In this document: positions 1-64,000 of the stretch, in pieces | Position numbering within the stretch: the stretch's first letter is position 1 | How the letters are laid out: each line of letters begins with the position of its first letter | Source: Prevotella sp. | GTDB taxonomy: Bacteria > Bacteroidota > Bacteroidia > Bacteroidales > Bacteroidaceae | Reading direction: 5' to 3' | NCBI GenBank assembly: GCA_017469955.1 | Contig: JAFUFJ010000005.1 | Location: forward strand, 124,001-188,000 | Length of the DNA: 64,000 nt | The notes under the pieces: generated by a model | The model's input: the letters and a program-made list of their open reading frames with translations, nothing else | Database searches by the model: none | What the model was told of the DNA's origin: nothing | Translations under genes and position numbers: made by a program

Positions 1-1611
1 CGACCTGAACCCATTGAAATCATGGGGCACAAAGAAACGATATTGCCATGCAGTTGCTTCGGTATAATCACGAGAAGAGCCCGACGGATCGAAGAGAACC
101 CTCCAGTTTCCCTCCGAGTCTCGTCCACGGAAAAAGCCCGTAGTCGGGTCGAATATGTTCTTGTATCGTTTGGCACGAAGATCATATTCGGCAGCAATGT
201 CCTCGTGATTCATCGACTCTGCCATGCGAGCTATGCACCAGTCGTCGTAGGCAAACTCAAGGGTTTTGGAGATGGATTGCGGTGAAAGGTCGCAGGGAAC
301 GTATCCATACTCGTTATACCATGTGGATGCTGGATCCTGGTTGGATGAGGATACCATTGCTTCCAGAGCATGTTCGCCGTCGTAGTCGCGGATGCCTCTC
401 AGCCATGCATCGGCAATCACTGCTGCGCCATGATAGCCTATCATGCAGTCAGTGTCGGCCCCTCCCAACGGCCACAGGGGCAACTTACCATCGCAATCGT
501 ACATGTTCAGCAGGCTGAACACCATGTCATTCTCCAACTCTGGATTGATAAGCGTCTGTAAAGGATTCCAACTGCGGAAGGTATCCCACAGGGAAAGCGT
601 GGAGTAATAGCGCCGTCCATCCGGAGTTTCGGCCACTTCCTGCCGATGATTCCTGTAACGTCCGTCCACGTCGCTAAGCAAATGGGGCACAATCTGCGCA
701 TGATAGAGGGCTGTATAGAACAGGGAACGGTCGGTTTCGGTACCGCCTTCCACCTTGATCTTTCCCAATTCGGCCTCCCAACTGTCACGTGACTGCTGAA
801 GAATGCTGTCGAAATTGCACGTGGACACTTCGCTGTCAAGGTTGTTCCGGGCACCCTTTTCGTCGACGGGCGACAAGCCTACACACACAGTAAGCTCAGA
901 CATGTCGGCAGGAAAGGTCAGCAGATAGCGGTCGTGACCGTCAGGAGTGCAGTCGGTATAGGGCACCGAAAATTCCGCAGAGAAGTACATCCACCGGTCT
1001 TTTGCCCATCCAGAGACGTGGTGTCCGCCCTCTATACTGGTCGTCGAAGGAGTGGAAAAACGAATCTGGTCGACCTGTTTGTTGCCGATACTGTAGTGCA
1101 TGTCGACCAGCAACTGGCGTTTTCCTTCGCCACGGAACGTATACTTGTGGCAACCAGTTCTGGTCGTTGCCGTCAGCTCTGCCGTGATTCCTGCCGAAGG
1201 AACTTCCACCTTGTAGTAGCCAGGACTGGCTGTTTCGTCGGAAGCAACGAAGGGAAGCGGCGTGGCCGCGTAGCCGTTCTCCCCCATCACGACCTCGCCT
1301 GTCTGCGGAGTAAAGAGGAAATCGCCCATGTCTCCCTCTCCTGTTCCGCTCAGATGGGTATGCGAGAAGCCCAGGATGGTTGTGTCTCCTTCATGATAAC
1401 CGGACACTCCGTCCCAGCCTTCGTTTCTTGTATCGGGGCTCAACTGCACCATTCCATAGGGAGCGGCAGCCCCCGGATAGGTATGTCCGTGCAGCCCTGT
1501 GCCCACAAACAGGTCGGCAAGTTCGAGAGGATCATTAACCTGAGAGCATGCCGCCATCGCCATTGCTCCCAACACTGCAAACATTTTCAGTGAAAAACAT
1601 TTTCTTTTCAT
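1..1611 (-). CDS. GH92 alpha-mannosidase, lipoprotein (C-terminus beyond the window)
   Basis: The first 537 codons of a glycoside hydrolase family 92 exo-alpha-mannosidase (usual length 740-780) are present; the rest lies before position 1. A lipoprotein signal ends at AMAAC near residue 22, so the enzyme is probably anchored in the outer membrane or faces the periplasm. Family landmarks in order: DLFVGTG..GHTYPGA near residue 35, SLWDTFRSWNPLQ, the LWPLGGADTDCMIGYH block, the KTLEFAYDDW block, and EATAWQYRF, whose Glu518 corresponds to the catalytic acid of characterised members. The catalytic base region is not in the window. The start is ATG at 1611, followed by a basic, hydrophobic signal. 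It is the last gene of the mannan locus and is separated from the epimerase by 584 bp of repeats. GH92 enzymes act on alpha-mannosides, which is odd beside beta-mannan enzymes. Confidence 0.93.
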   Translation of the reverse strand, partial: MKRKCFSLKMFAVLGAMAMAACSQVNDPLELADLFVGTGLHGHTYPGAAAPYGMVQLSPDTRNEGWDGVSGYHEGDTTILGFSHTHLSGTGEGDMGDFLFTPQTGEVVMGENGYAATPLPFVASDETASPGYYKVEVPSAGITAELTATTRTGCHKYTFRGEGKRQLLVDMHYSIGNKQVDQIRFSTPSTTSIEGGHHVSGWAKDRWMYFSAEFSVPYTDCTPDGHDRYLLTFPADMSELTVCVGLSPVDEKGARNNLDSEVSTCNFDSILQQSRDSWEAELGKIKVEGGTETDRSLFYTALYHAQIVPHLLSDVDGRYRNHRQEVAETPDGRRYYSTLSLWDTFRSWNPLQTLINPELENDMVFSLLNMYDCDGKLPLWPLGGADTDCMIGYHGAAVIADAWLRGIRDYDGEHALEAMVSSSNQDPASTWYNEYGYVPCDLSPQSISKTLEFAYDDWCIARMAESMNHEDIAAEYDLRAKRYKNIFDPTTGFFRGRDSEGNWRVLFDPSGSSRDYTEATAWQYRFFVPHDFNGFRS

Positions 1612-1794
1612 AGTCGTATATCGGTTTGTTCATTAGCCGTTTCCAGCCGCGACAGCCCATGACATGCCGTTTCGCAATGCCTTTTCCGCCCTTCTAACGG
1701 TCGGCCGAGAATAGCCATGCCACCACGAAAGCCTCAGCAAAAGCCTGTTCATGAGCAGTCTTCTCCATGGTATATTTCCTTCTTTACATGTGCA

Positions 1795-1950
1795 AAGTTA
1801 CGAATAAACGAGCGAAATACAAAATATTTTTTGCATTTCCGAGCGGGAGTAACTTCTGTAAAGTTACGAAAAGAAAAGCGAAATACAAAATATTTTTTGC
1901 ATTTCCGAGCGGGAGTAACTTATGCAAAGTTACGACCAAGCGGGCGAAAC
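1795..1950. repeat. 66-bp tandem repeat (3 x 22 bp) with promoter-like elements
   Basis: The motif AAGTTACG recurs at 1795, 1861 and 1927, exactly 66 bp apart, and the first two 66-bp copies are nearly identical. Each copy includes an inverted repeat (GTAACTT..AAGTTAC) and an AT-rich palindrome (GCAAAAT..ATTTTTTGC). Read on the minus strand, the first and third copies give TAACTTTG, the Bacteroidetes -7 element, pointing to the GH92 gene. A related array lies at 28156. The rest of 1612-2195 holds the 22-bp array at 2031 and nothing else I can recognise. Confidence 0.85.
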
Positions 1951-2030
1951 GCAAGACTTCAAGCCTACTTTCGTATGCCAACTTGCAGATTTTCCAACTT
2001 GTCAATTGGACGAACGGTGCCCCTTCACGG

Positions 2031-2118
2031 GGCAAAAGATGATGTCTTGGTCGGCAATAGATGATGTTTTGGTCGGCAATAGATGATGTTTTGGTCGGCA
2101 ATAGATGATCTATTACTT
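2031..2118. repeat. 22-bp repeat array, type 2, 4 units
   Basis: Four contiguous 22-bp units start at 2031, 2053, 2075 and 2097. Units 2 and 3 are identical. Each unit is a near palindrome of the form GCAAAAGAT or GCAATAGAT, one base, then ATGTTTTGG or ATCTATTAC. The array lies between the epimerase stop and the GH92 start. Confidence 0.9.
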
Positions 2119-2195
2119 GGAGAAACCTTTGCGAACAGCACTCTGTCCACAAGGCTTCTCCGTCTGCTTTCATAAAAAACCAACTAACTATACTA

Positions 2196-3383
2196 CTAAA
2201 AATCGCGTTCAATGATTTCGAGGCACATGCGTGTGTTATGATAAGGACATTTCCAAGGGCCGGCCTTGTCGTCTTCTCTGTTGACGGTTCCGTCGGGCAT
2301 AATGCTCCAATGCCACTCGCCATGCTCACTGTCTACCAGACGATCGAGGATGTATCGATAGCACGCCACGGCCCGCTGCCTGGCTATCTCGTCGCCGAAG
2401 TGCTGGTAATGGTTCAGTTCGCCGATGACACATTCGCACTGAACCCACCAATGCCGGGCCATGTCGGTCTCGCCAGTGCTGACATTCATTTCGTGGATCA
2501 TTGAGCCGTCAGGACATAATCCCTCTTCCGAAGCCAGCGCAATCTGCCTGACAATGGGCATTGTCTCTGCTGAGAGCTGCTCGTCTCCGAGCACTTCAAG
2601 CGCCTCAGTCAGCAGCCATGCAGCCTCGATGTCATGGCCATAGCTCTCCAGATTCCTGCGTCCTTTCCAGTCGTTCGTGAAGAAAAGATCGAGATGACGG
2701 GTCTGCTTGTTGAGCAAACGGTCCGTGAAGATTCTGATCAACATGCGCAACCGCTGCTCCAATCGCTCGTCCTTCCACACACGAAACAGATTGGTGTAGG
2801 GCTCAAGAACGTGCAGATGCGTGTTCATTGTCTTGGCAGCGTTCTCGTCTTTGTCAGACAGTCTCATGTCGCTCACAGGCATCCAATCACACGTCATAGC
2901 CTCTATGTATCCGGGATGGGCCTCGTCGAAGGCATGTTTCTCGATGTCTTCAAAGAGACGCTTGGCAACCTCAAGGGCCTCTTTGTCGCCAGTAGCCCTG
3001 TAGAGTTCGCTCATTCCATAGACAGCAAAGCCAATGGCATAGGTCTGTTTCTTCGTCTCCTTTGGGTTGCCCAGATAGTCTACCGACCAATACACCCCTC
3101 CGTTGACAGGGTCGATGAAATGACTTACGAAGTAATCTTTGGCCCGTACAGCAGCCTCTTTGTATGCTTCCTTGCCCAGCACCCTGTAGGCTGAGGCAAA
3201 CGACCATAAGATGCGCGCATTTAGCACGGCCCCTTTGTCGGCCTTTTCATACAATCTGTCTGAGCCATCTATACGCCCATAGAACCCGCCATTCCTTTGG
3301 TCGGTCATCCTCTCAAGCCAGAACTTCAGGATGTTTTCCTCTGCCAGAAGGCGCGCGGAAGTCTTCCATTCTGCCGTCGTCAT
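2196..3383 (-). CDS. Mannobiose/cellobiose 2-epimerase (AGE superfamily)
   Basis: A 395-residue cytosolic enzyme of the N-acylglucosamine 2-epimerase superfamily, (alpha/alpha)6 barrel. It should convert the reducing-end mannose of beta-1,4-mannobiose to glucose, giving mannosyl-glucose for the GH130 phosphorylase. Visible landmarks are NGGFYGRID near residue 31, NGGVYWSVD near 94, NTHLHVLE (His189, His191), SYGHDIEAAWLL (His250) and WKCPYHNTRMCLE (His382). The last two match the catalytic histidine pair of cellobiose 2-epimerases. The ATG overlaps the stop of the GPH symporter by 4 bp (ATGA), so the genes are translationally coupled. Epimerase, GPH carrier and GH130 together are the known Bacteroides fragilis-type mannobiose pathway. 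N-acetylglucosamine epimerase is the alternative but the context speaks against it. Confidence 0.93.
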   Translation of the reverse strand: MTTAEWKTSARLLAEENILKFWLERMTDQRNGGFYGRIDGSDRLYEKADKGAVLNARILWSFASAYRVLGKEAYKEAAVRAKDYFVSHFIDPVNGGVYWSVDYLGNPKETKKQTYAIGFAVYGMSELYRATGDKEALEVAKRLFEDIEKHAFDEAHPGYIEAMTCDWMPVSDMRLSDKDENAAKTMNTHLHVLEPYTNLFRVWKDERLEQRLRMLIRIFTDRLLNKQTRHLDLFFTNDWKGRRNLESYGHDIEAAWLLTEALEVLGDEQLSAETMPIVRQIALASEEGLCPDGSMIHEMNVSTGETDMARHWWVQCECVIGELNHYQHFGDEIARQRAVACYRYILDRLVDSEHGEWHWSIMPDGTVNREDDKAGPWKCPYHNTRMCLEIIERDF

Positions 3384-4777
3384 GCCCTTTGTATCTTCAG
3401 TTTTTCATTGATCTCTTCCATGCATCCTGTGGTAAGCGGATAGAAATGGCAGACAACGACGGCCAGTACAGCCACGGCTGCGGGAATGAACGACATCAGA
3501 TAGCGCAGGCACTGCAGGGCCATCTCGGGCTGCGCCACCAGCATTTGGGCTGCCATCTGCTCGTCATTACGTGGCGTATATCCACATGCGCTGAGCAGCC
3601 AGAGCACAGCTGCGCCCCCGATAGCTCCTCCAAATTTCTGAGCCATGCTTGAAGAAGAGAAGATAAGTCCCGTCGATGCCGTCTTGTATTTCAGCTCAGC
3701 ATAGTCTGACACGTCGGCATACATCGACCAGATGAGTGGCGACATGACGCCCGTAAGCATCGATATCAGCACTTGGAAGATCAGCATCAGCCAGAAACCC
3801 GTAGGAGAAACGGGAATGAAAAAGAACAAAACACTCAATATAGCCAGTCCGACGTTCACGCCAATGAAGGTCGACTTCTTGCCGAAGTGTTTGGCTAATG
3901 TGACAGTCAGGGCCACTCCTACCATGTTGCTCACCTCGCCTATCGACAAGAAAAGGCCTGCATAGAACAAAATACTCCATGACTTCAGCCTCAGCACGGC
4001 GTCAAAACCGATAATGTCGGCAAAGTAGTATGCCACTGTTGCACCGCGAACCGTGCAGAAAAGATTGAAGCATATCGCCGCACCTATCATCAACCACCAG
4101 GGACGATTGCTTAATAATGCCTTGAAATCTCCGCCTACTGACACTGTAGAGACTGTCTTCAGCCGTTCGCGAGTCAACGAGAAGCAGAGCAGGAACAGCA
4201 CGAAACAGCACGAGGCAACAACCATCATTGAATGTTGCCAGGCAGCAGTAGACGACTGACCTGCCTCCTTAAAGAGGCTGACAATGGGTTCCCATGCAGC
4301 TAAGGCGATGAAAGACCCACCATAGGCAAAGAACATTCTGAACGAGGAGAATACCGTTTTTTCCCGGGAGTCGTCGGTCATCACGCCGAGCATGGCGCCA
4401 TAAGGCACGTTGATTCCTGTGTAAACAGTCATCATAAGGATATAAGTCACGTAGGCCCATACGAGCTTTGCTCCGTATTCCCAGTCGGGAGTTGTGAAGA
4501 GAAGGATGCCTGCGATGGAGAAAAATGGGGCAACCCACAGCAGGTAAGGCCTGTATTTTCCCCAGCGAGTGTGGGTTCTGTCAGCGATAATTCCCATCAT
4601 TGGATCGGAAACTGCATCCCATACACGGGTCACAAGCACCAGCACTCCTGCGTCGACCAGTGAGAGTCCAAACACATTTGAGTAGAAGAAGGGCAGGTAG
4701 TAGCTGAACACTTTCCAGAACATTGACGACGACATATCGCCGAATCCGTAGCCGATTTTCTCATGAAGTCTTGCCAT
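3380..4777 (-). CDS. GPH-family sodium:oligosaccharide symporter, probably for mannobiose
   Basis: A 465-residue inner-membrane carrier of the glycoside-pentoside-hexuronide family (MelB-like) with about twelve hydrophobic helices and no signal peptide. The N-terminal GYGFGDMSSSMFWK block and RVWDAVSDPMMG (Asp54, Asp58) followed by RTRWGKYRPYL-like DRTHTRWGKYRPYLL are diagnostic; the two Asp residues line up with the cation-binding Asp55 and Asp59 of MelB. It overlaps the epimerase by 4 bp and lies 30 bp after the GH130 gene, so all three form one operon. The inferred substrate is the mannobiose or short mannan oligosaccharide released in the periplasm. Substrate choice is inferred only from the neighbours. 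Confidence 0.92.
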   Translation of the reverse strand: MARLHEKIGYGFGDMSSSMFWKVFSYYLPFFYSNVFGLSLVDAGVLVLVTRVWDAVSDPMMGIIADRTHTRWGKYRPYLLWVAPFFSIAGILLFTTPDWEYGAKLVWAYVTYILMMTVYTGINVPYGAMLGVMTDDSREKTVFSSFRMFFAYGGSFIALAAWEPIVSLFKEAGQSSTAAWQHSMMVVASCCFVLFLLCFSLTRERLKTVSTVSVGGDFKALLSNRPWWLMIGAAICFNLFCTVRGATVAYYFADIIGFDAVLRLKSWSILFYAGLFLSIGEVSNMVGVALTVTLAKHFGKKSTFIGVNVGLAILSVLFFFIPVSPTGFWLMLIFQVLISMLTGVMSPLIWSMYADVSDYAELKYKTASTGLIFSSSSMAQKFGGAIGGAAVLWLLSACGYTPRNDEQMAAQMLVAQPEMALQCLRYLMSFIPAAVAVLAVVVCHFYPLTTGCMEEINEKLKIQRA

Positions 4778-4807
4778 ATATGTCTTGTTTTTGATTGTCT
4801 GTCTTGT

Positions 4808-5992
4808 TTATTGTCTGCCGTTTTCGACGGCTTTGTTCTTGGCTATCAGCCTTTTTACTGTTTCTACTGACGAAGCGGTGGTAAGTTTGTCTTCAGGAGT
4901 GTTGAGACAATAGTCGATGAGTCGGTCGACAGATGACACAGCTACATGCAGGCGTGTGTCGGACGAGGCATAGTATATCAGTACACGTCCGTCGTCATCC
5001 TTGATCCAACCGTTGGCAAAAACCACGTTCATTACATCGCCAACATACTCATCACCATCGGGTGCAATGAAGTATCCTCCTGGCTGAGCTATGAGGCGAG
5101 TGGGGTCGTCGAGGGCGGTCATGTACATATATAATACGTATCTCAGGCCGGAAGCCGTGCTGCGTACGCCATGAGCCAGGTGGAGCCATCCCTTTGAAGT
5201 CTTCAGCGGATGGGGGCCTTCACCGTTTTTCACCTCCATGATGGTGTGATAGTGCCGGGGGTTGATGATCTTCTCTTCTTCGACTTCGGCATGTGTAATG
5301 TCCTCGACGAGGGTCCAGCCGATGCCTCCTCCCGATCCTGTCTCTATGAAACCATCCTGCGGACGGGTATAGAAGGCGTATTTTCCCTTGACGAATTCGG
5401 GGTGCAGCACTACGTTTCGCTGCTGGCATCCCGACTTCAAGTCGTGCAGACGTTCCCATGTCTTCAGGTCTTTTGTACGTGCTATTGCCGCAGAAGCCAT
5501 AGCAGCCGAGAGGTCATTCGGATGGAGTTCGTCGTGGCGTTCTGCGCAAAACACGCCGTAGATCCATCCGTCCTCGTGCTGTGTGAGCCTCATGTCGTAG
5601 ACGTTGGTTGTGGGTATCAGGGTGTCAGGCATAGTGACGGGCTCGTCCCAGAAGCGGAATCCATTGATGCCGTCGGGGCTTTCTGCCACGGCAAAGAAGG
5701 ACTTCCTGTCGGAACCTTCGACCCTGCACACCAGCAAGTAGCGCCCGTCAATCTTAATGGCGCCCGCATTCAGCACGGCATTCATCATGATACGCTGCAT
5801 GAGATAGGGGTTGTCGGCCTCTGAAAAGTCGTAGCGCCACTCCAGAGGGGTGTGCTCGGCGGTCAATATCGGATATTTATATCGTTCGTAGATGCCGTTG
5901 CCATAGGGCAGGGGCATGTTCTGCCTGCTGAGCAACGCTTCGTGGCGTCGGCGCAGATCGGCTATTTTCTGTTCGTAGGTCATCTTTTCCAT
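4808..5992 (-). CDS. GH130 beta-1,4-mannosylglucose phosphorylase
   Basis: A 394-residue cytosolic phosphorylase with the five-bladed propeller sequence pattern of GH130 subfamily 1. It should split beta-mannosyl-1,4-glucose with phosphate into mannose 1-phosphate and glucose. Landmarks: [19 protein letters not shown] at the N-terminus, [32 protein letters not shown], and [13 protein letters not shown] with Asp133 equivalent to the catalytic Asp131 of the B. fragilis enzyme. No signal peptide. It is the first gene of the GH130-GPH-epimerase operon and has the promoter and regulator site at 6010-6066. A mannooligosaccharide phosphorylase (subfamily 2) is less likely given the adjacent epimerase. 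Confidence 0.93.
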
Positions 5993-6009
5993 TCTGTTGA
6001 TTTTAGCTG

Positions 6010-6066
6010 CAAAATTACAAGAAGCCTTGCGACTGTGTTGACACTATCTTGCCCATCACCGACACT
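6010..6066 (-). promoter_or_regulatory. Promoter and AraC-type direct-repeat operator of the GH130 operon
   Basis: On the minus strand TAATTTTG (6017-6010) fits the Bacteroidetes -7 element. Exactly 22 bp upstream a direct repeat begins: TGACACT-type half-sites starting with G at 6040 and G at 6061, 21 bp apart on the plus strand. The same layout occurs at 11050 and 20060. A two-turn spacing of direct repeats touching the -33 region is what AraC-family activators recognise. The regulator encoded at 20160-21044 is the obvious candidate; that link is inferred. Confidence 0.8.
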
Positions 6067-6238
6067 TGTTTATCATCCGTGCAATTGACCGAGGGCGGAG
6101 GAAGGTTATGAAGATGTAATTTTTTTTGCTCGTTTTTAACATTTCAGCACGCAAGTTGCAGCCGTTTTTTCCAAGAAAAACGACCATTCAAGCGGAAGAA
6201 AATGCTCGTTTCGGGTCACTGTGGCATGGCTTGCCGGC

Positions 6239-6370
6239 GAGAAAGCTATCCTTTCTGCCCTGCAAACGTCAACTGTCACGGTGTGAACCCATGGGGTTCT
6301 CAACGAAAAAGGTGCCCCTTCTCACCAAGAAAGGCCACCTTTCCGGGTTGCAATCTCGGGCTGTGCGAGG
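6239..6370. repeat. 22-bp repeat array, type 1, about 6 units, partly degenerate
   Basis: Units start at 6239, 6261, 6283, 6305, 6327 and 6349. The first (GAAAGCT then TCCTTTC) is canonical; the third (GAACCCA/TGGGGTTC) and fifth (GAAAGGC/CACCTTTC) are clear; the second and sixth are recognisable only by phase. It sits in the 557-bp gap between GH130 and the second GH26. Besides the promoter at 6010 I see nothing else in this gap. Confidence 0.75.
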
Positions 6371-6549
6371 CAGACACCTCTGCCCCGACGCCCTCTTTTA
6401 CAACAACACTATCATTTTCAGCAAGTTAAGAAAAGAGTTATTTTTTCTTTGTTTTCTGTGCCTACGTCAGCCTTTCCGCACAGGAAACGGCTTTCCGAAA
6501 GTCACATGTACAAATATTTCCAAGAATTTAACACTTCGTCGACGGCCGT

Positions 6550-7671
6550 CTACTGGGCTATGTCGTGCAGGAAGAGCGTGTTGCCTGCCTTGTAGAGCTC
6601 ATTGAAGTAAAGGGCATTCTTCTCGCCTGGCGCCGGCCCGAAGTACTCGTGTCTGGCGTTTCTCCATACAAGGAAGTAAGAAATGGGATACTTGTCGATC
6701 TGCGGTTTTAAGACTCGCGTCCACCAAGTAGGGTCTGGCAGGTTCTTCAGGCCGCACTCTGTCAAGGCAAACAGTTTCTCTTTCTTCTCGGCATAGCGCG
6801 AGATGAGGGTCAGGTCGGCATTGATCTGCCTGACAAAGTCTTGCTCCGTTCCCCATTGATAGGCATCAAGGCCCAGCAGATCAACCCTTTCGTCGCCCGG
6901 ATATCGCGACAGCAGATAGGCTTCTTCACGCCCTTTGGCCGACAGACTGTCTCCCGCAGTCGGCACGACATACGAGGCAGCCTCGTCGCAAATGCCAAGG
7001 TTGGGGCTCCAGCTCCACACGATATTGTCGAACCCCTCATTGAGAAGATAGTCTTGAAGCATGCACCACAGGGCCTTATACTGCTGGGGAGAGCACTGCT
7101 TCGAGCCCCACCAGAACCAGCCTCCGTTGTGTTCGTGCCACGGACGGAATATCAAAGGCACCGGACGATCGTTAGCCGTCTTGAGCGTGCGTAGGAAGTT
7201 TCTCACGTTCTTCATCCAGAGAAGAAACTTGCGATGCTGCGTTCCGCCGGGCAAAATGCTCTCGACAACGGTCGAGTCTGACGAGTCCCATGCCGTACCA
7301 CCGGTAAGAGGATTGCGCGGATGCCATGACAAAGTGACGATGCCGCCTCGCTCGACATGGGCAAGAAGTTCCTCGCGAATGCGGGTGAAAGGCACCGAGT
7401 CAAGGTTTTTCTCGTCGCCCATCTCAATACCACCAAGGTCAAAACCCATCACGGCAGGATAGTCTCCACAGGTTTCCTTGACATCACTCCGCCCAAGATC
7501 CCACTGCCAAGTGAGCCCATAAAAGGGGTCGTCCTGGTGGCCAAACATATAGCCTCTGGCCAGCAAGTCCTGCAGACGGTCAAGCAACTGCTGGCGCATC
7601 TGCGCCTGAACACTCAGGGGCAGCCACGAAAAGGCTGCCAAAAGACTACAGAAAAATATCTTCTTCATCAT
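6550..7671 (-). CDS. GH26 beta-mannanase (periplasmic, secreted)
   Basis: A 373-residue family 26 beta-mannanase with a type I signal peptide (MMKKIFFCS..., predicted cut after VQA near residue 23) and no lipobox, so it is probably periplasmic. Motifs: GYMFGHQDDPFYG near 40, the RPWHEHNGGWFWWG block with acid/base Glu180, and LFALTECGLKN with nucleophile Glu305. It follows GH36 by 44 bp without its own clear promoter, so the two are likely cotranscribed. A periplasmic GH26 next to an epimerase and a GH130 suggests release of mannobiose from imported mannooligosaccharides, as for the B. fragilis Man26 enzyme. Its sequence is clearly different from the lipoprotein GH26 at 18890, so the two are not a recent duplication. 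Confidence 0.95.
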   Translation of the reverse strand: MMKKIFFCSLLAAFSWLPLSVQAQMRQQLLDRLQDLLARGYMFGHQDDPFYGLTWQWDLGRSDVKETCGDYPAVMGFDLGGIEMGDEKNLDSVPFTRIREELLAHVERGGIVTLSWHPRNPLTGGTAWDSSDSTVVESILPGGTQHRKFLLWMKNVRNFLRTLKTANDRPVPLIFRPWHEHNGGWFWWGSKQCSPQQYKALWCMLQDYLLNEGFDNIVWSWSPNLGICDEAASYVVPTAGDSLSAKGREEAYLLSRYPGDERVDLLGLDAYQWGTEQDFVRQINADLTLISRYAEKKEKLFALTECGLKNLPDPTWWTRVLKPQIDKYPISYFLVWRNARHEYFGPAPGEKNALYFNELYKAGNTLFLHDIAQ

Positions 7672-7715
7672 CGGTTGATTGGTTTATCGGCGCGACGAGG
7701 CGCGCCTTCGGATTA

Positions 7716-9947
7716 TTAATCGTTGACTGTCAACAGGAATACACGCGAGGCATAATCCTCCCAAAGAGGCACCTCAATGCCGACTGTGGTCAGGAATCGT
7801 CCCGAGAACTGCTTGCCGTCAAGGCTGCAAGGCTCCTGCCCCACGCGTACATTCCGCTCCCTGAGCGTATAGATGCCATCCGGATCAAGACCTGCAAGAC
7901 GCACTCTGGGCAGCTGCTGGTTATAATAGTTGTCAACCTTATAGACAAACAATGCCCCGCCTACGCTGCCCTCGCCCGAGGCTTTCGGGTCGACATACAT
8001 CTGCGCAGCCACGCCTCCTCGGTCGTAAGGGCTCACCAATCGATAGAGATCGCCCGTCTGTACGACCTTGCGCAGTTCCTTATAGTCGCGGAAACAGGTT
8101 GCACACTGCTGGCGTTCTTCATCGGTCATGTGCTTGGGCTGCAACTCAATACCCAGACGACCGCTCATGGCAACGTCGCAACGGAACTTGATTGGTATGA
8201 CCCTTCCACCCGTATTCCAGTAAGGTGCACCGCCGATGTGCTGCGCCATGGCATTGGAAGGGAAGAAGAACGACGTGCCCCATTGGATATAGACACGCTG
8301 AAGGGCATCGGTATTGTCGCTCACCCAGAACTCGTCAAAATAGGGAAGCAGACCATAATTGGCCCGACCGCCACCCGAAGCACAGTCCTGAATGACCACG
8401 TCGGGATACTTCTCACGAATGCGTTGCAGAACCTTCAGCAGCCCTTTGTGATAGTCTATATAGAGGTTCGACTGCTTGCTCTGACGACTATTCTTGCCGT
8501 CTTTGCCCCTAAGGTAGGGCGAACCATAGTTTTGAATGCTTGCGTTGGCGTCCCATTTGATGTAGGATATCTCAGGGTTTTGGCTCAACAGATTGTCAAT
8601 AATCAAAAAAGCAAAGTCCTGAACCTCGGGATTGGTCATGTCAAGAACAAGCTGCGTACCGCCGCGACCAAGCTTCAACTCACGGCCTTTGACCTGCAAA
8701 GCCCACTCCGGATGGCGTTCAAACAGTTCGCTTTTCGTATTGACGGCCTCCGGCTCCACCCATATTCCAAACTTGATGCCACGGCCACGTGCCTCGTCTG
8801 TCAAAGCCTGCAGCCCGTCAGGAAGCTTCCTTGCATCGACAATCCAGTCGCCCAAAGCAGCCGAATCGTCGTTGCGCTGATACTTGGAGCCAAACCATCC
8901 GTCGTCCATCACAAAGAGTTCTCCACCCAAATCGGCAATGTCGGCCATCATCTCCTTCATACGGCTCTCGTCGATATCAAAATAGAGACCTTCCCAAGAG
9001 TTAAGCAAGATGTCGCCAACACCCATGCCTCGGTGGAGCATGCCTTCGGTTCGTGCCCACCGATGGAAAGCTCTTGACACGCCACCCATGCCTTCAACAG
9101 AGAAAGAAAGGGCGAGATGGGGCGTTTCAAACACCTCCTTGGGCTCGAGAACGTATTCCGAAGATTGGGGATCAATGCCAGCATAGAGATGGTGCTCGCT
9201 TTTGTTGCTCGTGTTGACACGCAACTCATAATTGCCACTCCAACAGAGGGCTGCGCCAATCGTTCGGCCGGTTTCTTCTGCTGGTTTGCCGTCAAGAGAG
9301 AGCATCAACTCTGGTGCATCACAGTGAGCATTGCGGGCTCCGTCGGTATTACGGATGACCTGTAAGCCGGGCGACAGCGGTTCTTGCGTCACATGAGCCT
9401 CTGCTGCCCAATCGCCATGCAGGTGGGTTATCCAGACGTTACCCCGGCGAACAACGAGATGGCCTGAGTCAAAACGCTTCAGCACAATGCTCTGTTTTTC
9501 GCGATGTTCAATAGTAGTCCAGGTCTCAATGACGTCAACTTCGCGGTAGGCTTTATAGAAAACCTTCACCGTTACGGGCTGCAGGTGATCGGCCATCGTG
9601 ATGACATGCAGCGTAAAACGTGGCGCATCCTGACGTTCGACATCCGTCACACAAAGCTCAAGGTTCAGGTCTCCGTCGGCATGCTGCACTTGAAGTGCCG
9701 GCAAATGAATCATGTCTACCGTGCCATAGGCAGGCAACGCAGGGAAGTCAAACGCATCGCCTGCATCACGTAGCTCCTGCAAGGTGGCTACACGCTCGCC
9801 ATAATAGTCCATGCGAAGGTCCTTACCTTCATCGGCATGGAGAATCATCTGCGTGTGAGGGGTCTCAACGACAACCTTTCCTTGCCACGCAAGACCAGTC
9901 AAGGGAATAGCTCCCAAGAGCAATAAGAAAACAAAACTCTTTTTCAT
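7716..9947 (-). CDS. GH36 alpha-galactosidase
   Basis: A 743-residue family 36 alpha-galactosidase with an N-terminal signal peptide (cut near WQG, residue 21-23), so it acts in the periplasm. It removes alpha-1,6-galactosyl side groups from galactomannan oligosaccharides. An N-terminal beta-sandwich (about 25-300) precedes the TIM barrel. Landmarks: LNSWEGLYFD, FVMDDGWFG, KFGIWVEPEAVN, SYIKWDAN with nucleophile Asp466, CASGGGRANYGLLPY, and FWVSDNTD with acid/base Asp544. Family length is typical. It is followed after 44 bp by the second GH26. Its promoter region (9976) keeps the -7 element of the other mannan promoters, but only one half of the operator is recognisable. Confidence 0.95.
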   Translation of the reverse strand: MKKSFVFLLLLGAIPLTGLAWQGKVVVETPHTQMILHADEGKDLRMDYYGERVATLQELRDAGDAFDFPALPAYGTVDMIHLPALQVQHADGDLNLELCVTDVERQDAPRFTLHVITMADHLQPVTVKVFYKAYREVDVIETWTTIEHREKQSIVLKRFDSGHLVVRRGNVWITHLHGDWAAEAHVTQEPLSPGLQVIRNTDGARNAHCDAPELMLSLDGKPAEETGRTIGAALCWSGNYELRVNTSNKSEHHLYAGIDPQSSEYVLEPKEVFETPHLALSFSVEGMGGVSRAFHRWARTEGMLHRGMGVGDILLNSWEGLYFDIDESRMKEMMADIADLGGELFVMDDGWFGSKYQRNDDSAALGDWIVDARKLPDGLQALTDEARGRGIKFGIWVEPEAVNTKSELFERHPEWALQVKGRELKLGRGGTQLVLDMTNPEVQDFAFLIIDNLLSQNPEISYIKWDANASIQNYGSPYLRGKDGKNSRQSKQSNLYIDYHKGLLKVLQRIREKYPDVVIQDCASGGGRANYGLLPYFDEFWVSDNTDALQRVYIQWGTSFFFPSNAMAQHIGGAPYWNTGGRVIPIKFRCDVAMSGRLGIELQPKHMTDEERQQCATCFRDYKELRKVVQTGDLYRLVSPYDRGGVAAQMYVDPKASGEGSVGGALFVYKVDNYYNQQLPRVRLAGLDPDGIYTLRERNVRVGQEPCSLDGKQFSGRFLTTVGIEVPLWEDYASRVFLLTVND

Positions 9948-9975
9948 ATGATATATACTGTTTGCAATTTGGCTG

Positions 9976-10033
9976 CAAAACTAACCATATTTACAGCCAT
10001 AGCATCTGCTTTTCCTAACAGAATCCAACACTT
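9976..10033 (-). promoter_or_regulatory. Promoter of GH36 with degenerate operator
   Basis: On the minus strand TAGTTTTG (9983-9976) is followed by GCAGC, as in the three other mannan promoters. At the position expected for the distal operator half (10027) the plus strand reads AACACTTTC, close to GACACTT. The proximal half (10006) is not recognisable. Treat the operator as a weak candidate. Confidence 0.45.
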
Positions 10034-10108
10034 TCCGTCACGACATCAAGAAAATGGCCATCAGCATCACCATGCTGACGGCCGTCAAGAATTTTTCTAA
10101 AAAGCAAC

Positions 10109-10999
10109 TTATTTGACGTAAATCTTTTTCCCGTTAATGATGGCAATGCCACGATAGCCGTTGCCGACACGCTGCCCGCCGAGGTTGTAGGCAACTCGCT
10201 CTCCGGCGCTTTCTGCCGGCAGGCTGCTGATATTGTCCAAGCCACCCTTCGCAAGCGTTATCTTTGTCATCGTATAAGCCTGACCACGGACAATCAGTCC
10301 CCGCTCAGCTATCTCGGTAGCAACGGTCTCATCTTCTACGGTATAAGCAATGACGCCATTGTCAACCGTGACAGAAAGGTCGGTCCAGTCCCATCCATCA
10401 CCTTTTTTATAGGTCAGCACATACTGAGGATCTTCATAGGTAGTCGTAGTATAGACACGAATGACATCACCTTTTTCCAAACCGGCAAAGATGCCTTCTG
10501 GAGTTTCAAACTGAATGCCGGGGGCGACTTCATTGTTCCAAGAGATCTCTTGCGTGCCTTCCCACAAGGTCTTTTCGCCTTCTACAGGTTGGGGTTCGTC
10601 ACCATCTTCACTGTCAACCGTAATTTTTGTAATGGTATAAGCCTGTCCACGAACTATCAGTCCTCGCTCGGAAATCTCTGTGCCCACGGTCTCATCCTCT
10701 ACGGTATACGCCATGATGCTATTGTCTGTCGTGATTGAAAGGTCGGTCCAATCCCAGCCATCTCCCTTCTTATAGGTAAGTACATACTGGGGGTCGTCAT
10801 AAGTTGTCGTAGTGTAGACACGAATGACATTGCCCTTTTCCAGTCCGGCAAAGATGCCTTCTGGGGTTTCAAACTGAATACCGGGAGCTGCTTCTGCATT
10901 CCATGAGATGGCCTGTTCGCCTTCCCATACGACTTTCTCCTCAGCCTGCATGACGACGAAAGTCATCAAAGCAAACACCAACGTAAAGATTTTCTTCAT
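10109..10999 (-). CDS. Exported two-repeat protein of the mannan locus, unknown function
   Basis: A 296-residue protein with a signal peptide (MKKIFTLVFALMTF..., cut near QAE). Two almost identical repeats follow, about residues 23-128 and 143-249 (offset 121), each starting VVWEG or TLWEG..ISWN and ending ERGLIVRGQAYT.TKIT. The tail (270-296) has YNLGGQRV then GIAIINGKKIYVK, a short C-terminal motif also seen in the amylase and GH53 of this window. The same repeat fold, more diverged, makes up the protein at 17576-18781. I do not recognise a named family. Regulation by the mannan promoter type at 11050 and the secretion signal suggest a glycan-binding or surface protein; this is inference. 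Confidence 0.85.
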   Translation of the reverse strand: MKKIFTLVFALMTFVVMQAEEKVVWEGEQAISWNAEAAPGIQFETPEGIFAGLEKGNVIRVYTTTTYDDPQYVLTYKKGDGWDWTDLSITTDNSIMAYTVEDETVGTEISERGLIVRGQAYTITKITVDSEDGDEPQPVEGEKTLWEGTQEISWNNEVAPGIQFETPEGIFAGLEKGDVIRVYTTTTYEDPQYVLTYKKGDGWDWTDLSVTVDNGVIAYTVEDETVATEIAERGLIVRGQAYTMTKITLAKGGLDNISSLPAESAGERVAYNLGGQRVGNGYRGIAIINGKKIYVK

Positions 11000-11049
11000 A
11001 AACTATTCCTTTTTCTTTAGTTAAACGATTGATTTCCAAATCTCTGCTG

Positions 11050-11106
11050 CAAAGGTAAATACAAAAAGAGGTTTACACTGACACTTTATTACCTTTGCCT
11101 GACACT
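11050..11106 (-). promoter_or_regulatory. Promoter and AraC-type operator of the two-repeat protein gene
   Basis: TACCTTTG on the minus strand (11057-11050), then exactly 22 bp, then TGACACT half-sites with G at 11080 and 11101, spaced 21 bp. The layout is identical in spacing to 6010 and 20060. It provides a second transcription start inside the PUL, downstream of the SusCD operon. Confidence 0.82.
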
Positions 11107-11152
11107 TGGAAAAGAAAAAGGACCGCCCTTTGAAAAGCGAGCCTCTTTCCGG

Positions 11153-12364
11153 CTATTTCTTCGCAATACGGAAGTTGCCGATAGAAAAATCTACTGACGT
11201 GTCGGCATATATAAACTTATAGACGATGTCAAAAATCAGCCACGAGCCTGCTGCCGGCATCCCGTTAGTAGCGACCAAACTGAGCGGGATACGAATGGTC
11301 TGCCACCGGTCTTGTGTATCAAACACATTCTCTACTGACGGATCCCATTCATAGCGGTTTCCCCAATTCAATGTAAACAGCAGACCGTCCTGATCCTCAT
11401 TGAACGATGTTGGATATGGACTCCCATTAGCCGTTTTCGCTTCAAAAACAAAGAAATAGTCGTCAACAGAACTGAGATCATAGCCTGTATCATTGCTATT
11501 AGCCGAGAGATCAAGCTGATACCAAGTCCATTGGGTTGGCATACCTTGGAAATGGAGATAGGATGTCCCTAACTCATCATCATCTTCAATGGTAATGAAA
11601 GGATTCGACTGTAGATCTCCATTCGCATCAAACTGTACGTCATGCAGGTTCTGAAACAGCCTACAAGAAGAGGGACGATAAGGCAAGGTCTTTGACTCTT
11701 GTCGACCATCCGGGTTGGTCCATGTGAAAACCAGCTGGCTGTTGTCTGGTGTTCCGGCAGGAATCGTAATCTTCATGGTCTCGTCAGTAACATTTGAAGG
11801 CACTATTACATCTCCGTTCAAGGTAATGGTTGCACTGCCTTCTTCACCGAATCCATACATCTCAAAATACTGTCCTATGACAGAAACCTCATTTCCCGCC
11901 GGTACAAATTCATTGAAAAGTCCTTCAAGAGAGAAGCCGGGAAGGGGTATATCAAAATCGATTTGAGCGGAACCCTTATCGGTTGTATAGACCAATTGGT
12001 GGTCTCCGCCAAGAATCAACTTGGATGGAATGCGTACAATAGCTCGCGTAGATGCGGTATACACCTCATCAAGATCGGCACTGACCGTATTGAATGTTAT
12101 CGACTTTGCATTATTAAGATTCTCACCAAGAATACAGACCATCTGCGAAGATGATCCCTCTGTCAGCGGCACCGCATAAGCTGTATCAGCAATATCATAT
12201 ATACCCTTAATGAGAGGAGCGCCGTCATTGGGTGCCAACTCTGCAGGAGTATAGTCATCATCATAGCTGACGACGTCGGAACATGACATCACCAAAAGAC
12301 ACATAGGAATGAAAAGTAGCCGTATGGCCTTTTTCTCCAATTCATTTATTGATATGATTTTCAT
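11153..12364 (-). CDS. IPT-domain surface glycan-binding lipoprotein (SusE position)
   Basis: A 403-residue lipoprotein directly downstream of SusD. The ATG at 12364 is preceded by AAAGGAG at good distance, so it is preferred over a start 20 codons upstream. The signal ends in a lipobox LLVMSC. Two IPT/TIG-like beta-sandwich regions (about 45-140 and 140-235, with PLIKGIYD, GENLNNAKSITFN, GQYFEMYG and a WTNPDG strand) precede a C-terminal domain (about 245-403) of the type found in PUL glycan-binding proteins, rich in Trp/Tyr (QWTWYQLDL, NWGNRYEWD). The C-terminal domain presumably holds mannan at the cell surface while SusCD imports it. The binding specificity is inferred from the locus. Confidence 0.88.
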   Translation of the reverse strand: MKIISINELEKKAIRLLFIPMCLLVMSCSDVVSYDDDYTPAELAPNDGAPLIKGIYDIADTAYAVPLTEGSSSQMVCILGENLNNAKSITFNTVSADLDEVYTASTRAIVRIPSKLILGGDHQLVYTTDKGSAQIDFDIPLPGFSLEGLFNEFVPAGNEVSVIGQYFEMYGFGEEGSATITLNGDVIVPSNVTDETMKITIPAGTPDNSQLVFTWTNPDGRQESKTLPYRPSSCRLFQNLHDVQFDANGDLQSNPFITIEDDDELGTSYLHFQGMPTQWTWYQLDLSANSNDTGYDLSSVDDYFFVFEAKTANGSPYPTSFNEDQDGLLFTLNWGNRYEWDPSVENVFDTQDRWQTIRIPLSLVATNGMPAAGSWLIFDIVYKFIYADTSVDFSIGNFRIAKK

Positions 12365-12456
12365 CTTATTCTCCTTTATATTATTAATGGGAAGCCGTAC
12401 TAAATGTAACCGTAGGAATTGCATCCATCACATCTTTCAGCTCATATTATTTAGTA

Positions 12457-14220
12457 TTAATTCCATCCTGGGTTGTTCTCTGCTATTGAACGGTTCGTAT
12501 TAAGCTCGGCTACTGGAATGGGAAACAGCAGATTACGCTCCTGACGAGTTTTCAATACACCCGCATCATCAGAACCCTCCATCGCATTCATGGCCTGAAG
12601 ATAGATGCCCCAACGTATGAGGTCCCAACGGCGATCAGCCTCGCAAGCAAACTCTTTGGCACGCTCTTCTATAATAGCAGAGCGGAGTTTTGTCTGAGTA
12701 TTGAGTTCTGCAGATGTGGCAAGTATCGCATTTGAACGTTTACGCACTTTATTCAAAGCCTCTATTGCCTCATCTGTCGCACCAAGTTCATTTTGTGCTT
12801 CTGCATAGATCAACAACACATCTGCATAGCGAAGGAATGGCCAGTTGGCATCAGCATTGGCAATTGCATCATTTGTCACATCTTCATACTTTGTTGTAAA
12901 AGCCAGACACTGGGAGTCCTTCGAATAATAATAGTTCACGCCGTCTGCGAAAATACCCGTAGGACTTCCAACATACTGCCCATGAAGATTATACCCTGTG
13001 GCCATAATAGCATATTCATCTGTCTGGGGATAGTAAAAGCCCAGGTTCGACTCACGATGGGTCTTTACCCTCCAACGATGCTTAACGCCCTTGACTATAC
13101 GCAGGTCATCATGGTCAAAAAGGTCATACCAATGGCGAGTACAGCCTACCCAACCTCCTTCTTGTATAAAATCTGAACCGTTTGCCGTTCTATATCCTTC
13201 ATATTGTTGATGAACAGACACTTTATAAGTTGCATCTCCGCTGACGGTATTCAATGAGAACATAAACTCTGAAGCATTACTATTTGCCTTGCGCCATAGT
13301 TGGTCGTAGTCTAACAAATCATACTTTCCGTAATCGCCACGTATGACTTTCTCTGCCCATTCCGCTGCTTTCTCATAAAGAGTTTGGGCCGAGAGTCCTT
13401 CATAACCGGCAACCGTATTCTTCTTGAATGCTTTAGTTTGCAAAGGAGCATAGGTGCGATCGTCGCCTGTACCCTCATAAGCTTTGCCCGTACGGACGAT
13501 GACTTCTGTCCCTGAAGGCATTGCTGACGCAGCTTCTGTTGCATATACTTTTGCCAGAAGACCAGCTGCTGACCCTGCAGAAACATGCCCTTTCTGATAA
13601 GCAGCATCTGTGTTTCTGTACATCAAATCTACTGCTTCTTCAAGATTTTTTACAATATATTCATAGACTGTCGCTACCGATTGTCTCGGATTATTATAGT
13701 CAGTAGTTACGTCTTCGGATTGTATTGGAAGCTCTCCATAGGCACGAACCAACAAGAAATATCCGAAAGCACGGAGAAATTTCAATTCGCCAATGGCATT
13801 ATTACGTACACTTTCTGTGACATTTTTCATGGCTTCAATTTCGCGTTCCGCTGTATTTGCACGCGAGATTAGTCCGTAACAGCCTTTCCATAATGCGTCC
13901 GTAACAGCACTTTCACCTTGGAAATTTCCTGCACCGAAGGTTCCGAAGAGCCAGTCAGGGCCCGAAATATAGTCAGCATCGAATTCCAATACGCGAGGAA
14001 AATATCCCCAGCAGAACATGTCGTAAATAAGTTTTGAGTATGTTCCCGTCACCCACGAGGCAGCAGCCTCATCAGAATCACCTACTTTATCAATCGTTAC
14101 TTGGCTTTCCGGGTCCTCTTCTATCCAGCTTTCACAACTGACCAGAGGAACAAGAAAGAAGATTGTGAGGAGCAAACCTACTGCCTTTTTCTCTATATTT
14201 TGAATACTATTCTTTATCAT
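12457..14220 (-). CDS. SusD-family outer-membrane glycan-binding lipoprotein
   Basis: A 587-residue SusD/RagB protein with lipobox LVPLVSC near residue 29. SusD forms the lid on the SusC channel and binds the incoming oligosaccharide. Family features: SWIEEDPESQVTID after the Cys, ASWVTGTYSKLIYD, helical TPR region with FLRAFGYFLLVRAYGELPI, the WPFLRYADVLLIYAEAQNELG block, and the C-terminal ERAKEFACEADRRWDLIRWG and NLLFPIPVAELNTN. It lies 98 bp after SusC and 92 bp before the IPT lipoprotein, all in one orientation. Confidence 0.97.
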   Translation of the reverse strand: MIKNSIQNIEKKAVGLLLTIFFLVPLVSCESWIEEDPESQVTIDKVGDSDEAAASWVTGTYSKLIYDMFCWGYFPRVLEFDADYISGPDWLFGTFGAGNFQGESAVTDALWKGCYGLISRANTAEREIEAMKNVTESVRNNAIGELKFLRAFGYFLLVRAYGELPIQSEDVTTDYNNPRQSVATVYEYIVKNLEEAVDLMYRNTDAAYQKGHVSAGSAAGLLAKVYATEAASAMPSGTEVIVRTGKAYEGTGDDRTYAPLQTKAFKKNTVAGYEGLSAQTLYEKAAEWAEKVIRGDYGKYDLLDYDQLWRKANSNASEFMFSLNTVSGDATYKVSVHQQYEGYRTANGSDFIQEGGWVGCTRHWYDLFDHDDLRIVKGVKHRWRVKTHRESNLGFYYPQTDEYAIMATGYNLHGQYVGSPTGIFADGVNYYYSKDSQCLAFTTKYEDVTNDAIANADANWPFLRYADVLLIYAEAQNELGATDEAIEALNKVRKRSNAILATSAELNTQTKLRSAIIEERAKEFACEADRRWDLIRWGIYLQAMNAMEGSDDAGVLKTRQERNLLFPIPVAELNTNRSIAENNPGWN

Positions 14221-14318
14221 AAGCCTGTAAATATTTATTGTTTACCTTTTCTAATGTAGTTATTCAGAAGCATCCACATTCTTTTCTTTTTGGCATTTCC
14301 TCCTTTCTCATATCCTTA

Positions 14319-17300
14319 TCAGAAGGTAAAGTTTATGCCCAACGCAAAAGAACGGGCAGAAGGATACGAATAGCTGTCAACTCCCGGGCAAGCAGCATTA
14401 ACTCCTCCGGCATTGACATCTGGATCAAACCACGAATATTTAGTAATCGTAAAGAGATTGTTTGCCGTGAGAGTAATGCGCATGTCTTCTATCCATTTCG
14501 TAGGACGCTTCCAATTATAGCCCAGAGTGATATACTTCATTTTCAAATAAGAGCCGTTTTCCACATAACGATCACTCACAAGCCATGTACGAGTATAGCC
14601 TGCTGTTGGCTTTGGCCATTTGGCATTTGCTGCATTTTCAGCTGTCCAACGGTGGTCATATGCATCTTGTGTCACATTGCCTATGTTCGACATTGTGATA
14701 TCAGTCAGGTTATAGTTGAAGATATCATTGCCTTGCGAGCCCTGCAACATGAACGAAAGCGAGAAATCCTTATAGGAAAAATTGTTCGTGATCGAATAGG
14801 TAAAATCGGGATTGGTGTCGCCAATAATGGTCCTGTCCTTATCCGTAATTTGTCCATCGCCATCGAGATCCCTGTATTTGATTTCGCCGACATATCGCAA
14901 TGCTTCTGCATCAGACAAGCCTGCATAAGCCTTGTTTGAGCGTACCTCGGCAATGTTGTCGTAGAATCCATCCTCGACATATCCGTAGAGCGTACCTATG
15001 GGACAGCCGTTGCGTTGCAGGAAAACCTGATCAGCATTTGACCACAAGTTTGTGGCATATTGGTCGCCATCAAGTCCACCTATGGTGTTTTTATTGAAAG
15101 TCATGTTAGCAGACAAGTTCCACTTCAACGGGGTTTTGTGCAGGATATCATAGGTAAGTGTCAGCTCAAGACCCTCATTCGTGACATTACCCGAATTGAC
15201 CATCATTTGTCCGAAGCCCGATGACAGGGGAATAGAGACGTTCTGCAACAGATCACGCGTCTTCTTATAGTAATAGTCTACTGTCAATTGCAGGCGATTT
15301 TCCAGCCATCCAAAGTCGATGCCGGCATTGAATTGCCCCGTTGTCTCCCACTTCAGGTGAGGGTTGTTCGGTCCGCGCCAGTCGATCATCGACACGCCCC
15401 CTTCCAGTGTTCCGTCATAAGGATAGTTGGCTGCGTCAAGGACTGTCAGGGTTCGATAGGCTCCAATAGCCTGATTTCCCGTTTCACCATACGAAAGACG
15501 AAGTTTCAAATTGGAGAAGAAGTCAAGGTCTTGTATGAATTGTTCATCGATGGCACGCCATGCGAAAGCTCCCGAAAGGAACGTAGCCCACTTGTTGTTC
15601 GTAGCAAAAGCCGATGAGCCGTCGGTTCTCACAGAGGCTGTAAAAAGGTATTTATCCAATAAGGTGTAGTTTACACGGGCAAGGAATGACTCCAGAGACT
15701 GCTCGGTAGAACTGCTTGAAACGACAGGCCGGTCAAGCGCAAGCGACATGTTCGCGTCTTTTGTAAAGTCGTTTGGAAAGCTAGTTGCCGTCATCGACTC
15801 GTTCTCTCCGATGCCCCTTTCAAAGGTGATACCAGCCACGGCATTCAGTGCATGGATGCCAAACTTTTTGTCAAACGTCAGCAATGATTCTGACGTAAGG
15901 CTTTTCCAGATGCTTGAAGCCTTTCCTGCCTTTCCGTTAACGGGCGACTTGCCTTCCTGTGTAAGGCGGCTATAATAGGTTCCTCTATGTCCATCGTTAT
16001 AGCCCAGACCAAGATTCTGCCGGAATTTCAGCCATGAAGTGATCTTGGCCTCTGCATACGATGACGAGAACCACGATATCTGCTTCAGCTGGTCCTTGGC
16101 CCCATTGACATAGTTTGCAGGATTAGCAGCCAGCCAGTCGGTCTGATCGCTCTCTTCGCGAACCGTAGGTGGGAAGATGAGCGCTGAGCGGATAATGCCC
16201 GTATTGTCAGAGTTGGTGCGCTGAAAGTCGGTAGTGGCATTGGTAAAATGGCTTGACGTACCCACTTCCAGCCACTTGGCTATGTGGCGAGAGATATTGA
16301 TTGACAAGCCATAGCGCTTGTATCCAGTGTTTTTAATGATACCCTGTTGATCAGTATAGCTTCCAGAGAAGGCATACCATCCTTCGTCAGAACCACCTGA
16401 CACGCTGGCATTATATTCCTGTTGCCATCCTGTCTGGTAGATTTCGTCCTGCCAGTCTGCTCCTTCTACCACGTCGACGTTGCCGTATTCGTCGGTTCTT
16501 GTCCCCGGGTTCAAGAAGTCTTCAGGCGAGGGGTTGTACTTTCCCTGCGTATAGATGAACCCGCCTCCCATGTAGGGATAGTCCCATTCTCCGCGATAAG
16601 GGTTGCGCTGCGTCCCGTTTTCATAGTATCGGCTGTTTTCGTTTGCTTCGTTCTGATAGCGGGCATAGGTATATGCATCGAGCGTCTTCACCCGCTTTCC
16701 GATGTGCTGCATTGTCCATTTCATGCCGGCTTCCACTTTCGGCTTGCCCGTCTGTCCCTTCTTTGTGGTGATGATCACGACGCCATTAGCACCGCGCGAG
16801 CCATATATAGCCGTAGCCGAGGCATCCTTCAGCACCTCAATCTTTTCAATATCGTTCGGGTTGATCATCGAGAGAGGCGATATTTGCTGGTTGTTACCTT
16901 CGTTGGCATCGCTTGAAGGTGTCCCGTTGGGGTCTGTTCCAAATGGTATTCCGTCAACGATATAGAGCGGCTGGCTGCTTGTCGTGAACGAGTTGGCTCC
17001 ACGAACCGTGATGCTTACGCCTGCTCCCGGCGAACCATCGCTTTGCTGTACCTGCACGCCGGCCACCTTTCCTTGCAGACCATGAGCCACATCCACGGCA
17101 CCTCCTGCCATCAGTTCGTCATTTTTGATTTGCGAAACAGCTCCCGACAGGTCTCGCTTCTTCATCGTACCATAGCCTACGACCACCACTTCATCCATCA
17201 GTTGCTGGTCTTCCTGCAGGGTGATTTCGATGAAATCCTTACCTTTCACATTGACCACTTGGGTCTTATAACCAACCATTGAGACCTGTACGATGACCTT

Positions 17301-17498
17301 GCCTTCGGGCAATGTGAAGGAAAAGTTTCCGTCAAGATCGGTTATTGTGCCAGAACTTGTCCCCGGCACTTGCACACTTGCACCCATCAAAGGCTCGCCT
17401 TGCATGGCACCATCCATAACCCTGCCCTTGATGACGGTCTGTGCATTGACACTGATGCCTGCGAAAATGAGCAGACATCCTAAAATCCAATTACGCAT
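14319..17498 (-). CDS. SusC-family TonB-dependent outer-membrane transporter
   Basis: A 1059-residue SusC/RagA transporter: signal peptide (cut near VNAQ), carboxypeptidase-D-like regulatory domain (about 22-100, VIKGRVMD..GEPLMGASV, GTITDLDGNFSF), TonB box region DEVVVVGYGTMKKRDLSGAV, plug with VRGANSFTTSSQPLYIVDGIPFG and the KDASATAIYGSRGANGVVIITTKKG signature, then a beta-barrel ending in Phe (ALGINFTF). It pairs with the SusD gene that follows and should import mannooligosaccharides. No separate promoter was recognised; it is probably read from 20060 through the GH26 and three-repeat genes. Confidence 0.98.
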   Translation of the reverse strand: MRNWILGCLLIFAGISVNAQTVIKGRVMDGAMQGEPLMGASVQVPGTSSGTITDLDGNFSFTLPEGKVIVQVSMVGYKTQVVNVKGKDFIEITLQEDQQLMDEVVVVGYGTMKKRDLSGAVSQIKNDELMAGGAVDVAHGLQGKVAGVQVQQSDGSPGAGVSITVRGANSFTTSSQPLYIVDGIPFGTDPNGTPSSDANEGNNQQISPLSMINPNDIEKIEVLKDASATAIYGSRGANGVVIITTKKGQTGKPKVEAGMKWTMQHIGKRVKTLDAYTYARYQNEANENSRYYENGTQRNPYRGEWDYPYMGGGFIYTQGKYNPSPEDFLNPGTRTDEYGNVDVVEGADWQDEIYQTGWQQEYNASVSGGSDEGWYAFSGSYTDQQGIIKNTGYKRYGLSINISRHIAKWLEVGTSSHFTNATTDFQRTNSDNTGIIRSALIFPPTVREESDQTDWLAANPANYVNGAKDQLKQISWFSSSYAEAKITSWLKFRQNLGLGYNDGHRGTYYSRLTQEGKSPVNGKAGKASSIWKSLTSESLLTFDKKFGIHALNAVAGITFERGIGENESMTATSFPNDFTKDANMSLALDRPVVSSSSTEQSLESFLARVNYTLLDKYLFTASVRTDGSSAFATNNKWATFLSGAFAWRAIDEQFIQDLDFFSNLKLRLSYGETGNQAIGAYRTLTVLDAANYPYDGTLEGGVSMIDWRGPNNPHLKWETTGQFNAGIDFGWLENRLQLTVDYYYKKTRDLLQNVSIPLSSGFGQMMVNSGNVTNEGLELTLTYDILHKTPLKWNLSANMTFNKNTIGGLDGDQYATNLWSNADQVFLQRNGCPIGTLYGYVEDGFYDNIAEVRSNKAYAGLSDAEALRYVGEIKYRDLDGDGQITDKDRTIIGDTNPDFTYSITNNFSYKDFSLSFMLQGSQGNDIFNYNLTDITMSNIGNVTQDAYDHRWTAENAANAKWPKPTAGYTRTWLVSDRYVENGSYLKMKYITLGYNWKRPTKWIEDMRITLTANNLFTITKYSWFDPDVNAGGVNAACPGVDSYSYPSARSFALGINFTF

Positions 17499-17575
17499 AG
17501 AGTTTCTTTTTTATGTTATTTTGCTAAATGTTTGTCTTCTTCCACGGCCTGTCTTCGTGCTGCCATAGGCTGTCT

Positions 17576-18781
17576 CTACTGGGCAGAAATCAGTTCAATG
17601 CGCTTCAGCACGAACCCTTTTCCCGTGACGACGAGACCGTTGGTCTTCACCTTGTCAAGCGACACTGCGTCAAAGGTCAGCACGACGTCGTTACCATCCA
17701 AGGCATACCAAACCGGTTCTTCTTGCCCTGTTATGTCGTGCCATTTGCCTTTGTTCTCACGAAACGACATCTGGGCGCCCTCCGATGCCGCAGGTTCTGC
17801 AGCTGAAGAGGAAGCCTGTTCGCCTGCAATGCCGTCCAGCAAGCCATAGCTGATGACGACAACGTCGTTTTCCGTACAATCCTGAAAGGGTTCAGCCGTG
17901 AGCCTTAAGTTCCCACTCCAGTCGTTTGGAAAGGTTTTTTCGCCATGAAACAGCTCTCCAGGTTCCAGCTTATACTCCTTTGGAGCACGCTGAGCCTGAC
18001 TGAAATCCTCGCTGCGCTGCCCCGTAAACCTGACAATTGCCACGCGGTCAAGCCTGTAGTTCTTTCCGCCTACACGCATGGCCACGTTGTCTCCCGTGCC
18101 GGCCAAGCGAAGCTTCAGCAGCGGAGCATCGTCATTTATATAATAAGTAAAGGACTCTTCGCCCACACCTGCACCGTCAACTGCCGGCTCAAGTGCGTTC
18201 CAGGTGAAGTCCATCAGCTTAGCTGCGGCGCCCTCTTGCACACGGCTTACATAGAGTCGCAGCCCGTCGCCCACCTGCAAGTCCTTGAAACACTTTCCTG
18301 GCAACTCCGCCGAAACACTCCAGTCTGCCTTCATTTGCACCGCCGGACCCTTCCAAACCGTAGTCTCTTCGAACTCCTCAGCTGGCGTTAGTGTGACACG
18401 AAGTATACGATAGTCATGGCCTCCGATTGCCACTCCACGCTCCTTTAGCACAGGCAAAAGCCCCTCGCCTATCACCATCCTCACCGGCCCATTAATGCCA
18501 AAATAGGCATATTCGGGGCTGATGGCCTGCCAATCCTTAGGATCTTGAAACGCACCTTGGGCCGTTCGCTTGGCTTCATCAGTATAGACCGTCATGACGT
18601 CGCCGGCCTTCACCTGACTGAAGTGGCGCGCCTCAACCACGATATTGTCTTTCCAGCCCGCGCCAATGGTCTTCGGACCCAGCAAGATCGTCACTTCGTC
18701 AGCCCTTGCCACGCCTGCCATGACCATCATCGCCACAAGCAGAAACACTCTCTTTGCACTGTTTTTCAAATCTATTTTCAT
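17576..18781 (-). CDS. Exported three-repeat protein of the mannan locus, unknown function
   Basis: About 401 residues from the ATG at 18781, which starts a good signal peptide (MKIDLKNSAKRVFLLV..., cut near ARA); an upstream in-frame start would add nine residues. Three repeats of about 120-130 residues follow. Each closes with a similar strand pair: ERGVAIGGHDYRILRVTL, NVAMRVGGKNYRLDRVAI and NGLVVTGKGFVLKRIELI. The protein at 10109 ends its repeats in the same way (ERGLIVRGQAYT.TKIT), so both belong to one family. No lipobox and no known catalytic motif. It lies between the surface GH26 and SusC, so a role in binding mannan at the surface is plausible but unproven. Confidence 0.85.
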   Translation of the reverse strand: MKIDLKNSAKRVFLLVAMMVMAGVARADEVTILLGPKTIGAGWKDNIVVEARHFSQVKAGDVMTVYTDEAKRTAQGAFQDPKDWQAISPEYAYFGINGPVRMVIGEGLLPVLKERGVAIGGHDYRILRVTLTPAEEFEETTVWKGPAVQMKADWSVSAELPGKCFKDLQVGDGLRLYVSRVQEGAAAKLMDFTWNALEPAVDGAGVGEESFTYYINDDAPLLKLRLAGTGDNVAMRVGGKNYRLDRVAIVRFTGQRSEDFSQAQRAPKEYKLEPGELFHGEKTFPNDWSGNLRLTAEPFQDCTENDVVVISYGLLDGIAGEQASSSAAEPAASEGAQMSFRENKGKWHDITGQEEPVWYALDGNDVVLTFDAVSLDKVKTNGLVVTGKGFVLKRIELISAQ

Positions 18782-18814
18782 ATTTTCAATACTTATATAG
18801 CTTGCCATTCATGG

Positions 18815-18880
18815 AGCAAAAGATCATCTTTTGCCCGCCAATAGTTTAACTTTTGCCCGCCAATAGTTCATCTTTTTCCG
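18815..18880. repeat. 22-bp repeat array, type 2, 3 units
   Basis: Units start at 18815, 18837 and 18859, with half-sites GCAAAAGAT/ATCTTTTGC, CCAATAGTT/AACTTTTGC and CCAATAGTT/CATCTTTTT. A degenerate fourth unit would run into the 3' end of the GH26 gene at 18890. The array lies inside the operon, between GH26 and the three-repeat gene. Confidence 0.85.
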
Positions 18881-18889
18881 CCAGAAGCC

Positions 18890-20017
18890 TCAGCGCTGCG
18901 CCTTCAAAAGGGCTGCCATCTCGTCACGATCGACCACCGTTCCTGACAGGAAGGCGTCCTTCCACCAGTCTTGACCGGCATACTGATGCTCGTCACTCTG
19001 GCCTGCATTGTAGGCATAGTCATACCATGTCATGAACCAACTCCACCGAGAGCCCTCCTTCCAGATCTTCGACCACAGCGACATGTGCACCTCATCACCG
19101 TTGCCACACTCTGCAAGCGTGATGAGCTTCGTGGGATATTCGGCCTGCAACTGCCTGAACTCCTTCATCAACGGATACTGCAACGCCTTGTAATTGTCAC
19201 GTCCTACGATGTCGACTACGTCGTCTCCCGGATACCATTCGCCGTCGTCCATCTGCGAGTTCCACACCCAGATGAGGTTATTCAGCTTGTGATGGTTCAC
19301 AAGACGGTCGTACATGAAGCGCCAAAGCTTCTTGTATACGGACGGCCCATGTGCCCCCCACCAGAACCATGCGCCACCTCCCTCAAACTCATAGGTATTG
19401 CCTGCGCCCTCATGAAGGGGTCTCCAAATGACGGCAATGCCCTGCTTCTGCATCATTTTCAGATAGCCTGCCACCTGGTCTATGTCCTTTACCATCTGTC
19501 TATAGTCAGCCGAGGCGGGATCATCCACCTTGGAAGCGTCGAAGATTGTCTCGTTTGGTTTTGCACCTGGCGAACAAGTCATGTCGACTCCGTTATTGGC
19601 TCTGACCTGCCAGTGCCACATAGCCCCCACTACTCCGCCGGCTTTCGCCCAGTCGTTGACCGGTTTCATGTCGGAATAGTCAAGCCATCCTTTCTTGTTG
19701 ACATCCTTTGAGGCATGGATATTGATAAAGTCGAAGACGTTGATGGCAGGCCATCGACCCGTCCATTCATAGACATTCTCGGCCTCTTTCACATTCCAGT
19801 CGACGTTGGCAACTACCCCTGAAAGGGCTTTCTGGCCATACAACTGGCGCAGAACGGCATAGAGTCGCTGCGCCTCGGGTGTGGCCTGAGGGTTACAAAG
19901 GGCTGGACTCACCTCGACAACCACGTCTGCCGACGGCAACTGACGCGGTTCGTCAGCATCAGCCTTGCCACATGCAAGCAGGACAAAGACTGCCACAAAA
20001 AACATTGATTTATTCAT
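18890..20017 (-). CDS. GH26 beta-mannanase, surface lipoprotein
   Basis: A 375-residue GH26 endo-beta-1,4-mannanase with a lipoprotein signal ending FVLLAC (Cys16) and then GKADADEP, consistent with surface export of a Bacteroidetes lipoprotein. Landmarks: ALSGVVANVDWN, GAMWHWQV, IWRPLHEGAG with acid/base Glu203, GGGAWFWWGAHG, VWNSQMDDGEWYPGDDVVDIVGRD, and LITLAECG with nucleophile Glu303. It is the first enzyme gene after the regulator and has the operator-promoter at 20060. Its likely job is the first cut of mannan outside the cell, feeding SusCD. The 3' end is close to the 22-bp array at 18815. Confidence 0.96.
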   Translation of the reverse strand: MNKSMFFVAVFVLLACGKADADEPRQLPSADVVVEVSPALCNPQATPEAQRLYAVLRQLYGQKALSGVVANVDWNVKEAENVYEWTGRWPAINVFDFINIHASKDVNKKGWLDYSDMKPVNDWAKAGGVVGAMWHWQVRANNGVDMTCSPGAKPNETIFDASKVDDPASADYRQMVKDIDQVAGYLKMMQKQGIAVIWRPLHEGAGNTYEFEGGGAWFWWGAHGPSVYKKLWRFMYDRLVNHHKLNNLIWVWNSQMDDGEWYPGDDVVDIVGRDNYKALQYPLMKEFRQLQAEYPTKLITLAECGNGDEVHMSLWSKIWKEGSRWSWFMTWYDYAYNAGQSDEHQYAGQDWWKDAFLSGTVVDRDEMAALLKAQR

Positions 20018-20059
20018 TTCTGATCGATATTGGGCTTAAGTAAAACTTAGATTTCGCTG

Positions 20060-20116
20060 CAAAGGTATGAGATAACAAAAAGAGCCATTGGCACTATTTT
20101 GCCAATGGCTGACACT
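20060..20116 (-). promoter_or_regulatory. Promoter and AraC-type operator of the GH26-SusCD operon
   Basis: TACCTTTG (20067-20060, minus strand), exactly 22 bp, then half-sites GGCACT at 20090 and GACACT at 20111, spaced 21 bp. Together with 6010 and 11050 this is the third copy of the same layout. It lies between the AraC gene and the first mannanase, so it probably drives GH26, the three-repeat gene, SusC, SusD and the IPT lipoprotein. Confidence 0.82.
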
Positions 20117-20159
20117 TTCTGCAAAACTTGACGCGATGGAAGGAATTGCTGTTGCTGCT

Positions 20160-21044
20160 TCAGACGATCACTCGCGTCTTATAATACTTCTCCCTGAACT
20201 CGGTAGGGCTGCATCCTTTGCGCTTGCGGAAGAGCCTGTTAAAGTTGCTAAGGGTGTTGAACCCACAGTGATAGCACACCTCAGAGACGCTTTCCGTTGT
20301 GTCAATAAGCCGGCGTGCGGCATGTCCGAGCCTGATGTCGACAATATATTCGGCCAGGCTCTTGCCCGTTCGCTGGCGGAAAAAACGGCTGAAGGCCGTG
20401 GGAGCCATGCCCACCATGTCGGCCAACTGGGCCAGACGCAGCTCTTCTTGGTAGTGTTCGTCGATGAAACCCTTTACCTTTAACACCCTTCTTGAGTCGC
20501 TTTCAACATCCACTTTTGCAAAGGCTGTCGACGAGAGTTCTCGAGCATTGTCAAACTTTGACAGCTCGTATAAGATGTCGAAAAAGCGCTGAACAGCATA
20601 GAAGCTGTCCCGGTCGCGCGACAGATCGGTCAGCAAATGGTAGACCTGCAGAATGGCTTGCATCGGAAAGGCCAACCCCCTCTTGGCACGTTGCATCATC
20701 CTGAAGATGGGCTGATAGGGGTTTGTACGGAAAGGCAGCTTGTCGTCTTCGAAAGGAATATAGAACTGGATGGTGATCTCATGGATGTCTTCACTCTTGC
20801 ACTGGTACTGTTCCCACACGTGTTCGAGGTTGGGACTCGTAATCAACACCAAGTCATAGTCGCCCAATACTTCAGACGAATCGCCCACGATGCGACGGCA
20901 TCCCGCACAGCCACCGACGAAATTAAGTTCCATTTTCTCATGGCAATGAATGGGATAGGTGAACTCTTTCTTGTGGCGGTCGGCCACATACATGAAATCA
21001 TGCTCGCCAAGAGGCGTAATCTCGTGTAAAATCTTCAAATCCAT
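20160..21044 (-). CDS. AraC-family transcription activator, likely regulator of the mannan locus
   Basis: A 294-residue protein with an N-terminal cupin-type sensor (about 1-150; PIHCHEKMELNFVGG near 31, VLITSPNLEHVW) and a C-terminal AraC/XylS DNA-binding domain (about 190-292). The first helix-turn-helix is at 203-224 (RLAQLADMVGMAPTAFSRFF) and the second at 252-275 (SVSEVCYHCGFNTLSNFNRLF), ending with the usual GCSPTEFREKY. It is a soluble one-component regulator rather than the hybrid two-component sensor common in PULs. It lies just upstream of the operon it would control, 142 bp from the GH26 start. Direct repeats spaced 21 bp at three promoters fit its two-HTH architecture. The sensed sugar is unknown; mannobiose or mannosylglucose is possible. 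Confidence 0.93.
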   Translation of the reverse strand: MDLKILHEITPLGEHDFMYVADRHKKEFTYPIHCHEKMELNFVGGCAGCRRIVGDSSEVLGDYDLVLITSPNLEHVWEQYQCKSEDIHEITIQFYIPFEDDKLPFRTNPYQPIFRMMQRAKRGLAFPMQAILQVYHLLTDLSRDRDSFYAVQRFFDILYELSKFDNARELSSTAFAKVDVESDSRRVLKVKGFIDEHYQEELRLAQLADMVGMAPTAFSRFFRQRTGKSLAEYIVDIRLGHAARRLIDTTESVSEVCYHCGFNTLSNFNRLFRKRKGCSPTEFREKYYKTRVIV

Positions 21045-21302
21045 AGTCCTTCGTTTTAGTGTCTGATGAAAAGCATTCCATACGGCATCTGCCAGCGGTT
21101 GTCAGCACCATGATGACAGGTCTTTTCCTTGAATCTTTCTCTTTCGATACGCAAAGTACGCAAAAAAGAAGCAGACCGCCAAATGTTTCATCCGTTTTTT
21201 TTCGATTTTCCCGTTTTCATGCATCAGGCATGTCCCGCAAGTATCTTCCCTTCATTGGCATCAACCCTGCCCGTTTCAGACAGGATGGCTATCGGTGGAA
21301 CG

Positions 21303-21368
21303 GGCAAAAGATGATCTATTGCATGGCAAAAGATGATGTTTTACTCACCAATAGATGATGTTTTGCCG
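21303..21368. repeat. 22-bp repeat array, type 2, 3 units
   Basis: Units start at 21303, 21325 and 21347: GCAAAAGAT/ATCTATTGC, GCAAAAGAT/ATGTTTTAC and CCAATAGAT/ATGTTTTGC. They show the half-site words in different combinations. The array lies in the 433-bp gap between the NigD-like gene and the AraC gene. The remainder of that gap holds nothing I can name. Confidence 0.88.
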
Positions 21369-21477
21369 GCTGTATCGGAAGGGTTCACGGCAGAAACGGC
21401 ATGCGTTCGTGCCGGCAAGTGTATGGGATATGGGCCATGACTGGCGGAAAAAGAGAGGAGAAAAGGACGGCAGGGGG

Positions 21478-22128
21478 CTATTCGCCGACCTGGAACGTGC
21501 GCTCTACGATGCCCTGCCAGGTGTTGATCTGGATGCTGACAGCCTTGCCCTTCATGTCTTCTGTGACGGGAATGCTGGCATAGACGCGCGAGGTATAGTA
21601 TTCGGGCACTCCGCCTTGGTCGTGAATGAAGGTGAGCGAGAGGCTCGTCTCGTCCTGCGAAGAGCGTCTCACTCCGATGCGCTGCGCAGCTTCTTCGTCG
21701 TCGGTTCTTCCGCTTTTGAGCAGGAGTCCAAGGTTAATATACCGTCCATTCCAGCTCATCCATGCACTTTCAAGGCCCACAGGGTCGGTCTTTGCCTCGC
21801 CTTCATCCTCGCCGGGGGCAGCCGGGCGGAGCACCATCACACGGCTGATGCTGACCGGCCTTATGCGTTCTGCCTCCTTATTATAATATAGGAGCGCGCG
21901 ATAGGTGGAGTCGGCCGTCGTGATCCAGCCGGCTTCCAGAGGTTGACTGAACGCAAGGCGGACGTCTTCGTCGGTCGTAGCCGAGTCGAAGGCCTTGCCT
22001 TCCACGGCTGAATGAGCCTCCACGAAGTCGGCACGCATCAACGACAAGTCGCCGTTTCCCGTGTCATAAGTCTCTGAAGTGCAGGCCATGGCCAGCAAGA
22101 CGAGGAGCAGAAGTGCTGATTTCTTCAT
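21478..22128 (-). CDS. NigD-like lipoprotein
   Basis: A 216-residue lipoprotein (signal MKKSALLLLVLLAMAC, Cys16). The arrangement of a small N-terminal beta region (about 50-95, with ALLYYNKEAERIRPVSISRV) and a C-terminal beta-sandwich (about 110-213, WNGRYINLGLLLKSG, LSLTFIHDQGGVPEYYTSRVYASIPV) resembles the NigD-like family of Bacteroidetes. NigD was named from a bacteriocin locus, but most homologues have no known role. Its ATG overlaps the stop of the acyltransferase by 4 bp, so it is cotranscribed with it. Confidence 0.72.
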   Translation of the reverse strand: MKKSALLLLVLLAMACTSETYDTGNGDLSLMRADFVEAHSAVEGKAFDSATTDEDVRLAFSQPLEAGWITTADSTYRALLYYNKEAERIRPVSISRVMVLRPAAPGEDEGEAKTDPVGLESAWMSWNGRYINLGLLLKSGRTDDEEAAQRIGVRRSSQDETSLSLTFIHDQGGVPEYYTSRVYASIPVTEDMKGKAVSIQINTWQGIVERTFQVGE

Positions 22129-23324
22129 GTTGTCGCAGCGATAAAGTTTCTCAAAGGATTGGCATACATGGTCAGCATACGCTCGCGAAGGTAAGGCTCG
22201 TCCTTGTCTTTCAGGTCGATCTTGGCCAGCTGTCCTTCCAGATATGCCTCAAAACGGGCCTTTTCGGCGGGTGTGTAGTGTGCCGATTGTGCCCCGTTAC
22301 CGTTAAGCATGTCGAGCGCAATGTAGTTGTTTGGATAGAGGAAGTAGTGGCGATGTATCTCGCGATCGATGCGTTCGGCCAGCGTCTTATAGTAGTCATT
22401 CCTCGAAAGTCCCTGCCCTTTCAGGTCGTCAATGAGGGCATTGGCGGGCGACGAACAGCAGTAGTGCACCCGTCCTTTGTATCCGAAGATGCCCGTACGC
22501 ATGTTGTCCAAGTCGTCCTGTTGGGTCTTCTTATAGCGTGGATTGTCGCGTTTCATCTGAAACTCCCTTGCCTTCAAGTAGTCGCAAGGGTCGTATTCAT
22601 AGCTGATAGTCAGCGGAACGATGTTCAGGTCTTCAAGGCTTATCCCCCAGTTTGAGTCGTCAGCCGGCCGTCCTCCCATGGCCAGCATCTTCAAGACCGA
22701 CTCCTGTGTGCGGTCGTCTGAGTCTTTTGCACGGCCTTCTCGCTGTGCAATCCAGACGTTTTCCCTTTTCTCTGTGACCGCGAAGTGTATGTAACTGCTC
22801 ATCAACTGGCTTGACTTCATCATCTCATGCAGCGACAACGACCGGCGCACGACAAAGGCTTTGTTCATTCTTACCAGCCTTTTTATCCACGGATAGATCA
22901 GGAGGTTGTCGCCGATGCCTATCTCTACGGTCGTAGGATAGCCGTTCTTCACGAGCAGAAGGTCGAGGAAGGCCGAGTCGAGCACGATGTCACGATGGTT
23001 GGAAACGAACGTATAGCGCAGCTTCTTGTCGCGTGGCAAGGCCTGCTCGTCAAAGGTTAGTCCGTCGGTATGGCGCCAGATGACATACTTCACCACGGGC
23101 TTCATGAACCGCAACTGGAAGCCGAGCGGAGTCTTTACCCCGCGGAACAGCAGCCGGAGGAGCCCTTTTCTCAGCTTCTTCGGCAACCAAGGCGCAGCAC
23201 TTTTCATCACCATGTTGAACTGTCTGTCGTCCAACAACTCATTGAAGGCTTGCCCCATCTCGCCAGCCTCGTAAGGTCTTATCTCGTCATACACGGCGGG
23301 AGTCTTCGTCATCTCTGCTGCCAT
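22125..23324 (-). CDS. Phospholipid/glycerol acyltransferase family protein
   Basis: A 399-residue protein with a PlsC/PlsB-like acyltransferase core. The motif FVSNHRDIVLDSAFLD near residue 110 stands for the catalytic His-Asp block, in the form NHRDIVLD found in this Bacteroidetes subgroup instead of NHxSxxD. Further blocks: EIGIGDNLL, NKAFVVRRSLSLHEM, WIAQREGRAKDSDD (the block III-like region) and NIVPLTISYEYDP. It probably acylates a lysophospholipid or related lipid at the inner membrane. The distal third (after about residue 260) is specific to this subgroup. It is followed with a 4-bp overlap by the NigD-like lipoprotein gene. Confidence 0.8.
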   Translation of the reverse strand: MAAEMTKTPAVYDEIRPYEAGEMGQAFNELLDDRQFNMVMKSAAPWLPKKLRKGLLRLLFRGVKTPLGFQLRFMKPVVKYVIWRHTDGLTFDEQALPRDKKLRYTFVSNHRDIVLDSAFLDLLLVKNGYPTTVEIGIGDNLLIYPWIKRLVRMNKAFVVRRSLSLHEMMKSSQLMSSYIHFAVTEKRENVWIAQREGRAKDSDDRTQESVLKMLAMGGRPADDSNWGISLEDLNIVPLTISYEYDPCDYLKAREFQMKRDNPRYKKTQQDDLDNMRTGIFGYKGRVHYCCSSPANALIDDLKGQGLSRNDYYKTLAERIDREIHRHYFLYPNNYIALDMLNGNGAQSAHYTPAEKARFEAYLEGQLAKIDLKDKDEPYLRERMLTMYANPLRNFIAATT

Positions 23325-23438
23325 AGTCTGTGTTCTGATGGTCTGCTGTCGTTAATATGTCCTATGATACGGCTGCCCGGCATCCCTGTGAAGGTGTGAA
23401 CGGGCAGGGTTGCCGGCGTCGTGCCGGCCGGAAGCTGT

Positions 23439-24725
23439 TCACAAAGAGAAGAATCGCGTGAACGCCTTGACGCAATAGAGGTGGTCAAGGGTGCTGCCTG
23501 TCTCCCTGCAACTGTGCATGGCAAGGATAGCATTGCCCATGTCTACGCCGCGAAGGGGCAGCGAAGAGGCCAGGATGTTGCCCAAAGTACTGCCTCCAGC
23601 CACGTCGCTATGGTTGACAAACCTTTGACATGGCACGTCAACCGACCGGCAAATCTCGGAGAAGACGGCTGCCGAAACGGCATCACTGGCATACTTCTGG
23701 GCTGCATTGAACTTGATGACGGGGCCTTTTCCAAGCTTTGGATGGTTGGTAGGGTCGTATTTCTCGCCGTAATTGGGATGCCAGGCGTGGGCATTGTCGG
23801 CCGAAATCATGAACGAACGCTCGACTGCTTGCCAGAAAGCCTCTGTGTTGCCGTCTTGAACCGTGGCGATTCGCTGCAGGATGGAGGCGAGGAACGGGCT
23901 GCCTGCGCCCTGTTTCGTCTGCGAACCTGTCTCCTCGTTGTCGAAGATGGCCAGCACTTTCGTGGCATCTGACTCGTCGGAACGGAGCAGAGCCTCAAGA
24001 CCTGCGAAGCACATCGACAAGTCGTCAAGCCGTCCCGACGACAGGAACTCGTCGTGAACGCCGAAGGTGCAGGCCGGCATGGCATCGGCCAGATAGAGGT
24101 CAAAGTCAAGGATGTCTTCGCGAGCGACGTTCAGTTCGGTGCTGATGAGACTGAGAAGCATGCCGTCATGCTCCAGTTCGTCGTTGACAATGCCGAGGAT
24201 TGGCAGCATGTCTTTTTGCTTACTCAGCTTTACTCCGTCGTTTACCTGCCGGTTAAAGTGTATGGCAAGGTTGCTGATCTGCAGCAATGGCCGGCGGACA
24301 TGGAGCAGCAACGTCTCGGGACTCATCACACTGCTGCCCCTGACAACGACGCGTCCTGCCAGTGTAAGGGGACGGTCGAACCACGTAGACATGATGGGAC
24401 CGCCGTAAACTTCGGTGTTAAGCTTCACTATTCCGCCCTCGCAGCGCATCTCGGCATTGGGTTTTATGCGGAACGTCGGCGAGTCACAATGGGCACAGAT
24501 CAGGTGGAAGCCGGCCTCGGAGAGAGGCTTTCGGCCGATCTGGAAGGCGTATACTGAGGAATCATTCTTCGTGACGAAGAACTTTTCGCCAGCCTTTGCC
24601 GAGCCAATAGGCTCGCGAGGATCCACACGACGGTAGCCTGCCTCCGCCAGTTCGGCGGCGATGTTCTTCACCGCAAGGAAGTTTACCGGCGATACATCCA
24701 GAAAGTTCAGAAGACGTTGTATCAT
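23439..24725 (-). CDS. apeB: M18 family aminopeptidase (aspartyl aminopeptidase type)
   Basis: A 428-residue cytosolic zinc aminopeptidase. The ATG at 24725 starts MIQRLLNFLD, the usual N-terminus; in-frame sequence upstream is hydrophobic and not family-like. Metal and catalytic blocks: LICAHCDSPTFRIKP, DDLSMCFAGLEALL, IFDNEETGSQTKQGAGS, SADNAHAWHPNYGEKYDP, and NHSDVAGGSTLGNI near the C-terminus. It removes acidic or other N-terminal residues from peptides. A -7 element lies at 24760-24767. No operon partner: the acyltransferase starts 114 bp downstream in the same direction. Confidence 0.95.
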   Translation of the reverse strand: MIQRLLNFLDVSPVNFLAVKNIAAELAEAGYRRVDPREPIGSAKAGEKFFVTKNDSSVYAFQIGRKPLSEAGFHLICAHCDSPTFRIKPNAEMRCEGGIVKLNTEVYGGPIMSTWFDRPLTLAGRVVVRGSSVMSPETLLLHVRRPLLQISNLAIHFNRQVNDGVKLSKQKDMLPILGIVNDELEHDGMLLSLISTELNVAREDILDFDLYLADAMPACTFGVHDEFLSSGRLDDLSMCFAGLEALLRSDESDATKVLAIFDNEETGSQTKQGAGSPFLASILQRIATVQDGNTEAFWQAVERSFMISADNAHAWHPNYGEKYDPTNHPKLGKGPVIKFNAAQKYASDAVSAAVFSEICRSVDVPCQRFVNHSDVAGGSTLGNILASSLPLRGVDMGNAILAMHSCRETGSTLDHLYCVKAFTRFFSL

Positions 24726-24759
24726 GATGTAAGTTTTAAGTGATTCTGATTCGCAACCG

Positions 24760-24767
24760 CAAATATA
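24760..24767 (-). promoter_or_regulatory. Promoter -7 element of the M18 peptidase gene
   Basis: TATATTTG on the minus strand, 35 bp before the ATG at 24725; fits TAnnTTTG. Confidence 0.6.
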
Positions 24768-25087
24768 GCAACATTTGGCGAGAAACGAGCAAAAAACACC
24801 CGAAAAAAGCGAAAACAATGAAGGAAAACGGCTGTGAAGACACAAAAACACGGGCACCATTCAGCCCGCGAAAGGGCTGGCGGACGGCCAGGAAAAAATG
24901 TTAAAAACTCGGAAAAAGAATGACAAACCAGCATGCAGTCCCTGCCTTTCTGTCCGAGAATGCCCTTTGGGGCCGAAAACGGGAAGCCGAAAATCAAGAA
25001 ACTACAATACACTATATATCAATGACTTACAAAATAAAGCACCATAAAATCCTGCATTTCATCCTCTCTCTCCTACCCCCCGTCTGC

Positions 25088-25285
25088 GAGAATGCTATCG
25101 ATTCTCATGAAGAAGGCTAAGACTTCTCGGCTGGAAGTCTTAGCCTTCTGGTACATCATGCTGACGTTTATGGCCGAGAAAGAGCAGCTTTCTCGACAGG
25201 AAGCGGTGCGCTTGCGACCGGCAAGGGGCCGTTTTCTTCCTAAAAAAGGTTGTTTTCGCGATGCTTTTCGCGCCGTTTTCACGCC
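25088..25285. repeat. 22-bp repeat array, type 1, 6 to 9 units, with a perfect hairpin
   Basis: Units start every 22 bp from 25088. The first six are recognisable (GAATGCT/CGATTC; GAAGGCT/AGACTTC; GAAGTCT/AGCCTTC; a divergent one; GAAAGAG/AGCTTTC; GAAGCGG). Three more in phase to 25285 are degenerate. Units 2 and 3 together form a perfect 16-bp inverted repeat (25111-25126 with 25134-25149, 7-nt loop), which could terminate transcription from ddl. No T-tract follows. The remainder of 24726-25348 shows only the M18 promoter. Confidence 0.82.
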
Positions 25286-25348
25286 GTGAAGTGTTAAAAA
25301 CAGGCAAGAATGTTGACAGTCTTCAACTGCGGAAGCGGGGGCGAAGCG

Positions 25349-26335
25349 TCAGAATTGGTTTTCGACTATGTCGGAAAGCACTTGCGCAATATCCAGATCT
25401 GCGGCACGCACCTGCTGCGGAATGAAGCTCGTGGCCGTCATGCCTGGCGTGGTATTGATCTCAAGCATGTTGATCTTGTCGGTGCCATCGGCATTCTTCG
25501 TGACGATATAGTCAATGCGCACAATGCCGTTGCAGTGCAGGATGTCATAGATGCGCGACGTCTCTTGCTGCAAGGCTCGTGTGAGTTCTGGCGATATGCG
25601 GGCCGGAGTGATCTCGTCAACCTGTCCGTTATACTTCGCGTCATAGTCGAAAAATTCGTTGGAAGTGACCACCTCGGTGACGGGAAACACCACCGACTTT
25701 GTCTTCGTCTTATAGCATCCCACGGTGACTTCGGTGCCGTCCATGAAACGTTCGACCATCACCTCGGGGCTCTCGGCAAAGGCTTTTTCAAGAGCAGGAG
25801 CCATTTCGTCGACGGCTTTCACCTTTGAAACGCCGAAGCTTGACCCGTCGCATGCCGGTTTGACAAAGCATGGAAGGCCGAGACGGCTGACGATTTCCTC
25901 GTCTGACGGGCACACTTCACCCCTGCGAAGGAGCAGGCTATCGGCCACATTGACGCCGAAAGCGCGCAAGTAGTTGTTGAGAACATACTTGTCGAAGGTC
26001 ATGGCCTCGACCAGAACACTGCTGGTCGAATAGGGGATGCCGAGCAAGTCAAAGTAGCCTTGCAGCAGTCCGTTCTCGCCAGGAGTGCCGTGTATGGTGA
26101 TGTAGGCATAGTCGAAACGAGTCTTTCTGCCGTCTGCCGTAAACGAGAAGTCATTGCGATCGACGGGTATGCGGCGCCCGTCGTCGAGCTGAACATGCCA
26201 GTCAAGCCCGCGCATGTCAACGATATGAATGTCATATTGGCTATGGTCGAAGAAAGAATTGAGCCCCTCTGCCGAGCGAAGCGACACGTCATGCTCGGAA
26301 GAGTCGCCGCCACAAACAATTGCTATACTACGCAT
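25349..26335 (-). CDS. ddl: D-alanine--D-alanine ligase
   Basis: A 328-residue ATP-grasp ligase that makes D-Ala-D-Ala for peptidoglycan. Visible blocks: IAIVCGGDSSEHDVSLRSA at the N-terminus, ITIHGTPGENGLLQGYFDLLGIPY, TFDKYVLNNYLRAFGV, LPCFVKPACDGSSFGVSKV, DEITPARIS, and the C-terminal MLEINTTPGMTATSFIPQQ with the metal-binding Glu and Asn. The length is slightly above the E. coli enzymes and normal for Bacteroidales. It follows rluD by about 50 bp in the PASTA-rluD-ddl cluster, which is conserved in this phylum. A TACCTTTG at 26402-26395 (minus) could give it an extra promoter. Confidence 0.96.
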   Translation of the reverse strand: MRSIAIVCGGDSSEHDVSLRSAEGLNSFFDHSQYDIHIVDMRGLDWHVQLDDGRRIPVDRNDFSFTADGRKTRFDYAYITIHGTPGENGLLQGYFDLLGIPYSTSSVLVEAMTFDKYVLNNYLRAFGVNVADSLLLRRGEVCPSDEEIVSRLGLPCFVKPACDGSSFGVSKVKAVDEMAPALEKAFAESPEVMVERFMDGTEVTVGCYKTKTKSVVFPVTEVVTSNEFFDYDAKYNGQVDEITPARISPELTRALQQETSRIYDILHCNGIVRIDYIVTKNADGTDKINMLEINTTPGMTATSFIPQQVRAADLDIAQVLSDIVENQF

Positions 26336-26386
26336 AATTACAAAAACTATTGAACTTAATCGAAGTGAACTGTATAAGGATAAATC

Positions 26387-27451
26387 TTATTCCGCAAAGG
26401 TATCGTTGGTCGTCCCTGCCATGTAATGCCTCCATTTCTCAATCAACTGGGCAAGATCGGCCGGAAGCTCCGAGGTGAAGTCCATCTGTTCGTGCGTCGA
26501 AGGATGGACAAAGCCGAGCGTCTGGGCATGGAGTGCCTGGCGCGGACACAGCTTGAAACAGTTTTGAATGAAAGCCTTGTAGGTCGAACTGCGGTTGCCT
26601 CTCAGGATCTCTGTGCCCCCATATCGCTCATCAGCGAACAGCGGATGGCCGATACTCTTCATGTGGGCGCGTATCTGATGGGTGCGTCCTGTCTCAAGAC
26701 GGCACTCAACGAGGGTGACATAGCCGAAGCGTTCGACCACGCGATAGTGGGTTACTGCGGGTTTTCCCTCGTCAGAGCCGGGAGGAAGCACGGTCATTCT
26801 CAGGCGGTCTCGCGGGTCGCGTGCTATATTTCCCTCAATGCGGCCCTCGTCTTCCTGCATGTTTGCCCAGACAAGAGCAAGGTAAGAACGGTGAGTTTCG
26901 TGGTTGAAGAACTGCAGACCGAGCCGTGACTTAGCCTCAGAAGTCTTAGCTGCCACGAGCAGACCGCTGGTGTCTTTGTCGATGCGATGTACCAATCCTA
27001 CCTCAGGATCGTTGGGGTCGAACGACTTAAGATCTCGCAGATGCCAGGCAATAGCGTTGACAAGCGTGCCCGTAAAGTTGCCTGCTCCGGGGTGAACAAC
27101 CATGCCTGCAGGCTTGTTAATGACCATGAGCTGGTCGTCTTCATAGACGATTTCGAGCGGGATGTCTTCGGGAAGTATCGATAATTCATGGCGAGGACGG
27201 TCAAGCATGAGCGTCACAACATCGCCGGGACGCACTTTGTAGTTGCTCTTTACGGGACGTTCGTTGACATGGATGAAGCCCTCTTCAGCTGCTTTCTGGA
27301 TACGGTTGCGCGACGAATGGGTGAGCTTCTCGCACATGAACTTGTCGACTCTCACGGGTGTTTGCCCAGGATCGGCGACGAAACGGAAGTGCTCATACAG
27401 CTGTTCCGAGTCTTCTTCAAGTTCTTCTATTTCAATGATTTCTTCGTTCAT
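26387..27451 (-). CDS. rluD: RluA-family 23S rRNA pseudouridine synthase (RluD type)
   Basis: A 354-residue protein with an N-terminal S4 RNA-binding domain (about 33-83, VRVDKFMCEKL..SSRNRIQKAAEEGFIHVN) and a pseudouridine synthase domain. The catalytic motif VHRIDKDTSGLLVAAK contains Asp158. Other blocks: NKPAGMVVHPG, RTHQIRAHMKSIGHPLFADERYGG, and the C-terminal RQALHAQTLGFVHP. By homology it modifies helix 69 uridines of 23S rRNA, though family assignment does not prove the site. It lies 31 bp after the PASTA gene. Confidence 0.93.
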   Translation of the reverse strand: MNEEIIEIEELEEDSEQLYEHFRFVADPGQTPVRVDKFMCEKLTHSSRNRIQKAAEEGFIHVNERPVKSNYKVRPGDVVTLMLDRPRHELSILPEDIPLEIVYEDDQLMVINKPAGMVVHPGAGNFTGTLVNAIAWHLRDLKSFDPNDPEVGLVHRIDKDTSGLLVAAKTSEAKSRLGLQFFNHETHRSYLALVWANMQEDEGRIEGNIARDPRDRLRMTVLPPGSDEGKPAVTHYRVVERFGYVTLVECRLETGRTHQIRAHMKSIGHPLFADERYGGTEILRGNRSSTYKAFIQNCFKLCPRQALHAQTLGFVHPSTHEQMDFTSELPADLAQLIEKWRHYMAGTTNDTFAE

Positions 27452-27482
27452 GGATGGTTTTGGGGGAATAAAATGCTATGAC

Positions 27483-28136
27483 TTAGTCGACAACCTCGAA
27501 GTCATCTTCCTCAATACCGTAGATAGCCTCGTAGTCAGGCTGCTCGGGTATGACGTAGTCTATTGAGTCTGATTCGTCGCGAAGACCGCTTCCGACGACG
27601 ATAGTGATACGGCTTTCGACTGAGACTCGGTCGCCTCCTTGCACATTCCGGCCGTCGGCTTTCATGCCGTATACCCAGTCTTTTTCCCCGCTTACATACT
27701 CGGGCAGCCCGAGTTTGAAGCCCTGTGCCGTGAGGCGTGCCATGGCTTCACGCAGTGAAGAGTTGTCGACGAGGTCGGGCAACACGAGCGTAGGCGACTT
27801 TGAAGCATTGACAACCAGGTAGACCATGTGCCCCGACTTGACATGAGAGCCCACCGACGGCGAGAGCTCCAGCACGCAATCAGCCGGAAGACTCTTCACA
27901 TAGCCCGTGTCGCTCACCGTCACTTCGAGGCCCAGTCGTCTGAGTTCAGCCTCGGCATCGGCCCGCGGATGGTGCTTCACGTCGGGTATTGCGATCGACT
28001 CTCCATGGTGAGTATACGCATCAAGCGCATAGCTCACGCCCACTATCAGCCCCACCAAGAGCAGCGCCATGGCCAGAAGATGGCCTAACAGCTGCCAGCT
28101 CACGATTTTCTTCAGAATCTTTCCCATCGGCTTCAT
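27483..28136 (-). CDS. PASTA-domain membrane protein
   Basis: A 217-residue protein with one N-terminal transmembrane helix (about 12-38, LLGHLLAMALLLVGLIVGVSYAL) and at least two extracytoplasmic PASTA domains (about 47-112, IPDVKHHPRADAEAELRRLGLEV; and 115-185, LPDLVDNSSLREAMARLTAQGFKLG). The acidic tail (SIDYVIPEQPDYEAIYGIEEDDFEVVD in pieces) is typical for the Bacteroidales protein. PASTA domains bind muropeptide-like ligands or serve as spacers. No kinase domain is attached. It heads the rluD-ddl cluster, linking it to cell wall synthesis. Upstream are tandem promoter-like repeats (28156). Confidence 0.9.
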   Translation of the reverse strand: MKPMGKILKKIVSWQLLGHLLAMALLLVGLIVGVSYALDAYTHHGESIAIPDVKHHPRADAEAELRRLGLEVTVSDTGYVKSLPADCVLELSPSVGSHVKSGHMVYLVVNASKSPTLVLPDLVDNSSLREAMARLTAQGFKLGLPEYVSGEKDWVYGMKADGRNVQGGDRVSVESRITIVVGSGLRDESDSIDYVIPEQPDYEAIYGIEEDDFEVVD

Positions 28137-28155
28137 TTCTTGTTTTCGGGGGACA

Positions 28156-28420
28156 AAGTTACGAATAAGCGAGCGAAATGCAAAATATTTTTTGCATTTC
28201 CGAGCGAGAGTAACTTATCCAAAGTTACGAATAAGCGAGGACAAAACAAAAGAAATCGGGAACTTGTTTGCGATTTCTTGGGGTTTGCCGAGCGAGAGTA
28301 ACTTATCCAAAGTTACGAATAAGCGAGGACAAAACAAAAGAAATCGGGAACTTGTTTGCGATTTCTTGGGGTTTTCCGAGCGAGAGTAACTTCTATAAAG
28401 TTACGAAAAGAAGAGCGAAA
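28156..28420. repeat. 66/88-bp tandem repeats (3 x 22 and 4 x 22 bp) upstream of the PASTA gene
   Basis: AAGTTACG recurs at 28156, 28222, 28310 and 28398: intervals 66, 88 and 88 bp, all multiples of 22. Two 88-bp copies are nearly identical. Each copy has the inverted repeat GTAACTT..AAGTTAC. On the minus strand three copies read TTCGTAACTTTG, a good -7 element (at 28154, 28220 and 28308) directed at the PASTA gene; the nearest lies 17 bp before its ATG. The fourth has lost the final G. Confidence 0.88.
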
Positions 28421-28546
28421 TACAAAACTTCTGGAGGATTTCCAGACGGAAGCCGCTTCTTGAAAGCCAACCATCCCATCGGTCACTGCACCCCTTTCTC
28501 CTTATTTTATTTACATGCGCATGCGCGCGAAACGCCCTTTCAACCC

Positions 28547-28656
28547 GAGAAACCTTAGCTTTCTCGCCAAGAAGTCTTAGAGTTATTGCCCAGAAAGCTA
28601 TCCTTTCTCGACCAGAAAGCTAAGGTTTCTCGGGCAGAAAGGGCAGCTTTCTCAAG
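28547..28656. repeat. 22-bp repeat array, type 1, 5 units
   Basis: Units start at 28547, 28569, 28591, 28613 and 28635 with half-site pairs GAAACCT/AGCTTTC, GAAGTCT/AGAGTTA, GAAAGCT/TCCTTTC, GAAAGCT/AGGTTTC and GAAAGGG/AGCTTTC. It lies between rpmH and the PASTA gene. Between this array and rpmH (28657-28811) I recognise nothing. Confidence 0.92.
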
Positions 28657-28811
28657 CAGGACCGGCAGAAGTCCCGGCGTAAATGAGCCGGAAAACGGCC
28701 GTAAACCCTCGCCTACCCTTCCGTCAGGACATAAAAAAGACAGCAATACGACCTGCATCTGCAAATCGGATTGCTGCCCTTTCAGCGTCAGAAAGCAACG
28801 CACTCGGCTGC

Positions 28812-28967
28812 TTACTTGCCGTGATTCTCGTCAGAAACGGTCAACTTCTTGCGGCCCTTTGCACGGCGAGATGCCAATACGCGACGGCCATTCTTCGTTG
28901 CCATACGCTCACGGAAACCATGCTTGTTTACGCGGCGACGATTGTGTGGCTGAAATGTTCTCTTCAT
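28812..28967 (-). CDS. rpmH: 50S ribosomal protein L34
   Basis: A 51-residue ORF starting [18 protein letters not shown] and continuing [23 protein letters not shown], ending SDENHGK. This is the whole L34 sequence, very basic and of normal length. The ATG is at 28967 and the TAA at 28812. A -7 element (TAATTTTG) lies at 29023-29030 on the same strand, back to back with the efp promoter. The gene is not next to rnpA in the visible stretch; what follows downstream is the repeat array at 28547. Confidence 0.98.
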
Positions 28968-29022
28968 TGTCTTATGCTATTTTTTATTGTTATTATTTCT
29001 CTGCTGAGCACAAATCGGGTTG

Positions 29023-29030
29023 CAAAATTA
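29023..29030 (-). promoter_or_regulatory. Promoter -7 element of rpmH
   Basis: TAATTTTG on the minus strand, 55 bp before the rpmH ATG; divergent from the efp promoter at 29105. Confidence 0.65.
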
Positions 29031-29104
29031 CTATTATTTTTCGAAATAGCAAAGTTTTAAGTGAATTTTAAAGCGCCAAAAAGCAATTTTTTATATTTTA
29101 TTCG

Positions 29105-29112
29105 TAACTTTG
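29105..29112 (+). promoter_or_regulatory. Promoter -7 element of efp
   Basis: TAACTTTG in the context TTCGTAACTTTGCA, 48 bp before the efp ATG; a textbook Bacteroidetes -7 element. Confidence 0.72.
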
Positions 29113-29160
29113 CAGCCAAGAACAGCGATATTATCATAAAAACAAACAATAGAAAAAAGT

Positions 29161-29727
29161 ATGATTAAATCACAAGACATCAAGAAAGGTACTTGCATCC
29201 GCATGGACGGAAAGCTGTACTTCTGCATCGACTTCCTGCACGTAAAGCCAGGCAAGGGTAACACTATTATGCGTACAACACTAAAAGACGTGGTCAGCGG
29301 ACGCGTGCTTGAGAAGCGCTTCAACATCGGAGAAGCCCTTGAAGACGTGCGCGTAGAGCGTCGTCCATACCAGTATTTATACATGGAAGGCGAAGACTAC
29401 ATCTTCATGAATCAGGAGACTTTCGACCAAGTTCCCATAGCCCGCGAGCTCATTACCGGCGTAGAATACATGAAGGAAAGCGACGTAGTAGAGGTTGTTA
29501 GCGATGCCGACACCAACACAATCCTCTATGCAGAAATGCCAGTTAAGACAGTTTTGCGCGTCACACACAGCGAGCCTGGCATCAAGGGAGATACCGCAAC
29601 TAACACACTGAAGCCAGCAACGCTGGAGACAGGTGTGGAGATTCGCGTTCCCCTCTTTATCGAAGAAGGAGAACTTGTGCAAGTAGACACCCGCGACGGA
29701 AGCTACCTGCAGCGCGTGAAGGAATAG
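29161..29727 (+). CDS. efp: Translation elongation factor P
   Basis: A 188-residue EF-P with the three beta-barrel domains. It rescues ribosomes stalled at polyproline stretches. N-terminal domain: SQDIKKGTCIRMDGKLYFC and HVKPGKGNTIMRTTLKDV, where Lys32 occupies the position of the residue that contacts the peptidyl-transferase centre and can be modified. C-terminal signature: GDTATNTLKPATLETGVEIRVPLFIEEGE and VDTRDGSYLQRVKE. No epmA or epmB homologue is in this window. It stands alone with its own promoter. Confidence 0.98.
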   Translation: MIKSQDIKKGTCIRMDGKLYFCIDFLHVKPGKGNTIMRTTLKDVVSGRVLEKRFNIGEALEDVRVERRPYQYLYMEGEDYIFMNQETFDQVPIARELITGVEYMKESDVVEVVSDADTNTILYAEMPVKTVLRVTHSEPGIKGDTATNTLKPATLETGVEIRVPLFIEEGELVQVDTRDGSYLQRVKE

Positions 29728-29927
29728 TCCTTCCACGAAGAAGCGGAAGCCAAGTGACTAATTGAAGATTCGGAAGTTAAGGAGCCAAGAAGCTATTGCC
29801 TTGCCCAACAGACAGCACACACGTCTTTCAACAGCAAGGCATACGACTTGACTCCTTAACTGCTTTAGCTTCCCAGACCCCCAAACCCAGGCACAAACCG
29901 CCGACCTGTCAACCAACATCCATCGAC

Positions 29928-30998
29928 ATGCCGAGATATTCAGTCATCATTCCCGTATACAACCGGCCCGAAGAGGTCGGCGAACTGCTGCAAAGCCTCA
30001 TACAACAGACAGAGAAAGACTTCGAAGTCGTCGTCATAGAAGACGGGTCTGCGGAGAGATGCGACGACGTATGCGCCCGGTTCGCCGGTTCACTCGACCT
30101 CCATTACCACTGCAAACCTAACGGAGGACCGGGAGAAGCCAGAAACTTCGGAGCCGGAAAAGCACATGGAGACTACCTGCTCATCGTCGATTCTGACGTC
30201 GTTCTGCCAGAAAACTACATCGCAAACATCACCAAAGACCTTCAGAAAGACACCGTAGCCTTCGGAGGATCCGACCGTTCGCACCCCTCATTCACCCCCG
30301 TTCAAAAGGCAATAAGCTATGCAATGACCTCCTTTTTCACCACAGGAGGCATCCGCGGAGGCAAGAAAAAACTCGACAAGTTCTATCCCCGGTCGTTCAA
30401 CATGGGCATCCGTCGCGACGTCTATCAGCAGCTCGGCGGGTTTTCAAAGATGCGTTTCGGCGAAGACATCGACTTCTCTTACCGTATCTGCGAGGCCGGT
30501 TATGACCCTCAACTCTTGCCAAACGCGTGGGTTTGGCATAAGCGTCGCACCGACTTTCGCCGATTCTTCAAGCAGGTATACAATAGCGGTATTGCGCGCA
30601 TCAGCCTCGGAATACGCCATCCTGGCACCACAAAGCCGGTGCATTGGCTGCCTGCTCTGTTCACGACAGGCGTCTTTTCATTGCTGCTTCTTGCCTTGTT
30701 GGGCACGGCAATGTTCCTCAATCCCGACCGCAACGACCCCGCCAGTGCCGGACATATGACAGCAGCCGTCGGCTTTGCCCTTGTCGAACTGGCCCTTCTT
30801 CCTGTCGTTTCATACAGTCTTCTGATATTCTTCGACAGCAGCATCCGCAACCGAAGTCTCCGTGTAGGCTTGCTTTCCATCCCCGCAGCCTTCGTCCAAC
30901 TCACTGGCTATGGCCTCGGTTTTCTGCATGCTTTCTGGAAAAGACGCATCTTAAGGCAGAGCGAATTCACCGCCTTTGAGCACAATTTCTACCAATAA
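29928..30998 (+). CDS. GT2-family membrane glycosyltransferase
   Basis: About 356 residues from the ATG at 29928 (MPRYSVIIPVYNRPEEV), the usual family start; in-frame sequence upstream is not family-like. The GT-A domain has VIIPVYNRPEEVGELLQSL, NGGPGEARNFGA, the DSDV nucleotide-metal motif and GEDIDFSYRI. The C-terminal third has three hydrophobic helices (about 243-345). It probably extends a surface glycan from the inner membrane. The stop codon overlaps the start of radC by one base, so both are cotranscribed. Confidence 0.9.
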   Translation: MPRYSVIIPVYNRPEEVGELLQSLIQQTEKDFEVVVIEDGSAERCDDVCARFAGSLDLHYHCKPNGGPGEARNFGAGKAHGDYLLIVDSDVVLPENYIANITKDLQKDTVAFGGSDRSHPSFTPVQKAISYAMTSFFTTGGIRGGKKKLDKFYPRSFNMGIRRDVYQQLGGFSKMRFGEDIDFSYRICEAGYDPQLLPNAWVWHKRRTDFRRFFKQVYNSGIARISLGIRHPGTTKPVHWLPALFTTGVFSLLLLALLGTAMFLNPDRNDPASAGHMTAAVGFALVELALLPVVSYSLLIFFDSSIRNRSLRVGLLSIPAAFVQLTGYGLGFLHAFWKRRILRQSEFTAFEHNFYQ

Positions 30999-31687
30999 TG
31001 GCCGAAAAGCTGAACATCAACCAGTGGGCTGAAGAAGACCGTCCGCGAGAGAAGCTGATGAGACTCGGTGCAGAAGCCCTTACGAATGCCGAGCTCCTGG
31101 CCATTCTTATCGGCTCGGGCTCGACGAGAGAGACGGCCGTCGAACTGATGAAGCGTGTGCTTGGCGACTGCAACAACAACCTGAACACCCTCGGAAAGAA
31201 AAGCATTCGCGAGCTTTGCGAATACAAAGGTGTGGGAGAAGCCAAGGCCATCACCATCCTTGCGGCCTGCGAACTGGGCAAGAGACGGCAGCGCGAAAAG
31301 GCAGAAGAGCGCCCCGACCTCGGCTCGCCGACGGCCATCTACGACTACATGCGCCCCATTTTTCAGGATCTTGACGTAGAAGAGGCCTGGATAGTGCTCA
31401 TGAACCAGCACTACAGACTTATCCGTTCTGTGCGTATTTCGCATGGAGGCATTAGCGAGACTGCCGTCGATGTACGCATTGTCATGAAAGAAGCCTTGCT
31501 CGCCAATGCCCCCGTTCTGGCCCTTTGCCACAACCATCCTTCGGGACATACCCGACCAAGCCGTGACGACGACCAGCTGACCATGCGCGTGAAGCAGGCC
31601 TGCGAAACCATGCGTATCTGCTTTCTCGACCACGTCATCGTCTGCGATGGCGCCTATTATTCTTATAATGAACAAGGCCGACTCTGA
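30998..31687 (+). CDS. radC: RadC-family protein (JAB/MPN metalloprotease fold)
   Basis: A 229-residue RadC protein: N-terminal helix-hairpin-helix region (about 20-85, RPREKLMRLGAEALTNAELLAI, YKGVGEAKAITILAACEL) and C-terminal JAMM domain with LCHNHPSGHTRPSRDD (His-x-His and Asp) and HVIVCDGAYYSYNEQGRL. The classical repair role of RadC is doubtful; the molecular activity is unknown. The 3' end overlaps the convergent alkD-like gene by 25 bp. Confidence 0.94.
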   Translation: MAEKLNINQWAEEDRPREKLMRLGAEALTNAELLAILIGSGSTRETAVELMKRVLGDCNNNLNTLGKKSIRELCEYKGVGEAKAITILAACELGKRRQREKAEERPDLGSPTAIYDYMRPIFQDLDVEEAWIVLMNQHYRLIRSVRISHGGISETAVDVRIVMKEALLANAPVLALCHNHPSGHTRPSRDDDQLTMRVKQACETMRICFLDHVIVCDGAYYSYNEQGRL

Positions 31688-32367
31688 CCTTTCACCTTCA
31701 GAGTCCTCAAGTATTCTTTTTGTTCTTCGCTGACGCGATAGCTTTCGAGGGCCTTCTGGATGGCCTTGTTGTGCGTCCATTCATCAAGCCGGCGCTGCTC
31801 GATGAAGGGGAGAACCGTGGCATACTGCTTGGCGAGGGCTGTGGCAAAATACCATGCCTGCATCATCTTCACATAGTATTCCTTGCGCCGGACGGAGGCG
31901 ACCAGCGAGGGATATTCGGCCGAAGGGTCGTCAAGAAAGTGGTCCATGAGCATCTTGACGGCGAAGCGCACGGTGTATTCATGGCTGCTGCGGAGCCACT
32001 TCCTGACTTGTTTCAGCAGCACCGCCTTGTTTGTCCGAAACACTTTCGGCGTCAGCTGGTCACAAGTGGCCCAGTTGTCGACATGGGGCAAGAAGGTGTT
32101 GACGGCCTGAAGACATGCCGGAAAGTCCTTCATCTCGGAGAGGATGAAGGCATGCAACTGGTTTTCTTCGAACCATTCATGGGGAAGACTGGCCAGAAAG
32201 TCTCCCACGTGCTCATGCTTAGCCAGCTGCCTGGCATAGGCCCGCAGCCCAGGAGTGCGCACTCCGACGACGGTTTCGGGTGCCAACGTGGGTATGATCT
32301 TACGCTCAAACTGCGCATAGTCTGCATCGCCCATGGCCTGCAGGCGGGCTTTTATTTCACTGTTCAT
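31663..32367 (-). CDS. DNA alkylation repair protein, AlkD-like HEAT protein
   Basis: About 234 residues from ATG at 32367 (MNSEIKARLQAMGDADY), which gives a 4-bp ATGA overlap with the gene before it; an in-frame start nine codons upstream is less likely. All-helical HEAT-repeat sequence of the AlkD/AlkC superfamily: GVRTPGLRAYARQLAK, WFEENQLHAFILS, NWATCDQLTPKVF (Trp and Asp typical for the DNA-binding groove), FAVKMLMDHFLDD and YYVKMMQAWYFATALAK. Proteins of this group excise bulky cationic N3/N7 adducts, but this subgroup has not been tested as far as I know. The 3' end overlaps radC. Confidence 0.88.
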   Translation of the reverse strand: MNSEIKARLQAMGDADYAQFERKIIPTLAPETVVGVRTPGLRAYARQLAKHEHVGDFLASLPHEWFEENQLHAFILSEMKDFPACLQAVNTFLPHVDNWATCDQLTPKVFRTNKAVLLKQVRKWLRSSHEYTVRFAVKMLMDHFLDDPSAEYPSLVASVRRKEYYVKMMQAWYFATALAKQYATVLPFIEQRRLDEWTHNKAIQKALESYRVSEEQKEYLRTLKVKGQSRPCSL

Positions 32368-32912
32368 TGTCTCGTCACTTTCTTGATTGCACATCTCAGC
32401 GCCGGCTTCAGCTCGCTTTCAGGCAGGAGAGCCAGCACCGCGTGCAGCTCGTTCGCCAGCTCTTCGTAGTGGATGCATTGGGCATGTGCCAGCTTGAGGC
32501 TTGCTGTCTTGACGCCAACGGGCTCTTCTGCCGACACAATCAGGCCGAGACAGAAGTCGAGAAAGGGCGCATCGACGGTCTCTTTTCCGAACGTCGTGCG
32601 CGTAAGCAGCGTGAGCAGCAGGCGTCTTCTGGTAGTACTGCCGGTCATCATCGCCTCGTTTGCCAGGCTCTTTTGCCGGTCTTGCAGCCACGCGTTGCAG
32701 CCCTTCGAGAGGTGTGTCAGCACCCAAACAGCATTGTCAGCCATACGTTTGTCGGCATGAAACATCAGCGAGAACACCTCGTCTCTCGCCTCCAAGTCGG
32801 CCTCCGCCCATTGGCTCAAGGCCGTGATGTCCCGTTCGTGCAGGCGGCCCGACAGCCGTTGCTGCAGCTCCTTCGCGTCGAAAGTCCCGTTCATAGCCCG
32901 TCGTTTTTCCAC
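32364..32912 (-). CDS. Hypothetical helical protein, partner of the AlkD-like gene
   Basis: A 182-residue soluble, helix-rich protein without signal or membrane segment. Sequence such as DEVFSLMFHADKRMADNAVWVLTHLSKG and TTRRRLLLTLLTRTTFG looks like HEAT/ARM-type repeats. No catalytic motif is visible. It is translationally coupled to the AlkD-like gene (ATGA), so a shared role is likely. A later in-frame ATG at 32894 could be the true start. Its promoter is probably at 33055-33062 (minus), which places the 22-bp array at 32934 inside the 5' leader. Confidence 0.75.
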   Translation of the reverse strand: MEKRRAMNGTFDAKELQQRLSGRLHERDITALSQWAEADLEARDEVFSLMFHADKRMADNAVWVLTHLSKGCNAWLQDRQKSLANEAMMTGSTTRRRLLLTLLTRTTFGKETVDAPFLDFCLGLIVSAEEPVGVKTASLKLAHAQCIHYEELANELHAVLALLPESELKPALRCAIKKVTRQ

Positions 32913-32933
32913 TGATCTCTTCCGCCTCGCGCC

Positions 32934-33043
32934 GAGAAAGCTTAGGTTTCAGCCCGAGAAGTCATAGCTTTCATGCCAATAACTCTTAGCTTTCTCACTC
33001 AGAAGTCTATGGGTTCTCACCCAGAAACCTAAGCTTTCTCGGC
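32934..33043. repeat. 22-bp repeat array, type 1, 5 units, in a 5' leader
   Basis: Units start at 32934, 32956, 32978, 33000 and 33022 with pairs GAAAGCT/AGGTTTC, GAAGTCA/AGCTTTC, TAACTCT/AGCTTTC, GAAGTCT/TGGGTTC and GAAACCT/AGCTTTC. It separates the divergent helical-protein gene (minus) and MIP18 gene (plus). It is downstream of the minus-strand -7 element at 33055, so it should be transcribed. Confidence 0.92.
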
Positions 33044-33054
33044 CTCGGCTGCTG

Positions 33055-33062
33055 CAAAAGTA
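33055..33062 (-). promoter_or_regulatory. Promoter -7 element of the HEAT/AlkD operon
   Basis: TACTTTTG on the minus strand followed by GCAGC, about 143 bp before the first ATG. Confidence 0.5.
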
Positions 33063-33117
33063 ATCAAATTCCGGCGAAAATCAGCCAAAAAGGCTTGGGC
33101 ATCTTAAGTTTTATTTG

Positions 33118-33125
33118 TAGCTTTG
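33118..33125 (+). promoter_or_regulatory. Promoter -7 element of the MIP18-LpxH genes
   Basis: TAGCTTTG in the context TTGTAGCTTTGCAC, 24 bp before the ATG at 33150. Confidence 0.68.
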
Positions 33126-33149
33126 CACTCGCAACACCAATCCTATCAG

Positions 33150-33470
33150 ATGGAACAAGAAGAGAAAACCCGCATGGAAGAGCGCATCGTCGACGTGCTG
33201 AAGACGGTCTACGACCCCGAGATACCTGTCGATGTATGGAACCTTGGCATGATATACCGCATCGAAGTGAAGGACGATCACACCGTAGAGCTTGACATGA
33301 CGTTCACAGCTCCCAACTGTCCGGCGGCCGACTTCATACTCGAAGACGTGCGCACGAAGGTGGAAAGCGTGGAAGGAGTCCGTCAGGCCACGGTCAACCT
33401 CGTGTTCGAACCCGAGTGGGACCAGAGCATGATGTCCGAAGAAGCACGCGTAGAGCTGGGCTTCGAATAA
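33150..33470 (+). CDS. MIP18/DUF59-family iron-sulfur assembly protein (SufT-like)
   Basis: A 106-residue single-domain protein. ATG at 33150 is preferred because sequence further upstream overlaps the promoter -7 element. Landmarks: VLKTVYDPEIPVDVWNLGMIY, VELDMTFTAPNCPAADF with the conserved Cys, and EGVRQATVNLVFEPEWD, all of the MIP18 family (PaaD, SufT, CIA2). These proteins help to insert or mature iron-sulfur clusters. It lies 16 bp before the LpxH-like gene, so both are probably one transcript. Confidence 0.9.
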   Translation: MEQEEKTRMEERIVDVLKTVYDPEIPVDVWNLGMIYRIEVKDDHTVELDMTFTAPNCPAADFILEDVRTKVESVEGVRQATVNLVFEPEWDQSMMSEEARVELGFE

Positions 33471-33486
33471 ACGATTCTTGACGGCT

Positions 33487-34266
33487 ATGAAAAAGGTATA
33501 CTTCCTCTCCGACGCCCATCTCGGGTCGCTCGCCACAGCCAACCCGAGGCAACAGGAGCGCCTGCTCGTCAGCTTCCTCGACCATATACGGCCGGAGGCA
33601 CAAGCCATCTACCTGCTCGGCGACATGTTCGACTTCTGGAACGAATACCGCTATGTGGTGCCAAAGGGCTATACGAGGTTCTTGGGAAAGCTCTCTGAGC
33701 TGGCCGACAGTGGCATTGAAGTACACTATTTCACAGGAAACCACGACATCTGGACCTACGGATATCTGGAAGAAGAGTGCGGAGTGACCCTCCACAGGCA
33801 GCCGCTTCAGACCGAGATTCTCGGCCATTCGTTCTATCTTGCGCATGGAGACGGGCTCGGAGATCCCGACTTTAAATACCATGTTCTCAGCAAGATATTC
33901 CACAACAGGCTATGCCAGCTGCTGCTCAACGCTATGCATCCCTGGTGGGGAATGCAGCTCGGATTGAGATGGGCAAGGCACTCTCGTCTGAAGAGAGACA
34001 ACGGAAAAGAACCACCCTACATGGGAGAAGACAAGGAGTATCTGGTCGGTTATTCAAAGCAAATGATGGCCCTGCACCCCGAAATAGAATACTTCGTCTA
34101 CGGCCACCGGCACATCGAACTCGACCTTCAGCTCTCATCCTCGGCCCGAATGCTCATCCTCGGCGACTGGCTCTGGCAGTTCACCTACGCAGTATTCGAC
34201 GGCAACTCCATCACACTGACCTCATATGAGGAACACGACGCTGAAGAGCCACGGCAAGAAACCTGA
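33487..34266 (+). CDS. lpxH: UDP-2,3-diacylglucosamine diphosphatase-like metallophosphoesterase (LpxH type)
   Basis: A 259-residue calcineurin-like phosphoesterase from ATG at 33487 (MKKVYFLSDAHLGS). Metal ligands appear in order: SDAHLG, LLGDMFDFW, FTGNHDIW, LAHGDGLGDPD and VYGHRHIE. The spacing and the HNRLCQLLLNAMHPWWGMQLG stretch (membrane-associating helices) match the LpxH proteins of Bacteroidetes, which cleave UDP-diacylglucosamine to lipid X in lipid A synthesis. The symbol is by family only. Cotranscribed with the MIP18 gene. Confidence 0.88.
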   Translation: MKKVYFLSDAHLGSLATANPRQQERLLVSFLDHIRPEAQAIYLLGDMFDFWNEYRYVVPKGYTRFLGKLSELADSGIEVHYFTGNHDIWTYGYLEEECGVTLHRQPLQTEILGHSFYLAHGDGLGDPDFKYHVLSKIFHNRLCQLLLNAMHPWWGMQLGLRWARHSRLKRDNGKEPPYMGEDKEYLVGYSKQMMALHPEIEYFVYGHRHIELDLQLSSSARMLILGDWLWQFTYAVFDGNSITLTSYEEHDAEEPRQET

Positions 34267-34334
34267 GAAAAAAGCCGCACGGCAAGCCCGATCCGCCACA
34301 GAAAACGACAACTAAAAACTCGATATTCAACACT

Positions 34335-35033
34335 ATGAAAAGAACCGTCAAGACCATTACGCTCGCAGCAGCCATGCTGTTCGCGACAGGCAACATGCAG
34401 GCCCAGCGCCACGACTTTGCCAACTATCAGCGCTATGCCGAAGAAAACGCCCAGTTGGGAAAGCCCCAAAAGAAGGAGAAGCGCGTCGTATTCATGGGAA
34501 ACTCCATCACAGAAGGATGGGTAAGACAGCACCCTGACTTCTTCAAAGAGCACGGATACATCGGACGAGGCATCAGCGGGCAGACCTCCTACCAGTTCCT
34601 CCTGCGCTTCAGACAGGACGTTATTGACCTGCAACCCAAGCTGGTCGTCATCAACTACGGCACCAACGACATTGCCGAAAACACAGGAAAATACGACGAA
34701 GACCAGACCTTTGGCAACGTCGCCTCTATGTGCGAACTGGCTAAAGCTAACGGAATCAAGGTGATACTCACATCGACTCTGCCGGCAGGAAACTTCCCTT
34801 GGCGACTTGAAATCAAAGACTCCATGGAGAAAATCCGCAGTCTGAACGCACGAGTAAAAGCCTATGCAGAGAAAAACAAGATTCCCTTTGTCGACTACTT
34901 CAGCGCCATGCTCTCCGAAGACGGCACACGCATGAACACCGCCTACACGCCCGAGCAGGTGCATCCCAACGGCAAAGGCTACGACGTCATGGAAGCACTC
35001 ATCGTGCCAGCCATCAAGAAAGCGCTCAAATAG
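34335..35033 (+). CDS. Secreted SGNH/GDSL hydrolase (carbohydrate esterase-like)
   Basis: A 232-residue exported esterase: signal peptide (MKRTVKTITLAAAMLF..., cut near MQAQ), block I VVFMGNSITEGW, block II GRGISGQTSYQ, block III INYGTNDIAENTG and block V VHPNGKGYDVM with the catalytic Asp/His spacing. Similar proteins deacetylate xylan, mannan or other glycans, or act as acyl-thioesterases. The substrate is unknown. It stands alone, 68 bp after the LpxH gene, and convergent with ackA. Confidence 0.9.
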   Translation: MKRTVKTITLAAAMLFATGNMQAQRHDFANYQRYAEENAQLGKPQKKEKRVVFMGNSITEGWVRQHPDFFKEHGYIGRGISGQTSYQFLLRFRQDVIDLQPKLVVINYGTNDIAENTGKYDEDQTFGNVASMCELAKANGIKVILTSTLPAGNFPWRLEIKDSMEKIRSLNARVKAYAEKNKIPFVDYFSAMLSEDGTRMNTAYTPEQVHPNGKGYDVMEALIVPAIKKALK

Positions 35034-35115
35034 GCTTTCGCACGCGCGCGATACCTATTTGTATACACCGCAGCAAGAAAAGTGGATTCCGACGGCCTGC
35101 CACAGGATTCGCAGC

Positions 35116-35269
35116 GAGAAAGCTATCCTTTCAGGGTGAGAAACCTTAGAGTTGTCACCAAGAAAGGATAGTTTTATTGGCAAGAAACCTAAGACTTCTC
35201 ACCCTGAAACCTTAGCTTTCTCAACCTGAAGCCCAAGACTTTTCAGAAACAACCCGGAGACATCTCGGA
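35116..35269. repeat. 22-bp repeat array, type 1, 7 units
   Basis: Units start every 22 bp from 35116. Pairs for the first six: GAAAGCT/TCCTTTC, GAAACCT/AGAGTTG, GAAAGGA/AGTTTTA, GAAACCT/AGACTTC, GAAACCT/AGCTTTC and GAAGCCC/AGACTTT; the seventh is degenerate. The array lies between two convergent genes (SGNH hydrolase and ackA). The remainder of this 366-bp gap holds the ackA terminator. Confidence 0.92.
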
Positions 35270-35321
35270 CAGCATCCGCACCCGGATGGCCCGCAACGCT
35301 TGCCTGCCACCCGGGAAAACA

Positions 35322-35373
35322 CGAAAAAAGACTGGCAAAGGACAGCCCGAACACGGTTTCCCCTGCCAGTCTT
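35322..35373 (-). terminator. Rho-independent terminator of the pta-ackA operon
   Basis: A 10-bp perfect stem (35328-35337 AAGACTGGCA with 35364-35373) flanks a 26-nt loop. On the minus strand it is followed by TTTTTT, so it terminates transcription from ackA. Confidence 0.8.
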
Positions 35374-35399
35374 CTGCATCTGAAAGATGTCCTTTCTCC

Positions 35400-36608
35400 C
35401 TAAGCTTTGCGCGCCTCGAGCACGAGTTCCATCGTGTCGCGGGCGATGACTATTTCCTCGTCTGTGGGAACAACCCAAACCTGTACCTTCGAATCCGGTG
35501 CAGAAATGAGCTTTTCCTTTCCACGGCAATTGTTGGCTTCTGCATCCATTTTCACGCCCAAGAACTCCAGTCCTGAACATGCTTCGAGACGTGTGCCGAT
35601 CTGATTCTCGCCCACTCCGGCCGTCCACACGATGACATCTACGCCACCCATGGCAGCTGCGTAGGCTCCGATATACTTCTTGATGCGGTAGTTGTACATG
35701 TCAAGTGCCAGACGTGCACGCTCATTGCCCTCTGCAGCGGCGCTCTCTATCTCTCGCATGTCACTAGAGATCCCGGTGATTCCAAGCACCCCACTCTTCT
35801 TGTTTAAGAAGTCAGCCATCTCCTGAGGCTGCATGTTTGTCTTCTGCATCAGGTAGGTAACTGCAGAAGGATCGATGTCGCCACTGCGCGAACCCATCAT
35901 GACTCCTGCCAAAGGAGTGAGGCCCATTGAGGTGTCAATCACCTTCCCTTCTTTGATGGCTGCTACCGAAGCTCCGTTGCCAATGTGGCAAGTCACGATC
36001 TTAAGGTCCTTGATGTCGCGCCCCATCAGTTCGGCAACCCGGTGGGAAACGTACCGATGGGAAGTGCCATGGAAGCCATAACGACGCACGTGCCACTTCT
36101 CATAAAACTCGTAAGGCACCGCATACAGGAAGGCATGCGGGGGCATCGTGGAGTGGAAAGCATTGTCGAAGACGGTCACTTGAGGCACGTTTGGCATCAA
36201 ATGGTCTACCGCACGCAAGCCGCGAAGGTGGCCTGCATTATGCACAGGAGCAAGGTCGCAGAGGCTTTCTATGCCGTCTTCAACCTCTTTTGTGACGATG
36301 CAACTCTTCTCGAAAAGGTCGCCTCCCTGCACTATTCGATGACCAACGGCGTCGATTTCGTCCAAGCTTTTAATGGCACCATACTCATCGTTCAGGAGCG
36401 TCTGGAATACGAAATTCACGCCTTCTTTGTGGTCTGGCATGTCGTGCATCAGCACCTTTTTCTCTCCGTTTGGCAAGGTAAGTTTCAGAAAAGCCTCGTC
36501 AAGGCCGATGCGTTCCACGCCTCCTTGTGCCAACACTGACTCGTCATCCATGTCATAAAGCTTATACTTGATGGATGAACTTCCGCAATTTAATACCAGT
36601 ATCTTCAT
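35400..36608 (-). CDS. ackA: Acetate kinase
   Basis: A 402-residue acetate kinase (acetyl phosphate + ADP to acetate + ATP), the energy-yielding step of fermentation to acetate. ASKHA fold landmarks: ILVLNCGSSSIKYKLYD at the N-terminus, VTVFDNAFHSTMPPHAFLYAVPYEFY, RYGFHGTSHRYVSHRVAELM, TCHIGNGASVAAIKEGKVIDTSMG, TPLAGVMMGSRSGDIDP and VWTAGVGENQIGTR. Length normal. It lies 34 bp after pta in the same direction and ends at the terminator 35322-35373. Confidence 0.98.
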   Translation of the reverse strand: MKILVLNCGSSSIKYKLYDMDDESVLAQGGVERIGLDEAFLKLTLPNGEKKVLMHDMPDHKEGVNFVFQTLLNDEYGAIKSLDEIDAVGHRIVQGGDLFEKSCIVTKEVEDGIESLCDLAPVHNAGHLRGLRAVDHLMPNVPQVTVFDNAFHSTMPPHAFLYAVPYEFYEKWHVRRYGFHGTSHRYVSHRVAELMGRDIKDLKIVTCHIGNGASVAAIKEGKVIDTSMGLTPLAGVMMGSRSGDIDPSAVTYLMQKTNMQPQEMADFLNKKSGVLGITGISSDMREIESAAAEGNERARLALDMYNYRIKKYIGAYAAAMGGVDVIVWTAGVGENQIGTRLEACSGLEFLGVKMDAEANNCRGKEKLISAPDSKVQVWVVPTDEEIVIARDTMELVLEARKA

Positions 36609-36642
36609 ATTCTGCTGTTGTTGTTTCTTGTCTATGTGAGTA

Positions 36643-37644
36643 CTATTTCATGGCCTGGCAGGCTGTGATGGCCACCATATAGTAGATGTCGTCTACCGAA
36701 CATCCGCGGGAAAGGTCGTTCACAGGACGGGCTATGCCCTGAAGAATCGGGCCGATGGCAATGGCATCTCCCAGACGCTGCACCAGTTTATAGCCGATGT
36801 TGCCCACCTCTAAGTTGGGCGCCACAAGCACATTTGCATGGCCAGCGATAGCACTTCCGGGGGCTTTCTTCTGACCTACCGACGGAACAAGGGCTGCATC
36901 TGCCTGCAACTCGCCGTCAATCTGCAGCGTCGAATCAAGCTCTTTGGCCAATCGAGTAGCCTCAACAACCTTGTCGACCACCTCATGCTTGGCCGAACCC
37001 TTGGTAGAAAAGCTCAGCATTGCCACGCGAGGCTCCTCGAAACCGGCCACACTCTTGGCCGTCTGGGCGGTGCATACGGCAATCTGGGCTAACTGTTCAG
37101 CATCAGGCATAGGCGTTACGGCGACGTCGCCCATCACCACTATGCCCTGCTCTCCATACTGTGGCTGCTTGGTAATCAGAAGCATTGCACCCGAAACACA
37201 GGTGATGCCCGGCGAGCACTTGATGATTTGAAGGGCAGGGCGCAGCGTGTCGCCCGTCGTAGAGAGGGCTCCTGAGATCTGCCCGTCAGCCCCTTCTGTC
37301 TTGATAATCATACATCCGAGATAGAGAGGGTTCTTCACTAACTCGCGTGCTTGTTCGATAGTCATTCCTTTTTTCTTGCGAAGCTCGCAGAGCAGTTGGG
37401 CATATTCCTCGCTCTTCGGGTTGTCCTCAGGGTCGATGATGGTTGCCTTTGAGATGTTTTCCAGTCCCCATTCGCCGGCCAAACGGGCCAGTTCTCCGGG
37501 ATTTCCGATCAGAATCAAGTCGGCCAAGCCCTCGGACAACACACGGTCGGCTGCCCGAAGCGTACGTTCTTCGGTTGCTTCAGGCAGCACAATACGCTGG
37601 CGATTAGCCTTTGCGCGTGCCACAATCTGTTGTAGTAAATCCAT
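36643..37644 (-). CDS. pta: Phosphate acetyltransferase
   Basis: A 333-residue short-form phosphotransacetylase (acetyl-CoA + phosphate to acetyl phosphate + CoA). Landmarks: RIVLPEATEERTLRAAD, TLRPALQIIKCSPGITCVSGAML, GDVAVTPMPDAEQLAQIA, PRVAMLSFSTKGSAKHE and LVAPNLEVGNIGYKLVQRLG. It has only the catalytic domain, without the N-terminal extension of the long E. coli form. First gene of the pta-ackA operon; a TATTTTTG -7 element lies at 37709-37702 on the minus strand. Confidence 0.97.
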   Translation of the reverse strand: MDLLQQIVARAKANRQRIVLPEATEERTLRAADRVLSEGLADLILIGNPGELARLAGEWGLENISKATIIDPEDNPKSEEYAQLLCELRKKKGMTIEQARELVKNPLYLGCMIIKTEGADGQISGALSTTGDTLRPALQIIKCSPGITCVSGAMLLITKQPQYGEQGIVVMGDVAVTPMPDAEQLAQIAVCTAQTAKSVAGFEEPRVAMLSFSTKGSAKHEVVDKVVEATRLAKELDSTLQIDGELQADAALVPSVGQKKAPGSAIAGHANVLVAPNLEVGNIGYKLVQRLGDAIAIGPILQGIARPVNDLSRGCSVDDIYYMVAITACQAMK

Positions 37645-37701
37645 TATTTCTTTGATTTTATTGATAAATTAGTGTTTTCAGCCGTTCTTTTTAATTGCAT
37701 G

Positions 37702-37709
37702 CAAAAATA
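37702..37709 (-). promoter_or_regulatory. Promoter -7 element of pta-ackA
   Basis: TATTTTTG on the minus strand, 57 bp before the pta ATG; fits TAnnTTTG. Confidence 0.55.
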
Positions 37710-37849
37710 AGAAATTAATCTGACAACGCCTAACTTTTTTCTTCAAAAAACACCATATATACTGAAACAACTGCCATCTGCACCCTGCATCTTTTTCGCA
37801 TCTATGCAAATTAGCATTTCTTTTTCTTCCTCAATTCATCTAAAATATG

Positions 37850-37857
37850 TAATTTTG
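37850..37857 (+). promoter_or_regulatory. Promoter -7 element of the rod-shaped RNA
   Basis: TAATTTTG followed by CAC. Predicted start of transcription near 37864, ahead of the structured RNA at 37927-38113. Confidence 0.6.
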
Positions 37858-37860
37858 CAC

Positions 37861-38113
37861 TGGGTTTGAAGGCCTGCAACGACAGGCTGACACTCCCAAT
37901 ATCTTTTCGTTGAGCGTTTTACGCGTGTTTGTCCCTACTTGGAACGTGGAAAATTTCAATTGCTATGGACGAGCGTGCAATAGCGTTCACGTCAGAGGCG
38001 TAATATGCCTTCTCCGAGAATCTCGGAAGGATAATTATACCTTGAGGCGTGGACTATTGTGTCGTTATGTAGCAATGGGTACTTTCCACGACCTCAAGTA
38101 GATAACAGACAAC
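37861..38113 (+). ncRNA. Rod-shaped structured RNA, 6S RNA-like
   Basis: No convincing ORF covers this stretch, but it folds as one long hairpin. Nested pairings: TTGTC (37929-37933) with GACAA (38108-38112); TACTTG (37936-37941) with CAAGTA (38095-38100); CGTGGAAA (37945-37952) with TTTCCACG (38083-38090); ATTGCTA (37959-37965) with TAGCAAT (38070-38076); then an internal loop of about 12 and 10 nt; CAATAG (37978-37983) with CTATTG (38054-38059); a GC-rich arm; and an apical CCGAG/CTCGG hairpin. A roughly 187-nt rod with a central bubble is the architecture of 6S RNA, which binds RNA polymerase. A small hairpin (GCCTG/CAGGC) precedes it. It could also be a long leader of the acyltransferase gene at 38152. 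The 6S assignment is inferred from shape only. Confidence 0.6.
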
Positions 38114-38151
38114 AGGTCCACGCTCTTCTTTTGTTGTCTAATTATCCGAAT

Positions 38152-39177
38152 ATGAATCAGAATTCTCTTGGCAAACCCGAGCGGGAATATTGGATTGATG
38201 CCGTTCGTTCGTTTGCATGCCTGTGCGTAATCACCACCCATGCCCCCATCCCCAACGGTTCTTCTGGGGCTTGGATCATTCCTTTCTACAACTATATGGC
38301 CGTCGGAGGAGCATCTATTTTGTTCTTTATGATCTCCGGAGCCCTTATCTTATATAAGGAGAAGCCTGTGATTCCTTTCCTTAAGACCAGGCTCACGCGC
38401 ATCTTCTTCCCAATGGTTGTCTGGACGATCATTACCCTTTTATGGGACTATGCCGAAGGAAGCATCGACGCCAAGACACTCCTTTACAAGACCATACACA
38501 TTCCTTTTGGCCCCCAAGTGGGTGTCTATTGGTTCATATACGACGTGTTCGGCATCTATCTGCTTACCCCTATTCTGGCATCTTGGCTAAGCCGGTGCTC
38601 AAGAAAGGACGTCCTTTTCTATCTCTTTGTGTGGGGATTTACCCTGCTTTTGCCCTATCTCAGGCTGATAGACCCGCTGTTTGACGGCCTGACAGACTAC
38701 ACAAGTGGCTATCTTTACCACTTCTACGGCTATTTGGGGTTTGCCGTTCTCGGCTATTACCTTCGGCGATACGTGAGCATTGCCAAGGTGAAACCAGTCC
38801 ATCTTCTGCTGTCTTCCGCCTCTGTTCTGTTTCTTTTCATAGCCTATTATTTTACGAACATCCCTCACAGCGTTGTCCAAGATCGCCTTGGAATCAACAT
38901 TGTCTGCCTGGCAATCAGCTATTTCCTCGTCATCAAACACCTGCCTCTACCCCATCGTTCCAAGCACATCTTCTACGATTTTGCCCAGCATAGCTTCGGC
39001 ATCTACCTTGTTCATCTGCTTGTCATGCGACGTATTCTCTGGCCGTTGCTTGCCGACTACGACGTCAACTATATGCTGCAAATCCCTTTGATCACCCTGC
39101 TCACGGCCGGAATGTCCTATCTTGTGGTGCACATTCTTTCCAAACTTCCCTATAGCAAGTACTTCATCGGCCTTTGA
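38152..39177 (+). CDS. Membrane acyltransferase 3 family protein
   Basis: About 341 residues from ATG at 38152 (MNQNSLGKPEREYWIDAVRS); the in-frame sequence upstream belongs to the structured RNA. About ten hydrophobic helices and the family start YWIDAVRSFACLCVITTHAPIP with the conserved His. Such proteins O-acylate surface glycans, or make succinylated or acetylated polysaccharides, by moving an acyl group across the inner membrane. The FDFAQHSFGIYLVHLLVM-like block near the C-terminus (YDFAQHSFGIYLVHLL) is also typical. Substrate unknown; no polysaccharide cluster is adjacent. Confidence 0.9.
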   Translation: MNQNSLGKPEREYWIDAVRSFACLCVITTHAPIPNGSSGAWIIPFYNYMAVGGASILFFMISGALILYKEKPVIPFLKTRLTRIFFPMVVWTIITLLWDYAEGSIDAKTLLYKTIHIPFGPQVGVYWFIYDVFGIYLLTPILASWLSRCSRKDVLFYLFVWGFTLLLPYLRLIDPLFDGLTDYTSGYLYHFYGYLGFAVLGYYLRRYVSIAKVKPVHLLLSSASVLFLFIAYYFTNIPHSVVQDRLGINIVCLAISYFLVIKHLPLPHRSKHIFYDFAQHSFGIYLVHLLVMRRILWPLLADYDVNYMLQIPLITLLTAGMSYLVVHILSKLPYSKYFIGL

Positions 39178-39363
39178 CTGAGCCGTTTTCCGCAGCTGAA
39201 GTTGGCCTTTAATGCCAACCATCGGAGCGGTTTTTCGCTATCTTCAGAATGGTTCCTCCTGCCGTATCATATGGAGTGAGAGGCTGCATTCTATAATGCA
39301 AACGATTGCACACTATATTTTCTTCCTCATCTTCAGACTCTTTGCCAGCGAAGAAAAAACGTG

Positions 39364-39371
39364 TAATTTTG
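39364..39371 (+). promoter_or_regulatory. Promoter -7 element of the amylase-galactanase pair
   Basis: TAATTTTG followed by CATGG, 61 bp before the ATG at 39433. Confidence 0.65.
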
Positions 39372-39432
39372 CATGGAAAGCATATCTCAGACCATGATGT
39401 GCAAGAACATAAAACCTAAATCTGCATTAAGA

Positions 39433-41184
39433 ATGAAACGATTCTACACATTTCTAACGGGCCTCATGCTGCTTTGCCAGACATCGTTGGCACAAGGATG
39501 GCCCACACAGTATGACGGTGTGATGCTTCAAGGCTTCTATTGGGACTCATATACCGACACCCAATGGAACAATCTCGAGGCTCAAGCCGACGAGCTGGCC
39601 GAATACTTTGACCTGATATGGGTACCCAACTCGGCCTATGCAGGCTCGTTGACGATGAACATGGGCTACCATCCTGTCTATTGGTTCGACCATAAGAGCG
39701 CCTTCGGCACCGAGGCTTCTCTGCGTTCTATGATAAAGACCTTCCGCGAAAAGGGCACGGGCATCATCGAGGACGTTGTGATAAATCACCGTCTTGGAGT
39801 GAAATCTTGGACCGATTTTCCTGCCGAAACAGTCAATGGAGTGACCTATCAGCTGACGCCAAACGACATCTGTTCCGACGACGAAGCAGCCTCCAACGGC
39901 TATCAAGTGGGACCGAACAAGGACACAGGCGGCAACTGGGGCGGTGCGAGAGACCTTGATCATATGAGTGAGAACGTGCAGAAGAACGTCATAGCCTACC
40001 TGGACTACCTGAAGAACGACCTCGGATATGTCGGTTTCCGCTACGACTACGTGCTGGGCTATGCACCCCGTTACACCGCCATCTACAACAAAGCCGTGCA
40101 ACCAGAGTTCTCTGTCGGCGAGTGTTGGGAAAGCCTTGCCACGATCAAGAACTGGGTCAATGGCACAAAAGTCGACGGAGTGATCCAGAGTGCAGCCTTC
40201 GACTTCCCGATGAAGAATGCCATCAACAGCGCATTTGGCGACCTAAACTGGGCTGCTTTGGGCAACAGTTTCCTGACGACAGAGACGGGATTCAACCGCT
40301 ATTCGGTCACCTTTGTCGACAATCATGACACGGGTCGCTCGGCAGGAGAGGGAGGCATGCCCCTCTATGCGAACGTCGAAGCAGCCAATGCCTTTATCCT
40401 TGCCATGCCGGGAACGCCCTGTGTGTGGCTGAGCCATTGGAAGAGCAACAAGACGACCATTAAGAAACTCGTCCTTGCACGCAAAGCTGTCGGCCTCACT
40501 AACGAAAGCCAGATCGTAGAGAAGAAGCAGGTTTCCGGGGGCTATATGGTGACGGTCCAGGGCAAGAACGGCAACGTGCGCTTCTATGCCGGAGCACCCG
40601 AATCGGTGGATACCGAGGGCTATAAGCTGGCCATTGAGGGCGCAAACTTCAAGTACTACGTGTCTTCAAGTGTCGACATCTCGGCTCTTGACAACGTCAA
40701 GGATGACTCGGAAAACTTTGAAGTACCCGATTTCTGCAAGCTCAACGAGGGCGAAACGGCCGCTTTCTTTGAGGCTCCTCAGACATGGACCTCAACCATC
40801 AAGTGCTGGGCATGGGACAGTAAGGGCAACTACACCGGCGGAAGCTGGCCGGGAACGGCCTGCACGCTGGTGGGAACGGCCAAGAACGGCAACAAGGTCT
40901 ACAAGTGGACATGGAATAATACCTACACCGGCACGACGGCCGGCCAGCCCACTTACATCATCTTCAGCAACAACGGTTCGCCACAAACCACCGACAAGCC
41001 CTACACCAACGGCGGATACTACAACTTTGACGGCCTGCAAGGCACGGTGACTGGCATCGGAAACACGGTCGCATGGACTGCCGAAAAGCCTGCAAAGACC
41101 TACACCTTACAGGGTCAGTGCATTGAGAACCCCACGGCTCCGGGCATCTATGTCAAGAACGGACGCAAGCTGATTGTCAGATAG
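39433..41184 (+). CDS. Secreted GH13 alpha-amylase with CBM26-like starch-binding module
   Basis: 583 residues from ATG at 39433, which starts a clean signal peptide (cut near SLAQ); an earlier ATG overlaps the -7 element. The catalytic barrel has GVMLQGFYWDSY, GTGIIEDVVINHR, GFRYDYVLGY (nucleophile Asp205), FSVGECWES (acid/base Glu230) and FVDNHDTG (Asp299). A C-terminal starch-binding module (about 445-550: KCWAWDSKGNYTGGSWPG, YKWTWNNTYTG, YIIFSNNGSPQT) resembles CBM26. The last 27 residues (YTLQGQCIENPTAPGIYVKNGRKLIVR in pieces) form the short C-terminal motif shared with two other exported proteins here. It is followed after 32 bp by GH53. Confidence 0.94.
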   Translation: MKRFYTFLTGLMLLCQTSLAQGWPTQYDGVMLQGFYWDSYTDTQWNNLEAQADELAEYFDLIWVPNSAYAGSLTMNMGYHPVYWFDHKSAFGTEASLRSMIKTFREKGTGIIEDVVINHRLGVKSWTDFPAETVNGVTYQLTPNDICSDDEAASNGYQVGPNKDTGGNWGGARDLDHMSENVQKNVIAYLDYLKNDLGYVGFRYDYVLGYAPRYTAIYNKAVQPEFSVGECWESLATIKNWVNGTKVDGVIQSAAFDFPMKNAINSAFGDLNWAALGNSFLTTETGFNRYSVTFVDNHDTGRSAGEGGMPLYANVEAANAFILAMPGTPCVWLSHWKSNKTTIKKLVLARKAVGLTNESQIVEKKQVSGGYMVTVQGKNGNVRFYAGAPESVDTEGYKLAIEGANFKYYVSSSVDISALDNVKDDSENFEVPDFCKLNEGETAAFFEAPQTWTSTIKCWAWDSKGNYTGGSWPGTACTLVGTAKNGNKVYKWTWNNTYTGTTAGQPTYIIFSNNGSPQTTDKPYTNGGYYNFDGLQGTVTGIGNTVAWTAEKPAKTYTLQGQCIENPTAPGIYVKNGRKLIVR

Positions 41185-41216
41185 ACCCTCCGACTTATCA
41201 TTAGAACAGCATCCAT

Positions 41217-42449
41217 ATGAAACGACATATCCTCATCCTGTCGGCCTTGATGGCCACCATGTCGGCCGGCGCCCAGCGTCTTGTAGGCGGAGACATGTCA
41301 CTGTTGCCCAGCTATGAGGCAGCCGGAGTGGCCTATTTCTCTCAAGACGGAACGCCCGTCAGCGACGTCATTGACTATGTAGCCGGCAGCGAAGTAGGCT
41401 GGAATGCGGTCAGGCTGCGCCTCTTTGTCAATCCCGAAAACGCCACCGCTCAGCAGAAAGGCGAGGGAGTATGGCAAGACATCAGCTACATACTCCCGCT
41501 GGCTCAACGCGTAAAAGCTGCGGGAATGAAGCTGCTCATCGACTTCCATTACAGCGACTCATGGGCCGACCCTGCCCAGCAGACCAAGCCCAAGGCATGG
41601 CAATCGCTGAGCGACGACGAGCTGGCGGCAAAGGTATACGACTATACAGCAGCCTCGTTGCGCTCGCTTACTGAGGCCGAAGCCACGCCCGACTATGTGC
41701 AGATAGGCAATGAAATATCGTTCGGCATGCTGTGGCCGACGGCCAAAGTCGACGCCTGGCACGACACAAACTGGAGTCAACTGGCCGACTTGCTCAACAG
41801 CGGAGCCAAGGCTTGCCGTGAGATTTGCCCCCAAGCCAAGATTATCATCCACACCGAGCAGGCCGGAGACACGGAGACTACGGTCAACTATTACAAGCGT
41901 CTTGCCGCAGAAGGCATAGACTACGACATCATAGGTCTGTCCTATTACCCCTTCTGGCACAAAGCTCTTAGCCAGTTGTCGACCACCCTTGACCGCCTTG
42001 CAGCTGACTTTCCTGACCGTGAAGTGCAGATCGTTGAGACCGCCTATTACTACCAATGGCCCCCATCATCGGGCTATGACAGCCAGAGTGCCACATGGCC
42101 TGCCACCCCTGAAGGGCAGCAACAATATGCAGAAGCGCTTGCCGGGCAGCTCAAAAAGCACAGCAATGTGACCGCCCTCTATTGGTGGTTCCCCGAGGAA
42201 AACGGCCATCAGAACAGCGTCATCAGTAACTGGATCAACCGTGGACTGTGGGACAACAACACGGGAAAAGCCCTCCCGGCGCTCTACGTGCTGAAGGGTT
42301 TCCTGGACGATGCCGACGGCATCACCCCGGCAACCGTCACCAAGGACAACCGCCACACAGACCGGTATTCGCTTTCAGGGCAAGCCGTCAGCTCCACGAC
42401 TCCCACGCCGATCAGCATCATCGACGGCCGGAAAGTACTGAAAAAATAA
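41217..42449 (+). CDS. Secreted GH53 endo-beta-1,4-galactanase
   Basis: A 410-residue family 53 enzyme that cuts beta-1,4-galactan side chains of pectin. Signal peptide cut near AGAQ. Landmarks: GGDMSLLPSYEAAGV, NAVRLRLFVNP, GMKLLIDFHYSDSWADPAQQTKP, DYVQIGNEISFGMLWP with acid/base Glu166, IIGLSYYPFWH, and VQIVETAYYYQW with nucleophile Glu274. The C-terminus (YSLSGQAVSSTTPTPISIIDGRKVLKK in pieces) is a variant of the short tail motif seen in the amylase. It is 32 bp downstream of the amylase, an uncommon pairing of starch and pectin galactan enzymes, and ends at a terminator. Confidence 0.94.
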   Translation: MKRHILILSALMATMSAGAQRLVGGDMSLLPSYEAAGVAYFSQDGTPVSDVIDYVAGSEVGWNAVRLRLFVNPENATAQQKGEGVWQDISYILPLAQRVKAAGMKLLIDFHYSDSWADPAQQTKPKAWQSLSDDELAAKVYDYTAASLRSLTEAEATPDYVQIGNEISFGMLWPTAKVDAWHDTNWSQLADLLNSGAKACREICPQAKIIIHTEQAGDTETTVNYYKRLAAEGIDYDIIGLSYYPFWHKALSQLSTTLDRLAADFPDREVQIVETAYYYQWPPSSGYDSQSATWPATPEGQQQYAEALAGQLKKHSNVTALYWWFPEENGHQNSVISNWINRGLWDNNTGKALPALYVLKGFLDDADGITPATVTKDNRHTDRYSLSGQAVSSTTPTPISIIDGRKVLKK

Positions 42450-42466
42450 CTACTCTACATAAAACG

Positions 42467-42505
42467 AAAGGCAAGACATCCCTGCGGAGCCTTGCCTTTT
42501 TCTTT
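42467..42505 (+). terminator. Rho-independent terminator after GH53
   Basis: Stem AAAGGCAAG (42467-42475) with CTTGCCTTT (42491-42499), 15-nt loop, followed by TTTCTTT. Confidence 0.82.
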
Positions 42506-42614
42506 GCCTTCCAATGTAGTATCGCGTTCGCCGGCAACAAGTTACGCCCTTGTCACACCTCGTTCGCCGCGGCTTCCCCGGCAAGTCGTCACAGCCTGCG
42601 CGAGCCTTCAGCCT

Positions 42615-42724
42615 GAGAAAGCTATCCTTTCTGCCCCAGAAGTCTTAGCTTTCTTGCCAATAAACCTATGCTTTCTCACCGACAACTCTATGACTTCTGA
42701 GCCTGAAAGCTTAGCTTTCTCAGG
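42615..42724. repeat. 22-bp repeat array, type 1, 5 units
   Basis: Units start at 42615, 42637, 42659, 42681 and 42703 with pairs GAAAGCT/TCCTTTC, GAAGTCT/AGCTTTC, TAAACCT/TGCTTTC, CAACTCT/TGACTTC and GAAAGCT/AGCTTTC; a sixth degenerate unit may follow. It lies between the 3' ends of the convergent GH53 and MFP genes, beyond the terminator. Nothing else seen in this 332-bp gap. Confidence 0.92.
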
Positions 42725-42781
42725 CTGAAGGCTCGCGAAGCCCTGGCAGAAGCAGCAGGAAGGCGCCCGAAAAGACTGCCG

Positions 42782-43984
42782 TCACTCGCTGGCAATCACC
42801 TTCGGACCGCGCACGGTCTCGGTCGGTTTAAGACCCGAAACGACCGCGATGCTGATGCCGTCGCTGAGACCTGTGACAATATGTCGGCGCTCATATCCTC
42901 CGTCCGCACCGCCCTGCCCGGCCTCAGCCGTCGAGGATTTAACATAGACAAACGTAGAGTCGCCACTGAATTCTATGGCACTTTCAGGCACCGTCAGCAC
43001 TTGAAGAGCCTCAGCAAGCACAATCTCTGCGTTGGCAGAATAGCCCGCTCTGAGCGACGATATGCTACCTTTCTCGACAAGATTCACGGCCGCTTTAATC
43101 TCAAACTGGTTGGCACCATTGCTTTCAACGGCCTTCGGCGAGATGTATTCAAGCGATGCTTCCAGCACCGATGCTGAGCCTTGCGACACAGTAGAGTCGC
43201 CTACGCCAGCGATACCCTGCAGGGCTCCGATGGTGATTTGCATGGGCATTCCCGCAACCAGACGCCCCACCTCGGTCTCGTCGATGTTGCCTCTGAAGAT
43301 GAGGTCGTTCATATTAGCCACGGTAGCAATCGTCGTGCCGTCGTTGAAGGTATTGCTGTTGATCACCGAGTTGCCCACTTTCACCGGTATGTCGAGAATA
43401 AGACCCGTGATAGTCGAACGGATGAGCGTCGACGAAGCCGAGGCATTGCTCGACGAAACACCGTCGCGCACGACGCCGAGATTGTCCTTCGCGGCCGTCA
43501 CTTCTTCGCGAGCCTGGTCATAGGCCTGCTTGATCTTCTCGTATTCCTCACCCGAAACGAGCCCCTTGTCAAAGAGCACTTGCTCACGGTCGAAGTCTGT
43601 CTTGGCCTGGCGGACATTGATTTCCGAGAGCCTCACACGGGCTTCTGCATTGCTGAGCTGAGCCATGTCGGGCACCACCTTTACCTTTGCGATGATCTCT
43701 CCTTCGGAAACCATCTGGCCTGCCTCCTTGAGAATCTCGGTGATGATGCCCGAAATCTGGGGCTTGACGTTCACTTCATTGCGAGGTTCAATCTTTCCCG
43801 TGACGACAGTGGTGCGCCGGATGTCGGAAACCGCCGGCACAAACTCCTCATAAACCACGGGCTGAGGCCTCGACTTCTGCCACAGAAATACGAACATTCC
43901 AATAAAAACAAGGGCTGCAAGGGCTGCCAGCAAAAGCCTGCCCCATCCCTTTACTGAAGGTGATGCACAACTAATCATACTCAT
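42782..43984 (-). CDS. MacA-like periplasmic adaptor (membrane fusion protein)
   Basis: A 400-residue HlyD/RND-type adaptor with one N-terminal transmembrane helix (about 15-35). The barrel-sandwich halves (VTGKIEPRNEVNVKPQISGIITEILKEAGQMVSEGEIIAKV and GLILDIPVKVGNSVI in pieces) enclose a long coiled-coil hairpin (about 105-175, NAEARVRLSEINVRQAKTDFDREQVLFDKGLVSGEEYEK). It joins the ABC permeases at 44068 and 45341 to an outer-membrane channel. No TolC-like gene is nearby. It is the last gene of the exporter operon, 83 bp after the permease. Confidence 0.92.
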   Translation of the reverse strand: MSMISCASPSVKGWGRLLLAALAALVFIGMFVFLWQKSRPQPVVYEEFVPAVSDIRRTTVVTGKIEPRNEVNVKPQISGIITEILKEAGQMVSEGEIIAKVKVVPDMAQLSNAEARVRLSEINVRQAKTDFDREQVLFDKGLVSGEEYEKIKQAYDQAREEVTAAKDNLGVVRDGVSSSNASASSTLIRSTITGLILDIPVKVGNSVINSNTFNDGTTIATVANMNDLIFRGNIDETEVGRLVAGMPMQITIGALQGIAGVGDSTVSQGSASVLEASLEYISPKAVESNGANQFEIKAAVNLVEKGSISSLRAGYSANAEIVLAEALQVLTVPESAIEFSGDSTFVYVKSSTAEAGQGGADGGYERRHIVTGLSDGISIAVVSGLKPTETVRGPKVIASE

Positions 43985-44067
43985 ATTGTCTACTTATTAA
44001 TTCTTCATCTTCCACTATTCAAAGGCCGAACCCCTGCCCTTCAGCAGGCAAAAGGACAGCCGTCTGC

Positions 44068-45312
44068 CTATTCATCACGCATCGCATCGACAGGCTTGAT
44101 GGCCATTGCACGCGCCGCAGGAGCCAGTCCTGCCAGGATTCCGAGCACACTCAGCAGCACAACCGCACCGACTGCCGTCCAGAAACCCACCTGAAAATGG
44201 GCACCTACAATGCCTTCGGTCGTGTTGGCCAGTTCCAACATCTGCAAGACAAGCACCGCAAACAAGATGCCACTCATGCCTGCAACGGCCGTAAGGACAA
44301 TGCTTTCGCTGATGATCTGAGAGAGAATAACCCGGGGAGTGGCACCAATGGCCCGGCGAATGCCTATCTCTGTGGTGCGCTCACGTACGGTAACCATCAT
44401 GATATTCGACACTCCAATGGCACCAGCCAGCAGCGTTCCGATGCCGACAAGCCAGATAAGCAGGTTGACTCCGCGAAACATGCTGTCCATCATGCCGAAG
44501 AGTACCTCGGTGTTGAACACCGTAACTGCCTGCTCATCGGCAGGATCCACACGATGTGCTCGGGCTATTACCTCGCGTATCCTTGGCGCAACCTCGCTCA
44601 TTGTGACACCCTTCTTTCCCGTCATGCAGATGATGTCGACGTTGTTTCCAAGGTGATATGCCTGTTGCATGAGCGTCATCGGCACGGAAATGCTCTCCTC
44701 TGCCGAGCCGTTGATGCTGACATTTCCTGGACTATAGTCGACTCCTACGACCTGATAGTAGGTGGAATCGACCCTGATCATGCTTCCGCAAGGGTCGCCT
44801 CCCTGAGGAAACAGGGTCTTATATACCTGCTTTCCAATGACACAAACCTTACGACTCTGGGCGATATCCATATCGTTCAAGAACCGTCCGTAGCGCATCT
44901 GAGGCTCTTCAACCTTGGCATAGTCGGGCAGAAGGCCCTTCACTGTGGACGAGAAACGCTTGTCTCCATGCACGGCATTGGCACCCCAGCGCGAGAGATT
45001 GGGCGTGACGATGTCGAGCTCCGGTATCTGAGCACGCAGTCTTTCGACGTCTTTATAGTCCATTGCCCACCATCGTCCTTTGCGAAAACCGTCATAAGCC
45101 TTGGTCGTAGGTCTCGCGAAAACAAACCCTGAATTGGTAGCAAAGCCCTCGAATTGTTTCGAGAGCAATTCCTTTAAACCGGCACCTCCGCCGATGAGAC
45201 CTACCAGCATAAATACGCCCCAAAACACACCGAAGCCGGTGAGAAGCGAGCGGGTCTTGTTGCGCGTCAGCGTCTCAAATATCTCGTGATAGGTGTCAAT
45301 GTCGATCTTCAT
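44068..45312 (-). CDS. MacB-type ABC transporter permease (first copy)
   Basis: A 414-residue permease of the FtsX/MacB type: one N-terminal helix (about 22-45, TGFGVFWGVFMLVGLIGGGAG), a large periplasmic domain (about 50-270), and three C-terminal helices (LIWLVGIGTLLAGAIGVSNIMMVTVRERTTEIGIRRAIGA is the classic coupling region). Together with the second permease and the separate ATPase it makes a mechanotransmission exporter that drives substrate from the periplasm through the adaptor. The pair of similar permeases (29 bp apart) probably forms a heterodimer. Confidence 0.93.
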   Translation of the reverse strand: MKIDIDTYHEIFETLTRNKTRSLLTGFGVFWGVFMLVGLIGGGAGLKELLSKQFEGFATNSGFVFARPTTKAYDGFRKGRWWAMDYKDVERLRAQIPELDIVTPNLSRWGANAVHGDKRFSSTVKGLLPDYAKVEEPQMRYGRFLNDMDIAQSRKVCVIGKQVYKTLFPQGGDPCGSMIRVDSTYYQVVGVDYSPGNVSINGSAEESISVPMTLMQQAYHLGNNVDIICMTGKKGVTMSEVAPRIREVIARAHRVDPADEQAVTVFNTEVLFGMMDSMFRGVNLLIWLVGIGTLLAGAIGVSNIMMVTVRERTTEIGIRRAIGATPRVILSQIISESIVLTAVAGMSGILFAVLVLQMLELANTTEGIVGAHFQVGFWTAVGAVVLLSVLGILAGLAPAARAMAIKPVDAMRDE

Positions 45313-45340
45313 GCTGTGCTTTGTTGGTGTGTTTGCTTGT

Positions 45341-46597
45341 CTATTCGGCCCTTAATGCTTCGATAGGCCGTATATGAGCGGCCTTTCTTGCCGGCATAAG
45401 GCCTGCCAATGTGCCGGCGATGATCATGACAAGTGTTGCTTCGACGCATACTCCGATGCCCACAGTGGGGTCGACGAACATGGTTGCTTCGAAGAGTCCT
45501 GTGCTTACTTTCTCATGTCCGAGGGTTGCATCCATATACTGGTTGGCCGCGATGCCTAAGATCATTCCGATATATCCGAAGAAAGTCGTGATGACGATGC
45601 TTTCGATGATGATGAGCCTGAGTATCTGTGACGGCTTGGCTCCGATGGCTTTCCTAATGCCAAATTCGCGGGTTCGTTCCTTGACTGTGATGAGCATAAT
45701 GTTGGAAACGCCGACGATGCCCGAGAGGAGCGTGAAGATTCCGATGATCCAGAGGGCCGTACGAATGATGTTCATGCCGTTGTTCATCTGGAGGTTCTGG
45801 GTGAAACGGTTCCATATCCATACTGATTCTTCGTCGTCGGGGGCTGCTCTATGGTTCTTGTTCAGCCGTCGACGATATTCTTTTTCGAAAGACTCGTTGG
45901 CTTGTTTGGAGGTGAGTCCGTGGAAGGAGAACATGATGTTGCCCACTTGGTTGCCCCGGTTGTACATTGTCCGGAGGGTGGTAAAGGCTGTCGACACGTT
46001 GGAACTCATGCTGCTCTGGTCGGTCTTCATGATGCCGATCACTTGGAAAGCTATGTCGCCTATCTTCACATAGCGGCCCACTAACGAGGCAGAACTGGAG
46101 GGGTTCAGTTCCTTTGCCTGGTCTTCTGAGACGACGAGTACCTTGCGCTGGTGGCGCATGTCAAGGTCGTTGATGAACCGTCCGTGGAGCATTTCGCGCT
46201 TGTTGATGACAATGTGGTTGGGGAATACTCCTGAAAGCTGGGTGCTGATGTAGTTTTCTCCGTTGCTCACGATGACGTTGCTGTGGAAGAGTTCTGCTCC
46301 TACGTCGTCGACATGCTGGGGAAATTCCCGGGCGGTTGCGTCGTAGTCGGCTTGCTGAAGCTGTATCCACCGGCCTTCCTTCAGTCCGTCATAGGCCTTT
46401 GATGTCTTTCCTCCGGATGCCACCATTGAGTTGGAAAGGAACCGGTCGGAGTTTTGTGTCACGGCATGGATGAGCCCGTTTCCTGCCCCGAGCAGGAAGA
46501 TAAGCATGAAGATGCCCCACGCAACGGCAAACCCTGTCAGCGCCGTCCGCAGCTTGTTACGCCTGGCTGTGCTCCATATTTCGCTGAGAAGTTCCAT
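45341..46597 (-). CDS. MacB-type ABC transporter permease (second copy)
   Basis: A 418-residue permease with the same architecture as its neighbour: N-terminal helix (TALTGFAVAWGIFMLIFLLGAGNGL region), periplasmic domain, then IIGIFTLLSGIVGVSNIMLITVKERTREFGIRKAIGAKPS and two more helices. Identity to the first copy is clear but moderate, so the duplication is old. It follows the ATPase gene; between them lies the 22-bp array at 46630, inside the operon. Confidence 0.93.
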   Translation of the reverse strand: MELLSEIWSTARRNKLRTALTGFAVAWGIFMLIFLLGAGNGLIHAVTQNSDRFLSNSMVASGGKTSKAYDGLKEGRWIQLQQADYDATAREFPQHVDDVGAELFHSNVIVSNGENYISTQLSGVFPNHIVINKREMLHGRFINDLDMRHQRKVLVVSEDQAKELNPSSSASLVGRYVKIGDIAFQVIGIMKTDQSSMSSNVSTAFTTLRTMYNRGNQVGNIMFSFHGLTSKQANESFEKEYRRRLNKNHRAAPDDEESVWIWNRFTQNLQMNNGMNIIRTALWIIGIFTLLSGIVGVSNIMLITVKERTREFGIRKAIGAKPSQILRLIIIESIVITTFFGYIGMILGIAANQYMDATLGHEKVSTGLFEATMFVDPTVGIGVCVEATLVMIIAGTLAGLMPARKAAHIRPIEALRAE

Positions 46598-46629
46598 GAG
46601 TCTTTTAGTGTTTCCTTTCCTTTGGTTTT

Positions 46630-46761
46630 GAGAAAGCTTAGGGTTTAGCCTGAGAAGTCTTAGCTTTCATGCTCAGAAAGCTATCCTTTCTCGCCCAGAA
46701 GTCTATCCTTTCTCGCCCAGAAGTCTATCCTTTCTCGCCTTGAATGCTATCCTTTCTCGGG
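46630..46761. repeat. 22-bp repeat array, type 1, 6 units, inside an operon
   Basis: Units start at 46630, 46652, 46674, 46696, 46718 and 46740 with pairs GAAAGCT/AGGGTTT, GAAGTCT/AGCTTTC, GAAAGCT/TCCTTTC, GAAGTCT/TCCTTTC (twice, identical) and GAATGCT/TCCTTTC. The last unit forms the end of the ATPase reading frame: its stop codon and last three to four codons lie in the repeat. Confidence 0.93.
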
Positions 46762-47430
46762 CTGACGGCTGTCTTCTATGACTCCGTCTACTATGCGAAT
46801 GATGCGATTAGTCTGCCGGGCCACGTTGACATCGTGCGTCACGATGACCTCGGTCATGTGCTCTTTATCGTTGAGTTCCTTCAGCAGCTGCATCACTTCG
46901 ACCGACGTTTTCGAGTCGAGAGCTCCCGTCGGTTCGTCGGCAAGGATAACTCTCGGCTGGGTGATGAGCGCCCTTGCGATGGCCACTCTTTGCTTCTGTC
47001 CGCCGGAAAGCTCGTTGGGATAGTGCGAAGCCCAGTCTGACAAGCCCAGCCTGTCTAAGTAGTCCATGGCCAGCCGATGGCGTTTCTTGCGCGAAACGCC
47101 CTGATAGAAGAGCGGCAGCTCTACGTTCTCGACGGCTGTCTTGAACCCGATCAGGTTGAAAGACTGGAAGATGAAGCCTATCATCCGGTTGCGGTATTCG
47201 GCAGCTTTCTTCTCCGAAAGGTTCTTGATGAGCGTTCCGTTGAGCAGGTATTCTCCCGAGTCGTAGTTGTCGAGGATGCCTAATATATTTAATAAGGTAG
47301 ACTTTCCCGACCCCGATGCACCCATGATTGACACAAATTCGCCTGCCTGGATGTCGATCGAGATGCCCTTCAGCACGTGGAGAGGCTGTGCTCCAAAATA
47401 GGTTTTGTTGACGTCTTGAAGATGAATCAT
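46747..47430 (-). CDS. MacB/LolD-type ABC transporter ATP-binding protein
   Basis: A 227-residue ATPase of the MacB/LolD subfamily: Walker A GASGSGKSTLLNILG near residue 34, Q-loop FIFQSFNLIGFKTAVENVELPL, signature LSGGQKQRVAIARAL, Walker B RVILADEPTGALDSKT, and H-loop VTHDVNVARQTNRIIRI. It powers the two MacB-type permeases downstream. The last residues (PEKG and stop) are encoded by a 22-bp repeat unit. It starts 55 bp after the MsbA-like gene. Confidence 0.95.
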   Translation of the reverse strand: MIHLQDVNKTYFGAQPLHVLKGISIDIQAGEFVSIMGASGSGKSTLLNILGILDNYDSGEYLLNGTLIKNLSEKKAAEYRNRMIGFIFQSFNLIGFKTAVENVELPLFYQGVSRKKRHRLAMDYLDRLGLSDWASHYPNELSGGQKQRVAIARALITQPRVILADEPTGALDSKTSVEVMQLLKELNDKEHMTEVIVTHDVNVARQTNRIIRIVDGVIEDSRQPEKG

Positions 47431-47485
47431 ACGCTAATAGGACGTTTCGAGGGCTGAAATAGTTGCAGGCAGACGGCAATTTCCG

Positions 47486-49165
47486 TCAGTCTTGGCCATT
47501 GCTGCTGCCTATTTTCAGCACTTGGTCGCAATAGTCTACTACGGCCATACGGTGAGTTATGAAGATAATCGTCTTGTCGCTGCTGTCGAGAATGTTCTTC
47601 AGCAACTGCCTTTCAGTGTCAGGATCGAGCGCCGAGGTGGCCTCGTCGAAGAGCATGACCGCCCTGTTGCGCAGCAAAGCCCGGGCTATAGCGATGCGCT
47701 GGGCCTGACCTTCCGACAGCCCTCCGCCCGATTCCGAACAGACAGTCTCGAGTCCATCCGGCAGGTCTCTCACGAAGTCGGCACAGCTCTGTCGGAGAGC
47801 TTCCTGCATCTCCTCGTCGGAAGCATCCAGCTTTCCCAGCCTCAAGTTGTCTCTTATCGTCCCGCTCATCAGTGTGTTGCCCTGCGGAACATACACGAAA
47901 TTGCAGCGCATGCGGGGCGAAAGCGCGAGCGACTTCTTGCCATTGTAGATCTCAATCGTGCCGCTTTGAGGGCGCAACAAGGCAAGAATCATCCTCACAA
48001 GCGTGGTCTTTCCCGCTCCCGTCTCTCCCAGAACTGCCGTACAAGAGCCGGGTCTGAAGTCGAAGTCCAGACGGTCAATGACGTTCCTCTCGCCGTCTTC
48101 ATAGGCATAGCTGACACCCTTCATCCTGACGCCGCACGGACTTCCCATCTCAATGGGGTCGCCCTGTTCCTCAAGAGGGTTCTCTTCCAGCTCCATCAAG
48201 CGTTCTGCAGCCGTGAATACTGACACGAAAGCCGGCACAAGTTTGGCAAGATTGCGGGCCGGACCCTGTATCTTATTGACCAACTGCAGAAAAGCAGTCA
48301 TGCCGCCAAAGGTCAGGGTTCTCTCTGACATCCGTACCGCTGCCCACAGAAAAGCCACGAGATATCCCAGGGCGAACCCAAAGTTAAGTATCAGATTTGA
48401 GAAGACAGAGAACTTCGTTCTTTTGACCACATTCTGCCTGAGTTCGCTCTGTGTATCCTCAAGTCGGCCAACCATAGCCGAGTCACTTTCAAGGGTTTTG
48501 ATGAGCATCCGGTTCTGAATCGTCTCTTGAAGGACGCTCTGCACCTTCGAATCTGAGTCGCGTACCTGCCTTGTCAGGCGTCTCATTCTGGCTACATAGA
48601 TTTTACTTACCGACAGGAAAATGGGGATGATGGCCACCGTAACAAAGGCAAGCAGCCTGTCCATGGAAAACAAATAGCAGAAAGCGCCTATGAACATGGC
48701 CAAGACCGACAAGCTGTTGGGCAGTGTTTCGGTCAGGAAGCTGACGACATTACTCACGTCGCCTTCCAATCTGTTGAGCACATCACCCGAATGGCGGGCC
48801 TCCTTCCCGTGCCATTCCGACCTCAGAATGCGGTCGAGCATTCGTTGTTGCATGCGATTTTGGGCCTTGATGCCGAGCAGATTCCTCACCCATATCGACG
48901 CGATATGCAGAGCAAAGTCGACGAGAATGAGCAGCCCCATGAAGGCGACCGACCAATAGATATTGCCGTCAACGGCACCGGAAGCCACGTCGATGGCATG
49001 CTTTACTGCCCATACTTGCAGCAGACTTACGCCCACGGCCATCAGGCCTATCGAGGCGTTCAGTATGGCTTGCAGGCGATTTCCGCGCCAGGCCTTCCAC
49101 AGCCACTTCAGGAGTGTGGAGGCCGAATATTTCATTTCAGGTGTATGCAGCCAGCTTATCTTCAT
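47486..49165 (-). CDS. ABC exporter, fused permease and ATPase (MsbA/MDR-like)
   Basis: A 559-residue half-transporter: six membrane helices (about 25-310) and a C-terminal nucleotide-binding domain with Walker A LGETGAGKTTLVRMIL, signature GGGLSEGQAQRIAIARALL, Walker B AVMLFDEATSALDPDTE and H-loop FITHRMAVVDYCDQ. It would act as a homodimer that exports a lipid, peptide or drug. It lies 16 bp after nadK, so it is cotranscribed with it. A second in-frame ATG eleven codons later could also start the protein. Confidence 0.92.
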   Translation of the reverse strand: MKISWLHTPEMKYSASTLLKWLWKAWRGNRLQAILNASIGLMAVGVSLLQVWAVKHAIDVASGAVDGNIYWSVAFMGLLILVDFALHIASIWVRNLLGIKAQNRMQQRMLDRILRSEWHGKEARHSGDVLNRLEGDVSNVVSFLTETLPNSLSVLAMFIGAFCYLFSMDRLLAFVTVAIIPIFLSVSKIYVARMRRLTRQVRDSDSKVQSVLQETIQNRMLIKTLESDSAMVGRLEDTQSELRQNVVKRTKFSVFSNLILNFGFALGYLVAFLWAAVRMSERTLTFGGMTAFLQLVNKIQGPARNLAKLVPAFVSVFTAAERLMELEENPLEEQGDPIEMGSPCGVRMKGVSYAYEDGERNVIDRLDFDFRPGSCTAVLGETGAGKTTLVRMILALLRPQSGTIEIYNGKKSLALSPRMRCNFVYVPQGNTLMSGTIRDNLRLGKLDASDEEMQEALRQSCADFVRDLPDGLETVCSESGGGLSEGQAQRIAIARALLRNRAVMLFDEATSALDPDTERQLLKNILDSSDKTIIFITHRMAVVDYCDQVLKIGSSNGQD

Positions 49166-49181
49166 CTGAACAGTTGTTTTA

Positions 49182-50069
49182 TCAGTCGCGAGTGTCGGTT
49201 CCCCACATCATTTTTTCACGCAAAGTAGCGAGATAGTTCTGTCCCTGGAACTTCACGAAGTCTACCGTATAGGGTGCCTTTCTTACGGTCAGCGTGGTTG
49301 ATTCGGCAAGTTTCTCGCTTCTTCCGTCAATGGCTACGAGGAAGTTGTGGGAGCGTGATTCCACTGAAAGGGTTATTTCGGCGGTGTCGTTGACGACGAT
49401 CGGGCGTATGCTCAGGCTGTGAGGTGCCACGGGTGTGAGGCATATCACGCTGGTAAGGGGCATCATGATGGGTCCTCCGTTTGAGAGAGAATAGGCTGTT
49501 GAGCCTGTCGGCGTCGATACAATGAGCCCGTCAGCCTGATAGGTGGCAAGGTATTCTCCGTCGACTGTGGCGCGGATGCTGATCATCGAGGCATTGTCTC
49601 TCTTCAGGATGGCAATGTCGTTCAGGGCATAGGGCAGTCCTGCGAGGGGCTCACCCTCGGCGAAAGCCTGCAGCACGGCATGCCTTTCTATGGCATAGTT
49701 GCCACGGCAGACGGCGTCAATCACGCCTTCCACCTGCGACGAAGGCACGTCGGCAAGGAATCCGAGGCGTCCCATGTTGATGCCGATGATGGGTATTTGC
49801 CGGCTGCCCACGCGCCCTGCAGCCTTTAAGAAGGTGCCGTCGCCGCCCATCGACACCACGAAGTCGGCTTCGAAGTCGTTGCCTTCAAACACGCTGATGC
49901 CGTCAAGGCTGACCAGCGGGCTGTCGCTGAGCGACTTGAAAAACGGCTTGTCGACCGCTATTTCGGCTCCATGGCCGGCGAGAGTGTCTATCAAACGGGC
50001 CACGACGTCGGCCTTTCGTTCCTGATATTCGTTGCCGAAGACGGCGAAACGCAGTTTCCTTCTGTTCAT
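49182..50069 (-). CDS. nadK: NAD kinase
   Basis: About 295 residues from ATG at 50069 (MNRRKLRFAVFGNEYQ); a longer in-frame reading lacks family similarity. It phosphorylates NAD to NADP. Landmarks: FVVSMGGDGTFLKAAGRVG, PIIGINMGRLGFLADV, ALNDIAILKRDNASMI, YQADGLIVSTPTGSTAYSLSNGGPIM and the C-terminal CLTPVAPHSLSIRPIVV. A -7 element (TATCTTTG, 50160-50153 minus) lies upstream. First gene of the nadK-ABC exporter series. Confidence 0.96.
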   Translation of the reverse strand: MNRRKLRFAVFGNEYQERKADVVARLIDTLAGHGAEIAVDKPFFKSLSDSPLVSLDGISVFEGNDFEADFVVSMGGDGTFLKAAGRVGSRQIPIIGINMGRLGFLADVPSSQVEGVIDAVCRGNYAIERHAVLQAFAEGEPLAGLPYALNDIAILKRDNASMISIRATVDGEYLATYQADGLIVSTPTGSTAYSLSNGGPIMMPLTSVICLTPVAPHSLSIRPIVVNDTAEITLSVESRSHNFLVAIDGRSEKLAESTTLTVRKAPYTVDFVKFQGQNYLATLREKMMWGTDTRD

Positions 50070-50152
50070 AAATCGGGCGGTATGTGGTGGTGAACCGGCG
50101 GGCAGGCTGGGCAGAAACACGGCCTTGGTGCCTCATGACGGCTTATTTCGTG

Positions 50153-50160
50153 CAAAGATA
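50153..50160 (-). promoter_or_regulatory. Promoter -7 element of nadK
   Basis: TATCTTTG followed by GCACG on the minus strand, 83 bp before the ATG at 50069. Confidence 0.62.
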
Positions 50161-50225
50161 AGCAAAAAATCAACAGTTTAACAATTTTATTAAATAAAAA
50201 AGACACTTCTCTCATTGATTTTAGT

Positions 50226-50233
50226 TATTTTTG
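50226..50233 (+). promoter_or_regulatory. Promoter -7 element of the DJ-1 family gene
   Basis: TATTTTTG followed by CATTG, 27 bp before the ATG at 50261; divergent from nadK. Confidence 0.6.
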
Positions 50234-50260
50234 CATTGTCAAAAATCATAACAACTTTTT

Positions 50261-50827
50261 ATGGCAAAAATCTATGAATTCCTCGCCGACGGCTTTGAGA
50301 TTATTGAAGCACTGGCACCGGTAGATATCCTCCGCAGAGGCGGTATGGACGTTACGACAGTGAGTATTATGCACCGCAAAGAGGTCGTCAGTGCGCAGCA
50401 TCTGACGGTCGTTGCCGACGCGCTATTTGAAGACATCGAGAGCTTCGACGACGCCGACCTGCTCTTGTTGCCTGGCGGATGGCCCGGAGCAGACAACCTC
50501 AACAAGTGCGAACCCCTGCGCCAGCTGCTCGTCAGCCACAATGCCAAAGGACGTCATATCGGAGCCATCTGCGCCGCACCGATGGTGCTTGGCACCCTTG
50601 GACTGCTGAAAGGCGAGCGTGCTACGTGCTATCCGGGCTTCGAAGAGTATCTCGAAGGCGCCGAGATCACCCACGAGATCGTTACCGAGAGCGGCCTCTT
50701 CACCACCGGAGAAGGCCCCGCGGCAGCCATGCCCTATGCCTATACACTGCTGTCTCACTTCCTTCCAAGCAACGAAATCACCAACCTTCAGGAGGGCATG
50801 CGCTACCTGCATCTCATGCAGAAATAG
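50261..50827 (+). CDS. DJ-1/PfpI family protein (YajL-like)
   Basis: A 188-residue single-domain DJ-1/ThiJ/PfpI protein. The nucleophile elbow GRHIGAICAAPMVLG has Cys104, and FEIIEALAPVDILRRGG carries the usual N-terminal Glu. C-terminal part: TGEGPAAAMPYAYTLLSHF. Homologues have been linked to protein repair, glyoxalase III activity and oxidative stress; the function here cannot be decided from sequence. Monocistronic with its own promoter; followed by the 22-bp array at 50905. Confidence 0.93.
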   Translation: MAKIYEFLADGFEIIEALAPVDILRRGGMDVTTVSIMHRKEVVSAQHLTVVADALFEDIESFDDADLLLLPGGWPGADNLNKCEPLRQLLVSHNAKGRHIGAICAAPMVLGTLGLLKGERATCYPGFEEYLEGAEITHEIVTESGLFTTGEGPAAAMPYAYTLLSHFLPSNEITNLQEGMRYLHLMQK

Positions 50828-50904
50828 GCATTCACGGCCAGACGGACGGCCGTCGCACGCCGCCATCCGAAGCCTTCTTGCCAGGAATGCTGCCGGCACT
50901 GCCT

Positions 50905-51014
50905 GAGAAAGCTAAGACTTCAGGGCGAGAAAGGATAGTGTTATCATCAAGAAAGCTAAGAGTTCTCGACGAGAAACCTAAGACTTCTCACCCTAAAACC
51001 TAAGCTTTCTCAAG
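50905..51014. repeat. 22-bp repeat array, type 1, 5 units
   Basis: Units start at 50905, 50927, 50949, 50971 and 50993 with pairs GAAAGCT/AGACTTC, GAAAGGA/AGTGTTA, GAAAGCT/AGAGTTC, GAAACCT/AGACTTC and AAAACCT/AGCTTTC. It lies between two genes of the same direction (DJ-1 and ispD). Confidence 0.92.
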
Positions 51015-51043
51015 AGCCACCCTCAGACAACTGCATCACGACC

Positions 51044-51814
51044 ATGAACCATGCCATCATCGTAGCTGGCGGAAAAGGCCTGAGAATGGGCTCAGAACTG
51101 CCGAAACAATTCCTGCCCGTGGGCGGGAAACCGGTGCTTATGCACACGATAGAGCGCTTCTTGAGCTTCGACAGGGAGATGAAAGTCATCCTCGTCCTGC
51201 CCCGCGAACAGCAAGACTTCTGGCACGAGCTGTGCCGAAAGCACCGCTTTGAGGCCCCTCACAGGGTGGTAGACGGCGGACCAACGCGCTTCCACTCGTC
51301 GATGAACGGGCTCGACGCCATCGCCGACCATGAGGAAGGACTCGTAGGAATACACGACGGCGTGAGGCCTTTCCCCTCGCTTGACACCATCAGCCGGTGC
51401 TATCAAGCCGCAGAACAGGCCGGAGCAGCCATACCAGTGATGCCCGTCGTCGACACGCTGCGCAAGGTTTCCCGCACTGAAGGACCAGAAAGCCCGGCCG
51501 CACAGACCGAGGCTTTTCCTGCAGAACCCTCCCCCGGCCCGGACGCTTCCGCCCCCATTCGGTCGGTCACCGTGCCCCGTTCATCCTACCGCATCGTACA
51601 GACACCGCAGGTGTTTGACATCCAACTCATCAAGAACGCATTCCGGCAAGCCTCAAAAGGCAGCACCGAAGCCTTCACCGACGATGCCTCCGTGGCCGAG
51701 GCTGCAGGCATATCCGTCAGGCTTGTCGAAGGAAACCGCGAGAACATCAAGCTCACTACACCCTTCGACATGCGGCTTGCCGAACTGCTTGCAGGCCAAT
51801 CATCACCCGCATGA
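51044..51814 (+). CDS. ispD: 2-C-methyl-D-erythritol 4-phosphate cytidylyltransferase
   Basis: A 256-residue IspD, third step of the non-mevalonate isoprenoid pathway. Landmarks: [33 protein letters not shown] (CTP-binding loop), [49 protein letters not shown] and [12 protein letters not shown]. Between about residues 143 and 172 it has an extra proline- and alanine-rich stretch not usual in the family, which makes it about 25-30 residues longer. The stop overlaps the recG start by 4 bp (ATGA). Confidence 0.95.
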
Positions 51815-53907
51815 ACATCCTCTCGCAAGACATAAAGTACCTGACAGGCGTCGGACCGGCACGCAAAGAGCTGCTCAAACGGGAGCTCGGCATCGAGACT
51901 TGGGGCGACCTGCTGGAGTATTTCCCCTACAAATATGTCGACCGCAGCCGTGTCTATGCCATAGATGAGCTACGGGGCGAGATGCCTTTCGTACAGGTGA
52001 AAGGCCGCATTCTCAGCTTTGAAGAGTTTGCCATGGGCCCAAGGAAGAAGCGAATAGTGGCCCATTTCAGCGACGGACACGGCGTAGTCGACCTGGTTTG
52101 GTTCAACGCAGCAAAGTACATCTACCAGCAATATAAGACTGACACCGAATACATCGTCTTCGGAAAACCCACCGTCTACGGCGGAAGATACCAGTTCTCA
52201 CACCCTGACATCGACCGTCCCGACGAGTTGAAGCTATCGGAAATGGGCCTGCAACCCTACTACATCACCACCGAAACGATGAAGAAACGCGGGCTCAACT
52301 CTCGTGCCGTCGAGCGCATCATGAAGACCCTTCTCGAGAAGATTGCCACCCCCCTCGACGAGACACTGCCCCCCTTCATCACGGGTCCGCTCCACCTTGT
52401 CTCGCGCAACGACGCCCTTCATTGGATACATTACCCGAGGAATGCCGAGGAGATGAGCCGTGCACGACTGCGGCTTAAGTTTGAAGAACTGTTCTATGTG
52501 CAGCTGAACATCGTGCGCTATGCAAGCGACCATCGGCGTAAATACAGAGGAAACATCTTCTCGCACGTCGGCAAGACATTCAACGATTTCTACTATCAAA
52601 GCCTGCCTTTCCCGCTCACTGGCGCCCAGAAACGGGTGATACGCGAGATACGAACCGACTGCGGATCGGGCAGACAGATGAACCGTCTGCTGCAGGGCGA
52701 CGTGGGAAGCGGCAAGACGCTCGTAGCCTTGATGTCGATGCTCATCGCCATTGACAACGGCTATCAGGCATGTATCATGGCGCCAACCGAGATACTTGCC
52801 GAGCAGCATCTGCAGACAATCCGCGAGTTTCTGGGGCCGATGCCGGTCAGAGTCGAACTGCTTACGGGCATCGTAAAGGGCAAACGCCGCGAAGAAGTGT
52901 TGCAGGGCATCATCGACGGAAGCATCCAGATACTCGTCGGAACACACGCCTTGATAGAAGAAACGGTGCAGTTCCAGCGGCTCGGGCTGGCCGTTGTCGA
53001 CGAGCAACACCGCTTCGGCGTGGCTCAACGCGCAAAGCTATGGGCGAAAAACGACAACCCTCCGCACGTGCTTGTCATGACTGCCACGCCTATTCCGCGA
53101 ACACTCGCCATGACCATCTACGGCGATCTCGACGTAAGCATTATCGACGAACTGCCGCCAGGACGCAAACCCGTACAGACCATCCATAAATATGACAACG
53201 AGACCACTTCCCTCTATCAAGGCATTCGGCAGCAGGTCAACCAGGGAAGGCAGGTCTATATCGTCTTCCCCCTTATACAAGAAAGCGAGAAAATCGACCT
53301 GAAAAACCTCGAAGAGGGGTTTGAAGCCTTGAAAGAAGTGTTCCCCGAATTCAGGCTAAGCAAGGTTCACGGCAAGATGAAACCTGCAGAAAAAGAGGCA
53401 GAGATGCAACGCTTCGTCAACAGGGAGACGCAGATTCTCGTCGCAACAACGGTGATCGAAGTGGGAGTAAACGTGCCCAACGCCTCGGTAATGGTCATCC
53501 TCGACGCCCAGCGCTTCGGCCTTTCACAGCTGCATCAGCTGCGCGGACGCGTGGGAAGGGGCGCCGACCAGTCGTATTGCATACTCGTTACCAGGCGCGA
53601 ACTCGCAAAAGAAACCCGCACACGCATCGACATCATGTGCCAGACCAACGACGGATTTGAGATTGCAGAGGCCGACCTGAAGCTCAGAGGTCCCGGCGAT
53701 CTCGAGGGAACTCAGCAGAGTGGCGTGGCATTTGACTTGAAAATCGCCGACATTGCACGCGACGGACAAATCGTGCAAATGGCACGCAACGAGGCTCAGA
53801 AAATCATCGATGCCGACCCCAACTGCGAGAAAACCGAATACCAAATGCTCTGGAACCGCCTGAAAGAACTGCGAAAAACCAACGTCAACTGGGCTGCCAT
53901 CAGCTGA
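51811..53907 (+). CDS. recG: ATP-dependent DNA helicase RecG
   Basis: A 698-residue RecG, which remodels stalled forks and branched DNA. N-terminal wedge domain ([37 protein letters not shown] fold to about residue 160), then superfamily 2 helicase motifs: [16 protein letters not shown] (Walker A), [36 protein letters not shown] (DEQH box), [13 protein letters not shown], and motif [19 protein letters not shown]. The C-terminal [18 protein letters not shown] is diagnostic. Coupled to ispD. Confidence 0.98.
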
Positions 53908-54014
53908 CAACTCCCGCAATCCACAGTCCGAGACAGCAGCCTCAATACCAACGTTCCGCCCCTTCAATACCGTCAACCGTGCCCACTTATAGGCAGAACG
54001 ACGGAAAAAGCCAG

Positions 54015-54102
54015 CGCAAAACATCATCTTTTGCCGACCAATACATCATCTTTTGCAGGGGAAAACATCATCTTTTGCCCAACGAATGCTATCGTTTCTC
54101 AG
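54015..54102. repeat. 22-bp repeat array, type 2 with a type 1 unit at the end
   Basis: Units start at 54015, 54037, 54059 and 54081. The first three are type 2 (GCAAAACAT/CATCTTTTGC and variants). The fourth (GAATGCT/TCGTTTC) is clearly a type 1 unit directly in phase (within one base). This is the junction that links the two vocabularies. The remainder of the 378-bp gap holds the M23 promoter. Confidence 0.88.
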
Positions 54103-54222
54103 CCGTCAACCTGTGTTTCAACACCGGAAAAGGACAAGAAAAAGAGGAATATACAGCCGCCACGAGAAACGAAAAATACATAAAATCTGTTAACAGGACA
54201 AGGTTTTCCGCACATATTTTCG

Positions 54223-54230
54223 TATCTTTG
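54223..54230 (+). promoter_or_regulatory. Promoter -7 element of the M23/LysM gene
   Basis: TATCTTTG in TTCGTATCTTTGCAAC, 55 bp before the ATG at 54286. Confidence 0.7.
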
Positions 54231-54285
54231 CAACGCATTATGCCCGTTTGGGCACTATTTCTAACCTATCTTGAAAGGAAAAAAC

Positions 54286-55248
54286 ATGAACATTGGCAAT
54301 CATGTAAAAGCATTCATCATAACCGTCGCAACCGCACTTGCCGGCCAGTCGGCACAGGCTCAAGACCTGCTTGCACGCCAAGCGCCCATCGACAGGAAGG
54401 CAAGAATCGTTGACACTCTGATGCTTCAACGCATTATTGAGGAAGAAATGGAGGCGTCAATCGCTGCCGACCTCTATGCAAACTGGAACAATACGGGGGT
54501 ACACAACCGCAATGCTCTGCTGCCCGAACAATACAAAATAGACCTGCGAGACTTCACGATGCCGACGCCAAGCCGCGTCATTACGAGCAACTATGGACCG
54601 CGATGGGGACGTCGGCACGAAGGACTTGACATCAAAGTCTATACGGGCGACACCATCAGATCGGCCTTCAGCGGGCGGGTTCGCATCGTGAAATTCGACC
54701 GGAAAGGATATGGAAACTACGTAGTTGTGCGCCATCCGAACGGATTGGAGACGGTCTATGGACACCTCTCCCGCCAGCTTGTAAGGGAAGGACAAGACCT
54801 GAAGTCGGGCGACGTGATAGGACTTGGCGGAAGCACTGGGCGCAGTTCTGGGTCGCACCTGCACTTTGAAACCCTCCTGAATGGTATCCCAATAAACCCT
54901 GCTTTGCTGTTTGACTTCCGCATGCAGGACGTCACTGGCGACTTCTATACATACAATCGTGCCACATATGCCGACGAAGACCGCGAGGCAACCCGCCTGC
55001 GTGGCAAGATGGGAAATGGCGGTTATACTCCTGAAATGGTGCGGGGCGATGCCGCTCCTGCCTTCAATCCTGCCAAGGAAACGGCACGGTCAAGCAGCAG
55101 TGTGAAGAAGTATCACAAGGTGAAGAAAGGCGAGACTCTGTCGTCAATCGCACGGAAACGCCACACAACCGTCGACCGTTTATGCCGGCTTAACGGCATA
55201 AAGAAGAGCGCAAAGCTGCGCCCGAACCAGATACTCCGCTACAGTTGA
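54286..55248 (+). CDS. Exported M23 metallopeptidase with C-terminal LysM
   Basis: 320 residues from ATG at 54286, preceded by AAAGGA at a good distance. Signal peptide cut near AQAQ. The M23 (LytM-like) domain spans about 95-220: SNYGPRWGRRHEGLDIKV with His and Asp zinc ligands, YGNYVVVRHPNGLETVYGHLS, and GRSSGSHLHFETLLNG with the His-x-His motif. The C-terminal LysM (about 275-320, YHKVKKGETLSSIARKRHTTVDRLC) should bind peptidoglycan. Either an endopeptidase that cuts cross-links or an activator of amidases; the complete zinc site favours an active enzyme. Confidence 0.94.
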   Translation: MNIGNHVKAFIITVATALAGQSAQAQDLLARQAPIDRKARIVDTLMLQRIIEEEMEASIAADLYANWNNTGVHNRNALLPEQYKIDLRDFTMPTPSRVITSNYGPRWGRRHEGLDIKVYTGDTIRSAFSGRVRIVKFDRKGYGNYVVVRHPNGLETVYGHLSRQLVREGQDLKSGDVIGLGGSTGRSSGSHLHFETLLNGIPINPALLFDFRMQDVTGDFYTYNRATYADEDREATRLRGKMGNGGYTPEMVRGDAAPAFNPAKETARSSSSVKKYHKVKKGETLSSIARKRHTTVDRLCRLNGIKKSAKLRPNQILRYS

Positions 55249-55360
55249 TCGCGGAAACGGACAAGACAACCGTGCAAAAACCTGACTCCACTCTTACTAT
55301 TATATATAAGGTGTGAGGCATTTACAACTTATTAAAAACTTTTCTCTAATACAAAACAAA

Positions 55361-55405
55361 AGGACATCTGCAGGGAATTACTTCTGCAGATGTCCTCATT
55401 TTATG
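55361..55405. terminator. Bidirectional terminator between the M23 and GT genes
   Basis: Perfect 13-bp stem AGGACATCTGCAG (55361-55373) with 55384-55396 and a 10-nt loop. On the minus strand TTTTGTTTTG follows, on the plus strand CATTTTAT. It separates two convergent genes. Confidence 0.8.
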
Positions 55406-55444
55406 CCTGCGGCACCGCTCTTGTCCTCTTTTACCGACAGCCTT

Positions 55445-56230
55445 TCAGCGACGAAAACGACTGACGACGGTCCTGAAAAGGAACCATACGTGCATGAAGA
55501 GCGTAGGCAGCAGGCCATAATGGACACGCATCACGCGAAACCTCTCTCGCAGAGATGCCCGATGGTTGGCCGTAGTCAGTCCGCCTTCCAGATAGTTTAC
55601 GACCGTCATGTTCAGGTTACGCAGCGGGAGTTGCAGGCTGTCGGCAGCCTTCATCACCCTGATACACCAGTCGACATCTGCCGAAAACCGGTAGCGAAGG
55701 TCGTATGGACAAGCCTTGGCAAGGTCGGTTCGCGCATAGAACGCCTGATGGCATACCGTCATTCCATGCAGGAAAGAGCGCCAGGAAAGGTGCCGTGGCG
55801 GGCGTAAACGCCGAGGATAGAGCACCCGACCCGCAAGGTCTGTGATGTCGGTATCTCCATAAAGCACACCGGGAAGAGTCTCGTCCTCACCCACTGCACC
55901 GTCAATCAACTCCAGCGTGTCGGCCGAAGGCAGCGCGTCGCCGGCATTGAGAAAGACCACATAGCTGCCCGAAGCCATCTGCAACCCTTTGTTCATCGCG
56001 TCGTAAAGGCCATGGTCCGGCTCTGAGATCACTATCACATCGTGGGCATTATCCGAAGCGTCGCTCTCCTGCTTATAGGCCATTGCCATCTGCAAAGTGG
56101 CGTCTTCCGACCGACCGTCGACGATGATATGTTCCACCTGATGGTGTGTTTGACGAAGTAAACTGTCGAGGGTTCTCTGCAGCACAGGTGCCGCATTATA
56201 GGTGCAAGTGATAACCGAAAAACGAATCAT
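55445..56230 (-). CDS. GT2-family glycosyltransferase
   Basis: A 261-residue soluble GT-A glycosyltransferase: FSVITCTYNAAPVLQRTLDSLLRQTH at the N-terminus, HIIVDGRSEDAT, ISEPDHGLYDAMNKGLQMASG, VVFLNAGDALPS (metal-binding region) and ADVDWCIRVMKAAD. It probably adds a sugar to a surface polysaccharide. It is the second gene of a two-gene operon with the GT4 transferase (4-bp overlap). Confidence 0.92.
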   Translation of the reverse strand: MIRFSVITCTYNAAPVLQRTLDSLLRQTHHQVEHIIVDGRSEDATLQMAMAYKQESDASDNAHDVIVISEPDHGLYDAMNKGLQMASGSYVVFLNAGDALPSADTLELIDGAVGEDETLPGVLYGDTDITDLAGRVLYPRRLRPPRHLSWRSFLHGMTVCHQAFYARTDLAKACPYDLRYRFSADVDWCIRVMKAADSLQLPLRNLNMTVVNYLEGGLTTANHRASLRERFRVMRVHYGLLPTLFMHVWFLFRTVVSRFRR

Positions 56231-57498
56231 AGCTTGAGATGTTTCATTGTAAGGATCTCATGATATACCTCATAGTACCGGGATGCGACCGAGGTCTGTG
56301 AATAGTTCTGGGCGACTTTCCTTACCGAAGCCTTCGAGAGTTCGTCCCCGTCAGCCTGAAGAGTCCACCAGATGCCGTCCTTCAAATCGTCGGTATTGCG
56401 ATAGGATGCTACATATCCTGTCTGACAATGGTCGATCATCTCTGGTATTCCCCCTACCTTGAAGCCCACGCAAGGCACTCCACATGCCATGGCTTCCATA
56501 ATGGTGTTGGGAAGATTCTCGGAAAGTGACGGCAAGACAAACACGTCGGCAGCATTATAAATGTCGACCAAGGTCTGCACATCAGCTACATATCCCATGC
56601 TGAAGACCGGCATTTGCAGGTCTTCACCGATAGATTCGGCATGCCGGCCCATGGACAAAATGCCCAATTTCCCATTCTGTTCAGGGTGTTCATCCATCAG
56701 CTTGTTGCAGGCGTTTTGCAGGAATTCAACTCCTTTATTGGCATTGTTTACGCGCTGAGCAGCAAAGAGTATGAGCTGCATGTCTTGAGGGAGATTCAGG
56801 CGAATCCGCGCCTCTCTCTTGCTCTTCGGGCAGAAGACATGAGTGTCAATAGGGTTTGGAATAGCCTTGACCGACTGCCCTTCCAGCAACAAACTGCCCC
56901 GTGCTTCACCAGCAAGCCACTTGCTGCAAGCCACAAAAGCCACATGTTGTCCTTTCAACATATTGGTCTTTTTGCGCCAAGTGCGAACGGCAAGGTCGTT
57001 GTCGCTACCGTTTCCCGGCAAGTACTTGCAGTGACGGCAACCACTTTTAAAACGGGCGCACCCCAAAGTCAGATGACAAATGGCCGTGGCAGGCCACATA
57101 TCGTGCATCGTCCACACTACAGGCTTGCCGCTGCGGAGTATCTTTCTGATGCTGCCCAGCGACAACATTCCCTGATTAATCCAGTGAAGATGTATCACAT
57201 CAGCTTCCTTGAACTCAGGCAACCGGGTGATATCCGTACCAGAATTGGCTATGTCGACATGGAAAAGATGAGTCCTTGAGAAGTGCAAATGAAAGAAAAT
57301 CGTCCAGCGTTCCCACAGGAAATGCCAACGAGAGAGCCATTTTCTGCCCAATTCCACAACGGTAATACTGTCGGTCTCCTTGTCACTGACCAGCATTTTC
57401 GCCTTCACTCCGTTGTTGTTCAGTGCTTCTACCAGCCGATAAGCAGCCACCGCAGCTCCGCCTTTCCGTTCCGAAGTATTCACTATTAATACTCGCAT
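56227..57498 (-). CDS. GT4-family glycosyltransferase
   Basis: A 423-residue GT-B glycosyltransferase. N-terminal domain: VLIVNTSERKGGAAVAAYRLVEAL and VIHLHWINQGMLSL, with a Cys/His-rich insert (AICHLTLGCARFKSGCRHCKYLPG) that is frequent in Bacteroidetes capsule and LPS enzymes. C-terminal domain: LILFAAQRVNNANKGVEFL and VFVLPSLSENLPNTIMEAMACGVPCVGFKVGGIPEMI with the E-x7-E motif. The -7 element TAATTTTG lies at 57559-57552 (minus). Linked by a 4-bp overlap to the GT2 gene. Confidence 0.93.
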   Translation of the reverse strand: MRVLIVNTSERKGGAAVAAYRLVEALNNNGVKAKMLVSDKETDSITVVELGRKWLSRWHFLWERWTIFFHLHFSRTHLFHVDIANSGTDITRLPEFKEADVIHLHWINQGMLSLGSIRKILRSGKPVVWTMHDMWPATAICHLTLGCARFKSGCRHCKYLPGNGSDNDLAVRTWRKKTNMLKGQHVAFVACSKWLAGEARGSLLLEGQSVKAIPNPIDTHVFCPKSKREARIRLNLPQDMQLILFAAQRVNNANKGVEFLQNACNKLMDEHPEQNGKLGILSMGRHAESIGEDLQMPVFSMGYVADVQTLVDIYNAADVFVLPSLSENLPNTIMEAMACGVPCVGFKVGGIPEMIDHCQTGYVASYRNTDDLKDGIWWTLQADGDELSKASVRKVAQNYSQTSVASRYYEVYHEILTMKHLKL

Positions 57499-57551
57499 AT
57501 ACCGATATTCCTTTCCCTTTCCTGCGACAAGTCTGTCATTTCATTGAGCTA

Positions 57552-57559
57552 CAAAATTA
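57552..57559 (-). promoter_or_regulatory. Promoter -7 element of the GT4-GT2 operon
   Basis: TAATTTTG on the minus strand, 53 bp before the ATG at 57498. Confidence 0.6.
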
Positions 57560-57844
57560 CAAATTAATTGCCTTTTCAAAGAAAAATCAGCGTAAAAAGA
57601 TGCCTTTTCCATGTAGAAATGTGAGCAGCCTTTGTAATAAAAAGGAAGAAAGATACCTTTTTGGTTTGATATATATCAAGAGAAAGACATCAAAAGAAAA
57701 TAATTTGTAATATTGTTTGCGCGCACACAAAACAATTACTACCTTTGCATCAACAAAAGTTAATAGATTGTTTAGGTTAGTAGTAATAGATTTAGGTTTT
57801 TAGTTATTAGGTTTAAGGTAAAAGTTAGTGATTGTTTAACCAGG

Positions 57845-57889
57845 ATGACAATGGAGGCCGTGAGGTTCCCATTTGTTTTTAGAAAATAA
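57845..57889 (+). CDS. Possible 14-residue leader peptide within the small RNA
   Basis: ATG ACA ATG to TAA encodes MTMEAVRFPFVFRK. A short AGG lies just before the ATG and the intrinsic terminator follows 23 bp after the stop. Such an arrangement resembles attenuator leaders, but no codon bias toward one amino acid stands out except three Phe. Only a candidate. Confidence 0.3.
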   Translation: MTMEAVRFPFVFRK

Positions 57890-57912
57890 GTTTTCAAGTT
57901 AAACATAACAGG

Positions 57913-57952
57913 ATACACCGCTGCTCGCTGATGAGTGGCGGTGTATTTTTTT
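57913..57952 (+). terminator. Intrinsic terminator of the small RNA
   Basis: Stem ATACACCGC (57913-57921) with GCGGTGTAT (57938-57946), 16-nt loop with a small inner CTC/GAG pairing, followed by seven T. Confidence 0.92.
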
Positions 57953-58118
57953 GATGCCTTTTCTGCGTAAGAGCCAAGAGCGTCCACCTTATTGTATACA
58001 TTGCAACCCTATAGAGTCCAGACATGGCCTTCTTGTTGTTTTTCCTGTCCTATCATAAAAAATGCGGCTAAAAGGAAAGAAAACGATTTTTTTTGCATTC
58101 ATTTCGTTGCTTTTTTCG

Positions 58119-58126
58119 TAACTTTG
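58119..58126 (+). promoter_or_regulatory. Promoter -7 element of the carboxyltransferase gene
   Basis: TAACTTTG in TTCGTAACTTTGCACG, 56 bp before the ATG at 58183. Confidence 0.72.
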
Positions 58127-58182
58127 CACGCTCAGGGGCCCGTGTGCAATTATCATTCCCGCCCCGAAAGGACATAGTAAAT

Positions 58183-59961
58183 ATGAAGAAAGCGATACAG
58201 TTTAGTCTTGTTTACCGAGACATGTGGCAGAGCTCGGGTAAGTTTCAGCCACGCAAAGACCAGTTGGAGCGCATAGCTCCAGTAATTATCGAGATGGGAT
58301 GTTTCAGTCGTGTTGAGACAAACGGCGGTGCTTTCGAGCAGGTTTGCCTGCTTGCCGGCGAGAATCCCAACGAGGCAGTTCGCGCTTTTTGCAAACCTTT
58401 CAATGAAGTAGGCATCAAGACCCACATGCTGGACCGCGGTCTGAATGCCCTTCGTATGTATCCCGTTCCCGACGATGTCCGTGCCTTGATGTACAAGGTC
58501 AAGCATGCTCAAGGCGTAGACATCCCACGTATCTTCGACGGTTTGAACGATGTCCGCAACATCATTCCTTCTATCAAGTGGGCCAAAGAGGCAGGCATGA
58601 CGCCCCAGGGAACGCTTTGTATCACCACTTCTCCCGTACACACCTTGGACTATTACATGAGCATTGCCGACCAGCTGATTGAGGCAGGTGCCGAAGAAAT
58701 ATGCCTGAAAGACATGGCAGGCATCGGCCAACCAGCCTTTCTTGGCAAGCTGACCAGGATGATCAAGACGAAGTATCCTGACATACTCATCCAGTATCAT
58801 GGCCATTCAGGGCCAGGACTCTCGATGGCATCCATCCTCGAAGTGTGCGAGAATGGTGCAGACATCATCGACACTGCCATCGAGCCTTTATCATGGGGTA
58901 AGGTACATCCGGACATCATTTCCGTGCAGTCGATGCTCAAGAACGAGGGCTTTGATGTGCCTGAAGTCAATATGTCGGCCTACATGAAGGCTCGCTCTCT
59001 CACTCAAGAATTCATAGATGAATGGCTTGGATATTTTATCAATCCTGGCAATAAACACATGTCAAGTCTGCTGCTTGGATGTGGCCTTCCCGGGGGCATG
59101 ATGGGCTCGATGATGGCCGATTTAGGTGGCATTCAAGGGACTATTAACAACATCCGCAAGAAGAAAGATCTCGAGCCTTTGTCGACAGACGACATGCTTG
59201 TGGCGCTCTTCAACGAGGTAGAATACGTGTGGCCCCGCGTGGGTTATCCGCCATTGGTGACGCCTTTCTCCCAGTATGTGAAGAACATTGCCCTGATGAA
59301 CCTTCTGACTATGGAGCAGGGCAAGGGCCGTTTCGTGATGATGGACGAGGCCATGTGGGGCATGATTCTCGGCAAGAGCGGAAAAGTTCCCGGCGAGTTG
59401 GCTCCCGAGATTGTGGAACTTGCCCAGAAGCAAGGGCGCGAGTTTACCGATGCCGACCCACATACGCTGCTGCCAAATGCCCTTGACGACTTCCGCAAGG
59501 AGATGGATGAAAACGGTTGGGACTATGGAAAGGACGACGAAGAACTCTGGGAACTGGGCATGCATCCTGAGCAATACCGCAATTACAAGAGCGGACAGGC
59601 CAAGAAAAACTTCCTTTCCGACCTGCAGAAAGCTAAGGATGCTGCCCTTGGAACGACCCTTTCGCCGGCCGAGCTGGCTGCGTTCAAACATGCCAAAGCC
59701 GATGCCATCGTCGCACCAGTCAAGGGACAAGTCATCTGGGAGTTTGGTGCTGACGGCGAAGCTGAGCCAACAGTCGAGCCCTATATCGGCAAGGAATACG
59801 CCGAGGGCGACCTGCTTTGCCACATACAAGCACCGTGGAATGAGTTCGTCGAAGTGAAGGCTGCTCTCGGAGGAAAGCTTGTAGAGATCAACGCCAAGCG
59901 CGGAGACAAGGTGCAGAAGGGCGACGTGATTGCCTACATTGAAAGACCTTCGGCCGAATGA
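58183..59961 (+). CDS. Oxaloacetate decarboxylase alpha / pyruvate carboxylase B-like carboxyltransferase with altered biotinyl domain
   Basis: 592 residues from ATG at 58183. TIM-barrel carboxyltransferase with metal ligands Asp13 (SLVYRDMWQSS, in place of the usual TLRDxHQS), carbamylated-Lys candidate Lys176 (CLKDMAG) and YHGHSGPG (His206, His208), then the PYC-OADA conserved domain (about 300-470) with VGYPPLVTPFSQYVKNIALMN. The C-terminal barrel-sandwich (about 512-590) looks like a biotinyl/lipoyl domain, but where biotin carriers have AMKM it reads QAPWNEFVE: the biotinylated lysine is absent. It must therefore use another biotin carrier or do something else. The HD gene overlaps its stop by 4 bp. 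Confidence 0.88.
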   Translation: MKKAIQFSLVYRDMWQSSGKFQPRKDQLERIAPVIIEMGCFSRVETNGGAFEQVCLLAGENPNEAVRAFCKPFNEVGIKTHMLDRGLNALRMYPVPDDVRALMYKVKHAQGVDIPRIFDGLNDVRNIIPSIKWAKEAGMTPQGTLCITTSPVHTLDYYMSIADQLIEAGAEEICLKDMAGIGQPAFLGKLTRMIKTKYPDILIQYHGHSGPGLSMASILEVCENGADIIDTAIEPLSWGKVHPDIISVQSMLKNEGFDVPEVNMSAYMKARSLTQEFIDEWLGYFINPGNKHMSSLLLGCGLPGGMMGSMMADLGGIQGTINNIRKKKDLEPLSTDDMLVALFNEVEYVWPRVGYPPLVTPFSQYVKNIALMNLLTMEQGKGRFVMMDEAMWGMILGKSGKVPGELAPEIVELAQKQGREFTDADPHTLLPNALDDFRKEMDENGWDYGKDDEELWELGMHPEQYRNYKSGQAKKNFLSDLQKAKDAALGTTLSPAELAAFKHAKADAIVAPVKGQVIWEFGADGEAEPTVEPYIGKEYAEGDLLCHIQAPWNEFVEVKAALGGKLVEINAKRGDKVQKGDVIAYIERPSAE

Positions 59962-60542
59962 TCGACTACGTTTCCGTCATCAAGCGCTACTACAAGGAGG
60001 ATACGCCCCTATGGGATATCCTCCTTCATCATAGCCGTCAAGTGGCCGGAAGGGCGCTGTCCATATGCGACCGTCATCCCGAATGGCAGCTTGACCGGCA
60101 GTTCATCGAGGCCGCATCCATGCTCCACGACATCGGCATCACGCGCTGCGATGCGCCGGGAATCGCGTGTTTCGGCACCGAACCCTACATCCGTCACGGG
60201 CTGTTGGGTGGCGAAATGCTCCGACAACTGCCCCTCGAGCCGGCCATCACCGAGCCCTTTGCGCGCATTTGCGAGCGACATACGGGAGCAGGAATCACCA
60301 CCGACGAGATTCGCCTTCAGCACCTTCCCCTGCCTGAACGCGACCTGCAGCCCGAGACTTTAGCCGAGCAACTGGTGTGCTATGCCGACAAGTTCTATTC
60401 AAAATCGCACCTCGAACGCGAGAAAACCATCGACGAAGCGGCCCGCAGCCTTCGCAAGTTCGGCGAAGAAGGCGTAGTGCGGTTTCTCAGGTGGGCAGCC
60501 CTCTTCGAAGACTATCAGGCACCTTCCGGGGCTCAGCAGTGA
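59958..60542 (+). CDS. HD-domain hydrolase
   Basis: A 194-residue soluble HD protein. Metal-binding residues in order: HHSRQVAGRAL (His24 or 25), SMLHDIGITRCDAPG (His57-Asp58), IRHGLLGGEML (His80) and ICERHTGAG (His108). Similar single-domain HD proteins hydrolyse phosphate monoesters or nucleotides. The ATG lies within the last codon of the carboxyltransferase gene (ATGA), so translation is coupled. No metabolic link between the two is known to me. Confidence 0.88.
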   Translation: MIDYVSVIKRYYKEDTPLWDILLHHSRQVAGRALSICDRHPEWQLDRQFIEAASMLHDIGITRCDAPGIACFGTEPYIRHGLLGGEMLRQLPLEPAITEPFARICERHTGAGITTDEIRLQHLPLPERDLQPETLAEQLVCYADKFYSKSHLEREKTIDEAARSLRKFGEEGVVRFLRWAALFEDYQAPSGAQQ

Positions 60543-60575
60543 GCCTTCACGGCGACCATGCTGCGACCTGCCGGC

Positions 60576-60685
60576 GAGAAAGCTAAGAGTTCATCCCGAG
60601 AAGTCATAGCTTTCTGGCCCATAAACCTATCCTTTCTCACCCTGAACCCATAGACTTCTCACCCTGAATCCTTAGCTTTCTCGGC
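60576..60685. repeat. 22-bp repeat array, type 1, 5 units
   Basis: Units start at 60576, 60598, 60620, 60642 and 60664 with pairs GAAAGCT/AGAGTTC, GAAGTCA/AGCTTTC, TAAACCT/TCCTTTC, GAACCCA/AGACTTC and GAATCCT/AGCTTTC. It lies between the convergent HD and trpB2 genes, just before a strong terminator. Confidence 0.92.
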
Positions 60686-60739
60686 ACGACTCCTCAGGAG
60701 AAACGCCGGCATGGCTGCCCTCCGAGCTCCAGAAACATG

Positions 60740-60790
60740 GGAAAGGCCAGCCTGAACACGCTGTCAGGCTGGCCTTTCCTATTTGGTTTT
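60740..60790. terminator. Bidirectional terminator between HD and trpB2 genes
   Basis: Perfect 16-bp stem (60740-60755 with 60764-60779; starts GGAAAGGCCAGCC) and an 8-nt loop, followed on the plus strand by TATTTGGTTTT. Confidence 0.85.
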
Positions 60791-60822
60791 CAACCGGTTG
60801 CCTTCTTGTTTCCCCAGAGGAA

Positions 60823-62193
60823 TTACAGCACTTTGGGAAGATTTTCGATGTTCTTCTCTATCTCTTCGTCGCTGATGCTGTAGTTCTGCAGGTCGCCATT
60901 CAGATATTGATCGTAGGCCGTCATGTCGATCAGTCCATGACCCGAGAGGTTGAAGAGGATGACCTTCTGCTCGCCAGTCTGCCTGCACTTCTCGGCCTCG
61001 CGGATGGTTGCAGCGATGGCATGGCAGCTTTCCGGTGCCGGAATGATGCCCTCTGTGCGTGCGAAAAGCATGCCTGCTTGGAAAGTTTCGAGCTGAGGTA
61101 TGTCGACACCTCTCATCAGTCCGTCCTTGATCAGCTGGCTAACGATCACACCCGCACCGTGATATCTCAGTCCGCCTGCATGGATATTAGCCGGCTTGAA
61201 GTCATGTCCAAGGGTGAACATCGGCAGCAAAGGCGTGTAGCCTGCTTCGTCTCCAAAGTCGTATTCAAACTTGCCTCTGGTCAGCTTTGGGCAGCTTTCT
61301 GGCTCAGCAGCGATAAACTCCGTATGCTTCTCCCCCGTGAAATTGTGGCGCATAAAGGGGAAAGCAAGGCCTCCGAAGTTGCTTCCTCCGCCGAAACATG
61401 CTATCACTGTGTCGGGATATTCGCCAGCCTTCTCCATCTGTTTCTCGGCCTCCAAGCCTATGATTGTCTGATGAAGCGACACGTGATTGAGCACCGATCC
61501 GAGCGTGTATTTGCAGTTAGGCGTGGTTGTTGCCAGCTCAATCGCCTCGGAAATGGCCGTACCAAGTGAGCCAGAATGACGCGGATCGCGGGTGATGATG
61601 TCCTTTCCTGCACGGGTCGACATGGAGGGAGAACCTTCTACTGTGGCGCCAAACGTGCGCATGATGCTCGAGCGATAAGGCTTTTGCTGCATCGATATCT
61701 TCACCTGATAGACAGCTGCTTCCAGCCCGTATACACTGGCTGCATACGACAAAGCGGCACCCCACTGGCCCGCGCCCGTCTCGGTTGTCACGTTCGTAGT
61801 GCCTTCTTGCTTGGCATAATAGCACTGGGGCAGGGCCGAATTGATCTTGTGTGAGCCCAGCGGATTGACCGATTCGTTCTTGAAATAGATATGTGCCGGC
61901 GTGCCAAGAGCCTCCTCTAAGGCATAGGCCCTTACGAGAGGCGTGGAGCGATAGTACCGATACTTCTCCTGAACCTCCTCGGGTATGGGTATCCAGGCAT
62001 GCTCCTGGTCGAGTTCTTGCTTTGCACACTCGGTCGGAAAGATGTGGGACAAGTCTTCCCACGACAAGGGTTGACGGGTTGCAGGATGAATGGGCATCAT
62101 GGGCTTGTTGGGCATTTCGGCCTGGATGTTATACCACTCTCTTGGCAACTCACTCTCTTCAAGGATGAATTTCTTTTGTCTGCTCATAGTCAT
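60823..62193 (-). CDS. TrpB2-type tryptophan synthase beta-like PLP enzyme
   Basis: About 456 residues from ATG at 62193 (MTMSRQKKFILEESELP); the next ATG at 62187 is also possible. PLP lysine in NPLGSHKINSALPQCYYAK, substrate block TETGAGQWGAALSYAA, phosphate loop ACFGGGSNFGGLAFPF and the C-terminal NLSGHGLIDM. The long N-terminal extension (PMMPIHPATRQPL) and overall length are those of the TrpB2 subgroup, which can make tryptophan from indole and serine but is usually unlinked to trpA, as here. A -7 element is at 62230-62223 (minus). Confidence 0.94.
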   Translation of the reverse strand: MTMSRQKKFILEESELPREWYNIQAEMPNKPMMPIHPATRQPLSWEDLSHIFPTECAKQELDQEHAWIPIPEEVQEKYRYYRSTPLVRAYALEEALGTPAHIYFKNESVNPLGSHKINSALPQCYYAKQEGTTNVTTETGAGQWGAALSYAASVYGLEAAVYQVKISMQQKPYRSSIMRTFGATVEGSPSMSTRAGKDIITRDPRHSGSLGTAISEAIELATTTPNCKYTLGSVLNHVSLHQTIIGLEAEKQMEKAGEYPDTVIACFGGGSNFGGLAFPFMRHNFTGEKHTEFIAAEPESCPKLTRGKFEYDFGDEAGYTPLLPMFTLGHDFKPANIHAGGLRYHGAGVIVSQLIKDGLMRGVDIPQLETFQAGMLFARTEGIIPAPESCHAIAATIREAEKCRQTGEQKVILFNLSGHGLIDMTAYDQYLNGDLQNYSISDEEIEKNIENLPKVL

Positions 62194-62222
62194 TCGGTTT
62201 AAAATAAAAGATTCTCCATCTG

Positions 62223-62230
62223 CAAAAGTA
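62223..62230 (-). promoter_or_regulatory. Promoter -7 element of trpB2
   Basis: TACTTTTG followed by GCAGA on the minus strand, 30 bp before the ATG at 62193. Confidence 0.6.
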
Positions 62231-62294
62231 CTCAGAAAAACCGACAAACATCATTATTTTCCTGCATATTTTTTGCAGGATATGCAGAAATACT

Positions 62295-62302
62295 TAACTT
62301 TG
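62295..62302 (+). promoter_or_regulatory. Promoter -7 element of the small membrane protein-symporter operon
   Basis: TAACTTTG followed by CAC, 20 bp before the ATG at 62323; divergent from trpB2. Confidence 0.65.
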
Positions 62303-62322
62303 CACATGAAAGTTGAATAGAT

Positions 62323-62817
62323 ATGAAGAAAGAAAGTATATTTTCCATCCTGAGCAGTGCGCTGACGATTCTTTTGGGTGGCGTCGCAGGACTGTTGTCG
62401 TTGCTGGGCGGATATGCCGTCAGCCTGTTTCTCAAACGCGACGAAGCCGACTATCCCATGGAAGCCTTCAGGCGGGAAAAGGCATCGCCGACGGTCGGCC
62501 AGCTTGTCTCCAAATACGGTGAACCCGACGATGTCATCATGGTGAATGCCACCCTTGGCAACGAGGCCACGGGCGTCATACTGGTCTATTCGGCGCAAAA
62601 ATTCTTCATCATCAACGGCAACAAGGTCAAGAACGACGAGATTTCAAGCGTTACTTTCAACAACACGGCCACGCCATATGTGGCCGGAGAATACCAGATT
62701 GTGGTAAACACCACGCTCAGAGACCTGCCCTATCTCTACATGAATGCAGGGCCTGATGCCTCCTATGCGAAAGACATCATGGCCTCAATCGAGAAGTATC
62801 TGCCCCAGACCCGATGA
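62323..62817 (+). CDS. Hypothetical membrane-anchored protein upstream of the symporter
   Basis: A 164-residue protein with one or two hydrophobic segments at the N-terminus (about 8-36, LSSALTILLGGVAGLLSLLGGYAVSLFL) and a soluble beta-rich remainder (about 50-164) with AVGQLV-like TVGQLVSKYGEPDDVIMVN, VYSAQKFFIINGNKVKNDEISSV and a final helix YAKDIMASIEKYLPQTR. I recognise no family. It is coupled to the symporter by a 4-bp overlap, so it may be an accessory protein of that transporter. Confidence 0.78.
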   Translation: MKKESIFSILSSALTILLGGVAGLLSLLGGYAVSLFLKRDEADYPMEAFRREKASPTVGQLVSKYGEPDDVIMVNATLGNEATGVILVYSAQKFFIINGNKVKNDEISSVTFNNTATPYVAGEYQIVVNTTLRDLPYLYMNAGPDASYAKDIMASIEKYLPQTR

Positions 62818-64000
62818 CCATCCTGCTCACCATTCTCGGCTATTTTGCCGTACTTCTGCTGTTCAGCAGGCTGACAACCCGCAAGTCTGACAACGAGACT
62901 TTCTATCGGGCCAACCGCCGAAGCCCATGGTATATGGTGGCTTTCGGCATGGTCGGGGCCAGCATCTCTGGCGTAACGTTTGTTTCCGTGCCGGGAATGG
63001 CCGTCAAAACCGACATGACCTACATGCAGACCTGTCTGGGATTCATCCTCGGATATCTGGCTGTTGCGTTCGTGCTGCTGCCCGTCTATTACCGTCTAAA
63101 CCTCACAACCATCTACACCTACCTGCTCGAACGCCTCGGCAGGCGTTCGTATAAGACGGGAGCTTGCTTCTTTCTCTTGTCGAAGATGACGGGAGCTGCC
63201 GTGCGCTTCTTTGTCGTGTGCTTCATTCTTCAGCGCTTTGTCCTCGACGCCGCGGGCATCCCTTTCTGGGTGACAGTGCCCCTAATGGTGCTGCTTATCT
63301 GGCTCTACACCCGGCGAGGGGGCATCAAGACGCTCGTCTGGACTGACTCTTTCCAGACGCTTTGCATGTTTACGGCCCTCATATTGATCATCTATAAAGT
63401 GGTCGGAGCATTAGACATGACCGTCGCAGAGGCCGTCAAAGCCGTGGCCAACGACGAGCATAGCCGCATGTTTGTCTTCGGAGACTGGGTGAGCAGGCAG
63501 AACTTTCTGAAGATGTTTCTTTCAGGCATCTTCATCACAATCGTCATGACTGGCCTCGATCAAGACATGATGCAAAAGAATATGACCTGCCGAAACTTGC
63601 GCGATGCCCAGAAAGACATGTGCACCTACGGGCTGGCTTTTGCCCCTGCCAACCTGCTTTTCCTCTCGTTAGGGGTGCTCCTGATGATGCTTGCACGTCG
63701 AGAGGGATTGCCCATTCCGGCCTCGGGTGACGAGCTGTTGCCTATGTTTGCAGCCACGGGAGCCTTAGGAAAAGAAGTGGTAGTGCTGTTCACTATCGGC
63801 ATCGTGGCAGCCTCTTTCTCGTCGGCCGACTCTGCCTTGACGTCGTTGACCACCAGCTGGTGTGTCGACATCTGCGAGCGTCCCGACGATGAACGCCTGC
63901 GCCGACGCTCGCACATCGGCATGGCTGTCGTCTTCACGCTGTTCATCTTAGCCTTCAGAATGGTCAATTCGACCAGCGTCATCGATGCCATCTATATCCT
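62814..64000 (+). CDS. Sodium:solute symporter (SSS family), 3' end beyond the window
   Basis: The first 395 codons of an SSS-family carrier; the stop lies beyond 64000. About ten hydrophobic helices are visible. Landmarks: FYRANRRSPWYMVAFGMVGASISGVTFVSVPG (helix 1 region with the GASISG motif), LPVYYRLNLTTIYTYLLERLG, FFLLSKMTGAAVRF, GGIKTLVWTDSFQTLCMF, GLDQDMMQKNMTCRN and ASFSSADSALTSLTTSW with the Na2-site Ser/Thr. Related carriers transport sialic acid, sugars, proline or pantothenate; the substrate cannot be read here. The ATG overlaps the stop of the small membrane protein. Confidence 0.95.
   Translation, partial: MTILLTILGYFAVLLLFSRLTTRKSDNETFYRANRRSPWYMVAFGMVGASISGVTFVSVPGMAVKTDMTYMQTCLGFILGYLAVAFVLLPVYYRLNLTTIYTYLLERLGRRSYKTGACFFLLSKMTGAAVRFFVVCFILQRFVLDAAGIPFWVTVPLMVLLIWLYTRRGGIKTLVWTDSFQTLCMFTALILIIYKVVGALDMTVAEAVKAVANDEHSRMFVFGDWVSRQNFLKMFLSGIFITIVMTGLDQDMMQKNMTCRNLRDAQKDMCTYGLAFAPANLLFLSLGVLLMMLARREGLPIPASGDELLPMFAATGALGKEVVVLFTIGIVAASFSSADSALTSLTTSWCVDICERPDDERLRRRSHIGMAVVFTLFILAFRMVNSTSVIDAIYI

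What the first reader, a model, noticed from the sequence alone, without database searches (positions are those of the whole stretch)
1795..60685. A 22-bp quantised, modular intergenic repeat system
Fifteen intergenic sites in 64 kb carry tandem arrays whose unit length is exactly 22 bp: 2031, 6239, 18815, 21303, 25088, 28547, 32934, 35116, 42615, 46630, 50905, 54015 and 60576, plus the 66/88-bp repeats at 1795 and 28156. Within an array the phase is kept even where units have diverged, so insertions or deletions seem not to be tolerated. Each unit is an imperfect palindrome with purine-A bases at positions 4-7 and TTT near 14-16. Sites are between convergent, codirectional and divergent genes and inside operons, so they are not simply terminators. 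About two helical turns per unit would place all units on one face of DNA. Possible roles are a binding scaffold for a dimeric nucleoid or regulatory protein, a chain of RNA hairpins, or a self-spreading element. I know of no named repeat class that fits.
Basis: seen in the sequence. Interest (0 to 1): 0.88.

Follow-up and report, generated by a model that had tools for sequence, protein, structure and literature searches.

The report
Five-unit 22-bp arrays on DNA lattice
A Prevotella-type bacterium carries over a hundred copies of a fixed five-block DNA pattern, in step with a faint 11-letter rhythm running through its genes, which suggests an unknown protein that coats its chromosome in a regular lattice.

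Summary
Lag-22 repeats form 13 clusters in the window, none in 10 shuffles. The main family is a dyad-symmetric 107-bp element of five 22-bp units: 44 of 48 arrays have exactly five (most were fetched with a five-unit query, in the window alone 6 of 9). A profile search gave 130 distinct places with only 150 of 1641 candidates scored. The host is a Prevotellaceae MAG. Of 95 other loci, 32 hold 22-bp arrays, with other letters and 0 of 39 inside called genes. Prevotella histicola: 19 of 21 have five units.

The arrays sit in phase with an 11.02-bp AA/TT wave coherent past 2 kb, written mostly in synonymous codon choice. It is strong in three genomes, weaker in several, absent in most sampled relatives and in an E. 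coli stretch.

RNA roles are disfavoured. Best explanation: binding and nucleation arrays for an unidentified dimeric protein that oligomerises on DNA. Protein, function and spreading are inferred. Against a simple version, array density does not track the wave, and neighbouring arrays are not register-locked. The 66/88-bp repeats are another family.

The parts
2031..2109 (.). class B 22-bp array, 3.6 copies (GGCAATAGATGATGTTTTGGTC)
   Evidence: TRF 96% match, 0% indels
6239..6348 (.). degenerate class A array, three units above threshold at 6283-6348
   Evidence: not found by TRF
18815..18883 (.). class B array, three units
   Evidence: TRF gives 2% indels
21303..21368 (.). class B array, three units, not found by TRF
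   Evidence: in phase with flanks
25088..25197 (.). degenerate five-unit array of class A type
   Evidence: unit scores 8 to 26; not found by TRF
28547..28653 (+). class A element, 107 bp, five units
   Evidence: profile match
32934..33040 (+). class A element, five units
35116..35222 (-). class A element, five units, with a weak sixth unit to 35247
42615..42721 (+). class A element, five units, at the centre of a 16-bp flanking inverted repeat
   Evidence: not found by TRF
46630..46758 (.). class A element with six units; its end overlaps the gene called at 46747-47430
50905..51011 (+). class A element, five units
   Evidence: not among the 150 scored rows
54015..54079 (.). class B array, three units
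60576..60682 (+). class A element, five units
1791..1935 (.). 66-bp tandem repeat of another family, not a 22-bp unit array
28156..28407 (.). 88-bp tandem repeat related to the 66-bp family, not a 22-bp unit array
1..64000 (.). 11.02-bp AA/TT wave through coding and intergenic DNA, locally phase-coherent over kilobases

Best explanation
Each class A array is a double-stranded DNA binding site of fixed stoichiometry: five dyad-symmetric 22-bp sites, i.e. ten 11-bp half-sites in alternating orientation, all on one face of DNA with an 11-bp turn. It would be occupied by an unidentified dimeric nucleoid-type protein whose dimers pack side by side. In lineages such as this one the same protein, or the chromosome state it fixes, continues outside the arrays in the same 11-bp register through genes and gaps, so that synonymous codon choice has come to place AA/TT at the same helical position for kilobases. 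The arrays would be the high-affinity nucleation or anchoring points. Shown: arrays, their five-unit architecture, recurrence of 22-bp arrays with other letters in other Prevotellaceae, the kilobase-coherent wave, its synonymous encoding and the in-phase position of arrays. Inferred: a protein, its dimerisation and oligomerisation, nucleation, and a nucleoid role.
For: 44 of 48 arrays have exactly five units (39 of the 48 come from stretches fetched because they matched a five-unit query or lay beside such a match; in the window alone 6 of 9). The same rule with unrelated letters holds in P. histicola, 19 of 21 (also fetched with a five-unit query). In 95 other loci, 22 bp is the commonest array lag (39 arrays in 32 loci), against 0-3 at lags 19, 20, 23, 25, 26 and 29; 0 of these 39 lie inside called genes although 82% of that DNA is called coding. 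Element orientation and gene context are neutral (12 vs 11, counted; p 0.67), as expected of a DNA-level site. AA/TT autocorrelation in 264 kb has period 11.02 bp and amplitude 0.0196 at 30-110 bp, still 0.0060 at 1650-2190 bp where the highest background is 0.0005. Synonymous shuffling (one shuffle) cuts the coding amplitude from 0.0170 to 0.0018. Coherence across gaps of 60 bp or more is no lower than within genes. 46 of 46 arrays are within a quarter turn of the phase of their 120-600 bp flanks (R 0.93; random sites 89%, R 0.65). P. histicola arrays are phase-locked past 1.4 kb. Local wave amplitude is 0.018-0.025 within 3 kb of an array and 0.013 beyond 4.5 kb.
Against: No binding protein was found. 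HU-family genes occur in 30 of 30 genomes searched, own included, wave or no wave; the archaeal-type histone fold is in 0 of 24. Array density does not track the wave: G016, with a strong wave, has 4 arrays in 140 kb, G010 has a weak wave and 0 arrays in 40 kb, while G001, G007 and G011 have 5-8 arrays per 100 kb and little or no wave; 10 of 18 same-genus genomes showed no array in the 10-40 kb sampled. In pooled non-wave loci (29 usable arrays) flanks are in phase at 25-110 bp (z 4.6) and 110-220 bp (z 2.2), not at 220-440 (z 0.4), with an isolated z 2.7 at 440-880; in 8 arrays of G016 and weak-wave genomes the lock ends near 440 bp. Distances between arrays show no register in any bin, with only 6 pairs under 3 kb. 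The long-range wave has an 11-bp period but no 22-bp AA-versus-TT alternation, so flanks are not simply diluted arrays. At four segments orthologous with P. histicola the phase differs by 0.6, -1.9, 2.0 and -5.5 bp. The fall of amplitude with distance may reflect gene content. Most of the in-phase result follows from the wave itself, since random sites reach 89%.
Confidence: 0.5

Rival explanations
1. The arrays act as RNA: chains of hairpins, terminators or mRNA stabilisers.
For: 92 of 92 strands of 46 elements fold better than shuffles (all z below -2, mean -6.6); a few global pairs covary, e.g. unit 1 position 18 with unit 5 position 2, 32 Watson-Crick vs 24.8 expected.
Against: On the sense strand of 23 codirectional arrays G.T is 37 and A.C 51, and wobble-type pairs over all 46 are 187 against 191.8 expected from columns. 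Element orientation is random to transcription (12 vs 11, counted). Arrays occur in divergent gaps at background rate. No Rfam match at gathering threshold in the window. Unit 3 halves never carry the same tetramer, 0 vs 11.6 expected, though this partly reflects element orientation.
Confidence: 0.15
2. Passive mobile element (MITE- or REP-like) whose 22-bp units are transposase binding sites.
For: The closest pair is 93% identical with 100-bp flanks at 23-31%; the six best pairs have flanks at 23-33%. Identity stops at the 107-bp ends in the four pairs printed. In P. histicola conserved sequence extends into the flanks, as in a larger mobile element. 2 of 46 arrays lie at the exact centre of an inverted repeat.
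Against: No convincing target-site duplication: the best score is 17 of 46 for 2 bp at a boundary inside the element. Copies 74% identical on average align without indels. The 22-bp architecture recurs with unrelated letters in other species. Copies sit in phase with the host wave, although random sites do so at 89%.
Confidence: 0.2
3. Intrinsic DNA curvature code only: phased A-tracts that shape supercoiled loops, with arrays as extreme bends and no dedicated protein.
For: AA/TT peak opposite GC, CC, GG and CG, as expected of the known bacterial 11-bp signals (PMC4132750 and PMC3431218, abstracts and passages seen).
Against: Kilobase coherence, five-unit stoichiometry and conserved letters outside AA/TT go beyond bending. 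PMC1242344 (passages) puts the usual range at about 100 bp.
Confidence: 0.2
4. The wave is a mutational footprint of a regular coat, not selected.
For: Mostly in synonymous choice; similar amplitude in genes and gaps beyond 110 bp.
Against: Does not explain the near-invariant arrays. PMC7537859 (abstract, one section, passages) argues for selection on periodicity in general.
Confidence: 0.15

Closest known systems
BrickBuilt MITE/minisatellite of Porphyromonas gingivalis (PMC4596501; abstract and sections 5 and 8 read, passages elsewhere)
   Same: Dispersed, intergenic, tandem short unit, same order Bacteroidales (recalled), predicted stem loops.
   Different: Unit is 23 nt; 1 to 22.8 copies; 0-6% indels; leader and tail; 19 copies in ATCC 33277. 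Here: 22 bp, mostly five units, no indels in aligned copies, at least 130 places, dyad-symmetric element.
11-bp A-tract periodicity or 'structural code' of bacterial genomes (PMC4132750, PMC3431218, PMC7537859: abstracts and passages, plus one section of the last; PMC1242344, PMC3940949: passages)
   Same: AA/TT about every 11 bp in coding and non-coding DNA, partly codon-encoded; some genomes show it along most of the chromosome (PMC3431218).
   Different: Usual range about 100 bp (PMC1242344), though PMC7537859 reports E. coli periodicity to at least 1 kb. Here the same measure is about seven times E. coli at 30-110 bp and coherent past 2 kb, with fixed 22-bp arrays in phase.
REP/BIME palindromic repeats (recalled)
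   Same: Dispersed intergenic palindromes.
   Different: No 22-bp five-unit register recalled; here letters differ by species while architecture stays.
Plasmid iterons and ParR/ParB centromere repeats (recalled)
   Same: Tandem protein sites at helical spacing.
   Different: Usually one or few loci per replicon; here over a hundred dispersed sites.

Membership tests
BrickBuilt MITE | 23-nt unit | tested here: not met
   unit is 22 bp; lag 23 gives 0 clusters in the window
BrickBuilt MITE | variable copy number, 1 to 22.8 | tested here: not met
   44 of 48 have five units; 19 of 21 in P. histicola; sets mostly fetched with five-unit queries
BrickBuilt MITE | leader and tail around the array | tested here: inconclusive
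   identity stops at the 107-bp ends in four close pairs of the own genome, but P. histicola has conserved flanks
Transposon-derived MITE | target-site duplication | tested here: not met
   no convincing shared TSD over the boundaries tried
Transposon-derived MITE | cognate transposase | not tested
   not searched
Rho-independent terminator / structured RNA | strand asymmetry (G.U over A.C on the sense strand; orientation with transcription) | tested here: not met
   37 vs 51 in 23 codirectional arrays; 12 vs 11 (counted)
Known Rfam RNA | match at gathering threshold | tested here: not met
   0 matches in the window
Bacterial 11-bp DNA-structural periodicity | AA/TT period near 11 bp in coding and non-coding DNA, codon-encoded | tested here: met
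Bacterial 11-bp DNA-structural periodicity | short range, about 100 bp (as PMC1242344 describes it) | tested here: not met
   coherent past 2 kb
Nucleoid protein nucleation array | bound by an identified oligomerising DNA-binding protein | not testable with these tools
   no protein-binding data
Nucleoid protein nucleation array | regularly phased, dyad-symmetric sites | tested here: met
Archaeal-type histone chromatin | histone-fold gene | tested here: not met
   PF00808 in 0 of 24 genomes, own included; own genome 75.6% complete
REP/BIME | REP consensus and linked RAYT transposase | not tested
   no RAYT search made

The most novel reading that the evidence does not exclude
Some Prevotellaceae carry a bacterial chromatin with a sequence-fixed register: an oligomerising protein nucleates on five-dimer 22-bp arrays and coats the chromosome in a near-continuous 11-bp lattice, and this register is written for kilobases into synonymous codons. 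The arrays would be an architecture-defined class of element (fixed five-site geometry, species-specific letters).
Probability: 0.35. Interest if true: 0.95.

Novelty: categorically new. Interest (0 to 1): 0.85.

Why it matters
As far as I know, no bacterial chromosome is described as keeping a fixed helical register over kilobases. A genome in which codon choice carries an 11.02-bp phase across genes and gaps, with fixed five-site arrays in step, would make the question of whether bacterial nucleoids have a regular, sequence-encoded fibre directly testable. P. histicola, a named isolate, has both signals, so a protein could be sought by ordinary pull-down. It would also add a constraint on codon usage and indels that present models of bacterial gene evolution ignore.

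Tried and rejected
RNA hairpin chain: rejected as main reading for lack of strand asymmetry (the unoriented count, G.T 75 and A.C 112, says little because contig strand is not the transcribed strand). Global hairpin selection: Watson-Crick counts mostly equal expectation from column composition. Flanks as decayed 22-bp arrays: rejected for the long range, since AA-minus-TT has no 22-bp component; near arrays the 22-bp register does persist. Wave as protein-coding artefact (alpha helices, codon usage): rejected by the codon shuffles. Wave anchored on genes: start and stop codons show no phase preference (Rayleigh p 0.16 and 0.25) and intergenic lengths no mod-11 preference (p 0.75). Register locking between neighbouring arrays: not found (two window distances, 2182 and 4387 bp, lie near whole turns, the wider list does not). 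Lattice allowing only tandem repeats of period 11n: outside 22/44 too few arrays to tell. Histone fold: found in 0 of 24 genomes searched. HU expansion as cause: HU-family counts do not separate wave from non-wave genomes. blastn with the window array finds nothing in the 39 relatives besides the own genome, which led to the period-based search.

Limits and dropped rows: wave strength in most genomes rests on 10-40 kb; the wave versus non-wave grouping was by eye; gene calls come from my own ORF scorer, not a standard caller; one search scored 150 of 1641 candidates, so 130 is a lower bound (the clear array at 50905 is not among them). The 46 elements used after one search are its 48 less the three-unit 6283 array and the six-unit 46630 array; six-unit 35116 and L029 were cut to five. 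Alignment A1 also left out 25088. One search printed 36 of the 39 arrays. One search used only arrays with AA/TT amplitude over 0.08 and shorter than 230 bp. Each codon shuffle was run once. The script stopped with an error at its last save after printing its results; one search stored them.
Full report
What is there. The window (G000:C6:124001-188000, a 2.26-Mb draft genome in 22 contigs, 75.6% complete) is from a Prevotellaceae MAG, judging by its nearest named relatives: for a window protein that I take for an RluA-like enzyme (recalled, not tested), 80 loci were returned, mostly Prevotella or Prevotellaceae records with some Leyella, Segatella and kin, the best at 92% identity and the rest at 72-81%. 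Repeats at lag 22 form 13 clusters in 64 kb, with none in 10 dinucleotide shuffles and none at lags 21 or 23. Two families share the 22-bp unit: class A (GAGAA..TTCTC) and class B (GCAAWAGATNATCTWTTGC). The 66- and 88-bp repeats at 1791-1935 and 28156-28407 are other sequences.

Class A is a fixed element. In the window plus 40 fetched stretches, 48 arrays were found: 44 with five units, three with six, one with three. 38 of those stretches were fetched because they matched a five-unit query, so the window, read without such a choice, is the fairer sample: 6 of 9 have five, two six, one three. In 241 units AA stands at positions 4-5 and TT at 15-16 in 99%, so AA and TT alternate every 11 bp. 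Unit 1 resembles the reverse complement of unit 5 and unit 2 that of unit 4, so the 107 bp are dyad-symmetric. Positions 6-9 and 11-14 are drawn from a small set of words such as AGCT, AGGA, GTCT, CTCT, CCCA and ACCT. Unit 3 is asymmetric, which gives each element a direction; 23 of 46 point each way. A profile made from 45 copies gave 150 rows in the own genome, 130 distinct places, with 150 of 1641 candidates scored.

Place and strand. 0 of 46 array centres lie inside a called gene. Context is 23 codirectional, 13 convergent and 9 divergent (one lacks a neighbour), against 41, 16 and 17 for gaps of 150 bp or more (p 0.67). In codirectional gaps the element points with transcription in 12 and against it in 11 (counted). 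Folding is strong (92 of 92 strands below z -2), as palindromes must be, but on the sense strand of the 23 codirectional arrays G.T pairs number 37 and A.C 51, and over all 46 wobble-type pairs are 187 against 191.8 expected, so there is no sign of selection on an RNA strand.

Relatives. blastn with one array finds nothing in 39 relatives. Searching by period instead, 22 bp is the commonest array lag between 14 and 44 in 95 other loci: 39 arrays in 32 loci, against 0 to 3 at lags 19, 20, 23, 25, 26 and 29 (lag 21 gives 18, lag 44 gives 17, lag 14 gives 14). 0 of the 39 have their centre in a called gene, with 82% of that DNA called coding. Letters differ widely between species; a rumen MAG (L120) has five units in the order U1=U5, U2=U4. 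P. histicola JCM 15637 has 40 places of a TAAAAGGNGCCCTTTT element, the number scored out of 218 candidates; 19 of 21 analysed have exactly five units, two have six. The S. copri array has rows at five places only. In 18 same-genus genomes sampled over 10-264 kb, 8 show at least one array.

The wave. Scoring the unit profile beside arrays, the array register remained the best of 22 phases far into neighbouring genes. This led to the AA/TT autocorrelation: over 264 kb of the own genome the period is 11.02 bp, with amplitude 0.0196 at 30-110 bp, 0.0119 at 660-1100 and 0.0060 at 1650-2190, where the highest background is 0.0005. G016 (a single-contig genome of the same genus) and P. histicola behave alike, with periods 11.02 and about 10.98; Prevotella sp. 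DNF00663 shows it at about half strength. E. coli K-12 (50 kb) gives 0.0029 at 30-110 bp and nothing beyond its highest background at longer range. Of 18 same-genus genomes sampled including the own, only the own and G016 are strong; G017, G010, G006 and G003 are weak. Signals at lags above 3 kb in the window are compatible with a few long domains and are not claimed as order over tens of kilobases.

It is DNA-level. With proteins and each gene's codon set fixed, shuffling synonymous codons once drops the coding amplitude at 30-118 bp from 0.0170 to 0.0018 in the own genome, 0.0158 to 0.0030 in G016 (40 kb) and 0.0209 to 0.0016 in P. histicola (21 kb). Coherence over gaps of 60 bp or more is at least that within genes; phase ignores start and stop codons. 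AA/TT peak where GC, CC, GG and CG are lowest.

Arrays and wave. 46 of 46 arrays are within a quarter turn of their 120-600 bp flanks (R 0.93), as are 20 of 20 in P. histicola (R 0.90); random sites reach 89% and 86%, so the wave itself explains much of this. Coherence across an array equals that beside it, so arrays do not break the wave. Amplitude falls from 0.018-0.025 within 3 kb of an array to 0.013 beyond 4.5 kb. Against a simple nucleation model: array-to-array distances show no register in any bin; array density does not track the wave, since G016 has 4 arrays in 140 kb and G001, G007 and G011 have arrays with little or no wave; in non-wave loci flanks are in phase to 100-200 bp, with an isolated z 2.7 at 440-880 bp; and one of four orthologous segments is in antiphase in P. 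histicola.

Dispersal. Mean identity among copies is 74%, maximum 93%; the six best pairs have flanks at 23-33% and identity ends at the element's ends in the four pairs printed, without a convincing target-site duplication. Two of 46 arrays lie at the centre of an inverted repeat of 37 and 16 bp. The element is therefore probably copied to new places by some route, yet keeps length and phase.

Mechanism. I favour a protein array: five dimers side by side, 22 bp each, one DNA face, in a state with 11-bp turns. The wave would be the trace of the same register over the chromosome. The protein is unknown; HU-family genes occur in 30 of 30 genomes and do not track the wave, and the archaeal histone fold is in 0 of 24.

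Known systems. BrickBuilt (PMC4596501, abstract and sections 5 and 8 read) has a 23-nt unit, 1 to 22.8 copies, indels, leader and tail. Bacterial 11-bp periodicity is well described, and in some genomes covers most of the chromosome (PMC3431218, abstract and passages), but as a bias within about 100 bp (PMC1242344, passages); PMC7537859 (abstract, one section and passages read) reports E. coli periodicity to at least 1 kb and explores half-lives of 5 to 60 bp. Ten searches of an open-access library listed no report of 22-bp arrays in Prevotella; most subscription journals are not held. I rate the arrays categorically new because no repeat family tested is met on its defining features; the wave alone would be a new variant of a known kind.

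Noticed in passing
window 1791-1935 and 28156-28407: 66- and 88-bp tandem repeats of one AAGTTACG..GTAACTT family, with lengths that are multiples of 22 though the sequence is unrelated to the arrays.
   Followed up: partly
L028:1962-2142: The array sits at the exact centre of a 37-bp perfect inverted repeat, as if inserted into a palindrome.
   Followed up: partly
L191-L210 (P. histicola): Flanks of the five-unit array carry further conserved sequence (TTGTAAC..GTTACAA), so the dispersed element looks larger than the array there.
   Followed up: partly
L164:4256-4366 and 20558-20666: Two further 22-bp arrays with other letters (4.5 and 3.0 copies by TRF, about five by eye) lie within 21 kb of P. 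histicola, so one genome carries several letter classes.
   Followed up: no
L124:8951-9060: An array of 11-bp direct repeats (AGTCATATGTA, then AGATATGAGTT).
   Followed up: no
L110:1830-2052 and 3602-3802: Long tandem repeats with periods 72 and about 57 bp in the relative with the highest protein identity, in whose 11.8 kb the array scan found no 22-bp array.
   Followed up: no
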